Positions 1 to 64,000 of a stretch of DNA of 64,000 nucleotides are shown piece after piece. The notes below the pieces were generated by a model. It ran no database searches, was not told the DNA's origin, and saw nothing but the letters and a program-made list of their open reading frames with translations. Each line of letters begins with the position of its first letter. The stretch's first letter is position 1. This DNA comes from Neoarius graeffei (taxonomy: Eukaryota > Chordata > Actinopteri > Siluriformes > Ariidae), in NCBI RefSeq assembly GCF_027579695.1, contig NC_083586.1, positions 6,692,001 to 6,756,000 of the forward strand, given 5' to 3'. The position numbers were made by a program, and so were the translations under genes.

Positions 1-1070
1 AGTGCTTTTGATAAGTTGTATGTAACTGAACCAATGCTATCTACTATGGGGCGTAATGGTGTTCCTGGTTTGTGTATTTTTGGTGTACCGTAAATCCTGG
101 GGATGACGTTGGCTGTGGGTACTAAATGATTGTATGCCTGCTTATCTATTTTATTTTCATCGAGTAGTGGTTTGAGTAGTGCTTTAAGTTTCTTTTTCTT
201 GTCTTCTGTTGGGTCTTTTTTTAATATTTCAAATGCGTTGTCACTGAGTAATTCAATCATTTTCCGTTCATATTCATCAGTGTCCATAATAACTGTTGTC
301 CTGCCTTTATCTGCTGGGAGGATTGTGATATCTTTATTTTTTGCTAATGTTTTCATGGCTTTGGCTTCCTGTTTGGTGATGTTACTGGGTGGTGGTTTGG
401 CCGTTTTCAATATACCAGCTATTGCGTTTCTTAGTGCTGCTTTTTGTCCCTGATCCTGTATTTTCTCACATGCTAATTCAGTTGCCAGAATGAATTCGTC
501 GTGTGGTATGTTGTTCGGTGTGACAGCGTAGTTGAGTCCTTTTGCTAATATACTGCTTTGTGCTTGTGAGAGTTTGTACCTTGATATGTTATGAATCCAT
601 TTGTCATTGATGTGTGCGTGCTCCGGTTCTGCCTTCTTTTTCTGTGCGATGAGTTTGTCCAGTTTTCAGATTTGTCGGGTTTTTGTCTTGGTAAATTCCT
701 GCTCGTGTATGTCTGCCAAGTGTCCGTGTATTGCTATTTCCATTTCCTTGTTCTGGGGAAACCGGCGTTTGAAAGTTTCCGTCTCCCTGTGTAGTTCGCT
801 GTTGATGTTATTTAATTTGTCAGTTGTGCACCGTATCCATTCTTTTACCAGAGTCATCCGCACTTTCTTGATCATCTTTTCCGCGTTTCTGGTTGGAATC
901 GGGTTCTCGATGTTCAGGCTGGCCGGTACGACTTCTTCATCCCGGCAGCGCAGATTGAATCTCAGGTGATTCCTGTAGCGTGCCCGTTTTCGCGTCAATC
1001 TCTCTAGGCGGTGAAACTCCTTGATGCTTTCATCTCCATAACTTATTCTTAATATTTCGATTACGTTCAT
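1..1070 (-). pseudogene. Penelope-like element reverse transcriptase, N-terminal part, cut by the window edge
   Basis: Minus-strand frame starting at ATG 1068-1070 and running off the window start. An N-terminal helical region rich in Lys, Arg and Glu is followed by RT blocks typical of Penelope-like elements: ITILPADKG near 305-330, then YGTPKIHKPG and PLRPIV near 45-90, then TYNLSK at the edge. Penelope elements encode a reverse transcriptase related to telomerase, usually followed by a GIY-YIG endonuclease, which would lie outside this window. I translated the frame codon by codon from 668 to 1. It is open except for one in-frame TGA at 666-668, so this copy is dead or needs readthrough. 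The ribozyme-like motif just upstream (1141-1186) supports the family call and the orientation. Confidence 0.88.
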
Positions 1071-1140
1071 TATGTCTTTATATTAAATATAGTTAGATTT
1101 TTTCTTTTTTATCAGACATCTAGTTTTTGGGTTTGTTTAC

Positions 1141-1186
1141 CTGACATGTTTCGACGTACGACTGTCGTCTTCCTCAGAGTGTCACC
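1141..1186 (-). ncRNA. Hammerhead-like ribozyme motif of the Penelope-like element
   Basis: Read on the minus strand, the core CUGAGGA (1177-1171) fits the hammerhead consensus CUGANGA. It is followed by a stem II of GACG paired with CGUC closing a nine-base loop, then GAAAC, then the very short stem III and cleavage triplet AUGUC (GAAACAUGUC at 1152-1143). Penelope-like elements are known to carry such minimal hammerheads in their terminal repeats, and this one lies about 70 bp upstream of the RT start codon on the same strand. Stem I pairing is not convincing by eye, so activity is uncertain. Confidence 0.6.
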
Positions 1187-1732
1187 GGATGTTAATTGGT
1201 GACGCATCTTTTATCAGCTGATGTTTCTGAAGGCGTGGCCTTCCTGTCTGGATTGACAGGTCGGTCACGCCTTCTACTGTCTACAAAGAACAGGAGAAAC
1301 AACATATACAACACGCACTGAAGGCATTTCAATATCCACTTTACATATTGCTGATGTTTGGGCTTCGTCAGTAGGAGAAAAGCCAAACCAATTCCAGATA
1401 ACGGAGGTGCATTTTTTCTTCGTGACCAACTCCTCGGCTTGGCTGTCAGCCATGGCTCTCCATGCTGCTTTTTCCACACATAACATGGAGGCGTGTAAGA
1501 AAGTGTGTCACTACCCACGTTTCGCTATGATTGGTCGGTCAGGTTAAGGACGTCTTATGTCTGCCGCGTCGGCGGGAACCAGCATAGAATGTCAAGTTAT
1601 TGTACCCAAAGGGAAAAAAAGTTATTGTGCTCATTGGCCAAGGCGATCTATATGATTTCTCCACTTTGGCAGATCGTCTGAGATCTTCTACTCGTTCTTA
1701 TTCTTAACGATTTTATATCGTCAGATTGCACA
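1187..1732. other. Unassigned stretch
   Basis: No convincing gene or repeat is recognised. The short open frames here have no familiar motifs. It may be the Penelope 5' region and flanking DNA. Confidence 0.4.
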
Positions 1733-1826
1733 CCCCTAGCTCCAGCCTAACCCAGCTGGGATAGGCTCTAGCTTGCCTGCAACCCTGTAGAACAGGATAA
1801 GCGGCTACAGATGATGGATGGATGTT
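1733..1826 (+). repeat. SINE-A tail fragment, plus orientation
   Basis: About 95 bp matching the 3' part of the tRNA-derived SINE (see 42385-42760): the CAGCTGGGATAGGCTC block, then ACAGGATAAGCGGCTA and a GATGGATG tail. The tRNA-like head is missing. It points the opposite way to the copy at 1905-2262. Confidence 0.6.
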
Positions 1827-1904
1827 TTAATAGTACATGATTCAGGATAATTGGCAATAACAGTAATCAACTTTTTTTAAATTTCTTTTACTTGCGACCT
1901 GTAA

Positions 1905-2262
1905 CATCCATCCATCCATTATCCATAACCGCTTATCCTGTGCAGGGTTGCCGGCAAGCTGGAGCCTATCCCAGCTGACTATGGGCGAGAGGCAAGGTAT
2001 ACTCTGGACAAGTCGCCAGGTCATCACAGGGATGACACATAGAGACAAACAACCATTCACACTCTGTCAATTTAGAGCCAGCAATTAAACTAACCTGCAT
2101 GTCTTTGGACTGCGGGGGAAACTGGAGCACCCAGAGGAAACCCACACAGACACTGAGAACATGCAAACTCCACACAGAAAGGCCCTCGTCAGCCACTGGG
2201 CTCAAACTCAGAACCTTCTTGCTGTGAGGTGACAGTGCTAACCACTACACCCAATACTATGT
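1905..2262 (-). repeat. SINE-A copy (tRNA-derived SINE)
   Basis: Near-complete but diverged copy of the SINE seen at 42385-42760, with its head at the high coordinate and its tail (CATCCATC on the plus strand) at 1905. The tRNA-like boxes are partly degraded, and the last bases of the head are lost. Confidence 0.75.
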
Positions 2263-2523
2263 CACATTTACCTTAGCAACCATCACTACCTGCCTGGGGG
2301 GCAAGCAAACTTTGTTCAGATACTGAAGCCAAGCGAAGATGTCCGGCATCTGTTGTCCGAAGAAAACTACAGCTAAAAAAAGCTCTACTGCTGGATTACT
2401 TGGATAATCTTATTCAGAAAGAAGTGATGTATGCAGAAATTAGTTTATTAGCGGTTTTGATCCATGTAAAATTCCTCAAAACGACTGGAGTGACGTGCAG
2501 ATTTGTGGCCTAGCATTAGTCTT

Positions 2524-2590
2524 AGCTACATGTTGGATTGATATATACACAGATCTTTTTAAACTGTGTATATCTATCCAACATGTAGCT
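2524..2590. other. Near-perfect 67-nt hairpin
   Basis: The left arm from 2524 (AGCTACATGTTGGAT) and the right arm ending at 2590 (ATCCAACATGTAGCT) pair almost completely. The stem is about 27-29 bp with one mismatch and a two-base bulge, and the loop is about 11 nt. The size is that of a miRNA precursor or a tiny palindromic element. It lies just upstream of a LINE 3' tail. Confidence 0.5.
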
Positions 2591-2593
2591 TTA

Positions 2594-2858
2594 AACTGAC
2601 TCCATGTTAAAACTGTTAATATTATAGTCATACTGTCTGTTGTTGCCCAAATGAGGATGGGTTCCCTTTTGAGTCTGGTTCCTCTTGAGGTTTCTTCCTC
2701 ATGTCGTCTGAGGGAGTTTTTCCTTGCCACAAGGTTGCTCATTGGGGATAGATTAGGGATAAAATTAGCTCATGTTTTAAGTCGTTCAAATTCTGTAAAG
2801 CTGCTTTGCGACAATGTTTATTGTTAAAAGCACTATACAAATAAACTTGACTTGACCT
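2594..2858 (+). mobile_element. LINE 3' UTR end, truncated copy
   Basis: The sequence from TGTTAAAACTGTTAATATT to the TTGACTTGAC tail matches the end of the LINE at 15169-15440 and, inverted, the start of 14136-14400. It contains GGGATAGATTAGGG and AAGCTGCTTTGCGACAATG. The short TTGAC tail repeats are typical of CR1/L2-type LINE ends. No coding part remains. Confidence 0.75.
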
Positions 2859-2929
2859 GAAAGTCCCTGCATTGGACTGTGCAAAAATCCCAACACCATT
2901 CTGTTAACATATATAGATGATCTTGAGTT

Positions 2930-3664
2930 CATCCTGGACCACTTTTTTTGTGTGTGTGTGTGTGTTCAGGCAGGCGGTAAGGGCGGCTGCACACTACCAC
3001 CCCCAGGGGTGGCTTCTTCTTTGAACTGTAGAGTTTTAGCTGGCAACAGTGGATGGCACGGTGAATTGTGTTCACAGATAATGTCCTCTGGAAATATTCC
3101 TGAGCCCATTTTGTGATTTCCAATACAGAAGCATGCCTGTATGTGATGCAGTGCCGTCTAAGGGCCCCAAAGATCATGGGCACCCAGTATGGTTTTCCGG
3201 CCTTGACCCTTATGCACAGAGATTCTTCCAGATTCTCTGAATCTTTTGATGATATTATGCACTGTAGATGATATGTTCAAACTCTTTGCAATTTTACACT
3301 GTTGAACTCCAAGCCGCTGCCACTCCAAGATGCTCTTTTTATACCCAGTCATGTTAATGACCTATTGCCAATTGACCTAATGAGTTGCAATTTGGTCCTC
3401 CAGCTGTTGCTTTTTTGTACCTTTAACTTTTCCAACTCTAATTGCCCCTGTCCCAACTTTTTTGAGATGTGTTGCTGTCATGAAATTTCAAATGAGCCAA
3501 TATTTGGCATGAAATTTCAAAATGTCTCACACTCGACATTTGATATGTTGTCTTTGTTCTATTCTGAATACAATATCAGTTTTTGAGATTTGTAAATTAT
3601 TGCATTCCGTTTTTATTCACAATTTGTACTTTTGTCCCAATTTTTTTTGGAATTGGGGTTGTAT
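2930..3664 (-). mobile_element. Tc1-like transposon fragment: terminal repeat plus transposase helix-turn-helix
   Basis: The right end (3590-3664) carries a Tc1-type terminal repeat; on the minus strand it begins ACAACCCCAATTCCAAAAAA. Inside, two minus-strand frames give the N-terminal DNA-binding part of a Tc1 transposase: residues around ILEWQRLGVQQCKIAKSLNI (3158-3352) and ITKWAQEYFQRTLSVNTIHR (2929-3183), separated by a frameshift near 3170. The catalytic DDE half and the other terminal repeat are gone, with the break near a short TG repeat at 2941-2965. It cannot move by itself. Confidence 0.8.
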
Positions 3665-3955
3665 AAACATTGCATGATAGCAATTACTTAGTTAATATGT
3701 GCAGTTATATAACATAGTACTGAGGATATCTTTTTATTTGCATGACCAAACATCAGGGATATAGATATTTATGCAGTGTTTTTTATGCCCCCATGTTGCA
3801 CTAGCAAAGACATGTTTTTGGGTTTTTTGTCCATCTGCTATCTTTCAGGTTAAATCTCTAAGTAGTGTGTATTACCACACAGGCATCAGTAGTGTGGGCT
3901 ACATTTTTCTCGTTTTAAATTCCGGACATCAGTGTGTCACGTACTGCTTTCTAGT
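3665..3955. other. Unassigned stretch
   Basis: AT-rich sequence between the Tc1 fragment and a short acidic frame. It ends in TGCTTTCTAG, which resembles a splice acceptor. No repeat family is recognised. Confidence 0.3.
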
Positions 3956-4054
3956 CAGGATTCTTCTGAATCTGAATCCGAAGAGGTAGAACTGGAAGTG
4001 GGTTACTCAGATGACTCTGATGATGACCCAGATTACAGGTTTGAGAAACCGTAA
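3956..4054 (+). other. Short acidic, exon-like open frame
   Basis: After a possible splice acceptor ending at 3954 there are 32 codons of strongly acidic sequence (SSESESEEVELEVGYSDDSD and onwards) ending at a TAA. Such acidic tracts occur in piggyBac-type transposase N-termini and in many nuclear proteins. Too short to assign. It abuts the broken end of the gag pseudogene. Confidence 0.25.
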
Positions 4055-4057
4055 CAT

Positions 4058-5480
4058 TTTTTCTAATAGGATGTGTGTTCCTTTTGGAGCTTCGCCTCCT
4101 TCTAAGGCTAGTAGGGGCTTGTCCTCACCCTGGAGACTAAGGGCTCTGGGTTCATCATTGTTTCCGTTTGTGGTTTTGACAATGGTCTCCCAGGTCATTT
4201 GGGCTAGTTGCCTAGTTTCCCTCATTGAGTAGCAACCTTGTCAACACGGTAGTGTGACTTGAGTCCGCACGCTTGGGTGGAGGTTATGTAAGAAGAGGGA
4301 TTTGAAGCCTCTATCTTCTTCCAAGCCTGGTGTGCTACTACCCTGGAAATAGGCAGTACGTAGCCTTCTATAATATTCATGAGGCGCCTCAGACCGTTTC
4401 TGTTTAATCTGTATTGCACACAATGTCGCGGAGGTTTCATCCGTGTACGGCGCATATTCTTCCCTCATGTAGTTGCGAAGTTTCGAATAACTATCGCGAA
4501 TGTTTGGGGGTAGCATCTCTAAAAGGGCAAGAATGCTGCTACTGGAGGTCTTCCAGATCAGTTTGAGTTTCTCTTGCGTTGTGGCTTTCGGTAGGTCCAT
4601 CAGGCATCGGTCAATTTCTCGTAAATAATCATTCACGTTTGTTCTTTTATTCTCAGGATCGAATCGCTCAACATCGTTGGCAAGTAGGTCAATTTGCCAT
4701 AAGCGAAGAGTTTGGTGCACGCCCTTGTGCGACCTTCTTGGCTCTCCTGAGTACTCACTATCTAAGCTACTCTGGTGTTGCTCCCGTTTCGCACTAGATT
4801 CATACCCTGATTCATCCAACGATGGATCAGGGGTACTGTAGGACACTGACCTGGGTGTGCTATGGTCCTGGGCTCGGGATGAGCACAGTACGGCTCCACC
4901 CTGGCTAAACAACGAAGTCGTGTAGCGAGTTGGAGTTTGGCGGGGTGTCTGGTCCTCGACCAGGTAATCTACGGTGTCCGGTTCGGACGCCTCTTCCCGC
5001 TTTGAGCTTCGACGCATTGTTGGGGGTCTTTCACGCCCCTCACGCCCTTCTTGGGGGGGTCTGCTCTTCGGCAGCCCTCTGGGCAGCCTTTTTGGCTTTC
5101 TCTAGCCTTTTGGCGCAATCATCAAGGGAGGTTTTCAAGAGCTCACGCTCCCTATGTAAATCATTATTATTGGCTGCCAGCTCGGCATTGCTGGTGGTCA
5201 GCCTTTCAACCTCTCTGCGGAAGCGTCTGATTTCTGAATCAGTATCTCGGAAGTATGACAGGCATAGCTTACCTAGTGCCTCTTGGACACCAATGGTTGT
5301 TCTTTTTGGATCTCTCATATGTTTGTTCGCGTTATCTATATTGTTTTGGCATTCACTCTTACTCATGTTCCTAATGTTTGCCTTTTCAGAGGCAGAGCAG
5401 TGAATGAGGTCTGCAATGACCTCAAGGAGAGACACGTCTTGAGCATTGTCTTCAATTTCTGAGACACAAGGGGATGCCAT
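4058..5480 (-). pseudogene. LTR retrotransposon gag, frameshifted and 3' truncated
   Basis: The start ATG is at 5478-5480, about 280 bp inside the primer-binding site. The first part (5040-5480) is a coiled-coil-like segment rich in Arg, Glu and Leu. The second (4241-5017) contains a Gag capsid-like domain with motifs such as LLEMLPPN and APHEYYRRLRTAY. The two parts are one base out of frame; the break is best placed in the run of seven G near 5046-5052. A further in-frame TGA sits at 4241-4243, after which the same frame continues to about 4058, where the element is cut. No zinc knuckle, protease or pol remains. Gag would build the retrotransposon particle. I see no close identity to a named family. 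Confidence 0.75.
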
Positions 5481-5763
5481 TTTACTTAGGTTGGATATTA
5501 TGTAATTAATTAATCAATGAGTTAATTTATTAATTAATTTTTATTAATTAATATTAACTACGTAATTAATTAATCAATTAAGTTTGTTTGTTGGAAACGC
5601 CATCTCTTATCCTAAGTTATGAATAGGTTATTATTATTTTGTGATATGGTTATCACGCTACTGCTAACCGTTTAACACACCTGGGTATATACCTTGGCAG
5701 TTGCTTAATCAAACTGATAATTTATCTGTTGTTGCAACATTATTCAAGAAGTCAACGCCAATC

Positions 5764-5781
5764 TCCTCACACGGGGCACCA
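5764..5781 (-). promoter_or_regulatory. Primer-binding site for elongator tRNA-Met
   Basis: The plus strand TCCTCACACGGGGCACCA matches the 3' end of vertebrate elongator tRNA-Met including CCA, so on the minus strand the element has TGGTGCCCCGTGTGAGGA a few bases after its LTR. This is where reverse transcription would be primed. Confidence 0.85.
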
Positions 5782-5788
5782 ATTTAAT

Positions 5789-7255
5789 TGTAGGTGCAAT
5801 TGGTAATTAAGTGATCAATCTCATTAAATCAGTCTCATTAATTAATCTCATTAAATCAGTCTCATTGAATCATTAAATCAGTCTCATTAAATACCATTAA
5901 ACCAGTCTCATTAAACAATACCTTTAATTTTGATGCTTAATAATAAATTATCAAACAGCTAAATTATGGTATATTCCAAATTATTATGATCACTTACCAT
6001 ATTGCATAACTCATATGCACCTTGGAATTCTTTTGAGATTGGATGGCTTCAAAAATATTGGTACACAAACAAACACACAGTTTCAATAATAATTGAATTT
6101 ATTATAACAAAGATAAAAATGAATAATGTCAGCAGATATATACATATAAGCAAGCATAAACAGTGTGTGTGTTGTGTGTGTGCCCACGTGGCCTGAACAA
6201 AGAGTTAGCCTGGATGGCTAGCTAAGGTGTGTTTGTGTGTGGCCACGTGGCCTGGCAAAGAATTAGCCTGTGTGTGGCCTGAACAAAAAGTTAGCATGGA
6301 TTGCTAGCTAAGGTGTGTTTGTGTGTGGTCTGTGGCCTAAACAAAGACTAGCCTGGATAGCTAACTCCACTAGCTTATAACACTACTAAATCCACCAAAA
6401 TCTTGATGAGGTCAAAATATGTGTAAGAATGAAATTAAGAGTATTAGGAAGGAATAGAAGAAGCATGCAACTTATCTATTCAAAACTGAGAGGTCAAAAC
6501 AAAATAGAACAATCATCAATTCAACACGCTGCGTGTTTACAGTGTACACAATTAAACCGTTCCTGAGTTTAAATTCACACTGCTTCATAAAGCTAATTCC
6601 TAAGACTAGTTTTATTGCCCAAAAATTTCCAGTCTTACTCAGTATCTTGCCTCTACGCAAGATTATGAACAGATGTTCCGAGACTTTTGGAGTTTCACCG
6701 TTGTGGAGCACGTGAGTCGATTCTGTGGAAAGCAGAGGATTTCTTGGTCCGAACGCTTCGTAGTTCGTGATGAAAAGAAGTCTCTGATCAATGTGCACAG
6801 TGCTTTTAATTAGAAGGAATTCCGGTCGCTTCTAACTTTTAATTAAACCTGCTTTGGGCGGCAGTTCGGTAACGTTACTGATAGACAAACAAAAACCGGT
6901 TGTAACTCTATCTGAGTTTAAAATCGCGTGATTCTGGATTTTTACCGTGGCCAGTGGTAAACAAAGAAATCATGCTAAATCATGGATCTTGCAAGAAAAA
7001 TGTCTTTTCTTGGGTTTTCTGGTGCAGGGTATCTCTTTCTGTCCAGAGGGCTTGAAGTCCAAGATGAGAGAGAGAGCCTCTTTATGTCAGTGTGATCCGA
7101 GTCACATCCACGCCAAAAGAGGAAGAAGGAAGCGTTGCTCAGTTGCTTATAGCTTCATGGAGGATGTGACATAGGAAATCCCACCCAGGCGTGACGTAGG
7201 TCAACGCGGAAGTTGGCTGATGGGAAATGTAGTTCTTAAAAGGACTGTACCTACA
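5789..7255 (-). mobile_element. 5' LTR of the gag-bearing retrotransposon (1467 bp)
   Basis: On the minus strand it starts TGTAGGTAC at 7255 and ends CACCTACA at 5789, seven bases before the primer site, giving the inverted TGTAGG/CCTACA ends of an LTR. It holds two minisatellites: TCTCATTAAATCAG-like units at 5818-5925, and units of about 75 bp with GTGGCCTGAACAAAGAGTTAGCCTGGAT from 6160 to 6370. The high-coordinate end sits inside an L1-type ORF1, so the insertion point is exact. The 3' LTR is not in the window. Confidence 0.8.
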
Positions 7256-7953
7256 AATATTTTCTGCCCCTGGTATTCCAGGTTTTTATTTTCCATGGCC
7301 TTGCGTAGTATTTCCTCATGAACATGGTAGTAGTGCAGTCTTAAGATGAAAGGTCGCAGGGGATCCTCAGGTTTCAGTTTCTGGCGGTTTATCCTGTGTG
7401 CCCAGTCTATCAACGGTTGCTCAGGCAGAGACAGCACTTCGGTTAGGAGTTGACCAATGAAATCTCTGGGCCGCGGTCCTTCTTTCCCCTCCAGTATTCC
7501 TATAATCCTAATATTACTCCTCCTCGAGCGCACCTCAAGGTCTTCACATTTTTCATCCAGGTGTTTAACTTTCGTTGTCAGATGATCCACTGTAGATTGG
7601 AATGTGGAAATGATGTCAGAGAATGTTGAGGTGCTTTCTTCTAGCTTTTTCAGAGTGGCCTTGTGCTCGGCTGATTTGCCTCTCAGCTCTGAAATAGACT
7701 TCTGGACATTTACATTGAGTGATGAAATCTCGCCCCGATAGTAGTAGAAACTTCTGTGATGCGGTTTTCTATGGAGACACAAACCTCTGCTTTCATCCGG
7801 TTCATCTGTGTGCTTAAAGCACCGATGGCCACGAGTACCACCTTATTAGAGGGTTCATCCACACTACTGTCGTCAGTTTCCGGGGCCTCCGAGTCTGGCG
7901 TATCCAAGGCCTGCCTCAGGTGACTCATTCTTCTTGCCTTTCGGTTTACCCAT
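7256..7953 (-). pseudogene. L1-type LINE ORF1 (RNA-binding protein), broken by the LTR insertion
   Basis: It starts at ATG 7951-7953 (MGKPKGKKN), shifts frame near 7930 into a region SHLRQALDTPDSEAPETDD, and shifts again near 7735 into a coiled coil (VDHLTTKVKHLDEKCEDLEV). The RRM-like block follows with RRSNIRIIGILEGKEG, then DWAHRINRQK and RPFILRLHYYHVHEEILRKA, as in L1 ORF1 proteins, which bind LINE RNA as trimers. The frame is lost at 7255, where the LTR begins after QGQKIF. Two frameshifts plus the insertion make it dead; its ORF2 is not present next to it. Confidence 0.87.
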
Positions 7954-8205
7954 TGTGAAAACCGAGCAGAACATTATGCTCCTGTGCTTACTACTGCATT
8001 TATATTCTTCAAGAAATGGGTAATGTTTGGTAATTTGGAGTTTTTGTTCAGTTTTAAATGGATTTTTGACGAGCTATCTGGAGGTGCATCCTACCCTTCC
8101 ATTGCTCGCCAGTGCCCCGAAGACCAATGCCATTTGACGGGACCTTATAAAGGTCCACCTTTCGAACAACTGCAGATTAAATTGAAATAATACATGAGGT
8201 AATTA
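7954..8205. other. Probable LINE 5' flank, unassigned
   Basis: Sequence upstream of the L1 ORF1 start. It may be its 5' UTR. Nothing specific is recognised. Confidence 0.3.
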
Positions 8206-8213
8206 ACTATGAT

Positions 8214-9261
8214 CAGGGGCGTAGCACCAAATTCTGGGCCCTATGAACAAGCAGTGGCCATGGGCCCCCCCCCCAAAAAAAAAAGCTCAGCAGTTAACAA
8301 TGCTGAAAGTATCTAACAACAAGGGCGTACTACCAGTCCAGTCAGTTATGTAGCCACACATTAATCTAACAACTCTTAAATGAATAAAAAACCCTAATCA
8401 CACAATACTTCACTGAATCTTTGTTTTATTTGCAGAATGATTAAAAGTTGTAACAGTAAATGCCACCAAAGGTCACCAAACACCTATGACATTGAGACTA
8501 AATTAGGCTACTAGCCTAATTATTTATTTTGTATGTATAAATAGTTACATACATTTTTATACATGTTCGAAATAAATAAATTCATTCATTCAAATTATGT
8601 TATGGCCCAGTAATAAATATTAATTTAATTTTCGATTAGTATACTATTGGAATGTAAACATAAAAGGCATCATGTTATTTCTAATTTTGTGCTGTGCAGT
8701 TTTTAGCACTGACAATCGTGGTGGTATTGAAGCATTTATAACCACGGGTGTTCATTTAATGTAGGCTATTTGCTTTCACATTTGGGCTCACCTTTCTTGG
8801 GAAAGAAGTTTGTGAGCAGTTGCTTTCCCTCATTTTCTTTTCTTGTCTCTTTCCTGCCTCTCTTTTTGTTTCTGAAAACCGGATTTTGTTTTCTTGTGCA
8901 TCATCTTCCATAGCACAGATAGCCTACAATGCGCAGCGCTGCTTCAGCAGAATGAACGCTACGTTAAATGCGCTGAGTTAAAAAGCCCGGTGAAAGCGGA
9001 CTAAACCATTTCGTGCAAAGGGTGGGGGGGGGGGCCTGTCCCCGGACACTATATGTAGGCTAGGACACACAATTCAATCCATTAATCAAACGATTTATTT
9101 ACCCAAAACATTACATTTACATTAGTTAGCAACATATATTGTGATCTTTAAATGGTATTGATATTTAAAGGAAAATAAAATTACAGACTCCTCAAGGGCC
9201 CTCCCCCCACTTGGGGCCCTGGTAACTCAGTCCCCCTTTTCCCCCCACTACGACGCCCCTG
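8214..9261. mobile_element. Non-autonomous hAT element (1048 bp)
   Basis: The ends are CAGGGGCGTAG (8214) and CTACGACGCCCCTG (9261), inverted copies of each other, flanked by a perfect 8-bp duplication ACTATGAT at 8206-8213 and 9262-9269. The 8-bp duplication and CAGGG ends are hallmarks of hAT. Runs of C, A or G near 8266-8285 and 9022-9032 are slippage-prone. No transposase frame is present, so it would need a helper in trans. Confidence 0.9.
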
Positions 9262-9269
9262 ACTATGAT

Positions 9270-9625
9270 GCAAAAAGTTATAGATTCACAGGAACAAAGC
9301 AGAGCACCAGTATCAGAGACGGAACCAGAAAATCCAAAGTGGAATGGGCCAAGAAGGGAAGGACCCTACGTGGTGGTAAAAGTATTCCAATGGGTGTTCA
9401 GGTGTAGAGAAGCACTACTGTATATGGTATCATTTTAACCATTGTTCTCCAGTTTCTAGACAGGCTTTACCAAAAGATCACCCTGAAGATGAAGGAATAT
9501 CTGAAAATACAGAAAGTGAAACTGGTGAGGAGAGACCCTCAAACTGTGGACATGAAGAGCCTGAGTGCTCCTGATTGAACAACAAGAGAGACCCCCAGAC
9601 AACCAGAGTCAGAAGAACTATGTGA
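9270..9625 (+). other. Unassigned stretch with decayed coding-like pieces
   Basis: Two short plus-strand frames are suggestive: one around 9340-9385 (KWNGPRREGPYVVVK) and one at 9456-9573 rich in Glu, Pro and Ser (EDEGISENTESETGEERPSN) ending at TGA. They could be the end of a retroelement polyprotein, but no family is clear. Confidence 0.25.
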
Positions 9626-9746
9626 AGATAAAAAAAACCCAGTTAAAAAAATGAGACAAAAATATTATACTTGGTAATTTATTTATTGAGGAAAATGATC
9701 CCATATTACATTTCTGTAAGTGGCAAAAGTATGTGAACCTTTACTT

Positions 9747-10970
9747 TCAGTATCTGGTGTGACACCCTTGTGCAGCAATAACTGCAACTAAATGTTTCCG
9801 GTGACTGTTGATCAATCCTGCACACCGGCTTGGAGGAATTTTAGCCCATTCCTCCGTACAGAACAGCTTCAACTCTGGAATGTTGGTAGGTTTCCTCACA
9901 TGAACTGCTCGTTTCAGGTCCTTCCACAACATTTCAATTGTATTAAGGTCAGGACTTTGACTTGGCCATTCCAAAACATTAACTTTATTCATCTTTAACC
10001 ATTCTTTGGTAGAACGACCTGTGTGCTTAGGGTCATTGTCTTGCTGCATGACCCACCTTCTCTTGAGATTCAGTTCATGGACAGATGTCCTGACATTTTC
10101 CACTGGTATAATTCAAAATTCATTGTTCCATCAATGATGGCAAGCTGTCCTGGCCCAGATGCAGCAAAACAGGCCCAAACCATGTGTGGCAGTGGGGGCG
10201 TGGTCAAGCATCGGTTTGTGACAGGAGGGCGGAGTCAGGGAAGGTAAGTGGCAGAATCACTACACCTGTCGTTAATTAATGTGTTTGTGTGTCTTCCCAG
10301 TGACCGCGCCCTATTTAAGGAGAGAGAGCGAGAGCAGAGGGAGCTCTCTCCTCAACCAGATGACTGATGTGTGTGCGTGTGTCTGGGTGTGTGTGAGAGA
10401 GTGCATATAGGCTGAAAAGCTGAATAAAAGCCAGTTTTGTTAACTCCGTTCTGTCCTGCTGTCCTTCTGTGCTCCACCCACCTATACAAACTGTCACACC
10501 ATGCTATTACCACTATCATGTTTCACAGATGGGATAAGGTTCTTATGCTGGAATGCAGTGTTTTCCTTTCTCCAAATATAACACTTCTCATTTAAACCAA
10601 AAAGTTCTATTTTGGTCTCATCTGTCCACAAAACATTTTTCCAATAGCCTTCTGGCTTGTCCACATGATCTTTCTGGCTTGTCCACATGGCTTTCTCCTT
10701 GCAACCCTGCCATGCACACCATTGTAGTTCAGTGTTCTCCTGATGGTGGACTCATGAACATTAACATTAGCCAATGTGAGAGAGGCCTTCAGTTGCTTAG
10801 AAGTTACCCTGGGGTCCTTTGTGACCTTGCCGATGATTACACGCCTTGCTCTTGGAGTGATCTTTGTTGGTCGACCACTCCTGAGGAGGGTAACAATGGT
10901 CTTGAATTTCCTCCATTTGTACACAACCTGTCTGACTGTTAATTGGTGGAGTCCAAACTCTTTAGAGATC
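9747..10970 (-). pseudogene. Tc1-A transposase (DD34E), interrupted
   Basis: Read from high to low coordinates: helix-turn-helix region with WRKFKTIVTLLRSGRPTKIT (10607-10924), catalytic region with MRPKIELFGLNEK near 10590-10625, then after the solo LTR the C-terminal part from about 10103 to 9747 with [11 protein letters not shown] (second catalytic Asp), [15 protein letters not shown] (the Glu) and the family end CHTRY. Frameshifts, the LTR and the loss of the N-terminus make it non-functional. The intact enzyme would cut and paste the element at TA sites. Confidence 0.88.
10185..10498 (+). mobile_element. Solo LTR (314 bp)
   Basis: It begins TGTGGCAGTGG and ends CTGTCACA, with a perfect 5-bp duplication CCATG at 10180-10184 and 10499-10503. 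A TATA-like CCCTATTTAAGG (10310) and an AATAAA (10423) are placed as in an LTR promoter and poly(A) signal, which sets the plus orientation. It sits in the catalytic region of the Tc1-A copy and is therefore younger than it. Confidence 0.88.
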
Positions 10971-10980
10971 GTTTTGTAAC

Positions 10981-12256
10981 TATTAAGTCAAACTGGTGAA
11001 TAATTTTAACGTTACTGTGGGGGAAAACAGATGGGAGAAAAAGAAGAAAAAATGGTGAGCACCTCGAATCAGCTGATCAATAATTACAGCCGAATTCGCA
11101 TCAGCTGAGTGTGATGTCGTTGTGCACGACAACACGAAGGGCTGTAGATGTTTTTAATTAGGTTGAGCTGTGAGCAAGAAGACGCTAAAAGTTCTGAATG
11201 AGTACTGCTGTGCTTTCAACACAATTCTTTGGAATACTGTGCATACAAGAGGTCTGAAAGACTGGAGAGGCAGCCGGTGAGCATTTGCATTCTACTATGC
11301 TTCATTCTGTGTGCTGGAGTTGGAATTATTTAATGTAGTGTTTGATTTATTGTTAACATCGCATCTACTGTCTGGCTTCGGCTACGTGACTGTGTAATGG
11401 TGTTTAATTGTGGTCATTTTAAGCTGCTTTGTTTAGCAAATGCAGCGGGAAGTTTGGTTTCTATTAATTGTTCTTTGACAGTGTCTTGAATTTTAAAGGT
11501 ATAGGCCTGGGCACAGACTGCTTTCATTGAATTTAGTACTTGATATCTGCATTACGTTAATGGTAGCTGCAGTAAGTTTCATATGGGTTATTTTAAAGCT
11601 CTGGAAATGTTAATTCAGTGCGGACTGTTACAGTATTTATTTTCTGTCTATATTTTATATTTCTTTGGATTATTTATTGAATTCTCTAGTAGTTTAATGT
11701 GTATGCTAAAGAATTTATTCTATTTATGCTCTTTTTCTATAAATGTTTGATTTAAATCTACGTTAGTTTGTATTGCTTGAAGATCTTATAAATTGCATTT
11801 AGGTCTGTATTAATTGATGGTTGTTATATATTTATAGCTTATTTGCACAAAAGTATTGCATTTTGCACATTTTATAGAATTGTGAATAACTGCTGTTGTG
11901 TTTTTCTTTTTCTCTATTTTGTTCCCTGAAAGGTTTTTCACCTAAGAGCTAAAGACTAGAGACTAAAGACAAAAGTAAAGACTAAAGTTAAACGAATTGT
12001 TCCTTGCTGCTAATTATACTATTCATTACTACTGCAACTGACTGTTGATATCACAACCTTTATGGATCTTTGCTTTGAACTTTAATAAAAAGAGAAAAAA
12101 AGAAAAGAGGAAACAAACAATTCTTGTCAAGTCTTTCAAGTTTTTGAGTGGAATCCAGTTATCCTAAACCTCCATCAGATGCCTCATTCCTTTATTCAAG
12201 TTGGGGAAAATTGCACAAATCAGAATAACCAAACAAAAAATTGATGCAACTTGACA
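10981..12256. mobile_element. Unclassified 1276-bp insertion in Tc1-A
   Basis: It separates GTAAC (10976-10980) from GTAAG (12257-12261), a likely 5-bp duplication with one change, at a point where other copies of the transposon read straight through. The interior has no long frame. It has an LTR-like look near 11930-12100: a repeated AAAGACTAAAG run, then AATAAAAAGAG. A GTGAGC splice-donor-like site lies near 11277. It could be a solo LTR with poorly kept ends or a non-autonomous DNA element. Confidence 0.5.
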
Positions 12257-12404
12257 GTAAGCTTTTCCAGCCTGATGAGCATCAACAATGCTTTTTCTGA
12301 GGTCATCAATCATCCCATTGATTGAAAACGCCTGACTCTAATTTCACCTTAACTGCTAATCCTAGAGGTTCACATACTTTTGCCACTCACAGATATTGGA
12401 TCAT

Positions 12405-12784
12405 CTCATCTCATCTCATCATCTCTAGCCGCTTTATCCTTCTACAGGGTCGCAGGCAAGCTGGAGCCTATCCCAGCTGACTACGGGCGAAAGGCGGGGT
12501 ACACCCTGGACAAGTCGCCAGGTCATCACAGGGCTGACACATAGACACAGACAACCATTCACACTCACATTCACACCTACGGTCAATTTAGAGTCACCAG
12601 TTAACCTAACCTGCATGTCTTTGGACTGTGGGGGAAACCGGAGCACCCGGAGGAAACCCACGCGGACACGGGGAGAACATGCAAACTCCACACAGAAAGG
12701 CCCTCGCCGGCCCCGGGGCTCGAACCCAGGACCTTCTTGCTGTGAGGCGACAGCGCTAACCACTACACCACCGTGCCGCCCCTA
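12405..12784 (-). repeat. SINE-A copy in Tc1-A
   Basis: Full-length tRNA-derived SINE with tail TCATCTCATC at 12405 and head at 12775, flanked by the 12-bp duplication ATATTGGATCAT (12393-12404 and 12785-12796). It is younger than the Tc1-A copy. Confidence 0.9.
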
Positions 12785-12969
12785 ATATTGGATCATTTTC
12801 CTCAATAAATAAATAACCAAGTCGAATATTTTTGTCTCATTTGTTTAACTGGGTTCTCTTTGTCTACTTTTAGGACTCGTGTGAAAATCTGATGGTGTTT
12901 TAGGCCATATTTATGCAGAAATATAAAAGTTCTAAAGGGTTCACAAACTTTCAAGCACCACTGTAGATC

Positions 12970-13240
12970 AAATGAGAAAGGAGTAAATGACCTACTGTTG
13001 GCATCTGATCAGGACTGTGTCTCATTGCTTGACCTTAGCGCAGAATTTGATACCATTGATCTGAGCACTGATCTCCGACCATTCTTTAAGGGAAGTTAAG
13101 GGAACGGTTGTCTCCTGGCTCAGGACTTATTTAACTGGTCGCTCTCAGTATGTTGATGTAAATGGTGATTTTTCTAGACATCCTGAAGTAAAGTTTGGTA
13201 TTCCACAAGGTTGTGTCTTAGGCCCAGTGCTTTTTCCTTT
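12970..13240 (+). pseudogene. LINE reverse transcriptase fragment
   Basis: Broken frames show RT blocks in order: SDQDCVSLLDLSAEFDTID (the DLSAAFDT block with the first catalytic Asp), a region encoding VLSW and TGRSQYV-like sequence, then PQGCVLGPVLF. The YADD block is missing. Several frameshifts. Typical of CR1/L2-superclade non-LTR elements. Confidence 0.75.
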
Positions 13241-13988
13241 ATGACCCGCCATGTCTACGTTGATCAAAAGGCTATCTGCTGGTACCTTTTATAGTGAAGG
13301 CTACAACAGGGGGCAGAGCCTTTTCTTACAAAGGCCCACAGTTATGGAACAGAACATATCTGTTTTGTCAAGTCTTTTGTTAATAGTGTCTTTGAAGTAA
13401 ACGAGTCGATCTGGAGGGTCCTCAGACATAGTGTTTTGGTAAACTGGGATGTATGGATGCTGTCAGTCCCCCACTCACTTGCTCACTCAAGTTTGTTGAC
13501 AGTGTAGTGGCTGGCTGCTTTATGTCCCGGGGCACCCTCATGTCTGGGTAACCTTCTGGCTCTCCCCTTTTAGTTATGCTGTCATAGTTAGCTTTGCCGG
13601 AGTCCCTGCTTGTGCTCAACGCAAAATGTATACTGTTCCTACTCATCAGATAACATTGGGCATACCAAACAACCTATGTCCCCCCCCCATCTGTTCCTCT
13701 GAGTTACATGTCAATCCTGAGATCAAGATGCTAACCTCTTCTGCTCCTTGGACCTGCCTGATCCATCCTGTTGCCCTACGTCTGGTTGGAGTCTCATCAC
13801 ATCGCTCCTGTGGAGGACGACACCATATGGACAGTTGAAAGTCACACTTGGAAGATGCTCTGGGCACTTATAGTCATGCTTTTATGGCTGAGGACTACAG
13901 TTGACTTGCTAACTTCAGGACTGCAGTTGTCATGAGCAATTTTGCACTCAATGAAGAGTTATAACATCGACAAAACAGACGTCATGTT

Positions 13989-14560
13989 CTCATCTCATTA
14001 TCTCTAGCCACTTTATCCTGTTCTACAGGGTCGCAGGCAAGCTGGAGCCTATCCCAGCTGACTACAGGCGAAAGGCGGGGTACACCCTGGACAAGTCGCC
14101 AGGTCATCACAGGGCTGACACATAGACACAGACAAATCAAATCAAATCAAGTTTATTTGTATAGCGCTTTTAACAATAAACATTGTCGCAAAGCAGCTTT
14201 ACAGAATTTGAACGACTTAAAAACATGAGCTAATTTTATACCTAATCTATCCCCAATGAGCAAGCCTGTGGCGACGGTGGCAAGGAAAAACTCCCTCAGA
14301 CGGACATGAGGAAGAAACCTCGAGAGGAACCAGACTCAAAAGGGAACCCATCCTCATTTGGGCAACAACAGACAGCCTGACTATAATATTAACAGTTTTA
14401 ACAGGTATAACCCTCAACTGTCCTCATGGGGCCGTCCTTCACAGGAGCGGTGCGATAAAACTCCGACCAGACACAGGGCACCAGGATGATCAAGCAGGTC
14501 CGAGGGGCAGAAGAGGCCAGCATCTCAATCCCAGGATCAACATGTAACTCAGAGGGACAG

Positions 14561-14591
<31 letters not shown>

Positions 14592-15168
14592 AGAGAAAGA
14601 AAACACGTTGTTAGGTATGCCCTAAAAATGACAAGTATTAAATCTGTGTGGTAGGCTCGCAGAGACGAGAGTCTTTACATCAGGCATAACACACACAATG
14701 GCATGTTAATATGGTAAAATATATCATGACCTGCTCTTGGCTGGATGCTTGATTGGGTGATGGGAGCACATTCCTCAGCAATGATGAGATGCAGATGGGA
14801 CCCTTAGGGCTGGCCAAGACAATTCAGTTACATTTCACCGGGTCTGGGACATGCGACAGAATGTCTGACGGGCCCGATTCCCTGCAGGCTACGATAGCCA
14901 GTCGAGGTCTCCACCCTCTCCACCAAAAGATTTCCTGTTGACAGACAACCATTCACACTCACACCTACGGTCAATTTAGAGTCACCAGTTAACTTAACCT
15001 GCATGTCTTTGGACTGTGGGGGGAAACCGGAGCACCCGGAGGAAACTCACACGGACACGGGGAGAACATGCAAACTCCGTATAGAAAGGGCCTCGCTGGC
15101 CACGGGGCTCAAACCCGGACCTTCTTGCTGTGAGGCGACAGCGCTAACCACTACACCCACCGTGCTGC
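13989..15168 (-). repeat. SINE-A copy, split by a younger retroposon
   Basis: Halves at 13989-14135 and 14941-15168. The whole is flanked by a perfect 13-bp duplication CAGACGTCATGTT (13976-13988 and 15169-15181), proof of retroposition into the LINE 3' UTR. Tail at 13989, head at 15168. Confidence 0.9.
14136..14940 (-). mobile_element. Retroposon sharing the LINE 3' tail
   Basis: Inserted in the SINE with an 8-bp duplication ACAGACAA (14128-14135 and 14941-14948). Read on the minus strand, the 3' 265 bp are the same as the LINE end at 15190-15440, finishing in repeats of TTGAT. The 5' part (14400-14940) is unrelated and contains a run of 28 G at 14564-14591. It may be a non-autonomous element that borrows the LINE tail, or a second LINE subfamily. 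Confidence 0.7.
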
Positions 15169-15440
15169 CAGACGTCATGTTAAAACTGTTAAAAATGTTA
15201 TAATCACGTTGTCTGTTATCACCCAAATGAGGATGGGTTCCCTTTTGAGTCCTGGTTCCTCTCGACGTTTCTTCCTCATGTCATCTGAGGGAGTTTTTCC
15301 TTGCCACTCTCGCCACAGGCTTGGCTCATTGGGGATAGATGAGGGATAAAATTAGCTCATGTTTTAAAGTCATTAAAATTCTGTAAAGCTGCATTGCGGA
15401 CAATGTCTATTGTTAAAAGCACTATAAAAATAAACTTGAC

Positions 15441-16793
15441 TTTAAATGAGAGAGGATTGTAGTAGTAACAGTAGCAATAACACTGAGAATTCAAAGGAGT
15501 CAGATATTGAGGTCAAAACCGAAATGCACAAATGTAGAATTGACGGATTGAAATATTGATCGGTGATTTTAACAATGATAAACAGTTATTTTGATTAAAA
15601 AAGCAGCATGAAGGAAAGTGCAGAGGGTGAGCTGCTGAAGCCAGGTGCAGAGTACATTATCATGCTAAAAAGCAGGTAGAGTGGGAATTTTTTGCCTCAC
15701 AACATCAGGCCATAAAAAGAGTTTTTTTTTTTCTCTTCTGACCCTTTCTGTCACTTTGAGCTTATTTTCTTTTATCACTTGAATCAGTGTGTTAACCAAA
15801 TTAGGGGGATCATAACAGTAAAACATTGTGAAAGCCATATAGTCAAAAATTGTGATATTTTTGGTGAACCAATTTTTTTTTGTCACATAAAGAATGTCCC
15901 AATACTTAGGAAGAGCATGGAAATTTGTCACCTGTTTCTTGTTCGAGAAAGGACAGAGTATTGAATGCAGCTAGCATCACCCATGGGGCTCTCATGGGGC
16001 ACGTTTAATCCATCATAACACCACAACTGACTCAGAACGGTGATCTGGGAATGGGTGTACAGTGGCTGGTGGATGCACTTGATGCCAATCCTGGAAAGAC
16101 TATTGTGCGTGTGTGCAATGAGTACTGGTTGCGATATGACGAAAGTGCTAATCAGCTGTTTCCACTTCCAACTGTTAAGCTGACCGTGCAACAAGGGGAC
16201 AAGGAACCAATTTGGGGACTGTTTCATGAGCAATATTCATTGATCTGTTGGAAACAACAATATGGAAGAGGAGTAACAATGGGGACAAAAAGTGCTAGTA
16301 ACCTCTCTCTGTCCTTTCAACAGTCCCTCTATATGTCGCAAAGTCACATGGGACAGAAGAGGATGCTGAAAGTTGGAAATATCTGGACTTGAATGGACTG
16401 AGCTGGACATGCACATTGATTTTTTTTCTGTCACATTTACAAATTATTAGTAAGCATGTTAGTGTGCATGCTTCATGAAGCAGTGCGGCACACTATTGTT
16501 GTTCTTAAATTTACTTTATTTATTAGTATTGCACAATACTATTATTATTCTTTATTATTATTATCCTGCCAGATTTTTGGACTGCTTCTTCTCCTGCAAT
16601 TTTTGAGATAGAGACCCCAAACCAACTTTAAATCATGCGGTATGATTGGGAATGGTGTGCATGAATACAGCTTTTGGATTGCCGCACTTGTTCTCTCGTT
16701 CTTGTAATTTTGCTGTCATTTTTTTCCCCTAGAAAATGAATGGGGCTTATGTTTCGAGTCATCCTGCTTGGACATGCTTCATCAGAGCAGAGG
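15441..16793. other. Unassigned stretch
   Basis: No convincing gene. The 113-codon plus frame at 16051-16392 has no familiar motif. From about 16500 the ATTATTATT run followed by CTGCCAGATTTTTGGACTGC resembles the end of a common low-copy fish repeat. Confidence 0.3.
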
Positions 16794-17035
16794 TGGACAG
16801 TAACAAAGTACATTTACTTGAGTACTGTACTTAAGTACACTTTTTGAGTATCTGTACTTTACTTGAGTATTATTTTTTTGGAAACTTATGACTTTAACTT
16901 CACTATATTTGAAAGGCAAATATTGTACTTTTTACTCCGCTACATTTCTATCAAGGTCCTCGTTACTCATTACTATGAAGCAACTTTGAAAGTGGATGTT
17001 TTTTTCTTTTCTAAAACATGATTGGTTTTTCCGCA
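16794..17035 (+). mobile_element. hAT (Tol2-like) terminal fragment
   Basis: The CAGAGGTGGACAGTAACAAA terminus is followed by repeated GTACTTxAGTA motifs and TTGTACTTTTTACTCCGCTAC, the arrangement seen at Tol2-type hAT ends. The other end is not found downstream, so it is a fragment. Confidence 0.65.
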
Positions 17036-18202
17036 GGTGACACTGAGACAGCATATCAGTAATCACTAGGGTCACGTCACATCCATAGACTGCAGTGGCG
17101 GCTGGTAGTCTTTCAAACAGGGGAGGCTGGTCGGTTACGATATTTCCAGATTTTAAAAGAAAAAAACACATAAATTTTGCCCATACTCTTGCCTCTGATC
17201 TGGCTGATTGTTGGCAGGGTCACAAACTGTGAAATAACAGGTTCTTTTGGCCCATTAGCCTACTGTCCAATATACATGATGGTGGTGTTGGGGGGGGGTA
17301 TATTTTAATATTTTATATTTTAAAATTGTGGTATGTTGTTTAAAAATTGATCATTATTGAAAGCAGCTCTTTGTCAGGAACCTCAGCAATAACAGCAGAG
17401 TGTTCCGGAATAGGCACAAGCACTGACCTTGGGGAGCCAAACATAGAGCTGGGTGCCACACATTTCATTCAATGACACTTTCCCTATATTTTACTTATTT
17501 TGACTGAGAAATGTTTTATTGACAATTTTGATAACCCTTCACTTTTAATCCAGGTCTGTAGTGTGAAATGTTCTCGGCAGTGTTTTTGTTTAAAAATGTT
17601 TTCCAAATTGTAGCTGTGTTTAATTCATATCCAGAAAAATATATATTCCAATATAATATACTCAGCATAAACATTTTAAATAGATTCTATATTTTTGGTC
17701 CATCCATGACATATTACTAAAGTAGCCTATTTACTGTTGTTGATGTGGGTCACTTGCTGTTAGCCAATTCACTTTCTTGTACCAGGAGAGCTGAAAGGAA
17801 CGAGTATTATTCCCTACCTTTTTCACCAAGTCAATTTGAGGCGTTGGTCTACCATGCTCTTTAATTTTAATTTTTTCCTCAAAAGGAAGACTGGCAAATG
17901 GCTTCGCCAAAATTAAATCAGCAATGATTGGCCTCCGTGCGCAGCTTTCTTGCTAGCTAACTAGCCCCCTCAAGTTCAAGTTCAGTCACTCAAACGAAAT
18001 TTCTGGAACTAAGATAGCAAACTTGACAACACTATATTTACACTTTATTTACAATGAAAATATATACAAACTAAAAAAGCTGGTAGAAACCGTATGTAAT
18101 GAATGAAATCGAAATGTAAGCTGATCTCTTACAATACACCACAGCACTTGCGAATCCGCATGGGACTGAACTGAAATTCACCGCTGCCTGTCTATATTTG
18201 AC
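17036..18202. other. Unassigned stretch, possible hAT terminus at 17093
   Basis: CAGTGGCGGCTGGTAG at 17093 resembles a hAT terminus. A weak inverse match (CACCGCTGCCTG) ends near 18190, but no matching 8-bp flanks were found. A G run lies at 17289-17297. No gene seen. Confidence 0.3.
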
Positions 18203-18433
18203 ACATAGACACAGACACACATTCACACCTACGGTCAATTTAGAGTCACCAGTTAACCTAACCTGCATGTCTTTGGACTGTGGGGGAAACTGGAGCACCC
18301 GGAGGAAACCCACACGGACACGGGGAAAACATGCAAACTCCACACAGAAAGGCCCTCGCCGGCCACGGGGCTCGAACCCGGACCTTCTTGCTGTGAGGTG
18401 ACAGCACTAACCACTACACCACCGTGCCGCCCA
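18203..18433 (-). repeat. SINE-A copy, tail-truncated
   Basis: The head half of the SINE is complete (head near 18433). The tail side stops at GACACATAGACACAGACA. It lies next to a LINE RT fragment, suggesting insertion into it. Confidence 0.8.
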
Positions 18434-18600
18434 CCAAATAACATGAATAATTTTTTTCTGAAATCCATATTGGTGGTTATATAGAACATTATTTTTTTCT
18501 AGGTGCTGTACCATCCTTTTGTATACTAACTTTTCTAAGATTTTAGAAAATGCTGGTAAGATAGTTATTGGTCGATAGTTAGTGAATACACAAGGTCGAT
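18434..18600 (-). pseudogene. LINE reverse transcriptase fragment
   Basis: The minus frame shows NYRPITILPAFSKILEKLVY, KRMVQHLEKNN and NHQYGFQKK, which are RT blocks of CR1/RTE/jockey-type LINEs. It stops where the SINE begins. Only about 55 codons remain. Confidence 0.8.
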
Positions 18601-18615
18601 AATGAATACACAATC

Positions 18616-18900
18616 CTAGGCTAGCGGCCTAGTGGTTAGTGTGTCCGCCTCTTGATCGGGAGTTCTATTCACGGTCGGGTCATACCAAAGGCCATCATAA
18701 AAATGGTACCTACCATCTGGCAAGGCACGCTGCAATACAGATGCGAGTGCGGAGTTAAACTCTCGTGGTTACCAGAGGACTAGCCCCCCACTGTAACCCT
18801 AGCTATGTAATAGGCGAGAGGCCAAAGGCTATGGAAACGGAGATCGGCGCTGCCTGATGTGCCACATGGCGCGGGAAGGACTTTGACTTGATGACGTTGG
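18616..18900 (+). repeat. SINE-B, a second tRNA-derived SINE family
   Basis: The start GGCTAGCGGCCTAGTGGTTAG contains a good box A (TAGCGGCCTAGTGG). A degraded box B (AGTTCTATTCAC) follows about 35 bp later. The body runs to CTTTGACTTGATGACGTTGG. Distinct from SINE-A in body and orientation. Confidence 0.65.
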
Positions 18901-21060
18901 CTAAGTGTTCCTAATAAAGTGGCCACTAAGGCTACATCCACACGACAACGGCAACGAGATTTAAAAAAAAAAGTGTGTCCACATGGGCAACGGATCAGTA
19001 AAATATCAGGTACATATGGCAATGCAACGCTTGCTGAAAACGATGCAATACACATGCCACACCTGTGCGCTGTAAGACGGTCCCATCGGAGACACCACAA
19101 CAATAGAAGAAGTAAGGATGCATGCGCATAAACTATTATGCGCGAGACTTCATATTAGCCACAAAGTCAGAAAAATCTGTTCGTAAAATTACGTTATAAT
19201 GACCAAATACAATGAAAAGTATTTTTCCAGTCTCACCTGTGAAAGGTAATCCCATGTGATCTCGTTTGGACGGCAAACCTGTTGGTACAGTTAAACGTAG
19301 CACCTGAATGAGGCATCTTTATTCTCCGCTTTGACCCATCCAATATGGCGGCGAGGATGACGTATGATTCTACGCGGAAGGCGGCGTCTTTAATGGTCCG
19401 GAATAAATTGAATGCTACACGTTGATGGATTAATTTGTTCTTCTACGCTCTTTTTGAGGAATGTATTGTAGGACTTAAACCAACATCTGAAGAGGTGAGA
19501 TCGCTCCTTTTTTTCCCTATTTTTGCTGGCAGGATTGACTCTGCCCTAAGGGCTATTCTCTCTCTCACTTTGCACCATTACACAAATATTCACAGTGAAA
19601 ATATTTTGTAAGCGCGTTTCATGAACCAAGTTATAGGATTTGTTGACAACTCGCATCGAGTTCGTTACACTTCTACCCAACGTGAAGCACATGTGGTTGT
19701 GATGTCATCGCAAACAAATCCGTTCTACTCATCCAGACGACTTCACAACGGCGCCGTTGCCAGATCTTTCCACTCTGGAACCCGTTCTCAAAAGATTTCG
19801 TTTTGGGGCACCCAAAACGCCGGTGCCGTGTGGATGCCAGGCCGAAACGATAAACAATTTTATCAGATTCACCTGAATCCGTTGCCATGTGGACAGGGCC
19901 TCAGTTGAAGTTGATTTGAAATAGCTAACATGCCAACATGCTTAATGTATACATGTATGTACAGACACAAGTGTTCCTCATAAAGTGACCACAAAGTTGA
20001 AGTTGTGTTTATACAGTGACAAGTGGTCCTAATAAAGTGGCCACTAAGGTGAAGTTGATTTGTATTGGATAACATATGAACTGCTAGCCTGCTAAACATG
20101 CAAATTGCTAACATGCTAAATGTATGTGTGGGTTTATACAGACACAAATGTTCCCAGTAAAGTGGCCATTAAGTTGACGTTGATTAGTCATGGCTAACAT
20201 GCTAATGGCTGATATGCTCAATGAATATGTCTATGTTCTGACACGTGTTCCTAATAAAGTGGCCACTACGTTGGCGTTGATTTGAAATGGCTAACATACT
20301 AACTGCTCATCTGCAAACATGCCAATGAATAACACGCTGAATGCATACACGTATGTACAGACACAAGTGTTCCTCATAAAGTGACCACAAAGCTGAAGTA
20401 GATTTGTATTGGCTAGCATACTAACTGCTCGCCTGCTGAAGGCTAAACGACACAACACAGATACAAGTGTTCCTAATAAATTGGCCACAAAGTTGAAGTT
20501 GATTTGAAACTAACATGCTAAATGTGTTTATACAGACAAGTGTTCCTAATAAAATGCCACTAAGTTGGTTTGTATCAGATAACATAACTGCTACCCTGCT
20601 AATTTGCTAAAATGCTAAAGGCTAACATGCCAAGTGTGTGCACATATGTACAAACACAAATGTTCCTAATAAAGTGGCCACAAGGTTGCCGTTGATTAGT
20701 CACAGCTAACATGTGAAATGTATGTTTATACAGACATAGGTGTTCCTAATAAAGTGGCCACAAAGTTGGAGCTGATTCGTCACGGCTAACTTACTAACAT
20801 ACTGCTAACCTGCTAATGGCTGACATGCTCAATGTGTCGATATAGGTTTTTCACAAGTGTTCCTAATAAAGTGGCCACTAAATTGACATGGATTTGTAAA
20901 TGCTAACATGCTAATGGCTCATATGCTAAATGCTTGTATTTTGTATGTCTGAACACAAGTGATCCTAATAAAATGGCCACTAAGGTGAAGTTGATTTGTA
21001 TTAGCTAACATATTAACTGCAAACCTGCTAACATGCAAATTTGCTAACATGCTAAATGTA
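18901..21060 (+). repeat. Minisatellite-like array, about 12 units each with AATAAA
   Basis: Units share AAGTGTTCCTAATAAAGTGG then CCACTAAGTTGAAGTTGATT and GCTAACATGCTAA spacers. Core starts fall near 18907, 19970, 20023, 20149, 20246, 20367, 20467, 20540, 20660, 20742, 20858 and 20961, so spacing varies from about 50 to 130 bp. A DNA element (18930-19900) interrupts the first unit. No protein is encoded. Confidence 0.8.
18930..19900. mobile_element. Non-autonomous DNA transposon (971 bp)
   Basis: The inverted ends are GGCTACATCCACACGACAAC and, at the other side, CCGTTGCCATGTGGACAGGGCC, which share GGC....TCCACA.G.CAACGG. The flanks are TAA and TCA, suggesting a 3-bp TWA-type duplication as in PIF/Harbinger, with one change. 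The interior has CpG-rich segments and no transposase. Confidence 0.6.
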
Positions 21061-22654
21061 CAGTGGTGCTTGAAAGTTTGTGAACCCTTTAGAATTTTCT
21101 ATATTTCTGCATAAATATGACCTAATCATCAGATTTTCACACAAGTCCTAAAAGTAGATAAAGAGAACCCAGTTAAACAAATGAGACAAAAACATTATAC
21201 TTGGTAATTTATTTATTGAGGGAAATTATCCAATATTACATGTGTGAGTGGCAAAAGTATGTGAACCTCTAGGATTAGCAGTTAATTTCAAGGTGAAATT
21301 AGAGTCACATGTTTGTCATCTCTTTGATTGAAATCAACTGTGCGTATTAGGATCACCTGTTTTATTCAAAGAACAGGGATCTATCAAAGTCTGATCTTCA
21401 CTACATGTTTGTGGAAGTGTATCATGGCACAAACAAAGGAGATTTCTGAGGACCTCAGAAAAAGCATTGTTGATGCTCATCAGGCTGGAAAAGGTTACAA
21501 AACCTTCTCTAGAGAGTTTGGACTCCACCAATCCACAGTCAGACAGATTGTGCACAAATGGAGGAAATTTAAGACCATTGTTACCCTCCCCAGGAGTGGT
21601 CGACCAACAAAGATCACTCCAAGAGCAAGGCGTGTAATAGTCAGCAAGGTCACAGAGGACCCCAGGGTAACTTCTAAGCAACTGAAGGCCTCTATCACAT
21701 TGGCTAATGAGTCCACCATCAGGAGAACACTGAACAACAATGGTGTGCATGGCAGGGTTGCAAGGAGAAAGCCACTGCTCTCCAAAAAGAACATTGCTGC
21801 TCGTCTGCAGTTTGGTAAAGATCATGTGGACAAGTCAGAAGGCTGTTGGAAAAATGTTTTGTGCACGGATGAGACCAAAATAGAACTTTTTGGTTCAAAT
21901 GAGAAGCATGATGTTTGGAGAAAGGAAAACACTGTATTCAGCCTAAGAACCTTATCCCATCTGTGAAACATGGTGGTGGTAGTATCATGGTTTGGGCCTG
22001 TTTTGCTGCATCTGGGCCAGGATGGCTTGCCATCTTTGATGGAATAATGAATTCTGAATTATACCAGCGAATTCTAAAGGAAATGTCAGGACACCTGTCC
22101 ATGAACTGAATCTCAAGAGAAGGTGAGTCATGCAGTAAGACGACGACCCTAAGCACACAAGCCGTTCTACCAAAGAATGGTTAAAGAAGAATAAAGTTAA
22201 TGTTTTGGAATGGCCAAGTCAAAGTCCTGACCTTAATCCAATTGAAATGTTGTGGAAAGACCTGAAGCGAGCAGTCCCAGAGTTGGAAACTCACAAACAT
22301 CCCAGAGTTGAAGCTGTTCTGTATGGAGGAATGGGCTAAAATTCCTCCAAGCCGGTGTGTAGGACTGATCAACAGTTACCGGAAACGTTTAGTTGCAGTT
22401 ATTGCTGCACGAGGGGGTCACACCAGATACTGAAAGCAAAGGTTCACATACTTTTGCCACTCACAGATATGCAATATTGGATCATTTTCCTCAATAAATA
22501 AATGACCAAGTATAATATTTTTGTCTCATTTGTTTAACTGGGTTCTCTTTATCTACTTTTAGGACTTGCGTGAAAATCTGCTGTTTTAGGTCATATTTAT
22601 GCAAAAATATAAAAAAATATATATAAAGGGTTCACAAACTTTCAAGCACCACTG
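21061..22654 (+). mobile_element. Tc1-A transposon copy, complete ends
   Basis: It starts CAGTGGTGCTTGAAAG and ends CAAGCACCACTG, with TA on both sides (21059-21060 and 22655-22656). Inverted repeats of roughly 200 bp contain the family sequence around ATGAGACAAAAA and TTTATTTATTGAGG. Length 1594 bp. This is the best copy of the family here. Confidence 0.93.
21424..22433 (+). pseudogene. Tc1-A transposase (DD34E), frameshifted
   Basis: ATG at 21424 (MAQTKEISEDLRKSIVDAHQ). Paired-like helix-turn-helix with FGLHQSTVRQIVHKWRKF, GRPTKITPRARR nuclear-localisation-type motif, then the first catalytic Asp in CTDETKIELFG. The frame breaks near 21930. It continues in other frames through [16 protein letters not shown], the [13 protein letters not shown] Asp region near 22140 (partly damaged), [13 protein letters not shown] (Glu) and the end at TGA 22431-22433. 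At least three frameshifts and a duplicated stretch near 22280. Compared with the usual length of about 340 residues it is nearly complete but cannot be active. Confidence 0.9.
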
Positions 22655-22724
22655 TAACTATATTTAATAAAAATGCAAGTATTACATCAAGAGTGTGACC
22701 ACTAGAAATCATACAAAAACCTGA

Positions 22725-23260
22725 ACAAAAATAGGGTTAGGTCCTATGATGTTCTGATTAACCCCTACTGAATCTAGAATGGACACGAAGGCTGGTCTCA
22801 GAGTGTCTTCCAGGTGATCAAAATGAATAATGTCTCCAACAATTAATTCTTTGTGGAAATAAACCACCAGGTTTGAGATGAAATCTGCAAATACAGAAAG
22901 AAATTCAAAATATAGACCACAGGTCTGTAAATAATAATTAGCTAAATAAACTAGGTAGCTTATACTTTTGGCTACATTTTAGTATAAAGAAATTCAAACA
23001 TACTGAATTTTTGTTCAGGTTTTTATATATGATTCCTAGATCATCATTACAAATAACTGTGATGCCTTCTCCTCTACCAGTTAGATGAGGCTGATGCTTA
23101 TAGCTGGACAAGCTTCATTTAAATGTTCCATACTCATTTAGTTTGATCCACATTTCTGTTAAATATAGTACATTAAACTCTTGATCAGTAATAATTCCAT
23201 TAACAATTAGTCTCATGCTGCACTACTACATTGATAATAGTGGTGCAGTTAAATCTTTAG
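22725..23260 (-). pseudogene. LINE endonuclease fragment (CR1/L2 type)
   Basis: The minus strand gives, through several stops and shifts, RLIVNGIITDQEFNVLYLTE then MWIKLNEY, YKHQPHLTGRGEGI and LIVGDIIHFDHLEDTL, then FVSILDSVGVNQNIIGP. These match the order of AP-endonuclease motifs (TETW, GRGGG, GDFNIH) of CR1/L2 LINEs. It lies directly downstream of the PRDM9-like stop codon and may overlap its 3' UTR. Confidence 0.75.
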
Positions 23261-23431
23261 TTATATGGTGGTAATTAAGGACTACTTAATGACTACTTCA
23301 GATCAAAAGAAAACATTAATAGTTTTGTTTTAAACATCATTCTAAGATTACATATTTTAAAACAGTCATAACATGAACAATAAAATTCAAAGTACAGGTA
23401 ATTTTCAGCCAAAACTGTAGTGATAAGCATA

Positions 23432-23437
23432 TTTAAT
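23432..23437 (-). promoter_or_regulatory. Possible poly(A) signal variant ATTAAA for the PRDM9-like gene
   Basis: The minus strand reads ATTAAA about 85 bp after the stop codon. No AATAAA was noticed on this strand nearby. Weak evidence. Confidence 0.25.
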
Positions 23438-23521
23438 TTGACAACTTTAAATCATGCAATGTCTCGGACTTAGTGCACTTGTAGGTCTTAAAAATGTAGG
23501 AAACGTCTTTCCAGACTGTGA

Positions 23522-24525
23522 TCAGTGATACGGCTTCTCTCCTGTGTGAAGGCGCTGGTGTATTTGGAGATTACTCTGCTGAGTAAAACTCTTCCCACAC
23601 TGTGAGCAGTGATACGGCTTCTCGCCTGTGTGAATGCGCTGGTGTATTTGAAGATTACCCTGCTGAGTAAAACTCTTTCCACACTGTGAGCAGTGATACG
23701 GCTTCTCTCCTGTGTGAATGCGCTGGTGTCGTTGGCAAGCACTCTCTTGAGTAAAACTCATTCCACACTGTGAGCAGTGATATGGCTTCTCTCCTGTGTG
23801 AATGCGCTGGTGTTTTCGGAGATGACTCTGAAGAGTAAAACTCTTCCCACACTGTGAGCAGTGATATGGTTTCTCTCCTGTGTGAATACGCTGGTGTATT
23901 TGAAGGTTACTTTGTTGAGTAAAATTCTTTCCACACTGTGAGCAATGATACGGCTTCTCTCCTGTGTGAATGCGCTGGTGTTTTTGGAGATCACTCTGAC
24001 GAGTAAAACTCTTTCCACACTGTGAGCAGCGATACGGCTTCTCTCCTGTGTGAATGAGCTGGTGTGTTTGGAGAACACTCCGATGAGTAAAACTCTTTCC
24101 ACACTGTGAGCAGTGATACGGCTTCTCTCCTGTGTTAATGTGTTGGTGTCGTTGGAGAGCACTCTGTTCAGTAAAACTCTTTCCACACTGTGAGCAGTAA
24201 TTTGGCTTTCCTCCTTTGTGACTGCACTGGTGTGTCTTGAGTGCATTCTGATGACCAAAACTCTTTCCACAGTCTGAGCAGCGGTGAATTCCCTTCTGTC
24301 TGTCATTGTGAGAAATGTCAGAACTGAGAGTATCAGTTGATGTTGGCGGACTACTTGAGCATTTGGAGGGGATCTGAAGCTCATATTTGGTCTTTCCTGA
24401 TTCCTGCAGTCTCACATACTCTTCATAATGGCATCTCTGTACGTGTTTGTCGAGGTAAATTTGAGATGCATAGGAACGAGGACATGTGGAGCAGGAAAAC
24501 ACTTGCAGCAGAACGTTCTTTATTT
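23522..24525 (-). CDS. prdm9: PRDM9-like gene, terminal exon E: C2H2 finger plus zinc-finger array
   Basis: The exon begins after a strong acceptor (TTTTTTCACTTCTCCAG, intron side of 24526). Two bases complete a Glu codon with exon D, then [14 protein letters not shown] opens. First comes the isolated finger typical of PRDM9 after SET (CSTC...HVQRCH), then a linker of about 50 residues, then nine tandem C2H2 fingers of 84 bp (CSQCGKSFT...[11 protein letters not shown]). The first two array fingers are less regular: one has HQCSH spacing, and the next has its last His replaced by Asn (HQHIN). Helix positions -1/3/6 read H-A-T, E-A-R, H-V-T, R-D-K, Q-N-I, L-H-K, Q-A-R, Q-N-I, Q-N-I. A TGA (23522-23524) replaces the first Cys codon expected for another finger. 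The array would bind DNA sequence-specifically. Confidence 0.93.
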
Positions 24526-24649
24526 CTGGAGAAGTGAAAAAACAAAAAATATCAGAAATTTAACAAAATGTAACATGATGATAAAATGCGACAACACTAA
24601 CCCAATGTAAGGGAACATTTTTACTGAACCTCAAACATTCAAGATTCTA
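24526..24649. other. Intron edge next to exon E
   Basis: It holds the polypyrimidine tract and acceptor of exon E on the minus strand. Nothing else seen. Confidence 0.5.
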
Positions 24650-25721
24650 CATGAATGAAGACGAGAACATGCTGAAAACAAGAGGGCATTGCACCCAGGG
24701 CCAAGCCTTTATCCCCGAGTAACAGTGGCCAGGACTGATGTGTGTTCCAAATTTCATGAGTTTTTCAGCAATGGAATCATTACTGTCCTGGTCCAAATGG
24801 TGGTGCTACACAAGAAGCTCACTTTGGGCATGGGGATATCATCAGAACCCTGATGTCTTATAACCTGTGAGGTTTTAGCTCTATCAGGCAATGCATGATG
24901 AATTTATGACATGGACAGGTGAAACTATATACCGGACAGAAGTCTCAATGACACACCTGGGGTCAAGCCTCTATCCATGAGTACCAGTGGCCAGGACTGG
25001 CGATATGTGTACCAAATTTCATGAGTGAGTTTTTTGGTAGTGGAATCATTACTGTCCAGGTCCAAATGGTGGCGCTATACCAAAGGGTCAAACTGCGCAT
25101 GTGGATATCGTCAGAACCATCATCTCATATAACCTGTGAACTTTTAGTCATATCAGGCAATGCATGGTGAATTTGACATGCTTCCTGTTCGTGGGGCATA
25201 AATTTATTGTTTCGCCATTTCAACATCTTGCAAGATATCACAAATCCCTTTGTAACTTAAAATCAATAACATCTTGAGATGATGTATACCAAATATGGTA
25301 TGAATCCAACAAACCGCCTAGGAAGAGTATATAAAAATGTAATGCGTGTTTTGGCAATGGAGTCATTACTGTCCATGTCTAAATGGTGGCGCTATACCAG
25401 AGGGTGTCTTTGGCAGGCCTTTAAATTACACCTTGGCCAGGCCGTTTAATGGTGTGCCCAAATTAGCGTCCCCAAATTAATCAAGGAAAAAAGGGTGCAT
25501 CTTTATCACACCTTGATTGTTCCGATTTCCGATCAAAACAATTATTTCCAAAATTGACCGAAAATGTCAAGCAAGCAACGGAACATTACCTATAACCCAC
25601 TCAGAAAGGTACCAGTCTCTTTCCTGATTGGCGGAAGTTGGATTCCCGAGGTTTGATTGGTTAAGGCATCTGCCATTGACTCATATGCTAGCGTTTCTGC
25701 TTTGATTTTCTGGAAGCCACG

Positions 25722-25940
25722 ATGCCGCGAGGACGGCCCATTACTACAGGACGCTCACACAACAAGCAAAGCGACACTTATGAGAGCCGCCGTCTGGCAA
25801 GGCTTCAGCCTGAAAGCAAGAAACAAACTGGGCCTTTGGACCGATTTTTAAGTGCAAGGCAAGGCTCATCAATTACAACACTACCACTCCCAACAGCAAG
25901 CGTGTCCAACTGCAACAACGAGACTTCAGGAGATGACAAG
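25722..25940 (+). CDS. Exon-like basic frame in the unclassified transposon
   Basis: ATG at 25722 begins MPRGRPITTGRSHNKQSD, and the 73 codons run to a good splice donor (GACAAG/GTGCGT) at 25940. The start is Arg-rich, and the middle has QTGPLDRFLSARQG. I do not recognise the family. It could be the first exon of the element's own transposase, with the rest deleted. Confidence 0.4.
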
Positions 25941-26692
25941 GTGCGTCCAATAACAACTCCTTCCTTTGTTTACATTGAAAACAAAAGAAATTTGCTGTTG
26001 TCATTTTATTATAATATATATCACCAGAAGTCTATTAATAGACTTCTGATATCACACATCATCTATGAAAGATGAAACCTTGGAGAAACTACTTCGGATA
26101 CAGCTGTTTCCCCTTTCACTAGAGGACAAATTCGTGGAGGAGGTGGTCAACATATTTGACACTAAGTTCAATAAGGACAGACATGTAAAATTACACTAGA
26201 AGTCTGAATGAAATGACAGATCGGGTTGTTTGAACACTGGCAGATACCATATGATAGTCTTTCAATTGACCTACAGCACTGCCATAGTTAAATCAAACAG
26301 GCTTAGTACATAATAGCATACATAGGCTGTGTTGGGTTAGTTCAGCAATAGACTTGTACATGTGTTTGCGAGTCTAATGTTCATAATACTCATACTAAGG
26401 AGATTTTTGTTTTATGTATTTTGGGCATATTGTTTACTTTTTGTTCACTGCTCCAGTTGCAAACCAGTGTTTCTTAGCATGTTTTATCTTTTATTTATTG
26501 TTCATGAGATATAATCATCTTGTGCCAAATATTCAGCATTCTGTATGAGACTCATACTAAGGAGATTTTTGTTTCAGGTATTTTGGGCATATTGTTTACT
26601 TTTTGTTCATCATTCCAGAAGCAAACGTCAGTGTTTCTTAAACCTGTTTTATATAAATTTACTTTATAGTTCATATGATCTACCGTATTTTC

Positions 26693-28574
26693 CGGACTAT
26701 AAGTCGCACTTTTTTTCATAGTTTGGCTGGGGGTGCGACTTGTACTCTGGAGCGACTTATATGTGAAATTATTAAACACATTATTTTATAATTTCACATG
26801 TTCGTTATTTTCACACTGACAACCACAAGAGGGCGCTCTAGGCTTGTGTACCTGTACCTGCTACTTCTGTACCACTGAAAATTTTAAATTTCAACATTAC
26901 CAGTAACTTATAAAGACAACTGAGAAGGGCTGAAAAAAAATGCCATCAAAAAGAAAATCATATTCTGCAGATTACAAGCTGCAAGTAGTAAAATATGCAG
27001 CCGAAAACGGTAATCGAGCAGCAGAAAGAAAGTTTGGAGTGAGCGAGAAACTTGTGAGGGACTGGCGAAAAGCGGAGGTTACTCTTACTGCAATGAAGAA
27101 AACAAAAAAAGGCTAATCGCGGGCTAAAAGCTAGGTGGCCACAGCTAGAGGAACGAGTTTGCACATGGGTGCTTGAACAACGTGCTGCCGGGAGAGGCTT
27201 GCCAACAGTGCAGTTGCATCTCCACGCCCAGGTAGTTGCCAAGGAGATGAATATAAATGACTTTGCGGGAGGACCTTCTTGGTGTTACCGCTTCATGCAA
27301 CGCAACCGCCTCTCTATCAGAGCAAGGACAACGATGTCCCAAAAACTGCCAGCAGACTTCCAAGCCAAGGTCGACAGTTTCCGTGAGTTCGTTGAAAAGC
27401 ATGTAACTGAGCACAACGTGACACCGGATCATATTATTAACATGGATGAGGTCCCCCTCACGTTTGACATTCCCATGGGCCGAAGTGTCGCAGAGAAAGG
27501 GCTAGAGTGTGAATACAGTAACAACTGGTCATGAGAAATCACACTTCACAGTGGTGCTGGCATGTTGTGGAGATGGATCAAAATTGCCACCAATGGTCAT
27601 TTTCAAACGAAAAACCATGCCAAAAATCCAATCCCCCTCAGTTGCCGTCGCAGTGAATGAGAAAGGGTGGATGGATCAAGAAATGATGAACTTATGGCTT
27701 ACGAAGTGCTACACTAAGCGTCCGGATGGCTTCTTTAGAACGCGCAAAGCCCTGCTTGTGATGGACAGCATGCGAGCGCACATCACGCCACAGTTCAAAG
27801 ATAAATTAAAAGTTTTCAACTCCATACCTGCCATCATCCCTGGAGGCTTAACCAAAATACTCCAGCCACTTGACATTTCTGTGAACCGGAGCTTTAAGGC
27901 AGTCTTGCATAACCTGTGGGAGCAGTGGATGATGGATGGAGAGCACAGCTTCACGGCAACCGGGAGAATGCGCCACGCAACTTTCCTGGAAGTCATTGGA
28001 TGGATCGACAAAGCATGGGCTTCAGTGACAACAGAAACCATCCTGTCAGGATTCAGAAAGGCCGGAATAATTGGAACTGCAACTGATGACGAGTCTGATG
28101 AAAGCGACGCGGAAGAGGAAGCGGTGCTTCGTCTACCTCCGGAGTTGGAGGATTTGTTTAGAATTGACACTGAGGATGAAGAATTCAATGGATTTAGTGA
28201 TTTGGAGTGAGATTGATGGTTTGGCAAACTTGTTAGCATGTTCTTTATGCTATAGTTATCTGAATAACTGTTAATATGTTACATTAACATACCAGACACG
28301 TACTCAGTTCATTGTCTATGCGTCATGTAGCTGAATGTGTTACATTAGCATACCGTAACCCTATTCGGCCTGTTGTTCTCTAATCCATTATTATTTTTAA
28401 TTGCCTTTCAAGATGAAATGTCTGTTCTTGGTCTCGGATTTTATCAAATAAATTTCCCCAAAAAATGCGACTTATAGTCCAGTGCGACTTGTATATGTTT
28501 TTTTCTTCTTTATTATGCATTTTGTGGCTGGTGCGACTTATACTCCAGAGCGACTTATAGTCCGAAAAATATGG
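26693..28574 (+). mobile_element. pogo-like transposon, nearly complete (1882 bp)
   Basis: The inverted ends are CCGTATTTTCCGGACTATAA and, from the other side, CCATATTTTTCGGACTATAA, followed by GTCGCAC/GTCGCTC and repeated GCGACTTATA motifs. TA flanks both sides (26691-26692 and 28575-28576). It holds a full-length but frameshifted transposase. Confidence 0.93.
26940..28210 (+). pseudogene. pogo-like transposase (CENPB-type HTH plus DDE), two frameshifts
   Basis: It starts at ATG 26940 (MPSKRKSYSADYKLQVVKYA) with a first helix-turn-helix (NRAAERKFGVSEKLVRDWRK). A one-base shift in the A-run near 27105-27115 leads to the second DNA-binding part (WPQLEERVCTWVLEQRAAGR). The catalytic domain follows: IINMDEVPL (first Asp, about 27445), a second shift near 27505, LLVMDSMRAH (second Asp, about 27760) and GGLTKILQPLDISVNRSFK (third Asp, about 27860). 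An acidic C-terminus (DDESDESDAEEE) ends at TGA 28208-28210. Only two single-base shifts separate it from a full frame, so it looks younger than most elements here. Related domesticated genes (POGK/JRK/CENPB type) exist, but this copy has terminal repeats. Confidence 0.92.
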
Positions 28575-29836
28575 TAATCATCTTGTTGTGCCAAATATTC
28601 AACATTCTGTATGAGACTCATACTAAGGAGATTTTTGTTTTAATGTATTTATCGCTACGCTCATTCGCGCAGTCGCTTCGCTCCTTTAGGTTACACTAAT
28701 TCGCTCCCAAATTAGTGTAATCTAAAGGCCTGTTTGGGCATGTGGATATCTTCAGAACAACGATATCCTATAACCTGTGAAGTTTGAGCCATATCAGGCA
28801 ATGTATGGTGACTCACTTCCTGTTTGTGTGGTGTAACATATAAATTCATTGGTTCGGCATTTCAACATCTTGCAACATATTGCAAATCCCTTCGGAATTT
28901 AACATCAGCAACATCTTGCCATTATGTATACCAAATATGGCATGGATCCAACAAACCGCCTAGGAGGAGTTTGTTAAAACATAACGTGTCAAAACGCACA
29001 AAACCAAAAATCTCACTTCCTGTTGAGTATGGCTGATGCAATGTACAGGGAATTTTGTTCGTCTCAGGGCACTCCAAACACCTACCAAGCTTGACAAGGA
29101 TAGGTCAACCTATATACCGGGCAAGAGTCTCAATGCCATATGGGGGCACTTTGGATTCCCCCAGAAACACCTGGGGTCAAGCCCTTATGGCTGAGTAGTG
29201 GTGCGCATGACTGACGTTTGTACCAAATTTCATGAGTTTTTGAATATGTACAAGTTGTCAAATCTGTATTTTTGAACTAGGTGGCACTATGGAGTTAAGG
29301 AAGCCCACCTAGACTAATGTACCATATCACCTCAAATTGCATCCTAGGACAAATATATGTGCAAAATCTCATGAGTTTTTAGCCTTTGTAAGCCCCTCAA
29401 AACAGCACGAGAATATTTCAAAATCCCACATTCCATCCAACATGGCTGACTTCCTGTTGGGCAGAGTCAAATACAAACAAGTGATCTTTGTCCTACATCA
29501 CAAGAGTATCAATCAGACCAAATCTCGTGCCAATCCGAGCAACTTCATCTCAACCACAGCTTGTTCTCGGGGGCGCTATAGAGCTCCAGGACCACGCTCA
29601 GTCCCTTGCTCAATGTAACTGATTTTATGCACATTTGATCAGCGTACCAAAATTTGAAAGTTTTTGAGCATCGCAAGTGCCTCAAACATGAGTTTTTGCA
29701 TGGAGAAAAAAACATAATAAGAAGAACGAACGTATTATTGCACCTACGGCTCGGGCAATAATAATAATAATAATAAAAAACAGGACGAAAACAATAGGGT
29801 GTTGCACCTATGGTGCATCGCTCGGGCCCTAAAAAG

Positions 29837-31916
29837 TTTGAGGACTAAGATATAGCAGCCTCTCCCTAGGAATACTGGTAGATTCAATAAGGTGCTGGAG
29901 CAGCAGCTATGCACAGCACTGGCCATAGCCCAATGGGTCTGAGTGACCAAGGGGGAGTTGTTGCTTTCTGTTTGATATAATGTCAATAAGGCAAGCCTAG
30001 CCTTATTAACAGCTCATCTAGGATTGAGAAGGAAATTCAGCCCTAGCATTCAAGGTTTTGAAAGATACAACAATGGGCCTTATTTATCAAGCTGGATAGT
30101 AGATTTATTTGCAAGTAGTTTCTAGTAGCATTTACACAAGCAAGTCTGTATTTTTTCATATGGATTAGGTTGTCACATTTAGAATGCTTATTAATTTCAA
30201 TTACACACAAATTTAATGAAATGAAATTGTGGGATTTTATGAAACCCAGTTGATTCATATAAATGTAATTGATGAAAGAAAGAAAGCCAACATTCATAAA
30301 TTAAAACAAAGAAGTTATTTAATTTAAGAAAAAAAAAGGTAGGCTTATAAAAAGGGACATGCTGCAACAGTTCAGATGGCATTCAAGTACTGCAGCAATA
30401 TAGGAATTTCCTTACTGCAGTATTTCAAGAATGCCATAGTGTGATTTGTCATAAAGCAAACCAAATCTCCATGTGTTTAATTATTCATTCATCAGATGCT
30501 ACTTGTTCCTTAACATATTTAAGTTCTTCAGCTGCAAGAGTTTAAGGAGTTATATAACCATTGTATAGTATAATAGTTGATGGGTTTGACTGACATCTGT
30601 ATTAGCCAATTAACAACGTTGCCTGGTTAAATGTGTTTTAGTCTCTAAACAGACCACTACAAAAATGTGTAACTTTAACCCTCTGGGGTCTGAGGGTATT
30701 TTCTGGCACTCTAATGATTTTGTCTGCATGCTGCACGTGTGTTCAACTAACTTCTCTCCAGCCAGCTGATTGTATTACACTGAAGGTATAATATGCCCCC
30801 CGTCCCACCGTGTGTTTCTGTAATATGGGGGAAGTCTGACAGCATTATCCTATGTTGTGCGTTTGCTGTGATAGAGCATGTGTTTTTTTTCCCCTAATTT
30901 AGCCATGGCCAATTCCCACCCATCAGACTGCTCTTCAGCATCACATAACAGCTACCAACCAGGGAGGGCTAAGGTGATCATGTGCTTCCTCCAAGACAAG
31001 TTACACCAGTTGACCGCATCTTTTACTCATACATCATCAGGGGTGGCAAAGTACACTCAGAGGGAAGCCCAATCCACTCACTTCCTATTGTGTTCACACG
31101 CACCCATAACTGGCTAGTGTAATTGATGGCAGGGAACAGAGCGCATGCCATCTCGCCCACCCAGAGAGCCCAGACAATTTTGCTCTCTTGAGCTCCCAAC
31201 CACAGATGACTGTGGCATCATCAGGATTCAAAAGTGGCATTTTATGAAGACTTGGAGTGGCATCTGGATGATGGGGAAGACACTTTTCTGTTATGCTACT
31301 GTATGTGGCTAAATGTATGCCACAGGGCATACATTTTACGCTAACCTCTGGTTAAATTGTGCATGATGAAGAAAAATACAACAGTATTTTGTGGTTTACT
31401 ATATATTCAATCAATTAACCCTAGAGATGGGTTATGATTTTCAAATAGTCATTAAAATATCAAAATAATAGTTTAGTTTGTTTATGTGACAATCCTCTTT
31501 TTCTTGCTTTGAAAAAAAGAAGCTTCCCTGTGTGCTGCACTTAGTGCCCACAATTATCATGACATCCCCCCCCCCCATTTTAGTTTCGTGGGCTTCACCA
31601 AATGCAACTCATCTGGGGGTGTGCTAATTTAGGGGTGATTTGCATTCATCAACATGCACTTGAATATAAAGCAAATCAGCCTTTTGTAAATCTGAGATTT
31701 TTATAAAAGCCAAGTCTTCATAAAATGTTAACAAATGGCCAAATGTAACCAGACTCTTCAAAAGCCCAAAAAAAGTATTGATTTTATCCACAAGTGTTTT
31801 TTGATCACATCCACAAACGATTTCAAGATGATACACTGCATTTATTGAAGAACTTTCTTCATCATACATACACTTGTGAAATTCCTCTCTGCATTTAACA
31901 TATCTGAAGCAGTGGA

Positions 31917-31917
<1 letters not shown>
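29837..31917. other. Intronic sequence with minor repeats
   Basis: Mostly unassigned. 30640-30727 is shared with 38935-39022 (see that entry). 30900-31130 (GGCCAATTCCCACCCATCAG onwards) resembles a common fish dispersed repeat, as does 50690-50990. A C run lies at 31567-31576. No gene is supported. Confidence 0.35.
30640..30727 (+). repeat. Dispersed repeat, copy 1
   Basis: AACTTTAACCCTCTGGGGTC, then TGAGGGTATTTTCTGGCACT and CTAATGATTTTGT, matches 38935-39022 with few differences. Both lie within 10 kb in and around the exon D-E intron. Confidence 0.75.

Positions 31918-31957
<40 letters not shown>
31918..31957. repeat. (CA)n microsatellite
   Basis: Uninterrupted CA repeat of about 18 units. 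Confidence 0.95.
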
Positions 31958-31959
<2 letters not shown>

Positions 31960-32185
31960 CAGCGGGCAGCTGCGCTACAGGGAGCTACAGGGAGCAGTTG
32001 GGGATTAGGTGCCTCGCTCAAGGGCACCTCAGCCAAAGGCCACCCCATGTTAACCTAACTGCATGTCTTTGAACTGTGGGGGAAACCGGAGCACCTGGAG
32101 AAAACCCAGACAGACACGGGGAGAACATGCAAACTCCACACAGAAAGGCTGCTGGGCTCAAAAGTTATTCTTGTGAGGGGACAGT
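31958..32185 (-). repeat. SINE-A fragment, split from its head by a LINE
   Basis: First a short unrelated repeat (GCAGCTGCGCTACAGGGAGC to CTCAAGGGCACCTCAGCC), then the SINE body from 32050. Its head continues at 37663-37680 (TACACCACCATGTTGCCC) on the far side of the LINE at 32195-37653. Confidence 0.75.
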
Positions 32186-32330
32186 ACTAACTTCCGGTTC
32201 CGGCTGAGTGAACGCTGGCGCAACTGGCTGCCGCTGCTCGCTGGCAACTTCTAACCACTTTTAAAGTGATTTTAACTTCTCACCTGGCTCTGCTTGCCCT
32301 GGTGTCCAAGGGACTGGGTCCCTGTGCACA

Positions 32331-33317
32331 ATGTGGTCCGATATGATATATATCTGGTCCATGATTATCTGGCCTCTCCTGTTGCTGGTCCACCAACCCG
32401 CGACTGGTTTGCTCCAGTACTCAGCTGCGGAGCTTCTCCGGCTACATTTCCACCTGTCTGCGCCTCCGCTGGCTCTACTTGACTTTCATCCGGACATCGC
32501 CTCCCAGCCTCGCCGGAGATACATTCACCGTGGATCCCACCGGAGCCTTCATCAAGACACCTCGACAACAATAAAATCCATCTGGTCCATCTCTCATCGC
32601 CCTCCACGAAACACCGGTCGAGTTGTTGACCACAGTGTGCTAGCCAGCCCAGCTCGGTTGGCTAACATTGCTGTCATAGGTGACAACACCACTGTCAACT
32701 TCGGTCTACTCAACATCCGCTCCCTTACGAGCAAAGGGTCTCTCATCCAGGATCTCCTCATTGACCGTAAGTTTGACTTTCTCTGTTTAACTGAGACATG
32801 GCAACAACCTAATGACTTTTCCCAACTCAATGAATCAACTCCTCCGGGGTTTGTTTACATCTGTCAACCTAGTGGCTCCGGCCGGGGAGGAGGTCTCCCA
32901 ATAATTTACCGCGATAAACGGAAAGTCTCGCCAGTGTCTCGACCTGCCTTCAGCTCCTTTGAATTCACTGTATGTCAACTGTCTGGATCTACTCCCACCA
33001 TCATTGCAACTGTCTACCGCCCCCCCAAACCAAACAAAAACTTTTTAAATGATTTTGCTGCTCTGTTGACACACCTCTCCACTCTCTCACCAAACATTAT
33101 TTTGTTGGGAGATTTCAACATCCACATGGACAATATCAACAACACTCTTACCAGAGACTTTTCATCCTGCCTTGAGAGTTTTGGTTTTCAGCAGCACACC
33201 AATTTTCCCACTCACTCCAAAGGTCACATCTTGGACTTAATTTGTTGCTCTGGTATCTCCCCCCTTGACTGTACAGCAGATGAACTCCCTATAACTGACC
33301 ACTTCCTCCTCGTTTAA
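32331..33317 (+). pseudogene. LINE ORF2 endonuclease part
   Basis: Starts at ATG 32331 with a hydrophobic N-terminus. The AP-endonuclease core follows: GLLNIRSLTSKG, LCLTETW, GRGGGLPIIYRD, ATVYRPPKPNK, ILLGDFNIHMD, SKGHILDLIC and ITDHFLLV. All expected motifs of the CR1/L2 endonuclease, which nicks target DNA, are present including the DFN and DH pairs. TAA at 33315-33317 ends the frame immediately after the last motif. The linker to the RT continues in other frames up to 33960. Confidence 0.92.
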
Positions 33318-33329
33318 TACCAAACTCTC

Positions 33330-33956
33330 TCTCTCCACTACTAAGCTCCCTCATCTTATTTCTTTCCGTAATATAAAGGATATCAACTTGAATTCTCTCT
33401 CCTCTAGCACTGACTCCCTCTTGGACATTCACAATTTAACCACTCCGGAAGAGCTGGTCTCACAGTACAACACAGGCCTTCACACCATCGTTAATTCCCT
33501 TGCTCCACTAAAAAAACAGGTCTGTCTCCTTCTCCCGTTCTGCTCCCTGGTTTACACCTGAACTTCGGCTCATGAAAGCCAAAGGCCGACAACTTGAGCG
33601 ACTTTACAAGAAAACTGCACTATTTGTTCACAAAGACATGTACAACAATCATGTACTTCATTACAAGGACTGTATTGCTCAAGCCAAATCCAACTATTTC
33701 TCTGGTATAATCTGTTCTAACGAAGTTAACACCAAATCACTGTTTTCACTGCTCAAGAACTTCAGCCAACCCCCAGACTCCCTACCACCTCACCTGTACT
33801 CACCTGCTTTCTGTAACTCCCTCATGTCATTCTTTGCTGAAAAAATCCAAACAATTCACCAGTATCTCGATTCACAATCCACCCCCATCAGTTTACCTGA
33901 ACTTCCTCCACCCTCTCACTCCTCCTCCTTCCAGCTTCCCACCGCCTCATCCGTAA
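33330..33956 (+). pseudogene. LINE ORF2 linker between endonuclease and RT
   Basis: Broken frames include TGLHTIVNSLAPL and the long piece from about 33550 (MKAKGRQLERLYKKTALFVH to SLFSLLKNFSQPPDSLPPHL), as found between endonuclease and RT in CR1/L2 elements. It is cut by the hAT insertion at 33965. Confidence 0.8.
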
Positions 33957-33964
33957 GTCTAAGC

Positions 33965-35392
33965 CCTGGGTGCCCACTACGTCGATCGCGATCGACCGGT
34001 CGATCTCGAAGGCAGGGATGGTAGATCTCATGATTGATATGTAAATATTAATATATTTGTTATGAAATTAAAAAAAAAAACGTCGTGGTCATTTTTACAT
34101 GTAAACAAATTCGCTTTTTCCCTGAAGCGAAATGTCAGCCAAGCGCTGCGTCAAAAAAAATGTTACATTAGGTTACCATGACAACCAGTAAAATGAAACT
34201 GCTGGTTTCAAAGATGCAGCGCCGTGATTTAGGAAACTTCCGAAACCTCGCCTCGGAGCTGGAGATGCAAGGGAGGGCGTTTGCGCAACTTAACAGTGCG
34301 CGCTACACTGAGCAGATTGAAATTCTCCAGTCAGAGTTTGAGAAGCGATTTCAAGACTTTGCTTTGCTCGAGCCACTAGCTACATTCATGCGCCACCCAT
34401 TCGGGGAAGATACTGAGGTGGATTCCCTCGCCTCAAAAGTTGCGGCACTGTTTCAGCTGAACACGTCTGCCGTGCAAGACGAGATGCTGATGCTGCAGTC
34501 TGACATCGAGTTGAAGTCCAGGGCGCATGGGCCGTTTTGGAATTTACTCACGGAGGCGAAGTACCCGAACATGCGGCAATGTGCCACCTCCTTAACCGCA
34601 TTGTTCGGCTCCACTTATTTGTGCGAGTCGGCCTTTTCGCATATGAAGATCATTAAGTCCAAATACCGCTCCAGTATGTCCGACGATCATCTCGAGGCCT
34701 GCTTGAGGCTCGCTACCAGCAGCTACTGTCCGGACTATGCAGCCCTCTCTGACTCCCTCCAGTGCCGATCATCATCGGATTAAGATCTGATTTAGGGCCT
34801 ACATCAGTATGCTATGTATTAATGTTGTGCTGTTGCTAAGTTCCACGGTTAAAAAAAAAAATTAAAAAAAATATAAAAGGAAAAATGTTTTTATATAAAA
34901 TTGTTGTAAATGTCAAATCTCTGTCTAGCAGGCTATACAAAAGTCAATTGATGTGAACAAAAATGTTTTGGGGTTTACAATGCCTGTCTGGATGCATTAA
35001 ACTTTTTTTTTCTAAACATAGCCCATTTTTTTTTTTTTTTTACAGTGGGCTTGTTTCATGTTTAATTAGTAGTTTGCGGTTTATAAAAGTTAACAGTGAT
35101 TTGAACAAAAATACGTTTAGGAGTACAAAGCTTATGCATTTAACATAATTTGAATGTAAATTTCAGTCACCTTTTTGTATGCATGTTTGCATATTATTAA
35201 ACAAATTGCATATGAATGTTTATAAATCAAAACAAGTGTCATTATTATTATTATTATTAGTAGTAGTAGTAGTAGTAGCAGTACTAGTAGTCATAGTAGG
35301 CCTAGTAGTGGTAACAACCTAGTCCGAGTAGATCATATTAACATGGTCATTTTAAAAGTAGCTCGCGAATCAAAATATTGTGGGCACCCCTG
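33965..35392 (+). mobile_element. Internally deleted hAT element (1428 bp)
   Basis: The ends are CCTGGGTGCCCAC and, inverted, CAGGGGTGCCCAC, with the perfect 8-bp duplication GTCTAAGC (33957-33964 and 35393-35400). Only the C-terminal part of its transposase remains. Runs of A or T and a TTA/GTA microsatellite (35238-35280) fill the 3' part. Confidence 0.93.
34178..34783 (+). pseudogene. hAT transposase C-terminal part with dimerisation domain
   Basis: 201 open codons. The first half is helical (QRRDLGNFRNLASELEMQGR, LNSARYTEQIEILQSEFEKR, FQDF). The last 90 residues are the hAT dimerisation region: FWNLLTEAKYPNMRQCATSL, FGSTYLCESAFSHMKIIKSK and RSSMSDDHLEACLRLATSS. The pattern is that of the ZBED5/FAM200/GTF2IRD2-like hAT branch. 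The BED finger and catalytic residues are missing, so this is a deletion derivative even though the piece itself is open. It could make a truncated dimerising protein if expressed. Confidence 0.88.
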
Positions 35393-35879
35393 GTCTAAGC
35401 CATCCACATGTCAGCTGGACCCCCTCCCCACTTTTCTTGTTAAAGCCTGCCTTCCTTCTCTGGTCCCTTTCATCTCTTCCATCATCCATTCCTCTCTTTC
35501 CACTGGAACTGTTCCTACATCCTTTAAGACTGCTGCAATAACACCAATATTGAAAAAACCCGGTGCAGAGCCTACCAATTTCAATAACCTATGCCCTATC
35601 TCTAATCTACCCTTCATTTCCAAAATTATTGAAAAAACAGTAGGTAATCAACTCCACTTCCATCTGTCTCACAATAACCTGTATGAACAGTTTCAGTCTG
35701 GTTTCCGTCCCGTCCATAGCACAGAAACAGCTCTAATCAAAATCACCAATGATCTCCTCATGGCAGCTGATTCTGGTTTACTCACCATCCTCATCCTCCT
35801 TGACCTGAGTGCAGCCTTCGATACCATTTGTTGCTTCACCCTCCTCAACAGATTAGCATCCATTGGTATCACTCACACC

Positions 35880-36470
35880 TAGCCTGGGCCCGCCCATCCT
35901 AAGCGTGATGCAACACGAGGGCCTGTTGCGAGCTTAGTCTGGCAAGGCAAGCTATCTACAGCTCTTCCAAGCTCCCGAAAAATCGGGAACCAATCAACTT
36001 TGAGCATCTCCAATGGCCCTGGGTAGAGGCGTGTTCAAGGCACTGACATAGTAGAACTGCGACCGGAAGCCATAGATTGTTTACAGAATCTATGCCGGAA
36101 GCGCTTCATTCATGCTTCCGCATCTATTACGCATAGATGCTGTATTGAAAGCATTCAACAGGAAGTTCTCATTGAAAACGGAGCAAAGAGCAGCCCTGGA
36201 GGTATTTATTGAAAGGAAGGACGTTTTTGCCTTGGTCCCGACCGGCTTCGGTAAGAGTTTAATCTACCAGTTAGCCCTTTCGCGTCGCATACGTCAGAGG
36301 AAAGAGTGATGTGATTGGTTTAAGCTTCGTCACAGCCTTTTCTGGCTTCGACCAGTAGCAAACTGAGGCATTTCAGGGAGGCGGGTCAACCACGGGCTCT
36401 GGGAAACGGTTGGGCTTAATATCTTGGCCAGACTAATAGCTCGTAGAGCTTTGTCGCGTTAGCCAGACTA
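35880..36470 (+). mobile_element. 591-bp DNA element with 9-bp target duplication
   Basis: The flank ACTCACACC is exactly duplicated (35871-35879 and 36471-36479). Short inverted ends are TAGCCTGG and, from the other side, TAGTCTGG. It contains a helicase-like fragment (36112-36309), so it looks like a deletion derivative of a larger element. The superfamily is not certain; 9 bp is longer than the 8 bp of hAT. Confidence 0.8.
36112..36309 (+). pseudogene. RecQ-like helicase N-terminal fragment
   Basis: 65 open codons containing LKTEQRAALEVFIERKDVFA followed by LVPTGFGKSLIYQLAL. This is the Q-motif-like region and Walker A (PTGFGKS) of a RecQ/DEAD-type helicase. The rest of the helicase is missing. 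It lies wholly inside the 591-bp element, so it is carried by the transposon and is not a host gene. Confidence 0.75.
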
Positions 36471-37680
36471 ACTCACACCCCCCTTGACTGGTTTAAATCT
36501 TATCTTTCCTGCCGCACTCAGTTCATTCAGCTTAAATCTTTCACATCCCACCCTTCCCCTGTCACTTCAGGTGTGCCCCAGGGCTCTGTCCTGGGGCCCC
36601 TCCTTTTCATCATTTATCTCCTTCCCCTTGACAACATCTTCCGTAAATATAACATCAGTTTCCACTGCTATGCGGATGACACCCAGCTCTACCTCTCCAG
36701 TAAACCCACTTCCTACCTTCCACCCTCCTCCCTTACTGACTGCCTAGCAGAAATAAAAATCTGGTTCTCCTCCAACTTCCTCAAACTAAACAGTGACAAA
36801 ACTGAGGTTCTCCTCATTGGCACCAAATCGTCACTATCCAAAATTGACAGTTTCTCTCTTTATATTGACAATTGCTCTGTCTCCCCCTCCCCACAGGTTA
36901 AGAGTCTGGGTGTCATCCTCGACAGCACTCTTTCCTTCCAATCCCACATCAATAACATTACCCGGTCTGCATATTTCCATTTACGCAATATCAACCGTCT
37001 CCGCCCCTCCTTTACTCCCCATGCCACTGCTATTCTTGTCCACAGCCTCGTCACTTCTCGTCTGGATTACTGCAACTCCCTCCTCTCTGGTCTCCCTCAC
37101 AAATCTGTCCATAAGATCCAACTGGTCCAGATTTCAGCTGCCCGCATCATCACCAGAACTCCCTCCATTCACCACATCACGCCCATCTTGCAGCAGCTCC
37201 ACTGGCTCCCAGTCAAGTTTTGAATTGAATTCAAAATCCTTCTGTTAACTTTCAAGGCCATCCACAACCTCGCTCCCTCATATCTGTCCGATCTCCTCCA
37301 TGTTGCCACTCCCTCTCGTTCATCATCTTCTATCCACCTGATTGTCCCCTCCGCCCGTCTCACCACCATGGGGAGCAGAGCTTTCAGCCGCTCTGCTCCC
37401 CGGCTTTGGAACTCATTACCTCCTGAACTTAGAAATATCAATTCCCTTCCACATTTCAAATCCTCACTCAAAACACACCTGTTCAAACTTGCTTTTCAAA
37501 TTTAATCACTGCACTGTCTAATTTTTAATTTTGAATTGTAACTTGTTTTAATGTTTTTTATTTGTAATTTTAATGTATGGTTTGTCTTTCATTTTTGTAC
37601 GGTGTCCTTGGGTGCTAGAAAGGCGCCTTTAAATAAAATGTATTATTATTATTACTAACTTCTACACCACCATGTTGCCC

Positions 37681-38240
37681 AATGGTTATAAACCATTTTT
37701 TTCCCTTTGATTTTCACCTGCTGCTACATTTCTTTTTTAAACAACAATTTTGTTTAAAGACAGGACACCATGTTGTTCACAGTCCTCATCAGGAAAAGGC
37801 TCAAAATGCAAATACAATCCACAGTATTTCAGAATACCCAGCATGGAGTTTATTCAGTATGGTGAGTGGAAGACGTTCAGCTATTCTTCTTCTATCATCA
37901 GTATTAGTTTTACTAGTGAGAAATGTAGATTAATTAGCACTCTTATAGAGAAGAGTCAGACTTTACAGAGGACTCGCAAAAACAAGAGATGTAGTGGGGT
38001 AACTTCATGTGTTTCAAAAGAAGCTGACAGACTTCACCCTCTCTGGTTGGTCATTGTCATATGCCATATGACCTACCTGGTTGGTGGAACTGGCCAAAAT
38101 GAGTTCTCTGGGGGAGTGCTCTGGTTATTGTAGACTCCATTGTACAACAGCTTTCATCCCAGAAACATTGTTAGGCTAAGAAATACGTCACTAGATAATG
38201 CAGAAAACAACCTCTATAACCTCTTAGACAAAAGTAACAC
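37681..38240. other. Intron between exons D and E, no feature seen
   Basis: No repeat or gene recognised. The plus-strand frames lack motifs. Confidence 0.4.
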
Positions 38241-38419
38241 CTTGCTCTCTGGTTGTTCCTGTAGGTGCAGGACTGAGTTCTTTGGCATACTCCTCTTCAA
38301 ACCACACCAAGAGCTCCTGTCCTGGGTTAATGGGCCGACAGCAACGATACAGAATTCCCCCTTGATAGCGAAATGCCATAAGATTCTGTTCTTCATCATT
38401 ACGGGCACAATTCACATAT
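38241..38419 (-). CDS. prdm9: PRDM9-like gene, exon D: second half of the PR/SET domain
   Basis: Acceptor CTTACTCTTTTAG on the minus strand above 38419; donor G/GTGTTA below 38241. Residues [19 protein letters not shown], then [20 protein letters not shown] and FEEEYAKEL are highly diagnostic of PRDM9/PRDM7 (NCARNx[14 protein letters not shown]). The Tyr of LYR corresponds to mammalian Y341. The next key position, usually WY (Y357), is WF here. After AKEL the sequence [11 protein letters not shown] replaces the post-SET stretch expected in fish PRDM9 (roughly DLGIxFDYLWNKKC), though the exon length keeps phase with exon E. 179 nt. Confidence 0.93.
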
Positions 38420-38590
38420 CTAAAAGAGTAAGGCAACGTTCCAGAAAAAGTAAAAATCAGATTAGAGTTACAGACTTGGAGAAAACATGGCAAAGATATC
38501 AGTGACAAAAAGAACATAAAGTTATTCCAACAAACGAGGCACTGTAAAATCAAATCACTAAAAAGACCCAACAACTGGTGTATTCCTCAC

Positions 38591-38658
38591 CTCATCCAAT
38601 TCACATGCATCTCTCTTTTGGCATCGATGTATTCTTCACACTGCATGCTCTTGTGTAT
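38591..38658 (-). CDS. prdm9: PRDM9-like gene, exon C: middle of the PR/SET domain
   Basis: 68 nt between acceptor TTTTTCTACAG and donor AG/GTGAGG. It encodes IHKSMQCEEYIDAKREMHVN then WM plus two bases of the next Arg. CxEYIDAK and NWMR are conserved PRDM9 SET motifs directly before RYVNCAR of exon D, 171 bp away. Too short to stand out on its own; found by reading the minus strand between exons D and B. Confidence 0.93.
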
Positions 38659-38934
38659 CTGTAGAAAAATACATTTACATTTTCTTCACTAAATCAATCT
38701 ATACCTTTAAATGAGGTATACAGAAATGAGAACGATGGCTCATGAAGGCTGAATTAAAGGTCCTTGACGATCTTTAGATTCACAAAACAGCCGACAAGCT
38801 CCAAGATGAATTTAGTCACTGTAAAAAAATGCAGGCAAGGCTGTTCATCAGAATTTAGGTAAAGGAAAGGTTTCTCATAAAAGGCAAAGCTGTGCTGTGA
38901 ATCAGACCTCTCTGATAAATATCTATCCCATGTC

Positions 38935-39022
38935 TTTTGGTCTCTAAACAGACAGCTACAAAAATGCGCAACTTTAACCCTCTGGGATCTGAGGGTATTT
39001 TCTGGCACTCTAATGATTTTGT
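38935..39022 (+). repeat. Dispersed repeat, copy 2
   Basis: Nearly the same 88 bp as 30640-30727. It lies upstream of exon C. Confidence 0.75.
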
Positions 39023-39072
39023 CCATTTCAACAAATTTAAGCAGTATTTTCAAAAAGTCATATGACTTTTTT

Positions 39073-39935
39073 TGTATTCAGCACAAGTTCAGTCCTTTGG
39101 GAACCACATGATTTCATCTCTGCTTTTTGCGGATGATGATGTCCTGTTGGCTTCTTCAAACCAGGACCTCCAGCATGCACTGGGGCGGTTTGCAGTCGAG
39201 TGTGAAGCGGCTGGGATGAGAATCAGCACCTCCAAGTCCGAGGCCATGGTTCTCGACCGGAAAAGGGTGGCTTGCCCTCTCCAGGTTGGTGGAGAAGTCC
39301 TGCCTCAAGTGGAAGAGTTTAAGTATCTCGGGATCTTGTTCACGAATGAGGGAAGGATGGAGCGTGAGATTGACAGGCGGATCGGTGCAGCCTCCGCAGT
39401 GATGCGGTCGCTTTACCGGTCCGTCGTGGTGAAGAAGGAGCTGAGCCAAAAGGCGAAGCTCTCAATTTACCGGTCGATCTATGTTCCGACTCTCACCTAT
39501 GGTCATGAGCTTTGGGTAATGACCGAAAGAACAAGATCGCGGATACAAGCGGCCGAAATGAGTTTCCTTCGCAGGGTGGCTGGGCGCTCCCTTAGAGATA
39601 GGGTGAGAAGCACAGTCACTCGGGAGGAGCTCGGAGTAGAGCCGCTGCTCCTCCACATCGAGAGGAACCAGCTGAGGTGGCTCGGGCATCTTTTTCGGAT
39701 GCCTCCTGGACGCCTCCCTGGGGAGGTGTTCCAGGCATGTCCCCCCGGGAGGAGGCCCCAGGGAAGACCCAGGACACGCTGGAGGGACTATGTCTCTTGG
39801 CTGGCCTGGGAACGCCTCGGTGTTCTTCCCGAGGAGCTGACCGAGGTGTCTGGGGAGAGGGAAGTTTGGGCTTCCATGCTTAGACTGCTGCCTCCGCGAC
39901 CCGGTCCCGGATAAAGCGGAAGAAGACGAGACAAG
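39073..39935 (+). pseudogene. LINE reverse transcriptase C-terminal part, 5' truncated, open
   Basis: About 280 open codons. SSLLFADDDVLLASSNQDLQ carries the catalytic ADD, then GMRISTSKSEAMVLDRKRV, VEEFKYLGILFTNEGRMERE, a zinc-knuckle-less C-terminus with TYGHELWVMTERTRSRIQAA, LRWLGHLFRMPPGRLPGEVF and RWRDYVSWLAWERLGVLPEE, stop at 39912. The tail ATAAAGCGGAAGAAGACGAG follows. This is a fish LINE type that is very common and often left open because it is 5' truncated on arrival. The clade is not certain from memory. It is distinct from the CR1/L2 LINE at 32195. Confidence 0.9.
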
Positions 39936-40950
39936 TTCAGCTACAATAATATCCATGTAGTATGTATATCATGGTTGTACTTTTTAAAAAGTAAATTAGA
40001 TGATGTAAAAAAACAGTTTTAGAACGGTGTTGGAATGTGTGAAAAAAGCATTACCTCACCCATTGTGACTAACCGTTCTGATCACTTGAGGGGACTCTGT
40101 TCAGTCTTAGGAATGAATCAAGCACAAAAACTTAAATCTGCTCCACTGATTTGGACAATTAACTAGCCATCAAAAATATGTATGTCCTACTGTTTTAGCA
40201 TAAAGGCTTGGCAGTGGGAGGGGCATTCAATGAGAAGGGTCCCAAATCGTGAAATGAATCATGAATTGAATTGCTTTCCTGAATCATCTGAAGTGCATAA
40301 AATCCATGTGCCATAAGTTTAACCTCCAAACAGCCTAAACTATGTCTGACAGATTTTATCCTGTTTACGATGGGTGTTCCCACAACAAAAGAGAAACCAA
40401 TCGAAACTGAAAGAGTGAAAGTGATTATCATGCCATTGCCATGTGAACAGTCTTTTATGAATGCGTAAGTGGGCGCTCGGTGCTCTGACTCTGGAGTGAC
40501 TGTGTAAGGTGACAAGTTTTATGTTTCATCTAATTTAGGTAACTTAAAAACTATAACATTATTTGGCAGTGGGCACATAGGAAAGTGTAATGTTTATCAT
40601 GCTTGTATGATAAAAAACTCAATGATATTTATCCAAATACATGGCCTACTCATTCTAAACCTGTCAAGCTTTGCCGGCGAAGCTCTCAATCCAAAAGGGT
40701 TAAAGTCAGTTCTGTCACTGAATGGATTTTATATAAAACATTTTGGATTTGTACAAGTAATATTTATTTGCCATAAGTGTTTGGGAACTAATCTTGGTTT
40801 AGTTCAGTATAGCAGTGTTCATTTTTTATTCAAAGAATTTTAAATTTAGTTTCAGTCTTAGTCATGTCCTGAAAATTGTAGTTTCATTTTAGACTTTTTT
40901 TTCGGTCAAGATTTAATCACTGGGACTCAATTTTAATTCTAGTCTAATTA
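39936..40950. other. Intron between exons B and C, no feature seen
   Basis: AT-rich, no recognised repeat or gene. Confidence 0.4.
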
Positions 40951-42067
40951 CAGGGATGTGATTTGGGGCTGGTGAAATTATCTGAAAATTTTAGGCGGGG
41001 GTCTGGGGGCCACAGGCCCCTAGCTGGTCTAGGGCAGCGCCCTGGTGGGGGGACAAGGGGGGAAGCCCCCCGAAGCTCCTGGGTTTTGGGGTTTTCTGAC
41101 TTAAAAATTGTACTAAAATGGCAAGCAAAACACACAAGAAAAAACTTGTCATGATTAACAAATTCAAGCCAATTTAATGGTCAACATGCAACTCTGACAC
41201 ACACGCTCACTCTCTCACACACACTCACTCACTCTCACACACTCTCACTCACTCTCACACACTCTCACTCACACACTTACTAACTCACACTCACTCACAC
41301 TCTCTCTCACTCACTCACTCACCCCCCCCCCCCAAAGAACCAGCGCGAGCAGGGCCCGCTAGCCCCGCGCCTTGGGACGTAATTCGCCCCGAGGCGAGCT
41401 GCGGCGCTCCGCTTAGGTTTCGTTTCTATCCCGGGCTCCAGCCCGACTTTGCACGCTCGTAGCTCGGGCAGGGGAGGTCCCAGTAGACCAGAGACCTCTG
41501 CCCTCTCCCCAAAGAACGAAATCGCTGAACAAATGTCTCACAGTCTTATGTCCAACGTCTGTAGCAACCTCTTTCTCCAACCATTCCCAGCGGAACTTGT
41601 TTTTCACTATTCTGTCAATTTCTTTAACTCGATTTGCATCTTTACGCTCGATCACGGAGGCTGCCATCTTTCAACTCTTTGTTTGAAGCGAGCTTACGTA
41701 CAGCTATCTAACAAGCGCGTTCATTGGTTGTTACAGAGCGATGGGCTCATCACGTACCTCGTTTCATCTCAATGACGTAATTGCGTAAATGACGTAATTA
41801 CGTCAATGAGATGAAACGAGGTACGTAATTGGCCCATCGCTCTGTAACAACCAATGAACGCGCTCGCTTCAAACAAACAGTTGAAAGATGGCAGCCTCCG
41901 TGATCGAGGCATAAAGATGCAAATCCGAGGCTGCCATCTTTCAAACAAAGTCGGAACGAATAGGATACGAATGTGGATTTGAGGGAAAAATCGGAAACAT
42001 TTTTTTTTCAAGTTTTGAGGTGAAAAAAGCAGAATTCTGCGAATTCGCGGAAAAAATCACATCCCTG
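40951..42067 (-). mobile_element. hAT-like non-autonomous element (1117 bp) with a long palindrome
   Basis: The ends are CAGGGATGTGATTT and AAATCACATCCCTG, exact inverse copies. Flanks share TAATTA (40945-40950 and 42068-42073). hAT duplications are 8 bp, so the match is partial. It contains a C/T-rich CACT microsatellite (41200-41330), a G/C-rich segment, a minus frame beginning MAASVIERKDANRVKEIDRI (41413-41667) that may be a transposase start, and a palindrome at 41649-41911. Confidence 0.75.
41649..41911. repeat. Long inverted repeat inside the hAT-like element
   Basis: The left arm GATCACGGAGGCTGCCATCT ... CGTTTCATCTCAATGACGTA is mirrored by the right arm from about 41798, ending CAGCCTCCGTGATCG. 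Arms are about 115-140 bp with one asymmetric insertion (near 41695-41717), and the loop is short. It would form a cruciform or hairpin RNA. Confidence 0.8.
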
Positions 42068-42294
42068 TAATTAGTCAATCAATATTTTTGTCATAATTTT
42101 CTCAGACAGTTGCATGGTACTTGTAAAATGCGCCCTGTAGTTTCAAGAGAGACTACTTCAGCAGGGGTATTGCTGGATGATTCCCCCCAGTACATGGCTG
42201 GTGTTATCACTATGCAGAAGTTATGCGGAATTTGCTATGACTAATGATGATGGTCGCTATTTTCATATGAAGATGTTACTTTGTTCAAACCAAC

Positions 42295-42298
<4 letters not shown>

Positions 42299-42327
<29 letters not shown>
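42299..42327. repeat. (GT)n microsatellite
   Basis: About 14 GT units. Confidence 0.95.
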
Positions 42328-42329
<2 letters not shown>

Positions 42330-42384
42330 CTGACTCATATACCTGTTAGAATCCAGGAGCATTATGAAAGCCATGTGAGCAGGT

Positions 42385-42760
42385 CCCATCTCATCTCATT
42401 ATCTCTAGCCGCTTTATCCTTCTACAGGGTCGCAGGCAAGCTGGAGCCTATCCCAGCTGACTATGGGCGAAAGGCGGGGTACACCCTGGACAAGTCGCCA
42501 GGTCATCACAGGGCTGACACATAGACACAGACAACCATTCACACTCACATTCACACCTACGCTCAATTTAGAGTCACCAGTTAACCTAACCTGCATGTCT
42601 TTGGACTGTGGGGGAAACCGGAGCACCCGGAGGAAACCCACGCGGACACGGGGAGAACATGCAAACTCCACACAGAAAGGCCCTCGCCGGCCACGGGGCT
42701 CGAACCCAGGACCTTCTTGCTGTGAGGCGACAGCGCTAACCACTACACCACCGTGCCGCC
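42385..42760 (-). repeat. SINE-A, best full-length copy
   Basis: Flanked by a perfect 14-bp duplication CCATGTGAGCAGGT (42371-42384 and 42761-42774). Read on the minus strand it starts GGGCGGCACGGTGG, has an RNA polymerase III box A (TGGTGTAGTGGT, 42739-42750) and box B (GGTTCGAGCCC, 42696-42706), a body of about 300 bp and a tail of ATGAG repeats. So it is a tRNA-derived SINE. At least six other copies or parts are in this window. Confidence 0.93.
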
Positions 42761-42774
42761 CCATGTGAGCAGGT

Positions 42775-43167
42775 AAAATGGATTTTGCTAAAAGATTTCT
42801 CCTGGCTGTAAAAATTCCTCTGACAAGTAAGCTAGGATGTCCGTCTGAACAGAACCAGCTATTTTGGCTCATCCTTATTTGTCAGAGCATAATGAACAGA
42901 GATTTTGTTTTGTTGTCTTTTTACCAGCTCTCTCTGTGGACCTGTCATTATGGGTTCACATAACAGCATGCTGCATGCGTGTTCTCACTGGTTAATCATG
43001 ACCAAGTTAGCTAGCGTGCATTAACATTCTACACAAATGCAAAAGCAGTGTAAAAATCCATGGACAAGAAAAGGTCAAAAATTAGGTCAAAAGGAGGGGC
43101 CAGAAATTTGACAAAAAAAAAAAAAAAGCAGGCATTAGAGGCATAGGCTTCCAAATGTAAAATAAAA
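42775..43167. other. Intron, no feature seen
   Basis: Nothing recognised apart from an A-run at 43114-43127. Confidence 0.4.
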
Positions 43168-43176
43168 AAATATATA

Positions 43177-43237
<61 letters not shown>

Positions 43238-43258
43238 CACACACACACACACACACAG

Positions 43259-43315
<57 letters not shown>

Positions 43316-43325
43316 TATACACACA
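43168..43325. repeat. (TA)n and (CA)n compound microsatellite
   Basis: TA blocks at about 43168-43233 and 43260-43310 separated by a CA block. It touches the end of the Tc1-B element. Confidence 0.93.
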
Positions 43326-43331
43326 GTCACA

Positions 43332-44924
43332 CAGTGCCTTGCAAAAGTATTCATACCCCTTGAATTTTTTCACATTTTGACACCTTACAACCACAAACTT
43401 AAAAGTTTTTTATTGAGATTTTTATGTGATAGACCAACACAGAGTAGCACATAACTGTGAAGTGAAATGAAAATGATAAATGGTCTTCAAAATTTTAAAC
43501 AAATAAAAATCTGAAAAACTTGATGTGCATTAGTATTCAGCCCCCCTGCGTCAATACTTTGTAGAGCCACCTTTTGCTACAATTACAGCTGCAAGTCTTT
43601 TGTGGTATGTCTCTACCAGCTTTGCACATCTAGACACTGAAATTTTTGCCCATTCTTCATTGCAAAATAACTCAAGCTCAGCCAGATTGGATGGAGAGCA
43701 TCTGTGAACAGCAATTTTCAAGTCTTGCCACAGATGCTCAATGGCATTTAGGTCTGGACTTTGACTGGGCCATTCTAACACATGAATATTCTTTGATCTA
43801 AACCATTCCATTGTAGCTCTGGCTGTATGTTTAGGGTCATTGTCTTGCTGGAAGGTGAATCTCCTTCCCAGTCTCAAGTCTTTTGCAGCCTCCAACAGGT
43901 TTTCTTCCAGGATTGCCCTGTATTTAGCTCCATCCATCTTCCCATCAACTCTGACCAGCTTCCCTGTCCCTGCTGAAGAAAAGCATCCCCATAGCATGAT
44001 GCTGCCACCACCATGTTTCACAGTGGGGATGGTGTGTGCAGGGTGATGAGCAGTGTTAGTTTTCCGCCACACATAGCGCCACACATATTTAGGCCAAAAG
44101 TTCAACTTTGGTCTCATCTGACCAAAGCACCTTCTTCCACATGTTTGCTGTCCCCCCTACATGGCTTCTTATGCCTGTCTTTCAACAATGGCTTTCTTCT
44201 TGCCACTGTTACAAAAAGGCCAGATTTGTGGAGTGTACGACTTATAGTTGTCCTGTGCACAGATTCTCCCACCTGAGCTGTGGATTTCTGCAGCTCCTCC
44301 AGAGTGATCATGGGCCTCTTGGCTGCTTCTCTGACCAGTGCTCTCCTTGCTCGCTCTGTCAGTTTAGGTGGACGGCCATGTCTTGGTAGGTTTGCAGTTG
44401 TGCCATACTTTTTCCATTTTTGAATGATGGATTGAACAGTGCTTCTTGAGATGTTCATAGCTTGGGATATTTTTTTATAACCTAACCCTGCTTTAAACTT
44501 CTCCAGAACTTTATCCCTGACCTGTCTGGTGAGTTCTTTGGTCTTCATGATGCTGTTTGTTCTTCAGTGTTCTCTAACAAACCACTGAGGCCTTCACAGA
44601 ACAAGTGTATTTATGCTGAGAGTAAATTACACACAGTAGGACTCTATTAACAGATTAGATGACTTCTGAAGGTAATTGATTGCACTAGATTGTATTTAGA
44701 GGTATCAGAGTACAAGGGGCTGAATACTAATGCACACCACATTTTTCAGATTTTTATTTGTTTAAAATTTTGAAGACCATTTATCATTTTCGTTTCACTT
44801 CACAATTATGTGCTACTCTGTGTTGGTTTATCACATAAAATCTCAATAAAAAACTTTTAAGTTTTTGGCTGTAAGGTGGAAAAATGTGAAAAAGTTCAAG
44901 GGGTATGAATACTTTTGCAAGGCA

Positions 44925-44926
<2 letters not shown>
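43332..44926 (-). mobile_element. Tc1-B transposon copy
   Basis: The ends are CAGTGCCTTGCAAAAGTATT and, inverted, AATACTTTTGCAAGGCACT, a different Tc1 family from Tc1-A. Terminal repeats are about 200 bp. It is framed by TA microsatellites on both sides, so the exact TA duplication cannot be read. About 1595 bp. Confidence 0.92.
43551..44548 (-). pseudogene. Tc1-B transposase (DD34E), one central frameshift
   Basis: Start at 44548 (MKTKELTRQVRDKVLEKFKA), helix-turn-helix ISRSTVQSIIQKWKKYG and a second one around [33 protein letters not shown]. Here a deletion throws the frame (44114-44150). The other frame resumes near 44140 with WSDETK (first Asp), [34 protein letters not shown] (second Asp), [15 protein letters not shown] (Glu) and the end GGSTKY at 43551. 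A short duplication (CGCCACACATA) lies near 44070-44092. Nearly complete otherwise. Confidence 0.92.

Positions 44927-44927
<1 letters not shown>

Positions 44928-44983
<56 letters not shown>
44928..44983. repeat. (TA)n microsatellite
   Basis: About 28 TA units at the Tc1-B end, perhaps expanded from its TA target. Confidence 0.95.
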
Positions 44984-44985
<2 letters not shown>

Positions 44986-45380
44986 TGTTCAGGCATCAGC
45001 ATCCTGAATTGACCTGCAATGCTGTTTTTGAGAAGCTGACTGAAAAGCTTAAGATGGCCATTAAAACATAGCTATAGGGTAGGCTGCATGTTCACTTAAA
45101 ACTGCTGTAACTTGCCCAACCATAACTGATTGTCATATGTACCAGAGGTTTTCTAGCTTGTTGGGACTGAAGCACATCAAAGGTCAAACCAAAACGTCAA
45201 GGCACACCAAATTAAAGTTGGCTATCGATTATGAAGGTCACACACATTAGGATAGGCTACAATGTCATGAGCACGATTTGACCCAGATTGCACTACAGTA
45301 GACTGTCAATTATTAAAACAGATATGTAAATCAGACAGGCAATTGTATAATTAATTAAAAACATTAGGCAATGCTCATTA
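44984..45380. other. Intron, no feature seen
   Basis: No recognised repeat or gene. Confidence 0.35.
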
Positions 45381-45620
45381 CAGTGTTTCCCATTAGTTAC
45401 CTAGACTGTGGTGGCCGAAGCAGTTTGAGAACACATCACAATTGATTTGAGACTGGTAACATTAACTTTACAGTGTCCACTACAGTCATCCACTAGTCCA
45501 AGCACAATATTATGGTCATCAATTTGATACATTTAACTTTACAAGAAACACAATTTTCTTACAGGGGAGCATGCCCCCAGACCACAGCATGCCATTCACA
45601 CAATCCTGAGGGAAACACTA
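45381..45620. mobile_element. Small hAT-like MITE (240 bp)
   Basis: The ends are CAGTGTTTCCC and GGGAAACACTA, inverse but for the last base. The flanking 8 bases do not match well, so the boundary is approximate. Confidence 0.55.
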
Positions 45621-45879
45621 TTATTCTGTCCTTTTTTTGTTTTAAATACTGTCGGTGGAACATCTACCCGTTCTTTTGCAATTTAAGGTAGATGTGAAAG
45701 AAATCTCTCTCAACTCAAAATGTAAAAGCAGGTGACCGTGATTATGCGACATATCCTAGAAGCATGTTGATGGATAGTAAACTAATGTGGCGAGTGTGCA
45801 TGGAAGGAAGAATCATGAGACAGAGATCTCTGCTTTTGAAGATGAATATATCTGTCACTGCACATTGTACAATGAAATT

Positions 45880-46975
45880 GGATGTCATCCTACCAGTGCA
45901 ACATCTGCTTATTAAAAATAATAAATAATGAAGAGGACTGGTTTAACATATGTGATGTACAGCGAACCACCACCAGCTCCAGGATGTGGAAAGAATTTTG
46001 CTGGAAAAATGTGATTAGATTCTTTATCACTCCCAAAACAAAAAGCAAATTTTCAAATACACAACAAACATGCTGGAGCAGACCGTTGTGGGGAGCAGAA
46101 TGCAGGTCACAGTCATGTATTTTGGGAATGTAATAAAATGATTAATTATTGGAATGATGTGTGGGTGGGCATTAAAACAATTTTGGGATACAAGCTACCA
46201 AAGTCATGCGAGATACTATACCTGTGTAATCTGACAAAGGACACCGTACAACATCTCATCTCATTATCCCGAGCCGCTTTATCCTGTTCTACAGGGTCGC
46301 AGACAAGCTGGAGCCTATCCCAGCTGACTACGGGCGAAAAGCGGGGTACACCCTGGACAAGGGCTGACACATGGACACAGACAACCATTCACACTCACAT
46401 TCACACCTACGGTCAATTTAGAGTCACCAGTTAACCTAACCTGCATGTCTTTGGACTGTGGGGGAAACCGGAGCACCCGGAGGAAACCCACGTGGACACG
46501 GGGAGAACATGCAAACTCCACACAGAAAGGCCCTCGTCGGCCACGGGGCTCGAACCCGGACCTTCTTGCTGTGAGGCAACAACGCTAACCACTACACCAC
46601 CGTGCCGCCCCACCCTACAACATGAAGACAGATATTTAGTAAAAGTTCTGCTGGCTGCGGCCAAGGAGGCAATCACCAGGAAATGGCATAGAGCGGACCC
46701 TCCCACTCGGAGGAACTGGCTGGGCACAGTCGACGAGATACTCAAACTGGAAAGACTCACATATATATTGAGACTCCAGCAAACAAAATTTGATAAGAAA
46801 TCTGAAAAATGGACCGAATACAAATCTCAAAACAGAGGCACCACTGGAAACTTTGATGTCGAAGATATTTGAATATTATTTTTTAAGATCATGTATCCCA
46901 CTGGCACTGCATTGTGTTCTGTATTGTTCTATAATGAAAATAAAAATTTGAGTCATAAAAAAATAATAAATAAAG
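45880..46975 (+). pseudogene. L1-type LINE ORF2 C-terminus and 3' end, split by a SINE
   Basis: The frame MWKEFCWKNVIRFFITPKTK, then NTQQTCWSRPLWG and a shifted HVFW-like part (INYWNDVWVGIKTILGYKLP), then after the SINE YLVKVLLAAAKEAITRKWHR and ADPPTRRNWL, stop TGA near 46871. These follow the C-terminal pattern of L1-type ORF2 (CW..CG...H.FW.C, then AK..I...W). A 3' UTR with AATAAAAATTTGAGTC and an A-rich tail ends at 46975. 5' truncated. Confidence 0.82.
46255..46611 (-). repeat. SINE-A copy in the L1 fragment
   Basis: 12-bp duplication ACCGTACAACAT/ACCCTACAACAT (46243-46254 and 46612-46623, one difference). It lacks about 17 bp in the body (GACAAGTCGCCAGGTCATC region). Confidence 0.9.
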
Positions 46976-47142
46976 AAATATGTCCATATATATAAACTCC
47001 TAAAAAAGACATACACACAAGGCATTCTCACACTGCTGTTTTTTAATTGCACAGTCCCTTTAAAACAAGCAGCATTTAATGCAATTATGGCTCTTGGGTA
47101 GATGTTTTTCAGTCTATTTGTCCGTCTCTTAATTGACCTGAA

Positions 47143-48190
47143 CTATCTGCCCAAGCACAGCAATTCAAACTGAGAATGTCCGGGGTGGGATGGATCTTTT
47201 AATATACCCTGGGTTCTTTTGAGGCAGCAAGAACTGTAAAGCTCTTCCAGGTAGGGGAGAGGGCATCTGATCTGTGTGGTGGTGATGAACCTCTGGAGCG
47301 CTTTCCTCTCTGCTACTGTGCAGCTAGCAAACCACACACTGATGCAGTATGTAAGTATGCTCCCTATGGAGCAACAGTAGAAGCACACAAGCAGTGTTTG
47401 AGTGAGGTGGTTCTTCCTGAGGATGCTCAGGAAGTAAAGTCTCTGCTGTGCCTTATTTATCAACTTGTGTGGTGTTCATGCTCCAGGTCAGGTCCTCCTC
47501 TATGTCCAACCCCAGGAACCGGAAGTCCAGGACCCTCTCCACACATTCCCCGCTGATGAGAATAGGCTAAATGTCCATTTTCTTTTTCCTCAAGTCTATG
47601 ATCAGCTCCTTGGTTTTGGTGGTGTTGAGGACCAGGTTGTTGGTCTCTGCACCACCCAGACAACTGCTCCGACTCGTCCTGATAAGCGGACTCCTTGCCC
47701 CCCCAGAGATGAGCCCCACTATGGTAATATCATCTGCAAATTTGATGATGCCATTACTGGAGTGGATGGGGTGCAGTCGTAAGTGTAGAGGGTAAAGAGT
47801 AGGGAGGCTCAGCACACAGCCCTGTGGGGAGCCAGTGCTAAGGCTGAGGAGATGTGGGGAGTGATCAGACAGGAAGTTCTTTATCCAGAGGCAGATGGAT
47901 TGAGACAGTCCCAGGTCTGTCAATTTGGACACCAGTCTGTGAGGGAGAATGGCGTTGAATGCTGAGCTAAAGTCCACAAAGGGCAGCCTAGCATAGCTCT
48001 CCTGCTGCTCAAGGGGAGTGAAGGCAGTGTGGAGAGTTGTGGCTATGGCATCCTCTGTAGAGCTGTTAGCTCTGTAAGCATACTGGTGTCTGTCTAACAT
48101 GGGTGGGAGGCTTGTGATGATGCGAGTCTGGACCAGTTTCTCAAAGCACTTCATGATGATGGGAGCAAGTGCCACTGGACAGTGGTCATT
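47143..48190 (-). pseudogene. LINE reverse transcriptase, C-terminal two thirds
   Basis: Upper frame (47567-48175): VALAPIIMKCFEKLVQTRI, LDRHQYAYRANSSTEDAIAT, LPFVDFSSAFNAI (first Asp) and SPQGCVLSLPTLYPL, then IIKFADDITIVGLI (FADD) and NLVLNTTKTKELIIDLRKKK. Lower frame (47143-47463): KAQQRLYFLSILRKNHLTQT, YCISVWFASCTVAERKALQR and LKDPSHPGHSQFELL. This is a CR1/Rex1-like layout. Several shifts and a damaged joint near 47464-47570. It lies in the exon B-C intron in the same orientation as PRDM9. Confidence 0.87.
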
Positions 48191-49087
48191 CAGGCTGCTG
48201 CTGGTCTTTTTTTGGCAGTGGAACTATGATGGAGGACAGGGTGGGATGGTGGACTAGAATAGGGACTGGTTGACTTCATGTAAAATCCTGTGGTCTGTAC
48301 ATAACATGGCTCTAGGAGTAATGTTTTATTTTACTACAAGATGCATGCCTATCAGAAACACTGGCCAGAGGTGATCAATTATTGCAGGAGTCTTGGTCAA
48401 GGTGGGTCATTGCTATTTAGCCTCTAATGCACTCTAAACTTAAACATTAACAGACCCATGAGCCTTTGCACTCTAGCAAAGCTCTGTGGAACTGGCAACA
48501 ACTAGAGTGACTACCTTTTCTAGTCGCTACAATAATCCTCCTCCCTGGACTTAAATTTATTTTCAAAATCAAATCGAGAATGGGATTAAAGGCCATTTAG
48601 ATAAAAAAAAATGGAAAAGTTCTAAATAAGTGACTACCTACAAACATTTTTAATTAAAAAACAATCGTTGTATTTAAAAAAAAAATACTATTTCATAAGC
48701 CTGTCTAAAAATGCATGGGGTTGCTTAAAATTCCACAGCATACTTCACTTTGTCTCACAGCATAAATCTAATCAACCCTCACCGAGCCGATGTTCTAATT
48801 ATATTTTGTTTGCATTTGTGAATTAATGGAAATGAAACAGATTGTGTAAAATGTCATACCAACTGCATACCCCAGCATCAAACCAACTCGCATAGTGGCA
48901 AATTTTGTGGCATCTAAAATTATCTGCTCGTTGGTGTAGTAACAAGTTTTATATTAACTTTAGCATTAATTATAGTTAACAGTATCTGTTCAGATCTTCT
49001 ACTGTCATGCTTCTCTGTTTATCCTCGAGATTTAGAAAAGAAGCAAGCTGAAAGTATGAACGAATAATTTCCTTGTTTTTTTTTGTG
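48191..49087. other. Intron, no feature seen
   Basis: AT-rich with A runs at 48601-48610 and 48676-48686. No gene. Confidence 0.35.
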
Positions 49088-49088
49088 C

Positions 49089-49168
<80 letters not shown>
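49088..49168. repeat. (GT)n(GA)n microsatellite
   Basis: Long compound repeat in the exon B-C intron, 460 bp from exon B. Confidence 0.95.
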
Positions 49169-49173
<5 letters not shown>

Positions 49174-49628
49174 CTACTGTTGTCGTGGATGCAGCAGAGT
49201 CAATGTAAAATTGGTACAGTTTCTCAGCTGCATTTGGGAAAACAAACTATGATGGAATGTTGATGGAAACTATGATGAATAATATCTTGTGTAATACAGG
49301 AAGCTGACCATGCAATTGGGGGGGGGGGGGATGGACCCATGTTGGTGACTACCTGGGCTTTATGTAATTTTTCATGAATATCTTAAAATTATACAATAAA
49401 TACATATTTGTTTGAGTATTATTCAGGTGTTACTCATATTTCTATTATTAACAGGTTAATTTCCATCACACTGGCTAAAAGAATCGATGTAGGATGGATC
49501 AAACTTGCGATTTACACAACTACTCCACATATCATTGGCAAGAAGAAATTTATATTAATTGGAGCTACCTTCACCTAGTTGTTACTTAAAAATATAAAGT
49601 CTTTATAATAAATTTATGACAGACTCAC

Positions 49629-49900
49629 AAGCGAGGCGTATCCACTATTCCTGGCTTCTTCTCTGGTTACCAGCTCTCCCTGGTAGGGTCCGAAGTGTGT
49701 ACCTACTGGAACAGTCTCCCCCTTATTAAACACTCCCAGTCCTGCATCAGGAATACTGGACTTCTTGATTTCTAGCCCAGGAGGAAGAGTTTGTCTGGTT
49801 CGGTCAGGGACTCCTATGAGAACAGGAGTATCTGGAATGAAGAGAGGCAGTCCATGAACCTCACATTTGTTGAGGAAGAAGGATTTGCAAACTTCACAGT
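49629..49900 (-). CDS. prdm9: PRDM9-like gene, exon B: zinc knuckle and first half of the PR/SET domain
   Basis: Strong acceptor (TTCCTATTGTTTTCTCTGCTCCCAG) above 49900; donor CTT/GTGAGT below 49629. Two bases complete a Tyr with exon A, then CEVCKSFFLNKCEVHG, the C-x2-C-x7-C-x2-H zinc knuckle that precedes the PRDM9 SET domain. TLPPGLEIKKSSIPDAGLGV, FNKGETVPVGTHFGPYQGEL and EEARNSGYASL are the SET N-terminal half. The Tyr of SGY corresponds to mammalian Y276 and is kept. 272 nt, ends on a codon boundary. No disruption. Confidence 0.95.
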
Positions 49901-50519
49901 CTGGGAGCAGAGAAAACAATAGGAAGAAATGAGGCCCAAAATGTGTGTGTCTATATTCAAGACCATATACAGTACATTAGTACAGTATAAAGATTATCCT
50001 AAGAAAGTTTGCCAGAAAGATTCACTGAGCATCTGGTTGAGACTAGAGGTGTCCATCAGGACCGAGATCTCACAGGACACAAGGTACATGAGCACAATTT
50101 TTTTTTATTTCATTGTGGGAGTAAACAAGTGGCCAGATATGAAGCTTGCAAAATAAAACAAATGTTCATTAACATAAGTGTGGCACTGCATGATGTACTT
50201 ACAGCATTCTGGTCAAGGTTGTTTTAAATTCAGCTACTTGTTTGCTTATCTTTTGGGAAACAGAATTTCCCAAATTTGTTAGGAAATAACATGCAGGTAC
50301 AAAAAAAACCAACAAAAAAACCCCCAAAAACACACACCTGTCCACACAGTAAGTAAATAAACAAACAGTCCCACACACATCTCGACTTGAACTTTGACAA
50401 TTCTGGCATTTCTAGATCTAGGTATTTTTCCCAGTGCTATACATCTAGGATTAATATTTAATTTTAAAAATTCATATCTAGTGCCAATTTAAGCATAACC
50501 AATTTGCTGAAAAAAAAAC
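49901..50519. other. Intron A-B, unassigned part
   Basis: Nothing recognised. A/C-rich runs near 50300-50335. Confidence 0.35.
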
Positions 50520-50645
50520 AACAACAGTGGACCCAGAGGAAACCCATGCAGACAGGGGAAGATCTTGCAAAACTTTACACACAGCAACCCGAACTCAGAA
50601 TCAAATCCAGGACCCTGGAGCTATGCCACTGTGACGCCACTAAAT
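50520..50645 (-). repeat. Diverged SINE-A-like fragment
   Basis: GTGGACCCAGAGGAAACCCA through CTGGAGCTATGCCACTGTGACGCCAC follows the SINE-A body and head layout but with many differences, so it is an older or sister subfamily. Confidence 0.5.
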
Positions 50646-51792
50646 CTGTATACAGATATTTGGATACCTGTCCATCACACCCATCTGTGCTTATTGAACA
50701 TCCCATTCCAGGGGCATACTGAGAGGTATTACTCTCTGTCCCCTATTAACCACAGCCAATTGGGGCCTTCTGCAAGCTGATGTATGTGGGGAAGAGAGCA
50801 CATAGCACTTTCCTCTGGGTGTGTTTTGCTATCCTGTGATGCAGCATGGGCTGAATTTGGAAAAGAGGGGGTTGATGGCTTCACATGTCTTGGAGGAAAC
50901 ATGTGTTAGCATTCACTCACCATGGTTAGAGAGACCTGGCTGGTGGGTGGATACTAGCAGGTGACCACACTGGGGAGAAGATAGGCAGGTGGGGAACACA
51001 CACACACACACACACACACAAAACAAAAAAAACAAAACAAAAAAACACCACCCCCATAATCTTCTAATATAGTGAAGACATTAGGACCCGTTTATTTAAC
51101 ATTTATGGAAGGAGACCCAGGTATCAGTCAGTAAATTTTCCCATGATGTTTTCTCTGCAAGTTTTCTCTGCCTTCAGGACAGAGGAGTTTGTGCTTTCTG
51201 GTTTCTCAGTCACACAACATGCATTTATTTATTTATTTATTGTCTCGAACAAAACACCGGAGTGGCTGGAGAGAATGACAGACATTCTGTAACATTAAAT
51301 GTAAACAGAAACAAATAAAACATGCAATGTGTCATTCATTAATACATGAAAAATTGTAATCATTGGCAAATCACTGTGGTATGAAGGGAATAATACACTT
51401 TGGGCTGTGCTGTTATACGGGGAAAAATTTTTTAAAAATCACCCGGCATAGATTTTTATATAACAGCATGACCAATCGTGTGTTATTCCAGACTTTTTTG
51501 TTCAGGTTAACATCTCTTTATAATGACTAATGTCTTTTAAGGAAATAAAAAAATATATATTTAGTTTCTCTCACTCCTTGCTACCATATTACACTCTCTA
51601 TAGACAAAGTTCGTGCTTTATCAATAAAAATATTAATTTCAAATTTAATTGTGTCATAATTTGTTGATAAAATAATCCGAGACTGAGGCTACATCCCAAA
51701 TGTACTGTATTGTACTTTTAGTGCACTAGATCATGTGGAGGGTAGAATAAACAGTGAATGTTACTGAGCACCAGAGTGGCCTGATGTCTTAC
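50646..51792. other. Intron A-B with simple and dispersed repeats
   Basis: 50690-50990 resembles the dispersed repeat at 30900-31130 (CAGCCAATTGGGGCC, CTTGGAGGAAACATGTGTTAG). (CA)n at 50999-51020, (ATTT)n at 51224-51240. No gene. Confidence 0.4.
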
Positions 51793-51964
51793 AGAGGTAG
51801 TCTTTATTGTCAGGATCTTCCACTTTAATGGAGAGAACTTCAGGTGGGTTACCGAGGTCGTCTCCATGGTTGTAGATTTTCAGCTCCAGTGTCTCCTCTT
51901 TCTTCACACAGACTTCTGACATCCCTCCACGTATGGATGTCTCCGTTTTCATGTCCTCACACAG
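51793..51964 (-). CDS. prdm9: PRDM9-like gene, exon A: acidic region before the zinc knuckle
   Basis: Acceptor-like TTTGATCTTTAG above 51964; donor CTCT/GTAAGA below 51793. The 57 codons read LCEDMKTETSIRGGMSEVCV, KKEETLELKIYNHGDDLG and ends EDPDNKDYL plus one base, giving DYL-Y-CEVC with exon B. Met codons at 51950-51952 and 51920-51922 could each start translation if this is the first coding exon. An upstream in-frame start is also possible, because the frame is open to the acceptor. No KRAB or SSXRD features. Acidic linkers of this kind precede the knuckle in fish beta-type PRDM9. Confidence 0.88.
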
Positions 51965-52238
51965 CTAAAGATCAAACAACAAATCTGTTAGGGTGGGATG
52001 ATATCCGTCCCACTTGGGAAGGTGCTGCTCTCATTTCTTGCAGCATAGTTCATAGTCTCAGAACAGGCCTAATCAATCTGTGACAATCCAGAGCCAAGGC
52101 CAGGGAGCAGACGAACAGGCTAAACTGACTGTCTGCTAGCTGCACAGAGTCGTCACTCAGGTTCCACTATATCAAGACTGTGTCTGTTCCCCGAGCTATA
52201 CAAAAAAGTAGAAAGACTCAGTTTGTTCGAGTAATCTA

Positions 52239-52920
52239 CAGTGGTGCTTGAAAGTTTGTGAACCCTTTAGAATTTTCTATATTTCTGCATAAATATGACC
52301 TAAAACATCATTAGATTTTCACACAAGTCCTAAAAGTAGATAAAAAGAACCCAGTTAAACAAATGAGACAAAAATATTATACTTGGTCATTTATTTATTG
52401 AGGAAAATGATCTAATATTACATCTTTGTGAGTGGCAAAAGTATGTGAACCTTTGCTTTCAGTATCTACTGTGACCCCCTTGTGCAGCAATAACTGCAAC
52501 TAAACGTTTCCAGAAACTGTTGATCAGTCCTGAAGCGAGCAGTTCATGTGAGGAAACCCACCAACATCCCAGAGTTGAAGCTGTTCTGTACGGAGGAATG
52601 GGCTAAAATTCCTCCAAGCTGGTGTGCAGGACTGATCAACAGTTTCTGGAAACGTTTAGTTGCAGTTATTGCTGCACAAGGGGGTCACAGTAGATACTGA
52701 AAGCAAAGGTTCACATACTTTTGCCACTCACAGATATGTAATATTGGATCATTTTCCTCAATAAATAAATGACCAAGTATAATATTTTTGTCTCATTTGT
52801 TTAACTGGGTTCTCTTTATCTACTTTTAGGACTTGTGTGAAAATCTGATGATGTTTTAGGTCATATTTATGCAGAAATATAGAAAATTCTAAAGGGTTCA
52901 CAAACTTTCAAGCACCACTG
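52239..52920. mobile_element. Fold-back derivative of Tc1-A (682 bp)
   Basis: TA on both sides (52237-52238 and 52921-52922). Both halves are the 3' end of Tc1-A: TTCAGTATCTACTGTGACCC ... TTGATCAGTCCTG (52457-52532) is the inverse of CAGGACTGATCAACAG ... GTAGATACTGAA (52627-52702). So the arms are about 294 bp around a loop of about 95 bp with a transposase C-terminal fragment. No intact gene. Confidence 0.92.
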
Positions 52921-53285
52921 TAATTAATATAAAAATTAGATCATATTGACTGTACAGCCACTTCCAGCACCTTTGATCTAAAAGGTAGGACTATGAAATA
53001 TTAGATCCCACTCATAATGGTGGTCCCACTCTCGATCTAATACTTGCATTTATATTAAATATACAGGTTCACTTAGGCCTGTCGCAATATTTGATATACT
53101 GACTTATCGTACGGTAAATGAAAATGAACTCTTTTTTTTTACGTGATTTTGGCATTTACGCACTGTACATCTACATAGGGAAGTCGCCAGAGCTTGACCC
53201 ACTGACTCAATAAAACACCGCACTGTTTTCTGTCGTCTCATGTGGCTCTCTGTCAGAGGCGGGGCCTCCCAACATGCAACAGTTA

Positions 53286-54763
53286 CAGTGCCTTGCAAAA
53301 GTATTCATACCCCTTGAACTTTTTTCACATTTTTCCACCTTACAACCACGAACTTAAGTTTTTTATTGAGATTTTATGTGATAGACCAACACAGAGTAGC
53401 ACATAATTGTGAAGTGAAACGAAAATGATAAATGGGCTTCAAAATTTTAAACAAATAAAAATCTGAAAAATGCGGTGTGCATTAGTATTCAGCCCCTTGT
53501 ACTCTGATACTGCTAAATACAATCCAGTGCAATCAATTGCCTTCAGAAGTCATCTAATTAGTTAATAGAGTCCTACTGTGTGTAATTTACTCTCAGTATA
53601 AATACACTTGTTCTGTGAAGGCCTCAGTGGTTTGTTAGAGAACACTGAAGAACAAACAGCATCATGAAGACCAAAGAACTCACCAGACAGGTCAGGGATA
53701 AAGTTCTGGAGAAGTTTAAAGCAGGGTTAGGTTATAAAAAAAAATATCCCAAGCTCTGAACATCTCAAGAAGCACTGTTCAATCCATCATTCAAAAATGG
53801 AAAAAGTGTGGCACAACTGCAAACCTACCAAGACATGGCCGTCCACCTAAACTGACAGAGCGAGCAAGGAAAGCACTGGTCAGAGAAGCAGCCAAGAGGC
53901 CCATGATCACTCTGGAGGAGCTGCAGAAATCCACAGCTCAGGTGGGAGAATCTGTGCACAGGACAACTATAAGTCGTACACTCCACAAATCTGGCCTTTT
54001 TGGAAGAGTGGCAAGAAGAAAGCCATTGTTGAAAGACAGGCATAAGAAGCCATGTAGGGGACACAGAAAACATGTGGAAGAAGGTGCTTTGGTCAGATGA
54101 GACCAAAGTTGAACTTTTTGGCCCAAATACAAAGCGCTATGTGTGGCGGAAAACTAAGATGGATGGAGCTAAATACAGGGCAATCCTGGAAGAAAACCTG
54201 TTGGAGGCTGCAAAAGACTTGAGACTGGGAAGGAGATTCACCTTCCAGCAAGACAATGACCCTAAACATACAGCCAGAGCTACAATGGAATGGTTTAGAT
54301 CAAAGAATATTCATGTGTTAGAATGGCCCAGTCAAAGTCCAGACCTAAATGCCATTGAGCATCTGTGGCAAGACTTGAAAATTGCTGTTCACAGACGCTC
54401 TCCATCCAATCTGGCTGAGCTTGAGCTATTTTGCAAAGAAGAATGGGCAAAAATTTCAGTGTCTAGATGTGCAAAGCTGGTAGAGACATACCACAAAAGA
54501 CTTGCAGCTGTAATTGCAGCAAAAGGTGGCTCTACAAAGTATTGACGCAGGGGGGCTGAATACTAATGCACATCAAATTTTTCAGATTTTTATTTGTCTA
54601 AAATTTTGAAGACCATTTATCATTTTCGTTTCACTTCACAATTATGTGCTACTCTATGTTGGTCTATCACATAAAAATCTCAATAAAAACTTTTAAGTTC
54701 GTGGTTGTAAGGTGGAAAAATGTGAAGAAGTTCAAGGGGTATGAATACTTTTGCAAGGCACTG
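53286..54763 (+). mobile_element. Tc1-B transposon copy in the hAT
   Basis: Ends CAGTGCCTTGCAAAAG and CTTTTGCAAGGCACTG, TA on both sides (53284-53285 and 54764-54765). 1478 bp. Confidence 0.94.
53664..54545 (+). pseudogene. Tc1-B transposase, frameshifted and internally deleted
   Basis: ATG 53664 (MKTKELTRQVRDKVLEKFKA) breaks in an A-run near 53740. 53903-54100 carries the second helix-turn-helix and the same [10 protein letters not shown] frame break seen in the copy at 43332-44926. 54072-54545 carries [11 protein letters not shown] (Asp), then jumps from YVWRKT to [10 protein letters not shown], missing the [11 protein letters not shown] block. Then [12 protein letters not shown] (Asp), [11 protein letters not shown] (Glu) and GGSTKY end. 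Dead copy. Confidence 0.92.
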
Positions 54764-54765
54764 TA

Positions 54766-55716
54766 TCCAGCCAGGGTGCCCACTGAACGGGGAAAAGATA
54801 ACACCTTGCTCCATTGTACAGACCATCAGCGTAGAATTGGGTGTGGACGTGTCCCTATCAATATCAAACGGCAGCTGATATGTCCCTACCAATATTTCTG
54901 ATTGAAGAAAAAAAAATATTTTTAAATCACGCTCTGTGCGCAGTACACAAATGGTTACTGTAGGTTTCCACTGGGCAAAACACCACGCAAAATGCACTCA
55001 TGAATATTCGCTCTGGGGGCATGGTCACGAAAACAGCAAGCAAGTTCGGCTACCATGTCAATTAGCAAGTGCGGTTGCAATGCAGTGACTGGCTGCTAGC
55101 TAGCAAACTGTCCTTGAGGAATGTAATGTTAGATTAGCTCGTAAAATTAATCAGTTAACAACAGTTCGTATTCAGTGTGTAAAAAAACGACAACATATGA
55201 ATATGACCGTTTTCTAAGTTTGTGTGGCATGTAAATAACAATCCGACTTGATACCAACAACAACTGGTGTTCATTAAGGTCACAAAGACATTATTAAATC
55301 ATATCACATTGTGCTAATGTTGGCTAATATTGCACCTAGTCTTGCTTGTGAAGTGCCTGCAAACTTTAGCAGCCTGCTAACCCTTAATTTGAAGTACTTC
55401 AGTAAAGACCTGCAGAGTGCCCTGACCAAGTTTTCGTAACATGACACATGTAAACAACAACCCAATGGTGATGACATGGTTCGTGGCCCAGACACCTTTT
55501 AATCAAATAAAACATTTTGTAATAAGCATAACAGCCTCCACCTTCTTAATCAGAAATTTTTGGTTACTCCCACCTCTCTTCTGAAAATGTCACATACACG
55601 CTGAACTGATTGGTTTTCGAGGGGGTTCATTTGAAAGCAGTAGGTTAAAAACTTTTCTCTGTAGAACCCTGTCACTTTCTCCTCTCTGGGCTCAAGAAGA
55701 GAACAAAAGGGCAATA
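54766..55716. other. hAT interior, non-coding
   Basis: No recognised domain. Includes NNTAAC-type AT-rich sequence. Probably filler of a deleted hAT. Confidence 0.35.
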
Positions 55717-56935
55717 CAGGTAGTCGTCGACTTACGACCTATGCGACTTACGACCGATCGACTTTACGACCGTCTGGTTATGACTGGCAAGTGTTTCCCA
55801 GCTGAGCGTACGACAGTTTCCGCCCCAGCTCCTGGCAGCCTCTCGCCGCATACAACAGTTTCCGCCCCAGCTCCCGGCAGCGCCTCTCGCCGCGTACGAC
55901 AGTTTCCGCCCCAGCTCCCGGCAGCGCCTCTCGCCGCGTACGACAGTTTCCGCCCCAGCTCCCGGCAGCGCCTCTCGCCGCGTAGGACAGTTTCCGCCCC
56001 AGCTCCCGGCAGCGCCTCTCGCCGCGTACGACAGTTTCCGCCCCAGCTCCCGGCAGCGCCTCTCGCCGCGTACGACAGTTTCCGCCCCAGCTCCCGGCAG
56101 CCTCTCGCCCCAGCTCCCGGCAGCCTCTCGCCCCAGCTCCCGGCAGCCTCTCGCCCCCAGCTCCCGGCAGCGCCTCTCGCCGCGTACGACAGTTTCCGTC
56201 CCAGCTCCCGGCAGCGCCTCTCGCCGCGTACGACAGTTTCCGCCCCAGCTCCCGGCAGCGCCTCTCGCCGCGTACGACAGTTTCCGCCCCAGCTCCCGGC
56301 AGCCTCTCGCCCCCAGCTCCCGGCAGCGCCTCTCGCCGCGTACGACAGTTTCCGCCCCAGCTCCCGGCAGCGCCTCTCGCCGCGTACAACAGTTTCCACC
56401 CCAGCTCCCGGCAGCGCCTCTTGCTGCGTACAACAGTTTCTGCCCCAGCTCCAGGCACACGCACAGTCTCTCTTGCGCTCCGTCATACAGTTTCCGCCCC
56501 AGCTCCTGGTTTATGAAACGAGCAAATGCTCCTGCCAGCCCAAGCGCTGCAACAGCTGATGATGACGTAGACGACCCACAGCCAGTGATGCCAGCGGTCA
56601 CTAAATTTTGTATTTTGCTATGTTTTCCTTTGTATTTTGGTATGTTATAAACTAAAATGTTTTCTATTTTTCACACCTGTATTTCGTATTTTGTTTTGCA
56701 CATATTAAACGAATTGTACTGTACGCAGTGTAGTATGCAGTGTTTGACTTAAACCAAATAATGAGCCAAGGTAATGAAATAAGAAAATGTTGATAAAATA
56801 AGACTTTAAGATGATTACAATATCATTACACATCACAATATACTTACGTTCATTTAACATAGGCCAACTTACGACCAGACTGGTTTACGACCGGTCAATT
56901 GTAACCAAACGCAGTCGTAAGTCGATGACTACCTG
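55717..56935. mobile_element. Tc1/mariner-type non-autonomous element with a minisatellite (1219 bp)
   Basis: The ends are CAGGTAGTCGTCGACTTACG and, inverted, CAGGTAGTCATCGACTTACG, with TA on both sides (55715-55716 and 56936-56937). Subterminal ACTTACGACC repeats occur. No transposase; the centre is a 44-bp minisatellite. Confidence 0.85.
55802..56470. repeat. 44-bp G/C-rich minisatellite, about 15 units
   Basis: The unit GTACGACAGTTTCCGCCCCA GCTCCCGGCAGCGCCTCTCG CCGC repeats with shortened units near 56100-56160 and 56305. Because 44 is not a multiple of three and the unit lacks stops in several frames, it creates long open frames on both strands (for example 55741-56559 plus, 55732-56601 minus). 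I treat these as artefacts of composition. Confidence 0.92.
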
Positions 56936-56937
56936 TA

Positions 56938-57940
56938 ATATAACAATAACCAATCAGAATTCAGATACATTCTGTTGCCAAGTAAAATTGTAACCTTTCA
57001 ACGTGTCAAAAAAGTTCTAGAGACCTCGTCTTGTTTTACCATTAGATCAATCACATATCAGCTTAAACTAGCATTCTAAAACTAGTTAAAGATCACACAG
57101 AAGATAGCCTACTCCCCCTGCAAACTAATGTAAGTGTTTAAGGCTCTGCATGTGTTTTACTTCCATTTATGAGGGAAAGGAACATACTCCCTCCCGACAG
57201 TCAACGCGTTATTCACTTGTAAAACACATTTGCAAATTGGTAGAATGAGTTAATCATCACATGCAAGATTTGCAGTTAATCAAATGAATTGCATATTCAT
57301 GAATTACTACAGTTCTGAACTTCAAATTTTAAAAGTCTGGACTTTGGAGAGATGATGGATACTCTTTTGGTGGAACACAAAAGAGCAAAATATTGTGACC
57401 CTCTAATGTTGACCTGAAGTTGGCATTGAGTTTATGTCCCCACCAATGTTAATACCAAGCCTACGCCCTTGCCTACGTTATCTCGTTCTAATTGTTGTTA
57501 CTTTTATCCAAATGACAGCTGGCAATACATTGTTACTTTGCACTTTTTGTTTATCTGGGTACTAATCTTTGAGAAACTGGATTGGCAGAATGTTGCCTGT
57601 GAAGAAAAGAATGTCTTTTTATTACCCTGTGCCAAGTTAATATTTACTTAAGTGCAATTTTTAAGAGCCATAGATTGTATTTTATTTATTGTTTTTGTTG
57701 TGAGTGGTTTTGTTTGATTGTTGTTTTATTTCTTTAGGTTATTTCTTTATATTTTTTTACATTCCACCGTTGAATTGAATAAGTTGACAATTAAAAAGTT
57801 GACTGTTCTTTGAAAGGGTGTATTTGCATGATCATTATTATTTTACGAGTGGCATAAAATTGTCTTGAAAAGATGTCAACAATAATATCGTTTATCGCAA
57901 TAATTTCTGAGACAATATATCATCCAACAAAATTTATCGT
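56938..57940. other. hAT interior, non-coding
   Basis: AT-rich, no domain recognised. The subterminal GATAAACGATATTATTG region is typical of hAT ends. Confidence 0.4.
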
Positions 57941-58752
57941 GACAGGCCTAGGTTCACTAACTTTCAAGCACCACTGTAGTCACACTTCCACAGTCTGAAG
58001 CTCCCTCAAACAATTATCTCATCTGATTCAAAATATGTCTGAACAATAATATATGCACCTTGCCACACCATTGCCTCAAAAGTACATTCACACCAACTAC
58101 TGCATCAAGTTTTATCAGTAGTCTCCCAGAGTTATCAACATCAGACCCCACAGAACTTGATCAGCCTGCTTTGAGTCAATGTTCCACTATAGACCCTTTT
58201 CAGTCACGTGACCTTCGTAAACGCGACCACCATTTTGGACATGTAGCGGACTTCGGCTCGAATTGGTTTGAATGCGAGGAAGGCGACAAACGGAGAACAT
58301 ACAAAAAAAGGAGCGAGATGCAGAAAACACCTTCGCTATCCAGCGACGTAGGGCATTTACAGGGCGAGCAGAGGGAGAAATAACAACAGTAACGACACGT
58401 TAGCAACGCCGTACAGAAATAACGGTTTATGGCACAGACCCTTTCGGTTCTCGCTCATCTAGCTGCTACAATGACTGCTTAGACTGCAACAATAATACCT
58501 AACACACATTTAAGTATCCGTCGTAAAGACGTGAAACTCGTCGAGTGATGAGTGTGTTCATTGATAAGCTAACACAATCTAAAAGTAGACATACCATCAC
58601 ACTGCCCTGGCGCTGTGTACAGTTTACCTTCTATGGTTTGTGCACTCACTATTTGCCATTACTTTCTCCAACTGTTGTGACAGATTACAGGGAACGGCCT
58701 GGATTTAAGAGACAAATACATGTTCCTCTTATTTTGAACACTTATTTGTAGG

Positions 58753-61700
58753 CAGTGCTTAATTTGTAAAGTGGGAGGTCCCGGAGCGCGGAGGATGAGC
58801 GGCTCCGGTGCGGAAAAAAAGAGGAGAGGAGAGGGGAGGGGGGCGCGGCGCTGCGCTTCTGGGCATGTTTTGTAATAACACTGCAAAATATAGCTGCAAG
58901 CAGCAATGTGGGGGCCAAGCAGCATTGGTGCGACGGATTCGTCTTGACCCAAGGATTCCAGATATAGTGGAATTTTGTTTCTACCCAAAAAGCATCATGA
59001 GATATGAGCTAGAAGTCATTTTCCCTAGTTATAGCGACCTCTAGCGGCCAGTCAGATTCGTCTTGACCCAAGGATTGCAGAGATAGTGGAATTTTGTTTC
59101 TACCCAAAAAGCATCATGAGATATGAGCCAGAAGTCATTTTCCCTAGTTATAGCGCCCCCTAGTGGCCAATTTGTTCCAAATGTTTTGTGGCCCTTTGTG
59201 GCGGTGTGTGCCATAATGCCACCAAGTTTTGTTAAGATACGCCAAAGGGCAGGCGAGATATGGGCACACTTCCTGTTTCGCGTCTGCACAGCCAAATTTG
59301 ATTGGCTGCCACGGCCAAACACTTATGAAATTCAAAACTCTGAGCATAAGTTTTGTGCGGCTTGGTCCACTTATGCTACATACCAAGTCTGGGAAAAATT
59401 GTCCAAAATTTGAGGGAGGAGAAGCATTTTAATTGATTTTCACCAAATTCAAAATGGCGGAAAATCTCCTGTGTGGAATATGACGAGATAGGGCGCGTTG
59501 GATTCGTGTTGACTGAAGGATTCCAGCAATACTAAGGTTTTGATGATCAGACATACGGTTCAAAAGTAACAAGCAGAAATGTACTTCCAAATTTGACTTA
59601 TTGGTGGCGCTAGAGTTTTTGAGGTGGTGAGCTGAAATTTGCTGGGAAGAACCTTGAGGCAGCCTAGAATCATGGTGCCAAATTTCACAACCTCTCGTCA
59701 GACGGTTCTATGGGTTGCCATAAAAATTCATTGATTTTAACATAATTCAAAATGGCGGACAATCCCCAAGGCAGAATATGACGTCATAGGATCCGATGGA
59801 TTCGGCTTCACCCAAGGATTCCAGAGATACTGGAATTTTGTTTCAACCCAAAAGGTATGAGATATGAGCCAAAAGTCAATTTTCCTAGTTATAGCGCCCC
59901 CTAGGGGCCAATTTGTTCCAATTGTTTTGTGGGCCTTTTTGGAGGGGTGTGACATCATGCCACCAAGTTTTGTTAAGGTAAGCCAAAGGGCGGCCGAGAT
60001 ATGAGCACACTTCCTGTTTTGCGTCTGCGCAGCCAAATTTGATTGGCTGCCACGGCCAAACGCTTAAGAAATTCTAAACACTGAGCAGAAATTTTGTGCG
60101 GCTTCGTCCAATTATGCTACCTACCAAGTCTCGGCAAAATTGGTCAAAAACTGAGGGAGGAGAAGCATTTTAATTGATTTTCACAAAATTCAAAATGGCG
60201 GAAAATCTGCCAGGTGGAATATGACGTCATAGGGCGCATTGGAGTCGTGTTGACGGATGGATTCCAGCAATACTAAGATTTTGACAATCAGATGTATGGT
60301 TCAAAAGTAACAAGCAGAAATGTACTTCCAACTTTGACCTGTTGGTGGCACTAGAGAGTTTGAGGTGGTGAGTTGAAATTTGCTGACCAGAACCTTGAGG
60401 GAGCCTAGAATCAGTGTGCCAAATTTCACAACCTCTCGTCAGACGGTTCTATGGGTTGCCTTAGAATTTCATTGATTTTAACATAATTCAAAACGGCGGA
60501 AAATCCGCAAGGCAGAATATGACGTCATAGGATCCGATGGATTCGGCTTGACCCATGGATTCCAGCGATAGTGGAATTTTGTTTCTACCCAAAAAACATC
60601 ATGAGATATGAGCCAAAACTCATTTTTCCTAGTTATAGCGCCACCTAGCGGCCAATTTGTTCCAATTGTTTTGTGGGCATTTTTGGAGGGGTGTGGCATC
60701 ATGCCACCAAGTTTCGTTAAGATAAGCCAAAGGGCAGGTGAGATATGAGCACACTTCCTGTTTTGCGTCTGCGCAGCCAAATTTGATTGGCTGCCACGGC
60801 CAAACGCTTATGAAATTCAAAACACCGAGCATAATTTTTGTGCGGCTTGGTCCACATATGCTATCAACCAAGTCTGGGAAAAATTGGTCAAAAATTGAGG
60901 GAGTTGAAGCATTTTAATTGATTTTCACAAAATTCAAAATGGCGGAAAATCTACCTGGTGGAATATGACGAGATAGGACGATTTGGATTCGATTTGACCG
61001 AAGGACTCCAGAGATACTAAGATTTTGACGATCGGACGTACGGTTCAAAAGTAACAAGCAGAAATTTACTTCCAACTTTGACCTGTTGGTGGTGCTAGAG
61101 AGTTTGAGGTGGTGAGCTGAAATTTGCTGAGAAGAACCTTGAGGCAGCCTAGAATCAGTGTGCCAAATTTCACAACCTCTCGTCAGACGGTTCTATGGCT
61201 TGCCATAGAATTTCATTGATTTTAACAAAATTCAAAATGGCGGAAAATCCTCAACTCAGAACACGACGTCATAGGGTGCGATGGATTTGTCTTGACCCAA
61301 GGATTCCAGAGATAGTGGAATTTTGTTTCTCCCCAAAACGCATCATGAGATATGAGCCAAAAGTAATTTTTCCTAGTTATAGCGCCCCCTAGCGGCAAAG
61401 TTATTCCAAATTTTTTGTGGGCGTTTGTGGAGGGGTGGGGCATCATGCCACCAAGTTTCGTTAAGATATTCCAAAGGGGGGCAGAGATATGAGCACACTT
61501 CCTGTTTCGCATCTGCGCAGCCAAATTTGATTGGCTGCCACGGCCAAACGCTTCTGAAATTCAAAACACTGAGCATAACTTTTGTGCGGCTTTGTCCACT
61601 TATGCTATCAACCAAGTCTGGGAAAAATTGGTCAAAAATTGAGGGAGTTGATGCGTTTTAACTGATTTTGACAAAATTCAAAATGGCGGGAAAACTATAT

Positions 61701-62289
61701 GGGCGGAAAATGACGTCATGGGGTCCGTTGGATTCGTCTTGGCCCAAGGATTCCAGCGATACCAAGTTTTTGAAAATCGGACCAACAGTTCAAAAGTTAC
61801 AAGCAGAAATGTACCTGCAACTTTGACCTGCTGGTGGCGCTAGAGGTTTTAAAGGAGAGGCCTGAAATTTGCTGAGAGGAATGTTGACACTGTCTAGAAT
61901 CAGTGTGCAAAATTTCACAACTTTTTACCAGACGGTTCTATGGGCTGCCATAGACTTGCAGAGGCGGAAGAACGTTGAATAATAATAAGAAACAGTAGAA
62001 ACACTATGGGTGCCTTCGCAGCTTCGCTGCTTGGCCCCCAATTAAGTTCATCTGCAGATATTTTGTGGATGTCGTTTCATGAGAGAAATCACCAACAAGA
62101 CAGATATCAAAATCAGACATTAACACTAAATAAACTTGCATTTTTTAATTTAATTATTATTATTATTTTTTTTTTGTTACATAGTCAAAAGAGGTGTCGG
62201 ATCACCGGATCCAGTGTAAATAGCTGCCGGAGCCAACGCCCGAGGTTCCGGAGCGCGCTCCGGCTTGCTCCCCCTCAAATTAAGCGCTG
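58753..62289. mobile_element. hAT element (3537 bp) holding a tandem array
   Basis: The ends CAGTGCTTAATTTG and CAAATTAAGCGCTG are near-perfect inverse copies, with the exact 8-bp duplication TTTGTAGG (58745-58752 and 62290-62297). Subterminal GGTCCCGGAGCGC and GGTTCCGGAGCGCGC are shared by both ends. The centre is the tandem array; no transposase. Confidence 0.92.
58885..62040. repeat. Tandem array with a period of about 741 bp, roughly four units
   Basis: Landmark GATTCGTCTTGACCCAAGGA recurs near 59061, 59800, 60541 and 61284 (spacing 739-743). A second landmark, GTGTTGACxGAxGGATTCCA, recurs near 59503, 60246, 60987 and 61734. Ends are AGCTGCAAGCAGCAATG with GGGGGCCAAGCAGC, and CAGCTTCGCTGCTTGGCCCC. 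Each unit has two related halves of about 370 bp and repeats phrases such as AAAATTCAAAATGGCGGA and TAGCGCCCCCTAG. Similar in style to 24650-29836. Confidence 0.9.
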
Positions 62290-62479
62290 TTTGTAGGACA
62301 CTGCCTCTGATCTGTCCTACAGTCTACCAACAGCAAAGGAACACAACGCTAACTAATAGCTACTACAGAAGAACAAAGAGGTTACAATGGGTTATTTTAG
62401 CCTATTTGGTTACACACTCGCCGCCACAGAATGTTAACACCAATGTAATGCCTTTTCTGGCTAATTTTATTCGTCTTAC

Positions 62480-62627
62480 CTCCAACAAAGTGGTCACTAC
62501 ACAAGCGCTGGTATGCCGCTATCCATCTTCTCCGTCGGTCAGCATCTACCGGGATCCGATAAAATGATAACCCTTGCCTTGTTTGTTGATGGTTACTACA
62601 TCCAGGTGCACAACAATATAGTGGCAT
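62480..62627 (-). pseudogene. THAP-domain exon with internal deletion
   Basis: ATG 62625-62627: MPLYCCAPGCSNHQQTRQGL, SFYRIPVDADRRRRWIAAYQ, then LCSDHFVGG and a donor (GGAG/GTAAGA). The C-x-x-x-C ... C-x-x-H zinc ligands of the THAP fold are present, but the usual stretch of about 10 residues between WIAA and CSDHF is missing. In the THAP9/P-element family this domain binds the element ends. Here it lies between the terminal repeats of a P-like element, so it is a transposon exon. Confidence 0.8.
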
Positions 62628-62757
62628 GATGGAAGTCTTGCTGAAAATAAACACTTTCTTTGCTGCCGTTCCTCAATGTTGGCTGTGGTAAACTACTGGT
62701 AGTACACGTCCAAAATGGCAGCCGCATTTGTCGTGACATCACGTGAAAATGGTCCAT

Positions 62758-62832
62758 ACTTTAGATAATGTAGCTCCACTTCAAAGAAAATAATTCAAGA
62801 GAAAAAAAATACTAGCACCCTGGTAAAACGAT

Positions 62833-62863
<31 letters not shown>

Positions 62864-63011
62864 TAAAACATAAAATTAGAAAATTATGTAAAAGTTGATA
62901 GTATCCCAATAAGCATGGAAAGAGAGTCTCTTGAACTATACAGACAAGCTGCTTGATCAATGTTTCTCTCTACTCCAAAAGAAGATAAAAATAATCCTAG
63001 ATTCTTTCTTA
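62758..63011. repeat. Flank with (CA)n microsatellite at 62832-62861
   Basis: The CA repeat of about 15 units lies in otherwise unassigned sequence before the last Tc1-A copy. Confidence 0.7.

Positions 63012-64000
<989 letters not shown>

Follow-up and report, generated by a model that had tools for sequence, protein, structure and literature searches.

The 64,000-nucleotide stretch of the Neoarius graeffei genome analysed here (the window) contains a PRDM9-like gene of this ariid catfish, composed of five minus-strand exons that run from 51964 to 23522 in an unbroken frame. Exon joining yielded AG at the five acceptors and GT at the four donors, with Tyr, none, Arg and Glu as the codons split across the four junctions, in agreement with a preliminary description of this DNA made by a model. 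Exon 1 (E1, 51793..51964) encodes an acidic N-terminus with the ATG at 51952, and profile scanning assigned no Pfam family to it, KRAB and SSXRD included. E2 (49629..49900) encodes a zinc knuckle (CEVC...CEVH) and the first half of the PR/SET domain, E3 (38591..38658) the mid-SET segment IHKSMQCEEYIDAKREMHVNWMR, E4 (38241..38419) the end of SET, and E5 (23522..24525) a proximal single C2H2 finger, a linker, the terminal C2H2 array and a TGA stop. The joined exons give 560 amino acids counted from the ATG; the frame is open as had been described, but four of the approximately 564 codons counted earlier precede the ATG. One early finger of the array lacks its last His (HQHINTGEK), so the longest run of contiguous canonical fingers is seven.

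A Pfam scan of the 560-aa protein detected PRDM2_PR (PF21549, 2.3e-44, positions 2-121 of 123), SET (PF00856, 9e-8) and C2H2 families, and together with exon joining recovered the expected order of zinc knuckle, complete PR/SET, single finger and array. The closest solved structure in the PDB is PRDM9 (4ijd, 1.7e-63), compared with 2.1e-38 for PRDM11. With a PR/SET domain closest to PRDM9, a zinc knuckle before it and a C2H2 array after it, the gene is PRDM9 by descent. Protein alignment further showed that the NCBI entry "PRDM9-like isoform X2" of Neoarius graeffei (P0013) is identical to the window protein at 537/537 residues. The only difference is the loss of 23 residues, comprising the zinc knuckle, through an alternative E2 acceptor on the same strand, whose first downstream base, placed from this identity, is 49831. 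The gene is already in the NCBI annotation and, taken alone, is an ordinary annotated family member. The label X2 implies that at least one further isoform was modelled, and isoform models of this kind generally draw on RNA-read alignments.

All ten other long open reading frames of the window that were chosen for scanning match transposon-type domains, consistent with the earlier picture of a PRDM9-type host gene among transposon fragments. Domain scans located a Tc1/Sleeping-Beauty-type transposase fragment outside the gene (21328..21966, plus strand). Within the E4-E5 intron lie a Tc5/pogo-type transposase in two frames (27097..28210, plus strand) and fragments of LINE endonuclease, reverse transcriptase and hAT (32265..37223, plus strand). 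Tc1-type transposase fragments occupy part of the E2-E3 intron (43551..44563, minus strand; 43551-44156 by DDE_3 scan, the rest by translation).

The predicted protein contains neither KRAB nor SSXRD at a Pfam threshold of E 0.001, an upstream exon beyond the model being possible, and so lacks the N-terminal pair that characterises a complete PRDM9. A genome-wide search with the Pfam families matched KRAB in 0/27 candidates and SSXRD in 0/17, and its controls likewise matched nowhere. With one terminal array and a proximal finger, which is optional in this class, the gene is PRDM9-alpha-type by architecture; the call of alpha over beta rests on architecture because the comparison included no beta sequence. 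In a SET tree, likewise built without beta, the window gene grouped with nine Neoarius clusters (support 0.956), and this group was nested in one of 46, mostly Neoarius and Clarias (support 0.952; intervening node 0.195). The PR exons C24, C21 and C20 were considered as beta genes and set aside, being by eye other PRDM members.

Two altered residues were identified in the SET domain. Among the catalytic tyrosines of PRDM9, Tyr276 (in FGPYQG, E2) and Tyr341 (E4) are present and Tyr357 is replaced by Phe (LLVWFEEEY, E4), while the conserved Trp293 is Ser, changing GYxW to GYAS in E2. Both substitutions, as well as the finger without its last His, had been overlooked in the preliminary description. 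The two positions are conserved in nearly all relatives found, and judged from these residues the methyltransferase domain is most likely weakened. Trp293Ser is common to the subtelomeric copies L043-L046, and Trp293 is lost in 9/35 Neoarius clusters versus 0/121 other-species sequences aligned at that site. Taking sites best match first, which is no random sample, Cys276 was found in 57 of the first 100 of 224 E2 sites and Tyr357 was kept in 97 of the first 100 of 237 E4 sites. All three tyrosines are kept in 26 of the 35 clusters, with Tyr357 changed in four and Cys276 present in five; among 122 other-species homologues, 17 lack one of the three or are unaligned there. Since Tyr357 is kept in most of these best-matching E4 sites and all three tyrosines in most clusters, a large part of the family may retain enzymatic activity.

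The gene had been presented as singular, whereas 237 sites in the genome resemble its E4 and 224 its E2, with none for the reversed-pattern controls. Chaining of three exon lists gave 195 loci, of which 101, the window gene among them, carry E2, E3 and E5 in order; the 195 were drawn from best-150 lists, and some may be split or lack exons. The exon and profile searches scored the best 150 of 273 candidates for E2, 250 for E3, 761 for PF21549 and 2242 for E5. In these lists, which favour intact copies and for PF21549 include a few other PRDM genes, no stop was present in 149/150 (E2), 150/150 (E3), 148/150 (PF21549) and 150/150 (E5). An intact copy elsewhere combined with disabling changes at this locus in other individuals had been named as grounds for rejecting the gene: intact copies do exist, many times over, but the frame of the window copy is free of stops and frameshifts. 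Among the copies fetched (20 stretches of which were picked from high-scoring matches), splice sites were kept in 11/11 copies for E2 (one being the window's own), at 19/20 acceptors and 20/20 donors for E3, at 20/20 acceptors and 19/20 donors for E4, and at 7/7 acceptors for E5.

Among E2 matches on contigs of known length (n=87), 59 fall within the terminal 10% at one end of the contig or the other, versus 20% expected. Most of the copies stand in blocks near chromosome ends, their spread was probably by segmental duplication, and the scale of the family, with more than 200 copies in one genome, looks new. The idea that the subtelomeric copies are E3-E5 fragments was rejected, since chaining placed E2 upstream of E3, at a median distance of about 25 kb over the 101 loci. 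It had arisen from the absence of E2 near E4 in the fetched stretches, L026 excepted, and from the small number of close annotated proteins.

The SET exons of the window gene carry 13 replacement and 3 silent private changes, relative to 18 sampled copies for E2, 25 for E3 and 28 for E4, and with a neutral replacement share of 0.742 they are indistinguishable from neutral. The three silent changes at 113 silent sites correspond to about 0.026 per site, a distance at which a neutral coding sequence stays free of stops with P 0.09-0.19. The intact frame is therefore weak evidence of selection, and the earlier argument that the gene must be under selection because everything else of similar age in the window is broken does not carry. 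Constraint does show for E2, with dN/dS of 0.21 across 11 family copies and 0.26-0.58 between the window copy and nine close copies. For E3 and E4 combined, dN/dS against 19 close copies is 0.5-2.5, and E4 of 18 young copies shows 9 replacement and 10 silent changes (P 0.011, with shared changes counted repeatedly). As its SET exons drift as if neutral, the window copy may be decaying. The proposal that the domain order identifies a meiotic hotspot selector under selection is unsupported for this copy, given the altered residues, the predicted protein without KRAB and SSXRD and the neutral-like changes.

Contact residues account for 0.51 of finger diversity in the window array, which is thus focused at DNA-contact residues as in rapidly evolving PRDM9 arrays, and for 0.45-0.80 in six other copies. 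The six comprise five with an E5 start in the fetched stretch and L055, picked as longest, with L009 left out. All 109 control proteins stay below 0.45 and the window array exceeds every one of them, these controls being other species' proteins picked by similarity, whereas in the published test the ranking is made inside a single species. In 70 fingers pooled from five copies, pN/pS was 2.13 at contact codons versus 0.61 elsewhere; the window's own seven fingers gave 0.93 at contact codons, which does not exceed 1. The contact share is ordinary in many NCBI-annotated members (32 clusters, median 0.344). The eight copies read from an intronless set (C7) keep the catalytic residues and have an ordinary share of 0.24-0.37, with pooled pN/pS of 1.49 at contact codons versus 0.53 elsewhere; the set was considered as the 'true' PRDM9 and set aside for its ordinary contact diversity. 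Diversity at DNA-contact residues in a family without KRAB and SSXRD looks new.

In the reading that we favour, and regard as evenly poised, the window gene is a PRDM9-alpha-type paralogue, one of more than 200, that binds DNA with a weakened methyltransferase, and the family is a diversifying anti-repeat repertoire and not a hotspot selector. The gene would most likely encode a sequence-specific DNA-binding protein in which what counts is the finger array, and the family would probably act against repeats as a diversifying set of DNA binders, by analogy with KRAB and FiNZ zinc-finger proteins. Weighing against this repertoire are the neutral-like drift of this copy's SET exons, the contact-codon ratio of the window array, the ordinary contact shares of many annotated members and of the intronless set, and the tyrosines kept in most of the E4 sites and clusters inspected. 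The window copy could instead be a young decaying duplicate, functionless, carried along by duplication and unbroken so far, an alternative that we consider possible but doubtful. It would account for the neutral-like private changes, for Tyr357Phe at a conserved catalytic site together with Trp293Ser, for the finger without its last His, for the transposons in the introns and for the E3 and E4 ratios, and 9-19% of neutral copies would keep such a frame at this distance. It is harder to reconcile with 560 codons without stop or frameshift and GT-AG at every splice site, with the E2 ratios against nine close copies, with the further isoform implied by the X2 label, and with a contact share above every control.

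We consider it improbable that the gene is a functional PRDM9 directing hotspot marking through its own finger array, even though zinc knuckle, PR/SET, proximal finger and terminal array stand in PRDM9 order and contact diversity is like that of complete PRDM9. Of nine CW loci in the genome eight were read, and one is a ZCWPW1-like exon; ZCWPW1 seems retained, so that a reader of PRDM9-type marks could still be in place, a point against the repertoire reading as well. However, ZCWPW2 is not the best match for any of the three CW exons that were compared (the five others are MORC-like by eye), and Siluriformes are described in sections of PMC8892340 as having lost complete PRDM9, with ZCWPW2 absent in the three species examined. 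Partial orthologues without KRAB and SSXRD, as predicted here, are argued not to direct recombination (in parts of PMC5519329 and PMC8892340). Tyr357Phe and Trp293Ser also speak against such a role, and more than 200 copies could mean equally many competing specificities. That the exons are a product of chance or assembly in a repeat-rich region with hundreds of near copies is refuted, because the five exons, in consistent phases, are identical to an independent annotation apart from the alternative E2 acceptor, and the same exon order recurs at 101 loci.

Taken further, the favoured repertoire reading suggests, tentatively, that a PRDM9-alpha without KRAB and SSXRD has grown into a repertoire of over 200 genes at chromosome ends. 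In it Tyr276, Trp293 and, here, Tyr357 would erode while arrays, some with about 50 fingers, lengthen and become diverse at DNA contacts, forming a third vertebrate genome-defence zinc-finger repertoire with a signature thought private to complete PRDM9. In the relevant sections of PMC5519329 and PMC8892340, that fast-finger signature is reported only for complete PRDM9 and is attributed to its role in recombination. The same signature in several copies of a family without KRAB and SSXRD would decouple fast fingers from complete PRDM9, and would permit a test of whether they reflect hotspot steering or conflict with repeats.

PRDM9-alpha is amplified in catfishes according to parts of PMC11600626, whose main text does not mention Neoarius. 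The siluriform genes described there are likewise amplified and KRAB-less, with a three-exon SET, a nearly intron-free finger part and an optional proximal finger before a single terminal array; the richest species named has 34 annotated candidates, versus about 237 E4 sites here. Tyr357 is replaced in the window gene, whereas the sections of PMC5519329 on alpha genes report no such change. Teleost PRDM9-beta shares the lack of KRAB and SSXRD and an altered catalytic tyrosine (in parts of PMC5519329), but its fingers form several short separated arrays and few species have multiplied it (in parts of PMC11600626), whereas the window gene has one terminal array. Tetrapod KRAB zinc-finger and cyprinid FiNZ proteins also occur in hundreds of copies with diversifying arrays, as outlined in part of PMC10547256; here the N-terminal module is PR/SET, and repeat silencing is putative. 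PRDM7, a PRDM9 duplicate with a Tyr357 substitution (in part of PMC5519329), is a primate gene that has lost its finger array, whereas the window gene retains it.

The window covers C18:6692001-6756000, and its minus-strand PRDM9-like gene has five exons, at 51964-51793, 49900-49629, 38658-38591, 38419-38241 and 24525-23522, which the preliminary description had placed exactly, and every intron is GT-AG. The coding sequence comprises 560 codons, starting with an ATG at 51952, and its TGA stop ends at 23522. A second acceptor lies within exon 2, 23 codons in (exon start 49831); its use drops the zinc knuckle and keeps the SET domain, and corresponds to NCBI isoform X2. The translation spliced at 49831 is identical at each residue to the NCBI protein P0013, ‘histone-lysine N-methyltransferase PRDM9-like isoform X2’, demonstrating that the gene is already predicted by NCBI, which derives such isoforms from RNA reads. 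The TGA closes the array inside an apparent next finger (YH*SQSGKTF, window 23530-23501), and the arrays of two fetched copies, L023 and L024, end at the same finger point.

Pfam analysis of the window protein detected PRDM2_PR (PF21549, 2.3e-44), SET and C2H2 families, and neither KRAB nor SSXRD. Among solved structures PRDM9 was the top match (4ijd, 1.7e-63), followed by PRDM11 (2.1e-38). The SET domain retains Tyr276 and Tyr341 and carries Phe at Tyr357, the three catalytic tyrosines named in a passage of PMC5519329. The GYxW motif reads GYAS, so that Trp293 (numbered by counting from Tyr276 in the alignment of the structure search) is replaced by Ser. This Ser is common to the subtelomeric copies L043-L046 on C23, whose exon 2 sites have Cys for the catalytic Tyr276 and GDSS for GYSW. 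Trp293 is kept in 121 of 122 homologues from other species, the remaining one being unaligned there, and is missing from 9 of 35 Neoarius clusters of annotated proteins.

A 29-base pattern across the Tyr357 codon, allowing up to 3 mismatches, occurred at 237 sites in the Neoarius graeffei genome (2.34 Gb in 38 contigs) and its reversed control at 0; the first 100 sites listed, all exact, encoded Tyr in 97 cases and Phe in 3, the window among the latter. A pattern across Tyr276 gave 224 exon 2 sites (control 0), with Cys at 57 and Tyr at 43 of the first 100 in the list, of which 31 matched exactly and 69 differed at one base. Exon protein searches were scored for the best 150 candidates each, from 273 for exon 2, 250 for exon 3 and 2242 for exon 5, and chaining of these match lists yielded at least 195 loci on 21 contigs, 101 of them with exons 2, 3 and 5 in order on a single strand. 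Median span was 34 kb, and median spacing 182 kb over 157 gaps below 1 Mb. The best 150 exon 5 candidates had a median open frame of 519 aa, with 4 below 250 aa; the longest among the matches listed (L055, C3:27450450-27455100) is open for 1494 aa and encodes 50 C2H2 fingers. On contigs of known size, 59 of 87 exon 2 matches lay within the terminal 10% on either side (20% expected) and 83 of 87 within the terminal 20% (40% expected), clustered matches not being independent of one another. Splice sites were kept in fetched copies at 11/11 for exon 2 (the window's own included), 19/20 for the exon 3 acceptor (exception L014), 19/20 for the exon 4 donor (exception L026, a partial alignment) and 7/7 for the exon 5 acceptor.

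Comparison of 11 exon 2 copies (L026 and L037-L046, L037 being the window's own) gave mean dS of 0.231 and dN of 0.048, a ratio of 0.21 that points to purifying selection on this exon across the family. Against old paralogues, dN/dS was 0.17-0.25 for the window's exon 2 (eight intronless copies and L026) and 0.09-0.13 for exons 3 and 4 (five intronless copies and L026); against close copies it was 0.26-0.58 for exon 2 (nine, L038-L046) and 0.5-2.5, with few changes, for exons 3 and 4 (19, L009-L025, L027 and L028). Window-private codons in exons 2-4 comprised 13 replacement and 3 silent changes (neutral share 0.742; P(≥13) = 0.38), so that the SET domain of this copy shows no visible constraint along the branch leading to the window gene. 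The 3 silent changes over 113 silent sites amount to 0.026, and simulation of the coding sequence with substitutions only gave probabilities of no stop of 0.19, 0.09, 0.02 and 0.002 at 0.02, 0.03, 0.05 and 0.08 substitutions per site; the open frame is thus weak evidence of function.

Ten intronless PRDM9-derived copies lie at C7:61256451-61399663 (61.26-61.40 Mb), apparently a retrocopy that was later multiplied. Each holds a near-complete PR domain within a single exon, and the open frames measure 559-925 aa. All eight that were read (L001-L008) keep the catalytic tyrosines and GYSW; PR is free of stops in 9/10, the exception, outside these eight, having a TAG within the PR match.

Finger arrays were compared by contact diversity, the share of finger heterozygosity at DNA-contact sites, which we take to be finger positions -1, 2, 3 and 6. 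The statistic is that of PMC5519329, a passage of which gives 0.25-0.32 for Ictalurus punctatus alpha genes; five proteins of this species gave 0.29-0.36 here, a fair calibration. The window array scored 0.514 and six other family copies 0.45-0.80, and 0 of 109 C2H2 control proteins reached 0.45 (median 0.283, maximum 0.444), these being proteins of other species without a precomputed PR domain. Pooling of 70 fingers from five copies gave pN/pS of 2.13 in contact codons (-1, 3, 6) and 0.61 elsewhere; the window's own seven fingers gave 0.93 and 0.26. Several considerations count against a reading of high contact diversity: 32 NCBI-annotated Neoarius clusters, the window's included, have a median of 0.344 and span 0.231-0.587, values for Clarias (11 proteins), Trichomycterus (5) and Silurus (3) lie at 0.23-0.34, the intronless set lies at 0.24-0.37, and the controls come from other species. 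High values elsewhere were found in Electrophorus (two, 0.56-0.63), Lepisosteus (0.61), Clupea (0.66) and Salmo (0.45); parts of PMC8892340 describe PRDM9 as intact in electric eel and complete in herring, and unusually fast arrays as limited to species with complete PRDM9, a rule that several Neoarius copies appear to break. From copy number and contact diversity, we infer that the family may serve as a defence against repeats.

Nine CW-domain loci were found in the genome and eight read. One exon (L052, C13:45456150-45456550) matched ZCWPW1 best (2.5e-13), two further loci had MORC3 and KDM1B, respectively, as best match, and the remaining five were MORC-type by eye. ZCWPW2 was the best match for 0 of the 3 CW exons compared, in agreement with what a passage of PMC8892340 reports for Siluriformes. 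The ZCWPW1-like L052 occurs in a fish where our search, whose controls gave no matches, found no KRAB-bearing PRDM9.

Open-licence literature searches found no article naming both Neoarius graeffei and PRDM9 among the best matches listed, and for catfish PRDM9 expansion gave matches whose titles point to other topics; PMC10547256, a survey of zinc-finger genes, contains no word starting with PRDM or catfish in its main text. Amplification of catfish PRDM9-alpha is already published, as stated in a passage of PMC11600626. A tree built from the SET domains of the recovered homologues, with Lepisosteus as root and several weak deeper nodes, places the window gene in a ten-member group whose other members are all from Neoarius (support 0.956); the nearest neighbours of the window gene there include the subtelomeric-type clusters P0012, P0015 and P0017. 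The gene is PRDM9 by descent and is not a complete PRDM9; it probably functions as a DNA binder through its finger array, with a methyltransferase that is either damaged or dispensable. With one proximal finger and one terminal array, it is alpha by architecture, the tree containing no beta sequence, and this layout matches that of class I PRDM9-alpha as described in part of PMC11600626.
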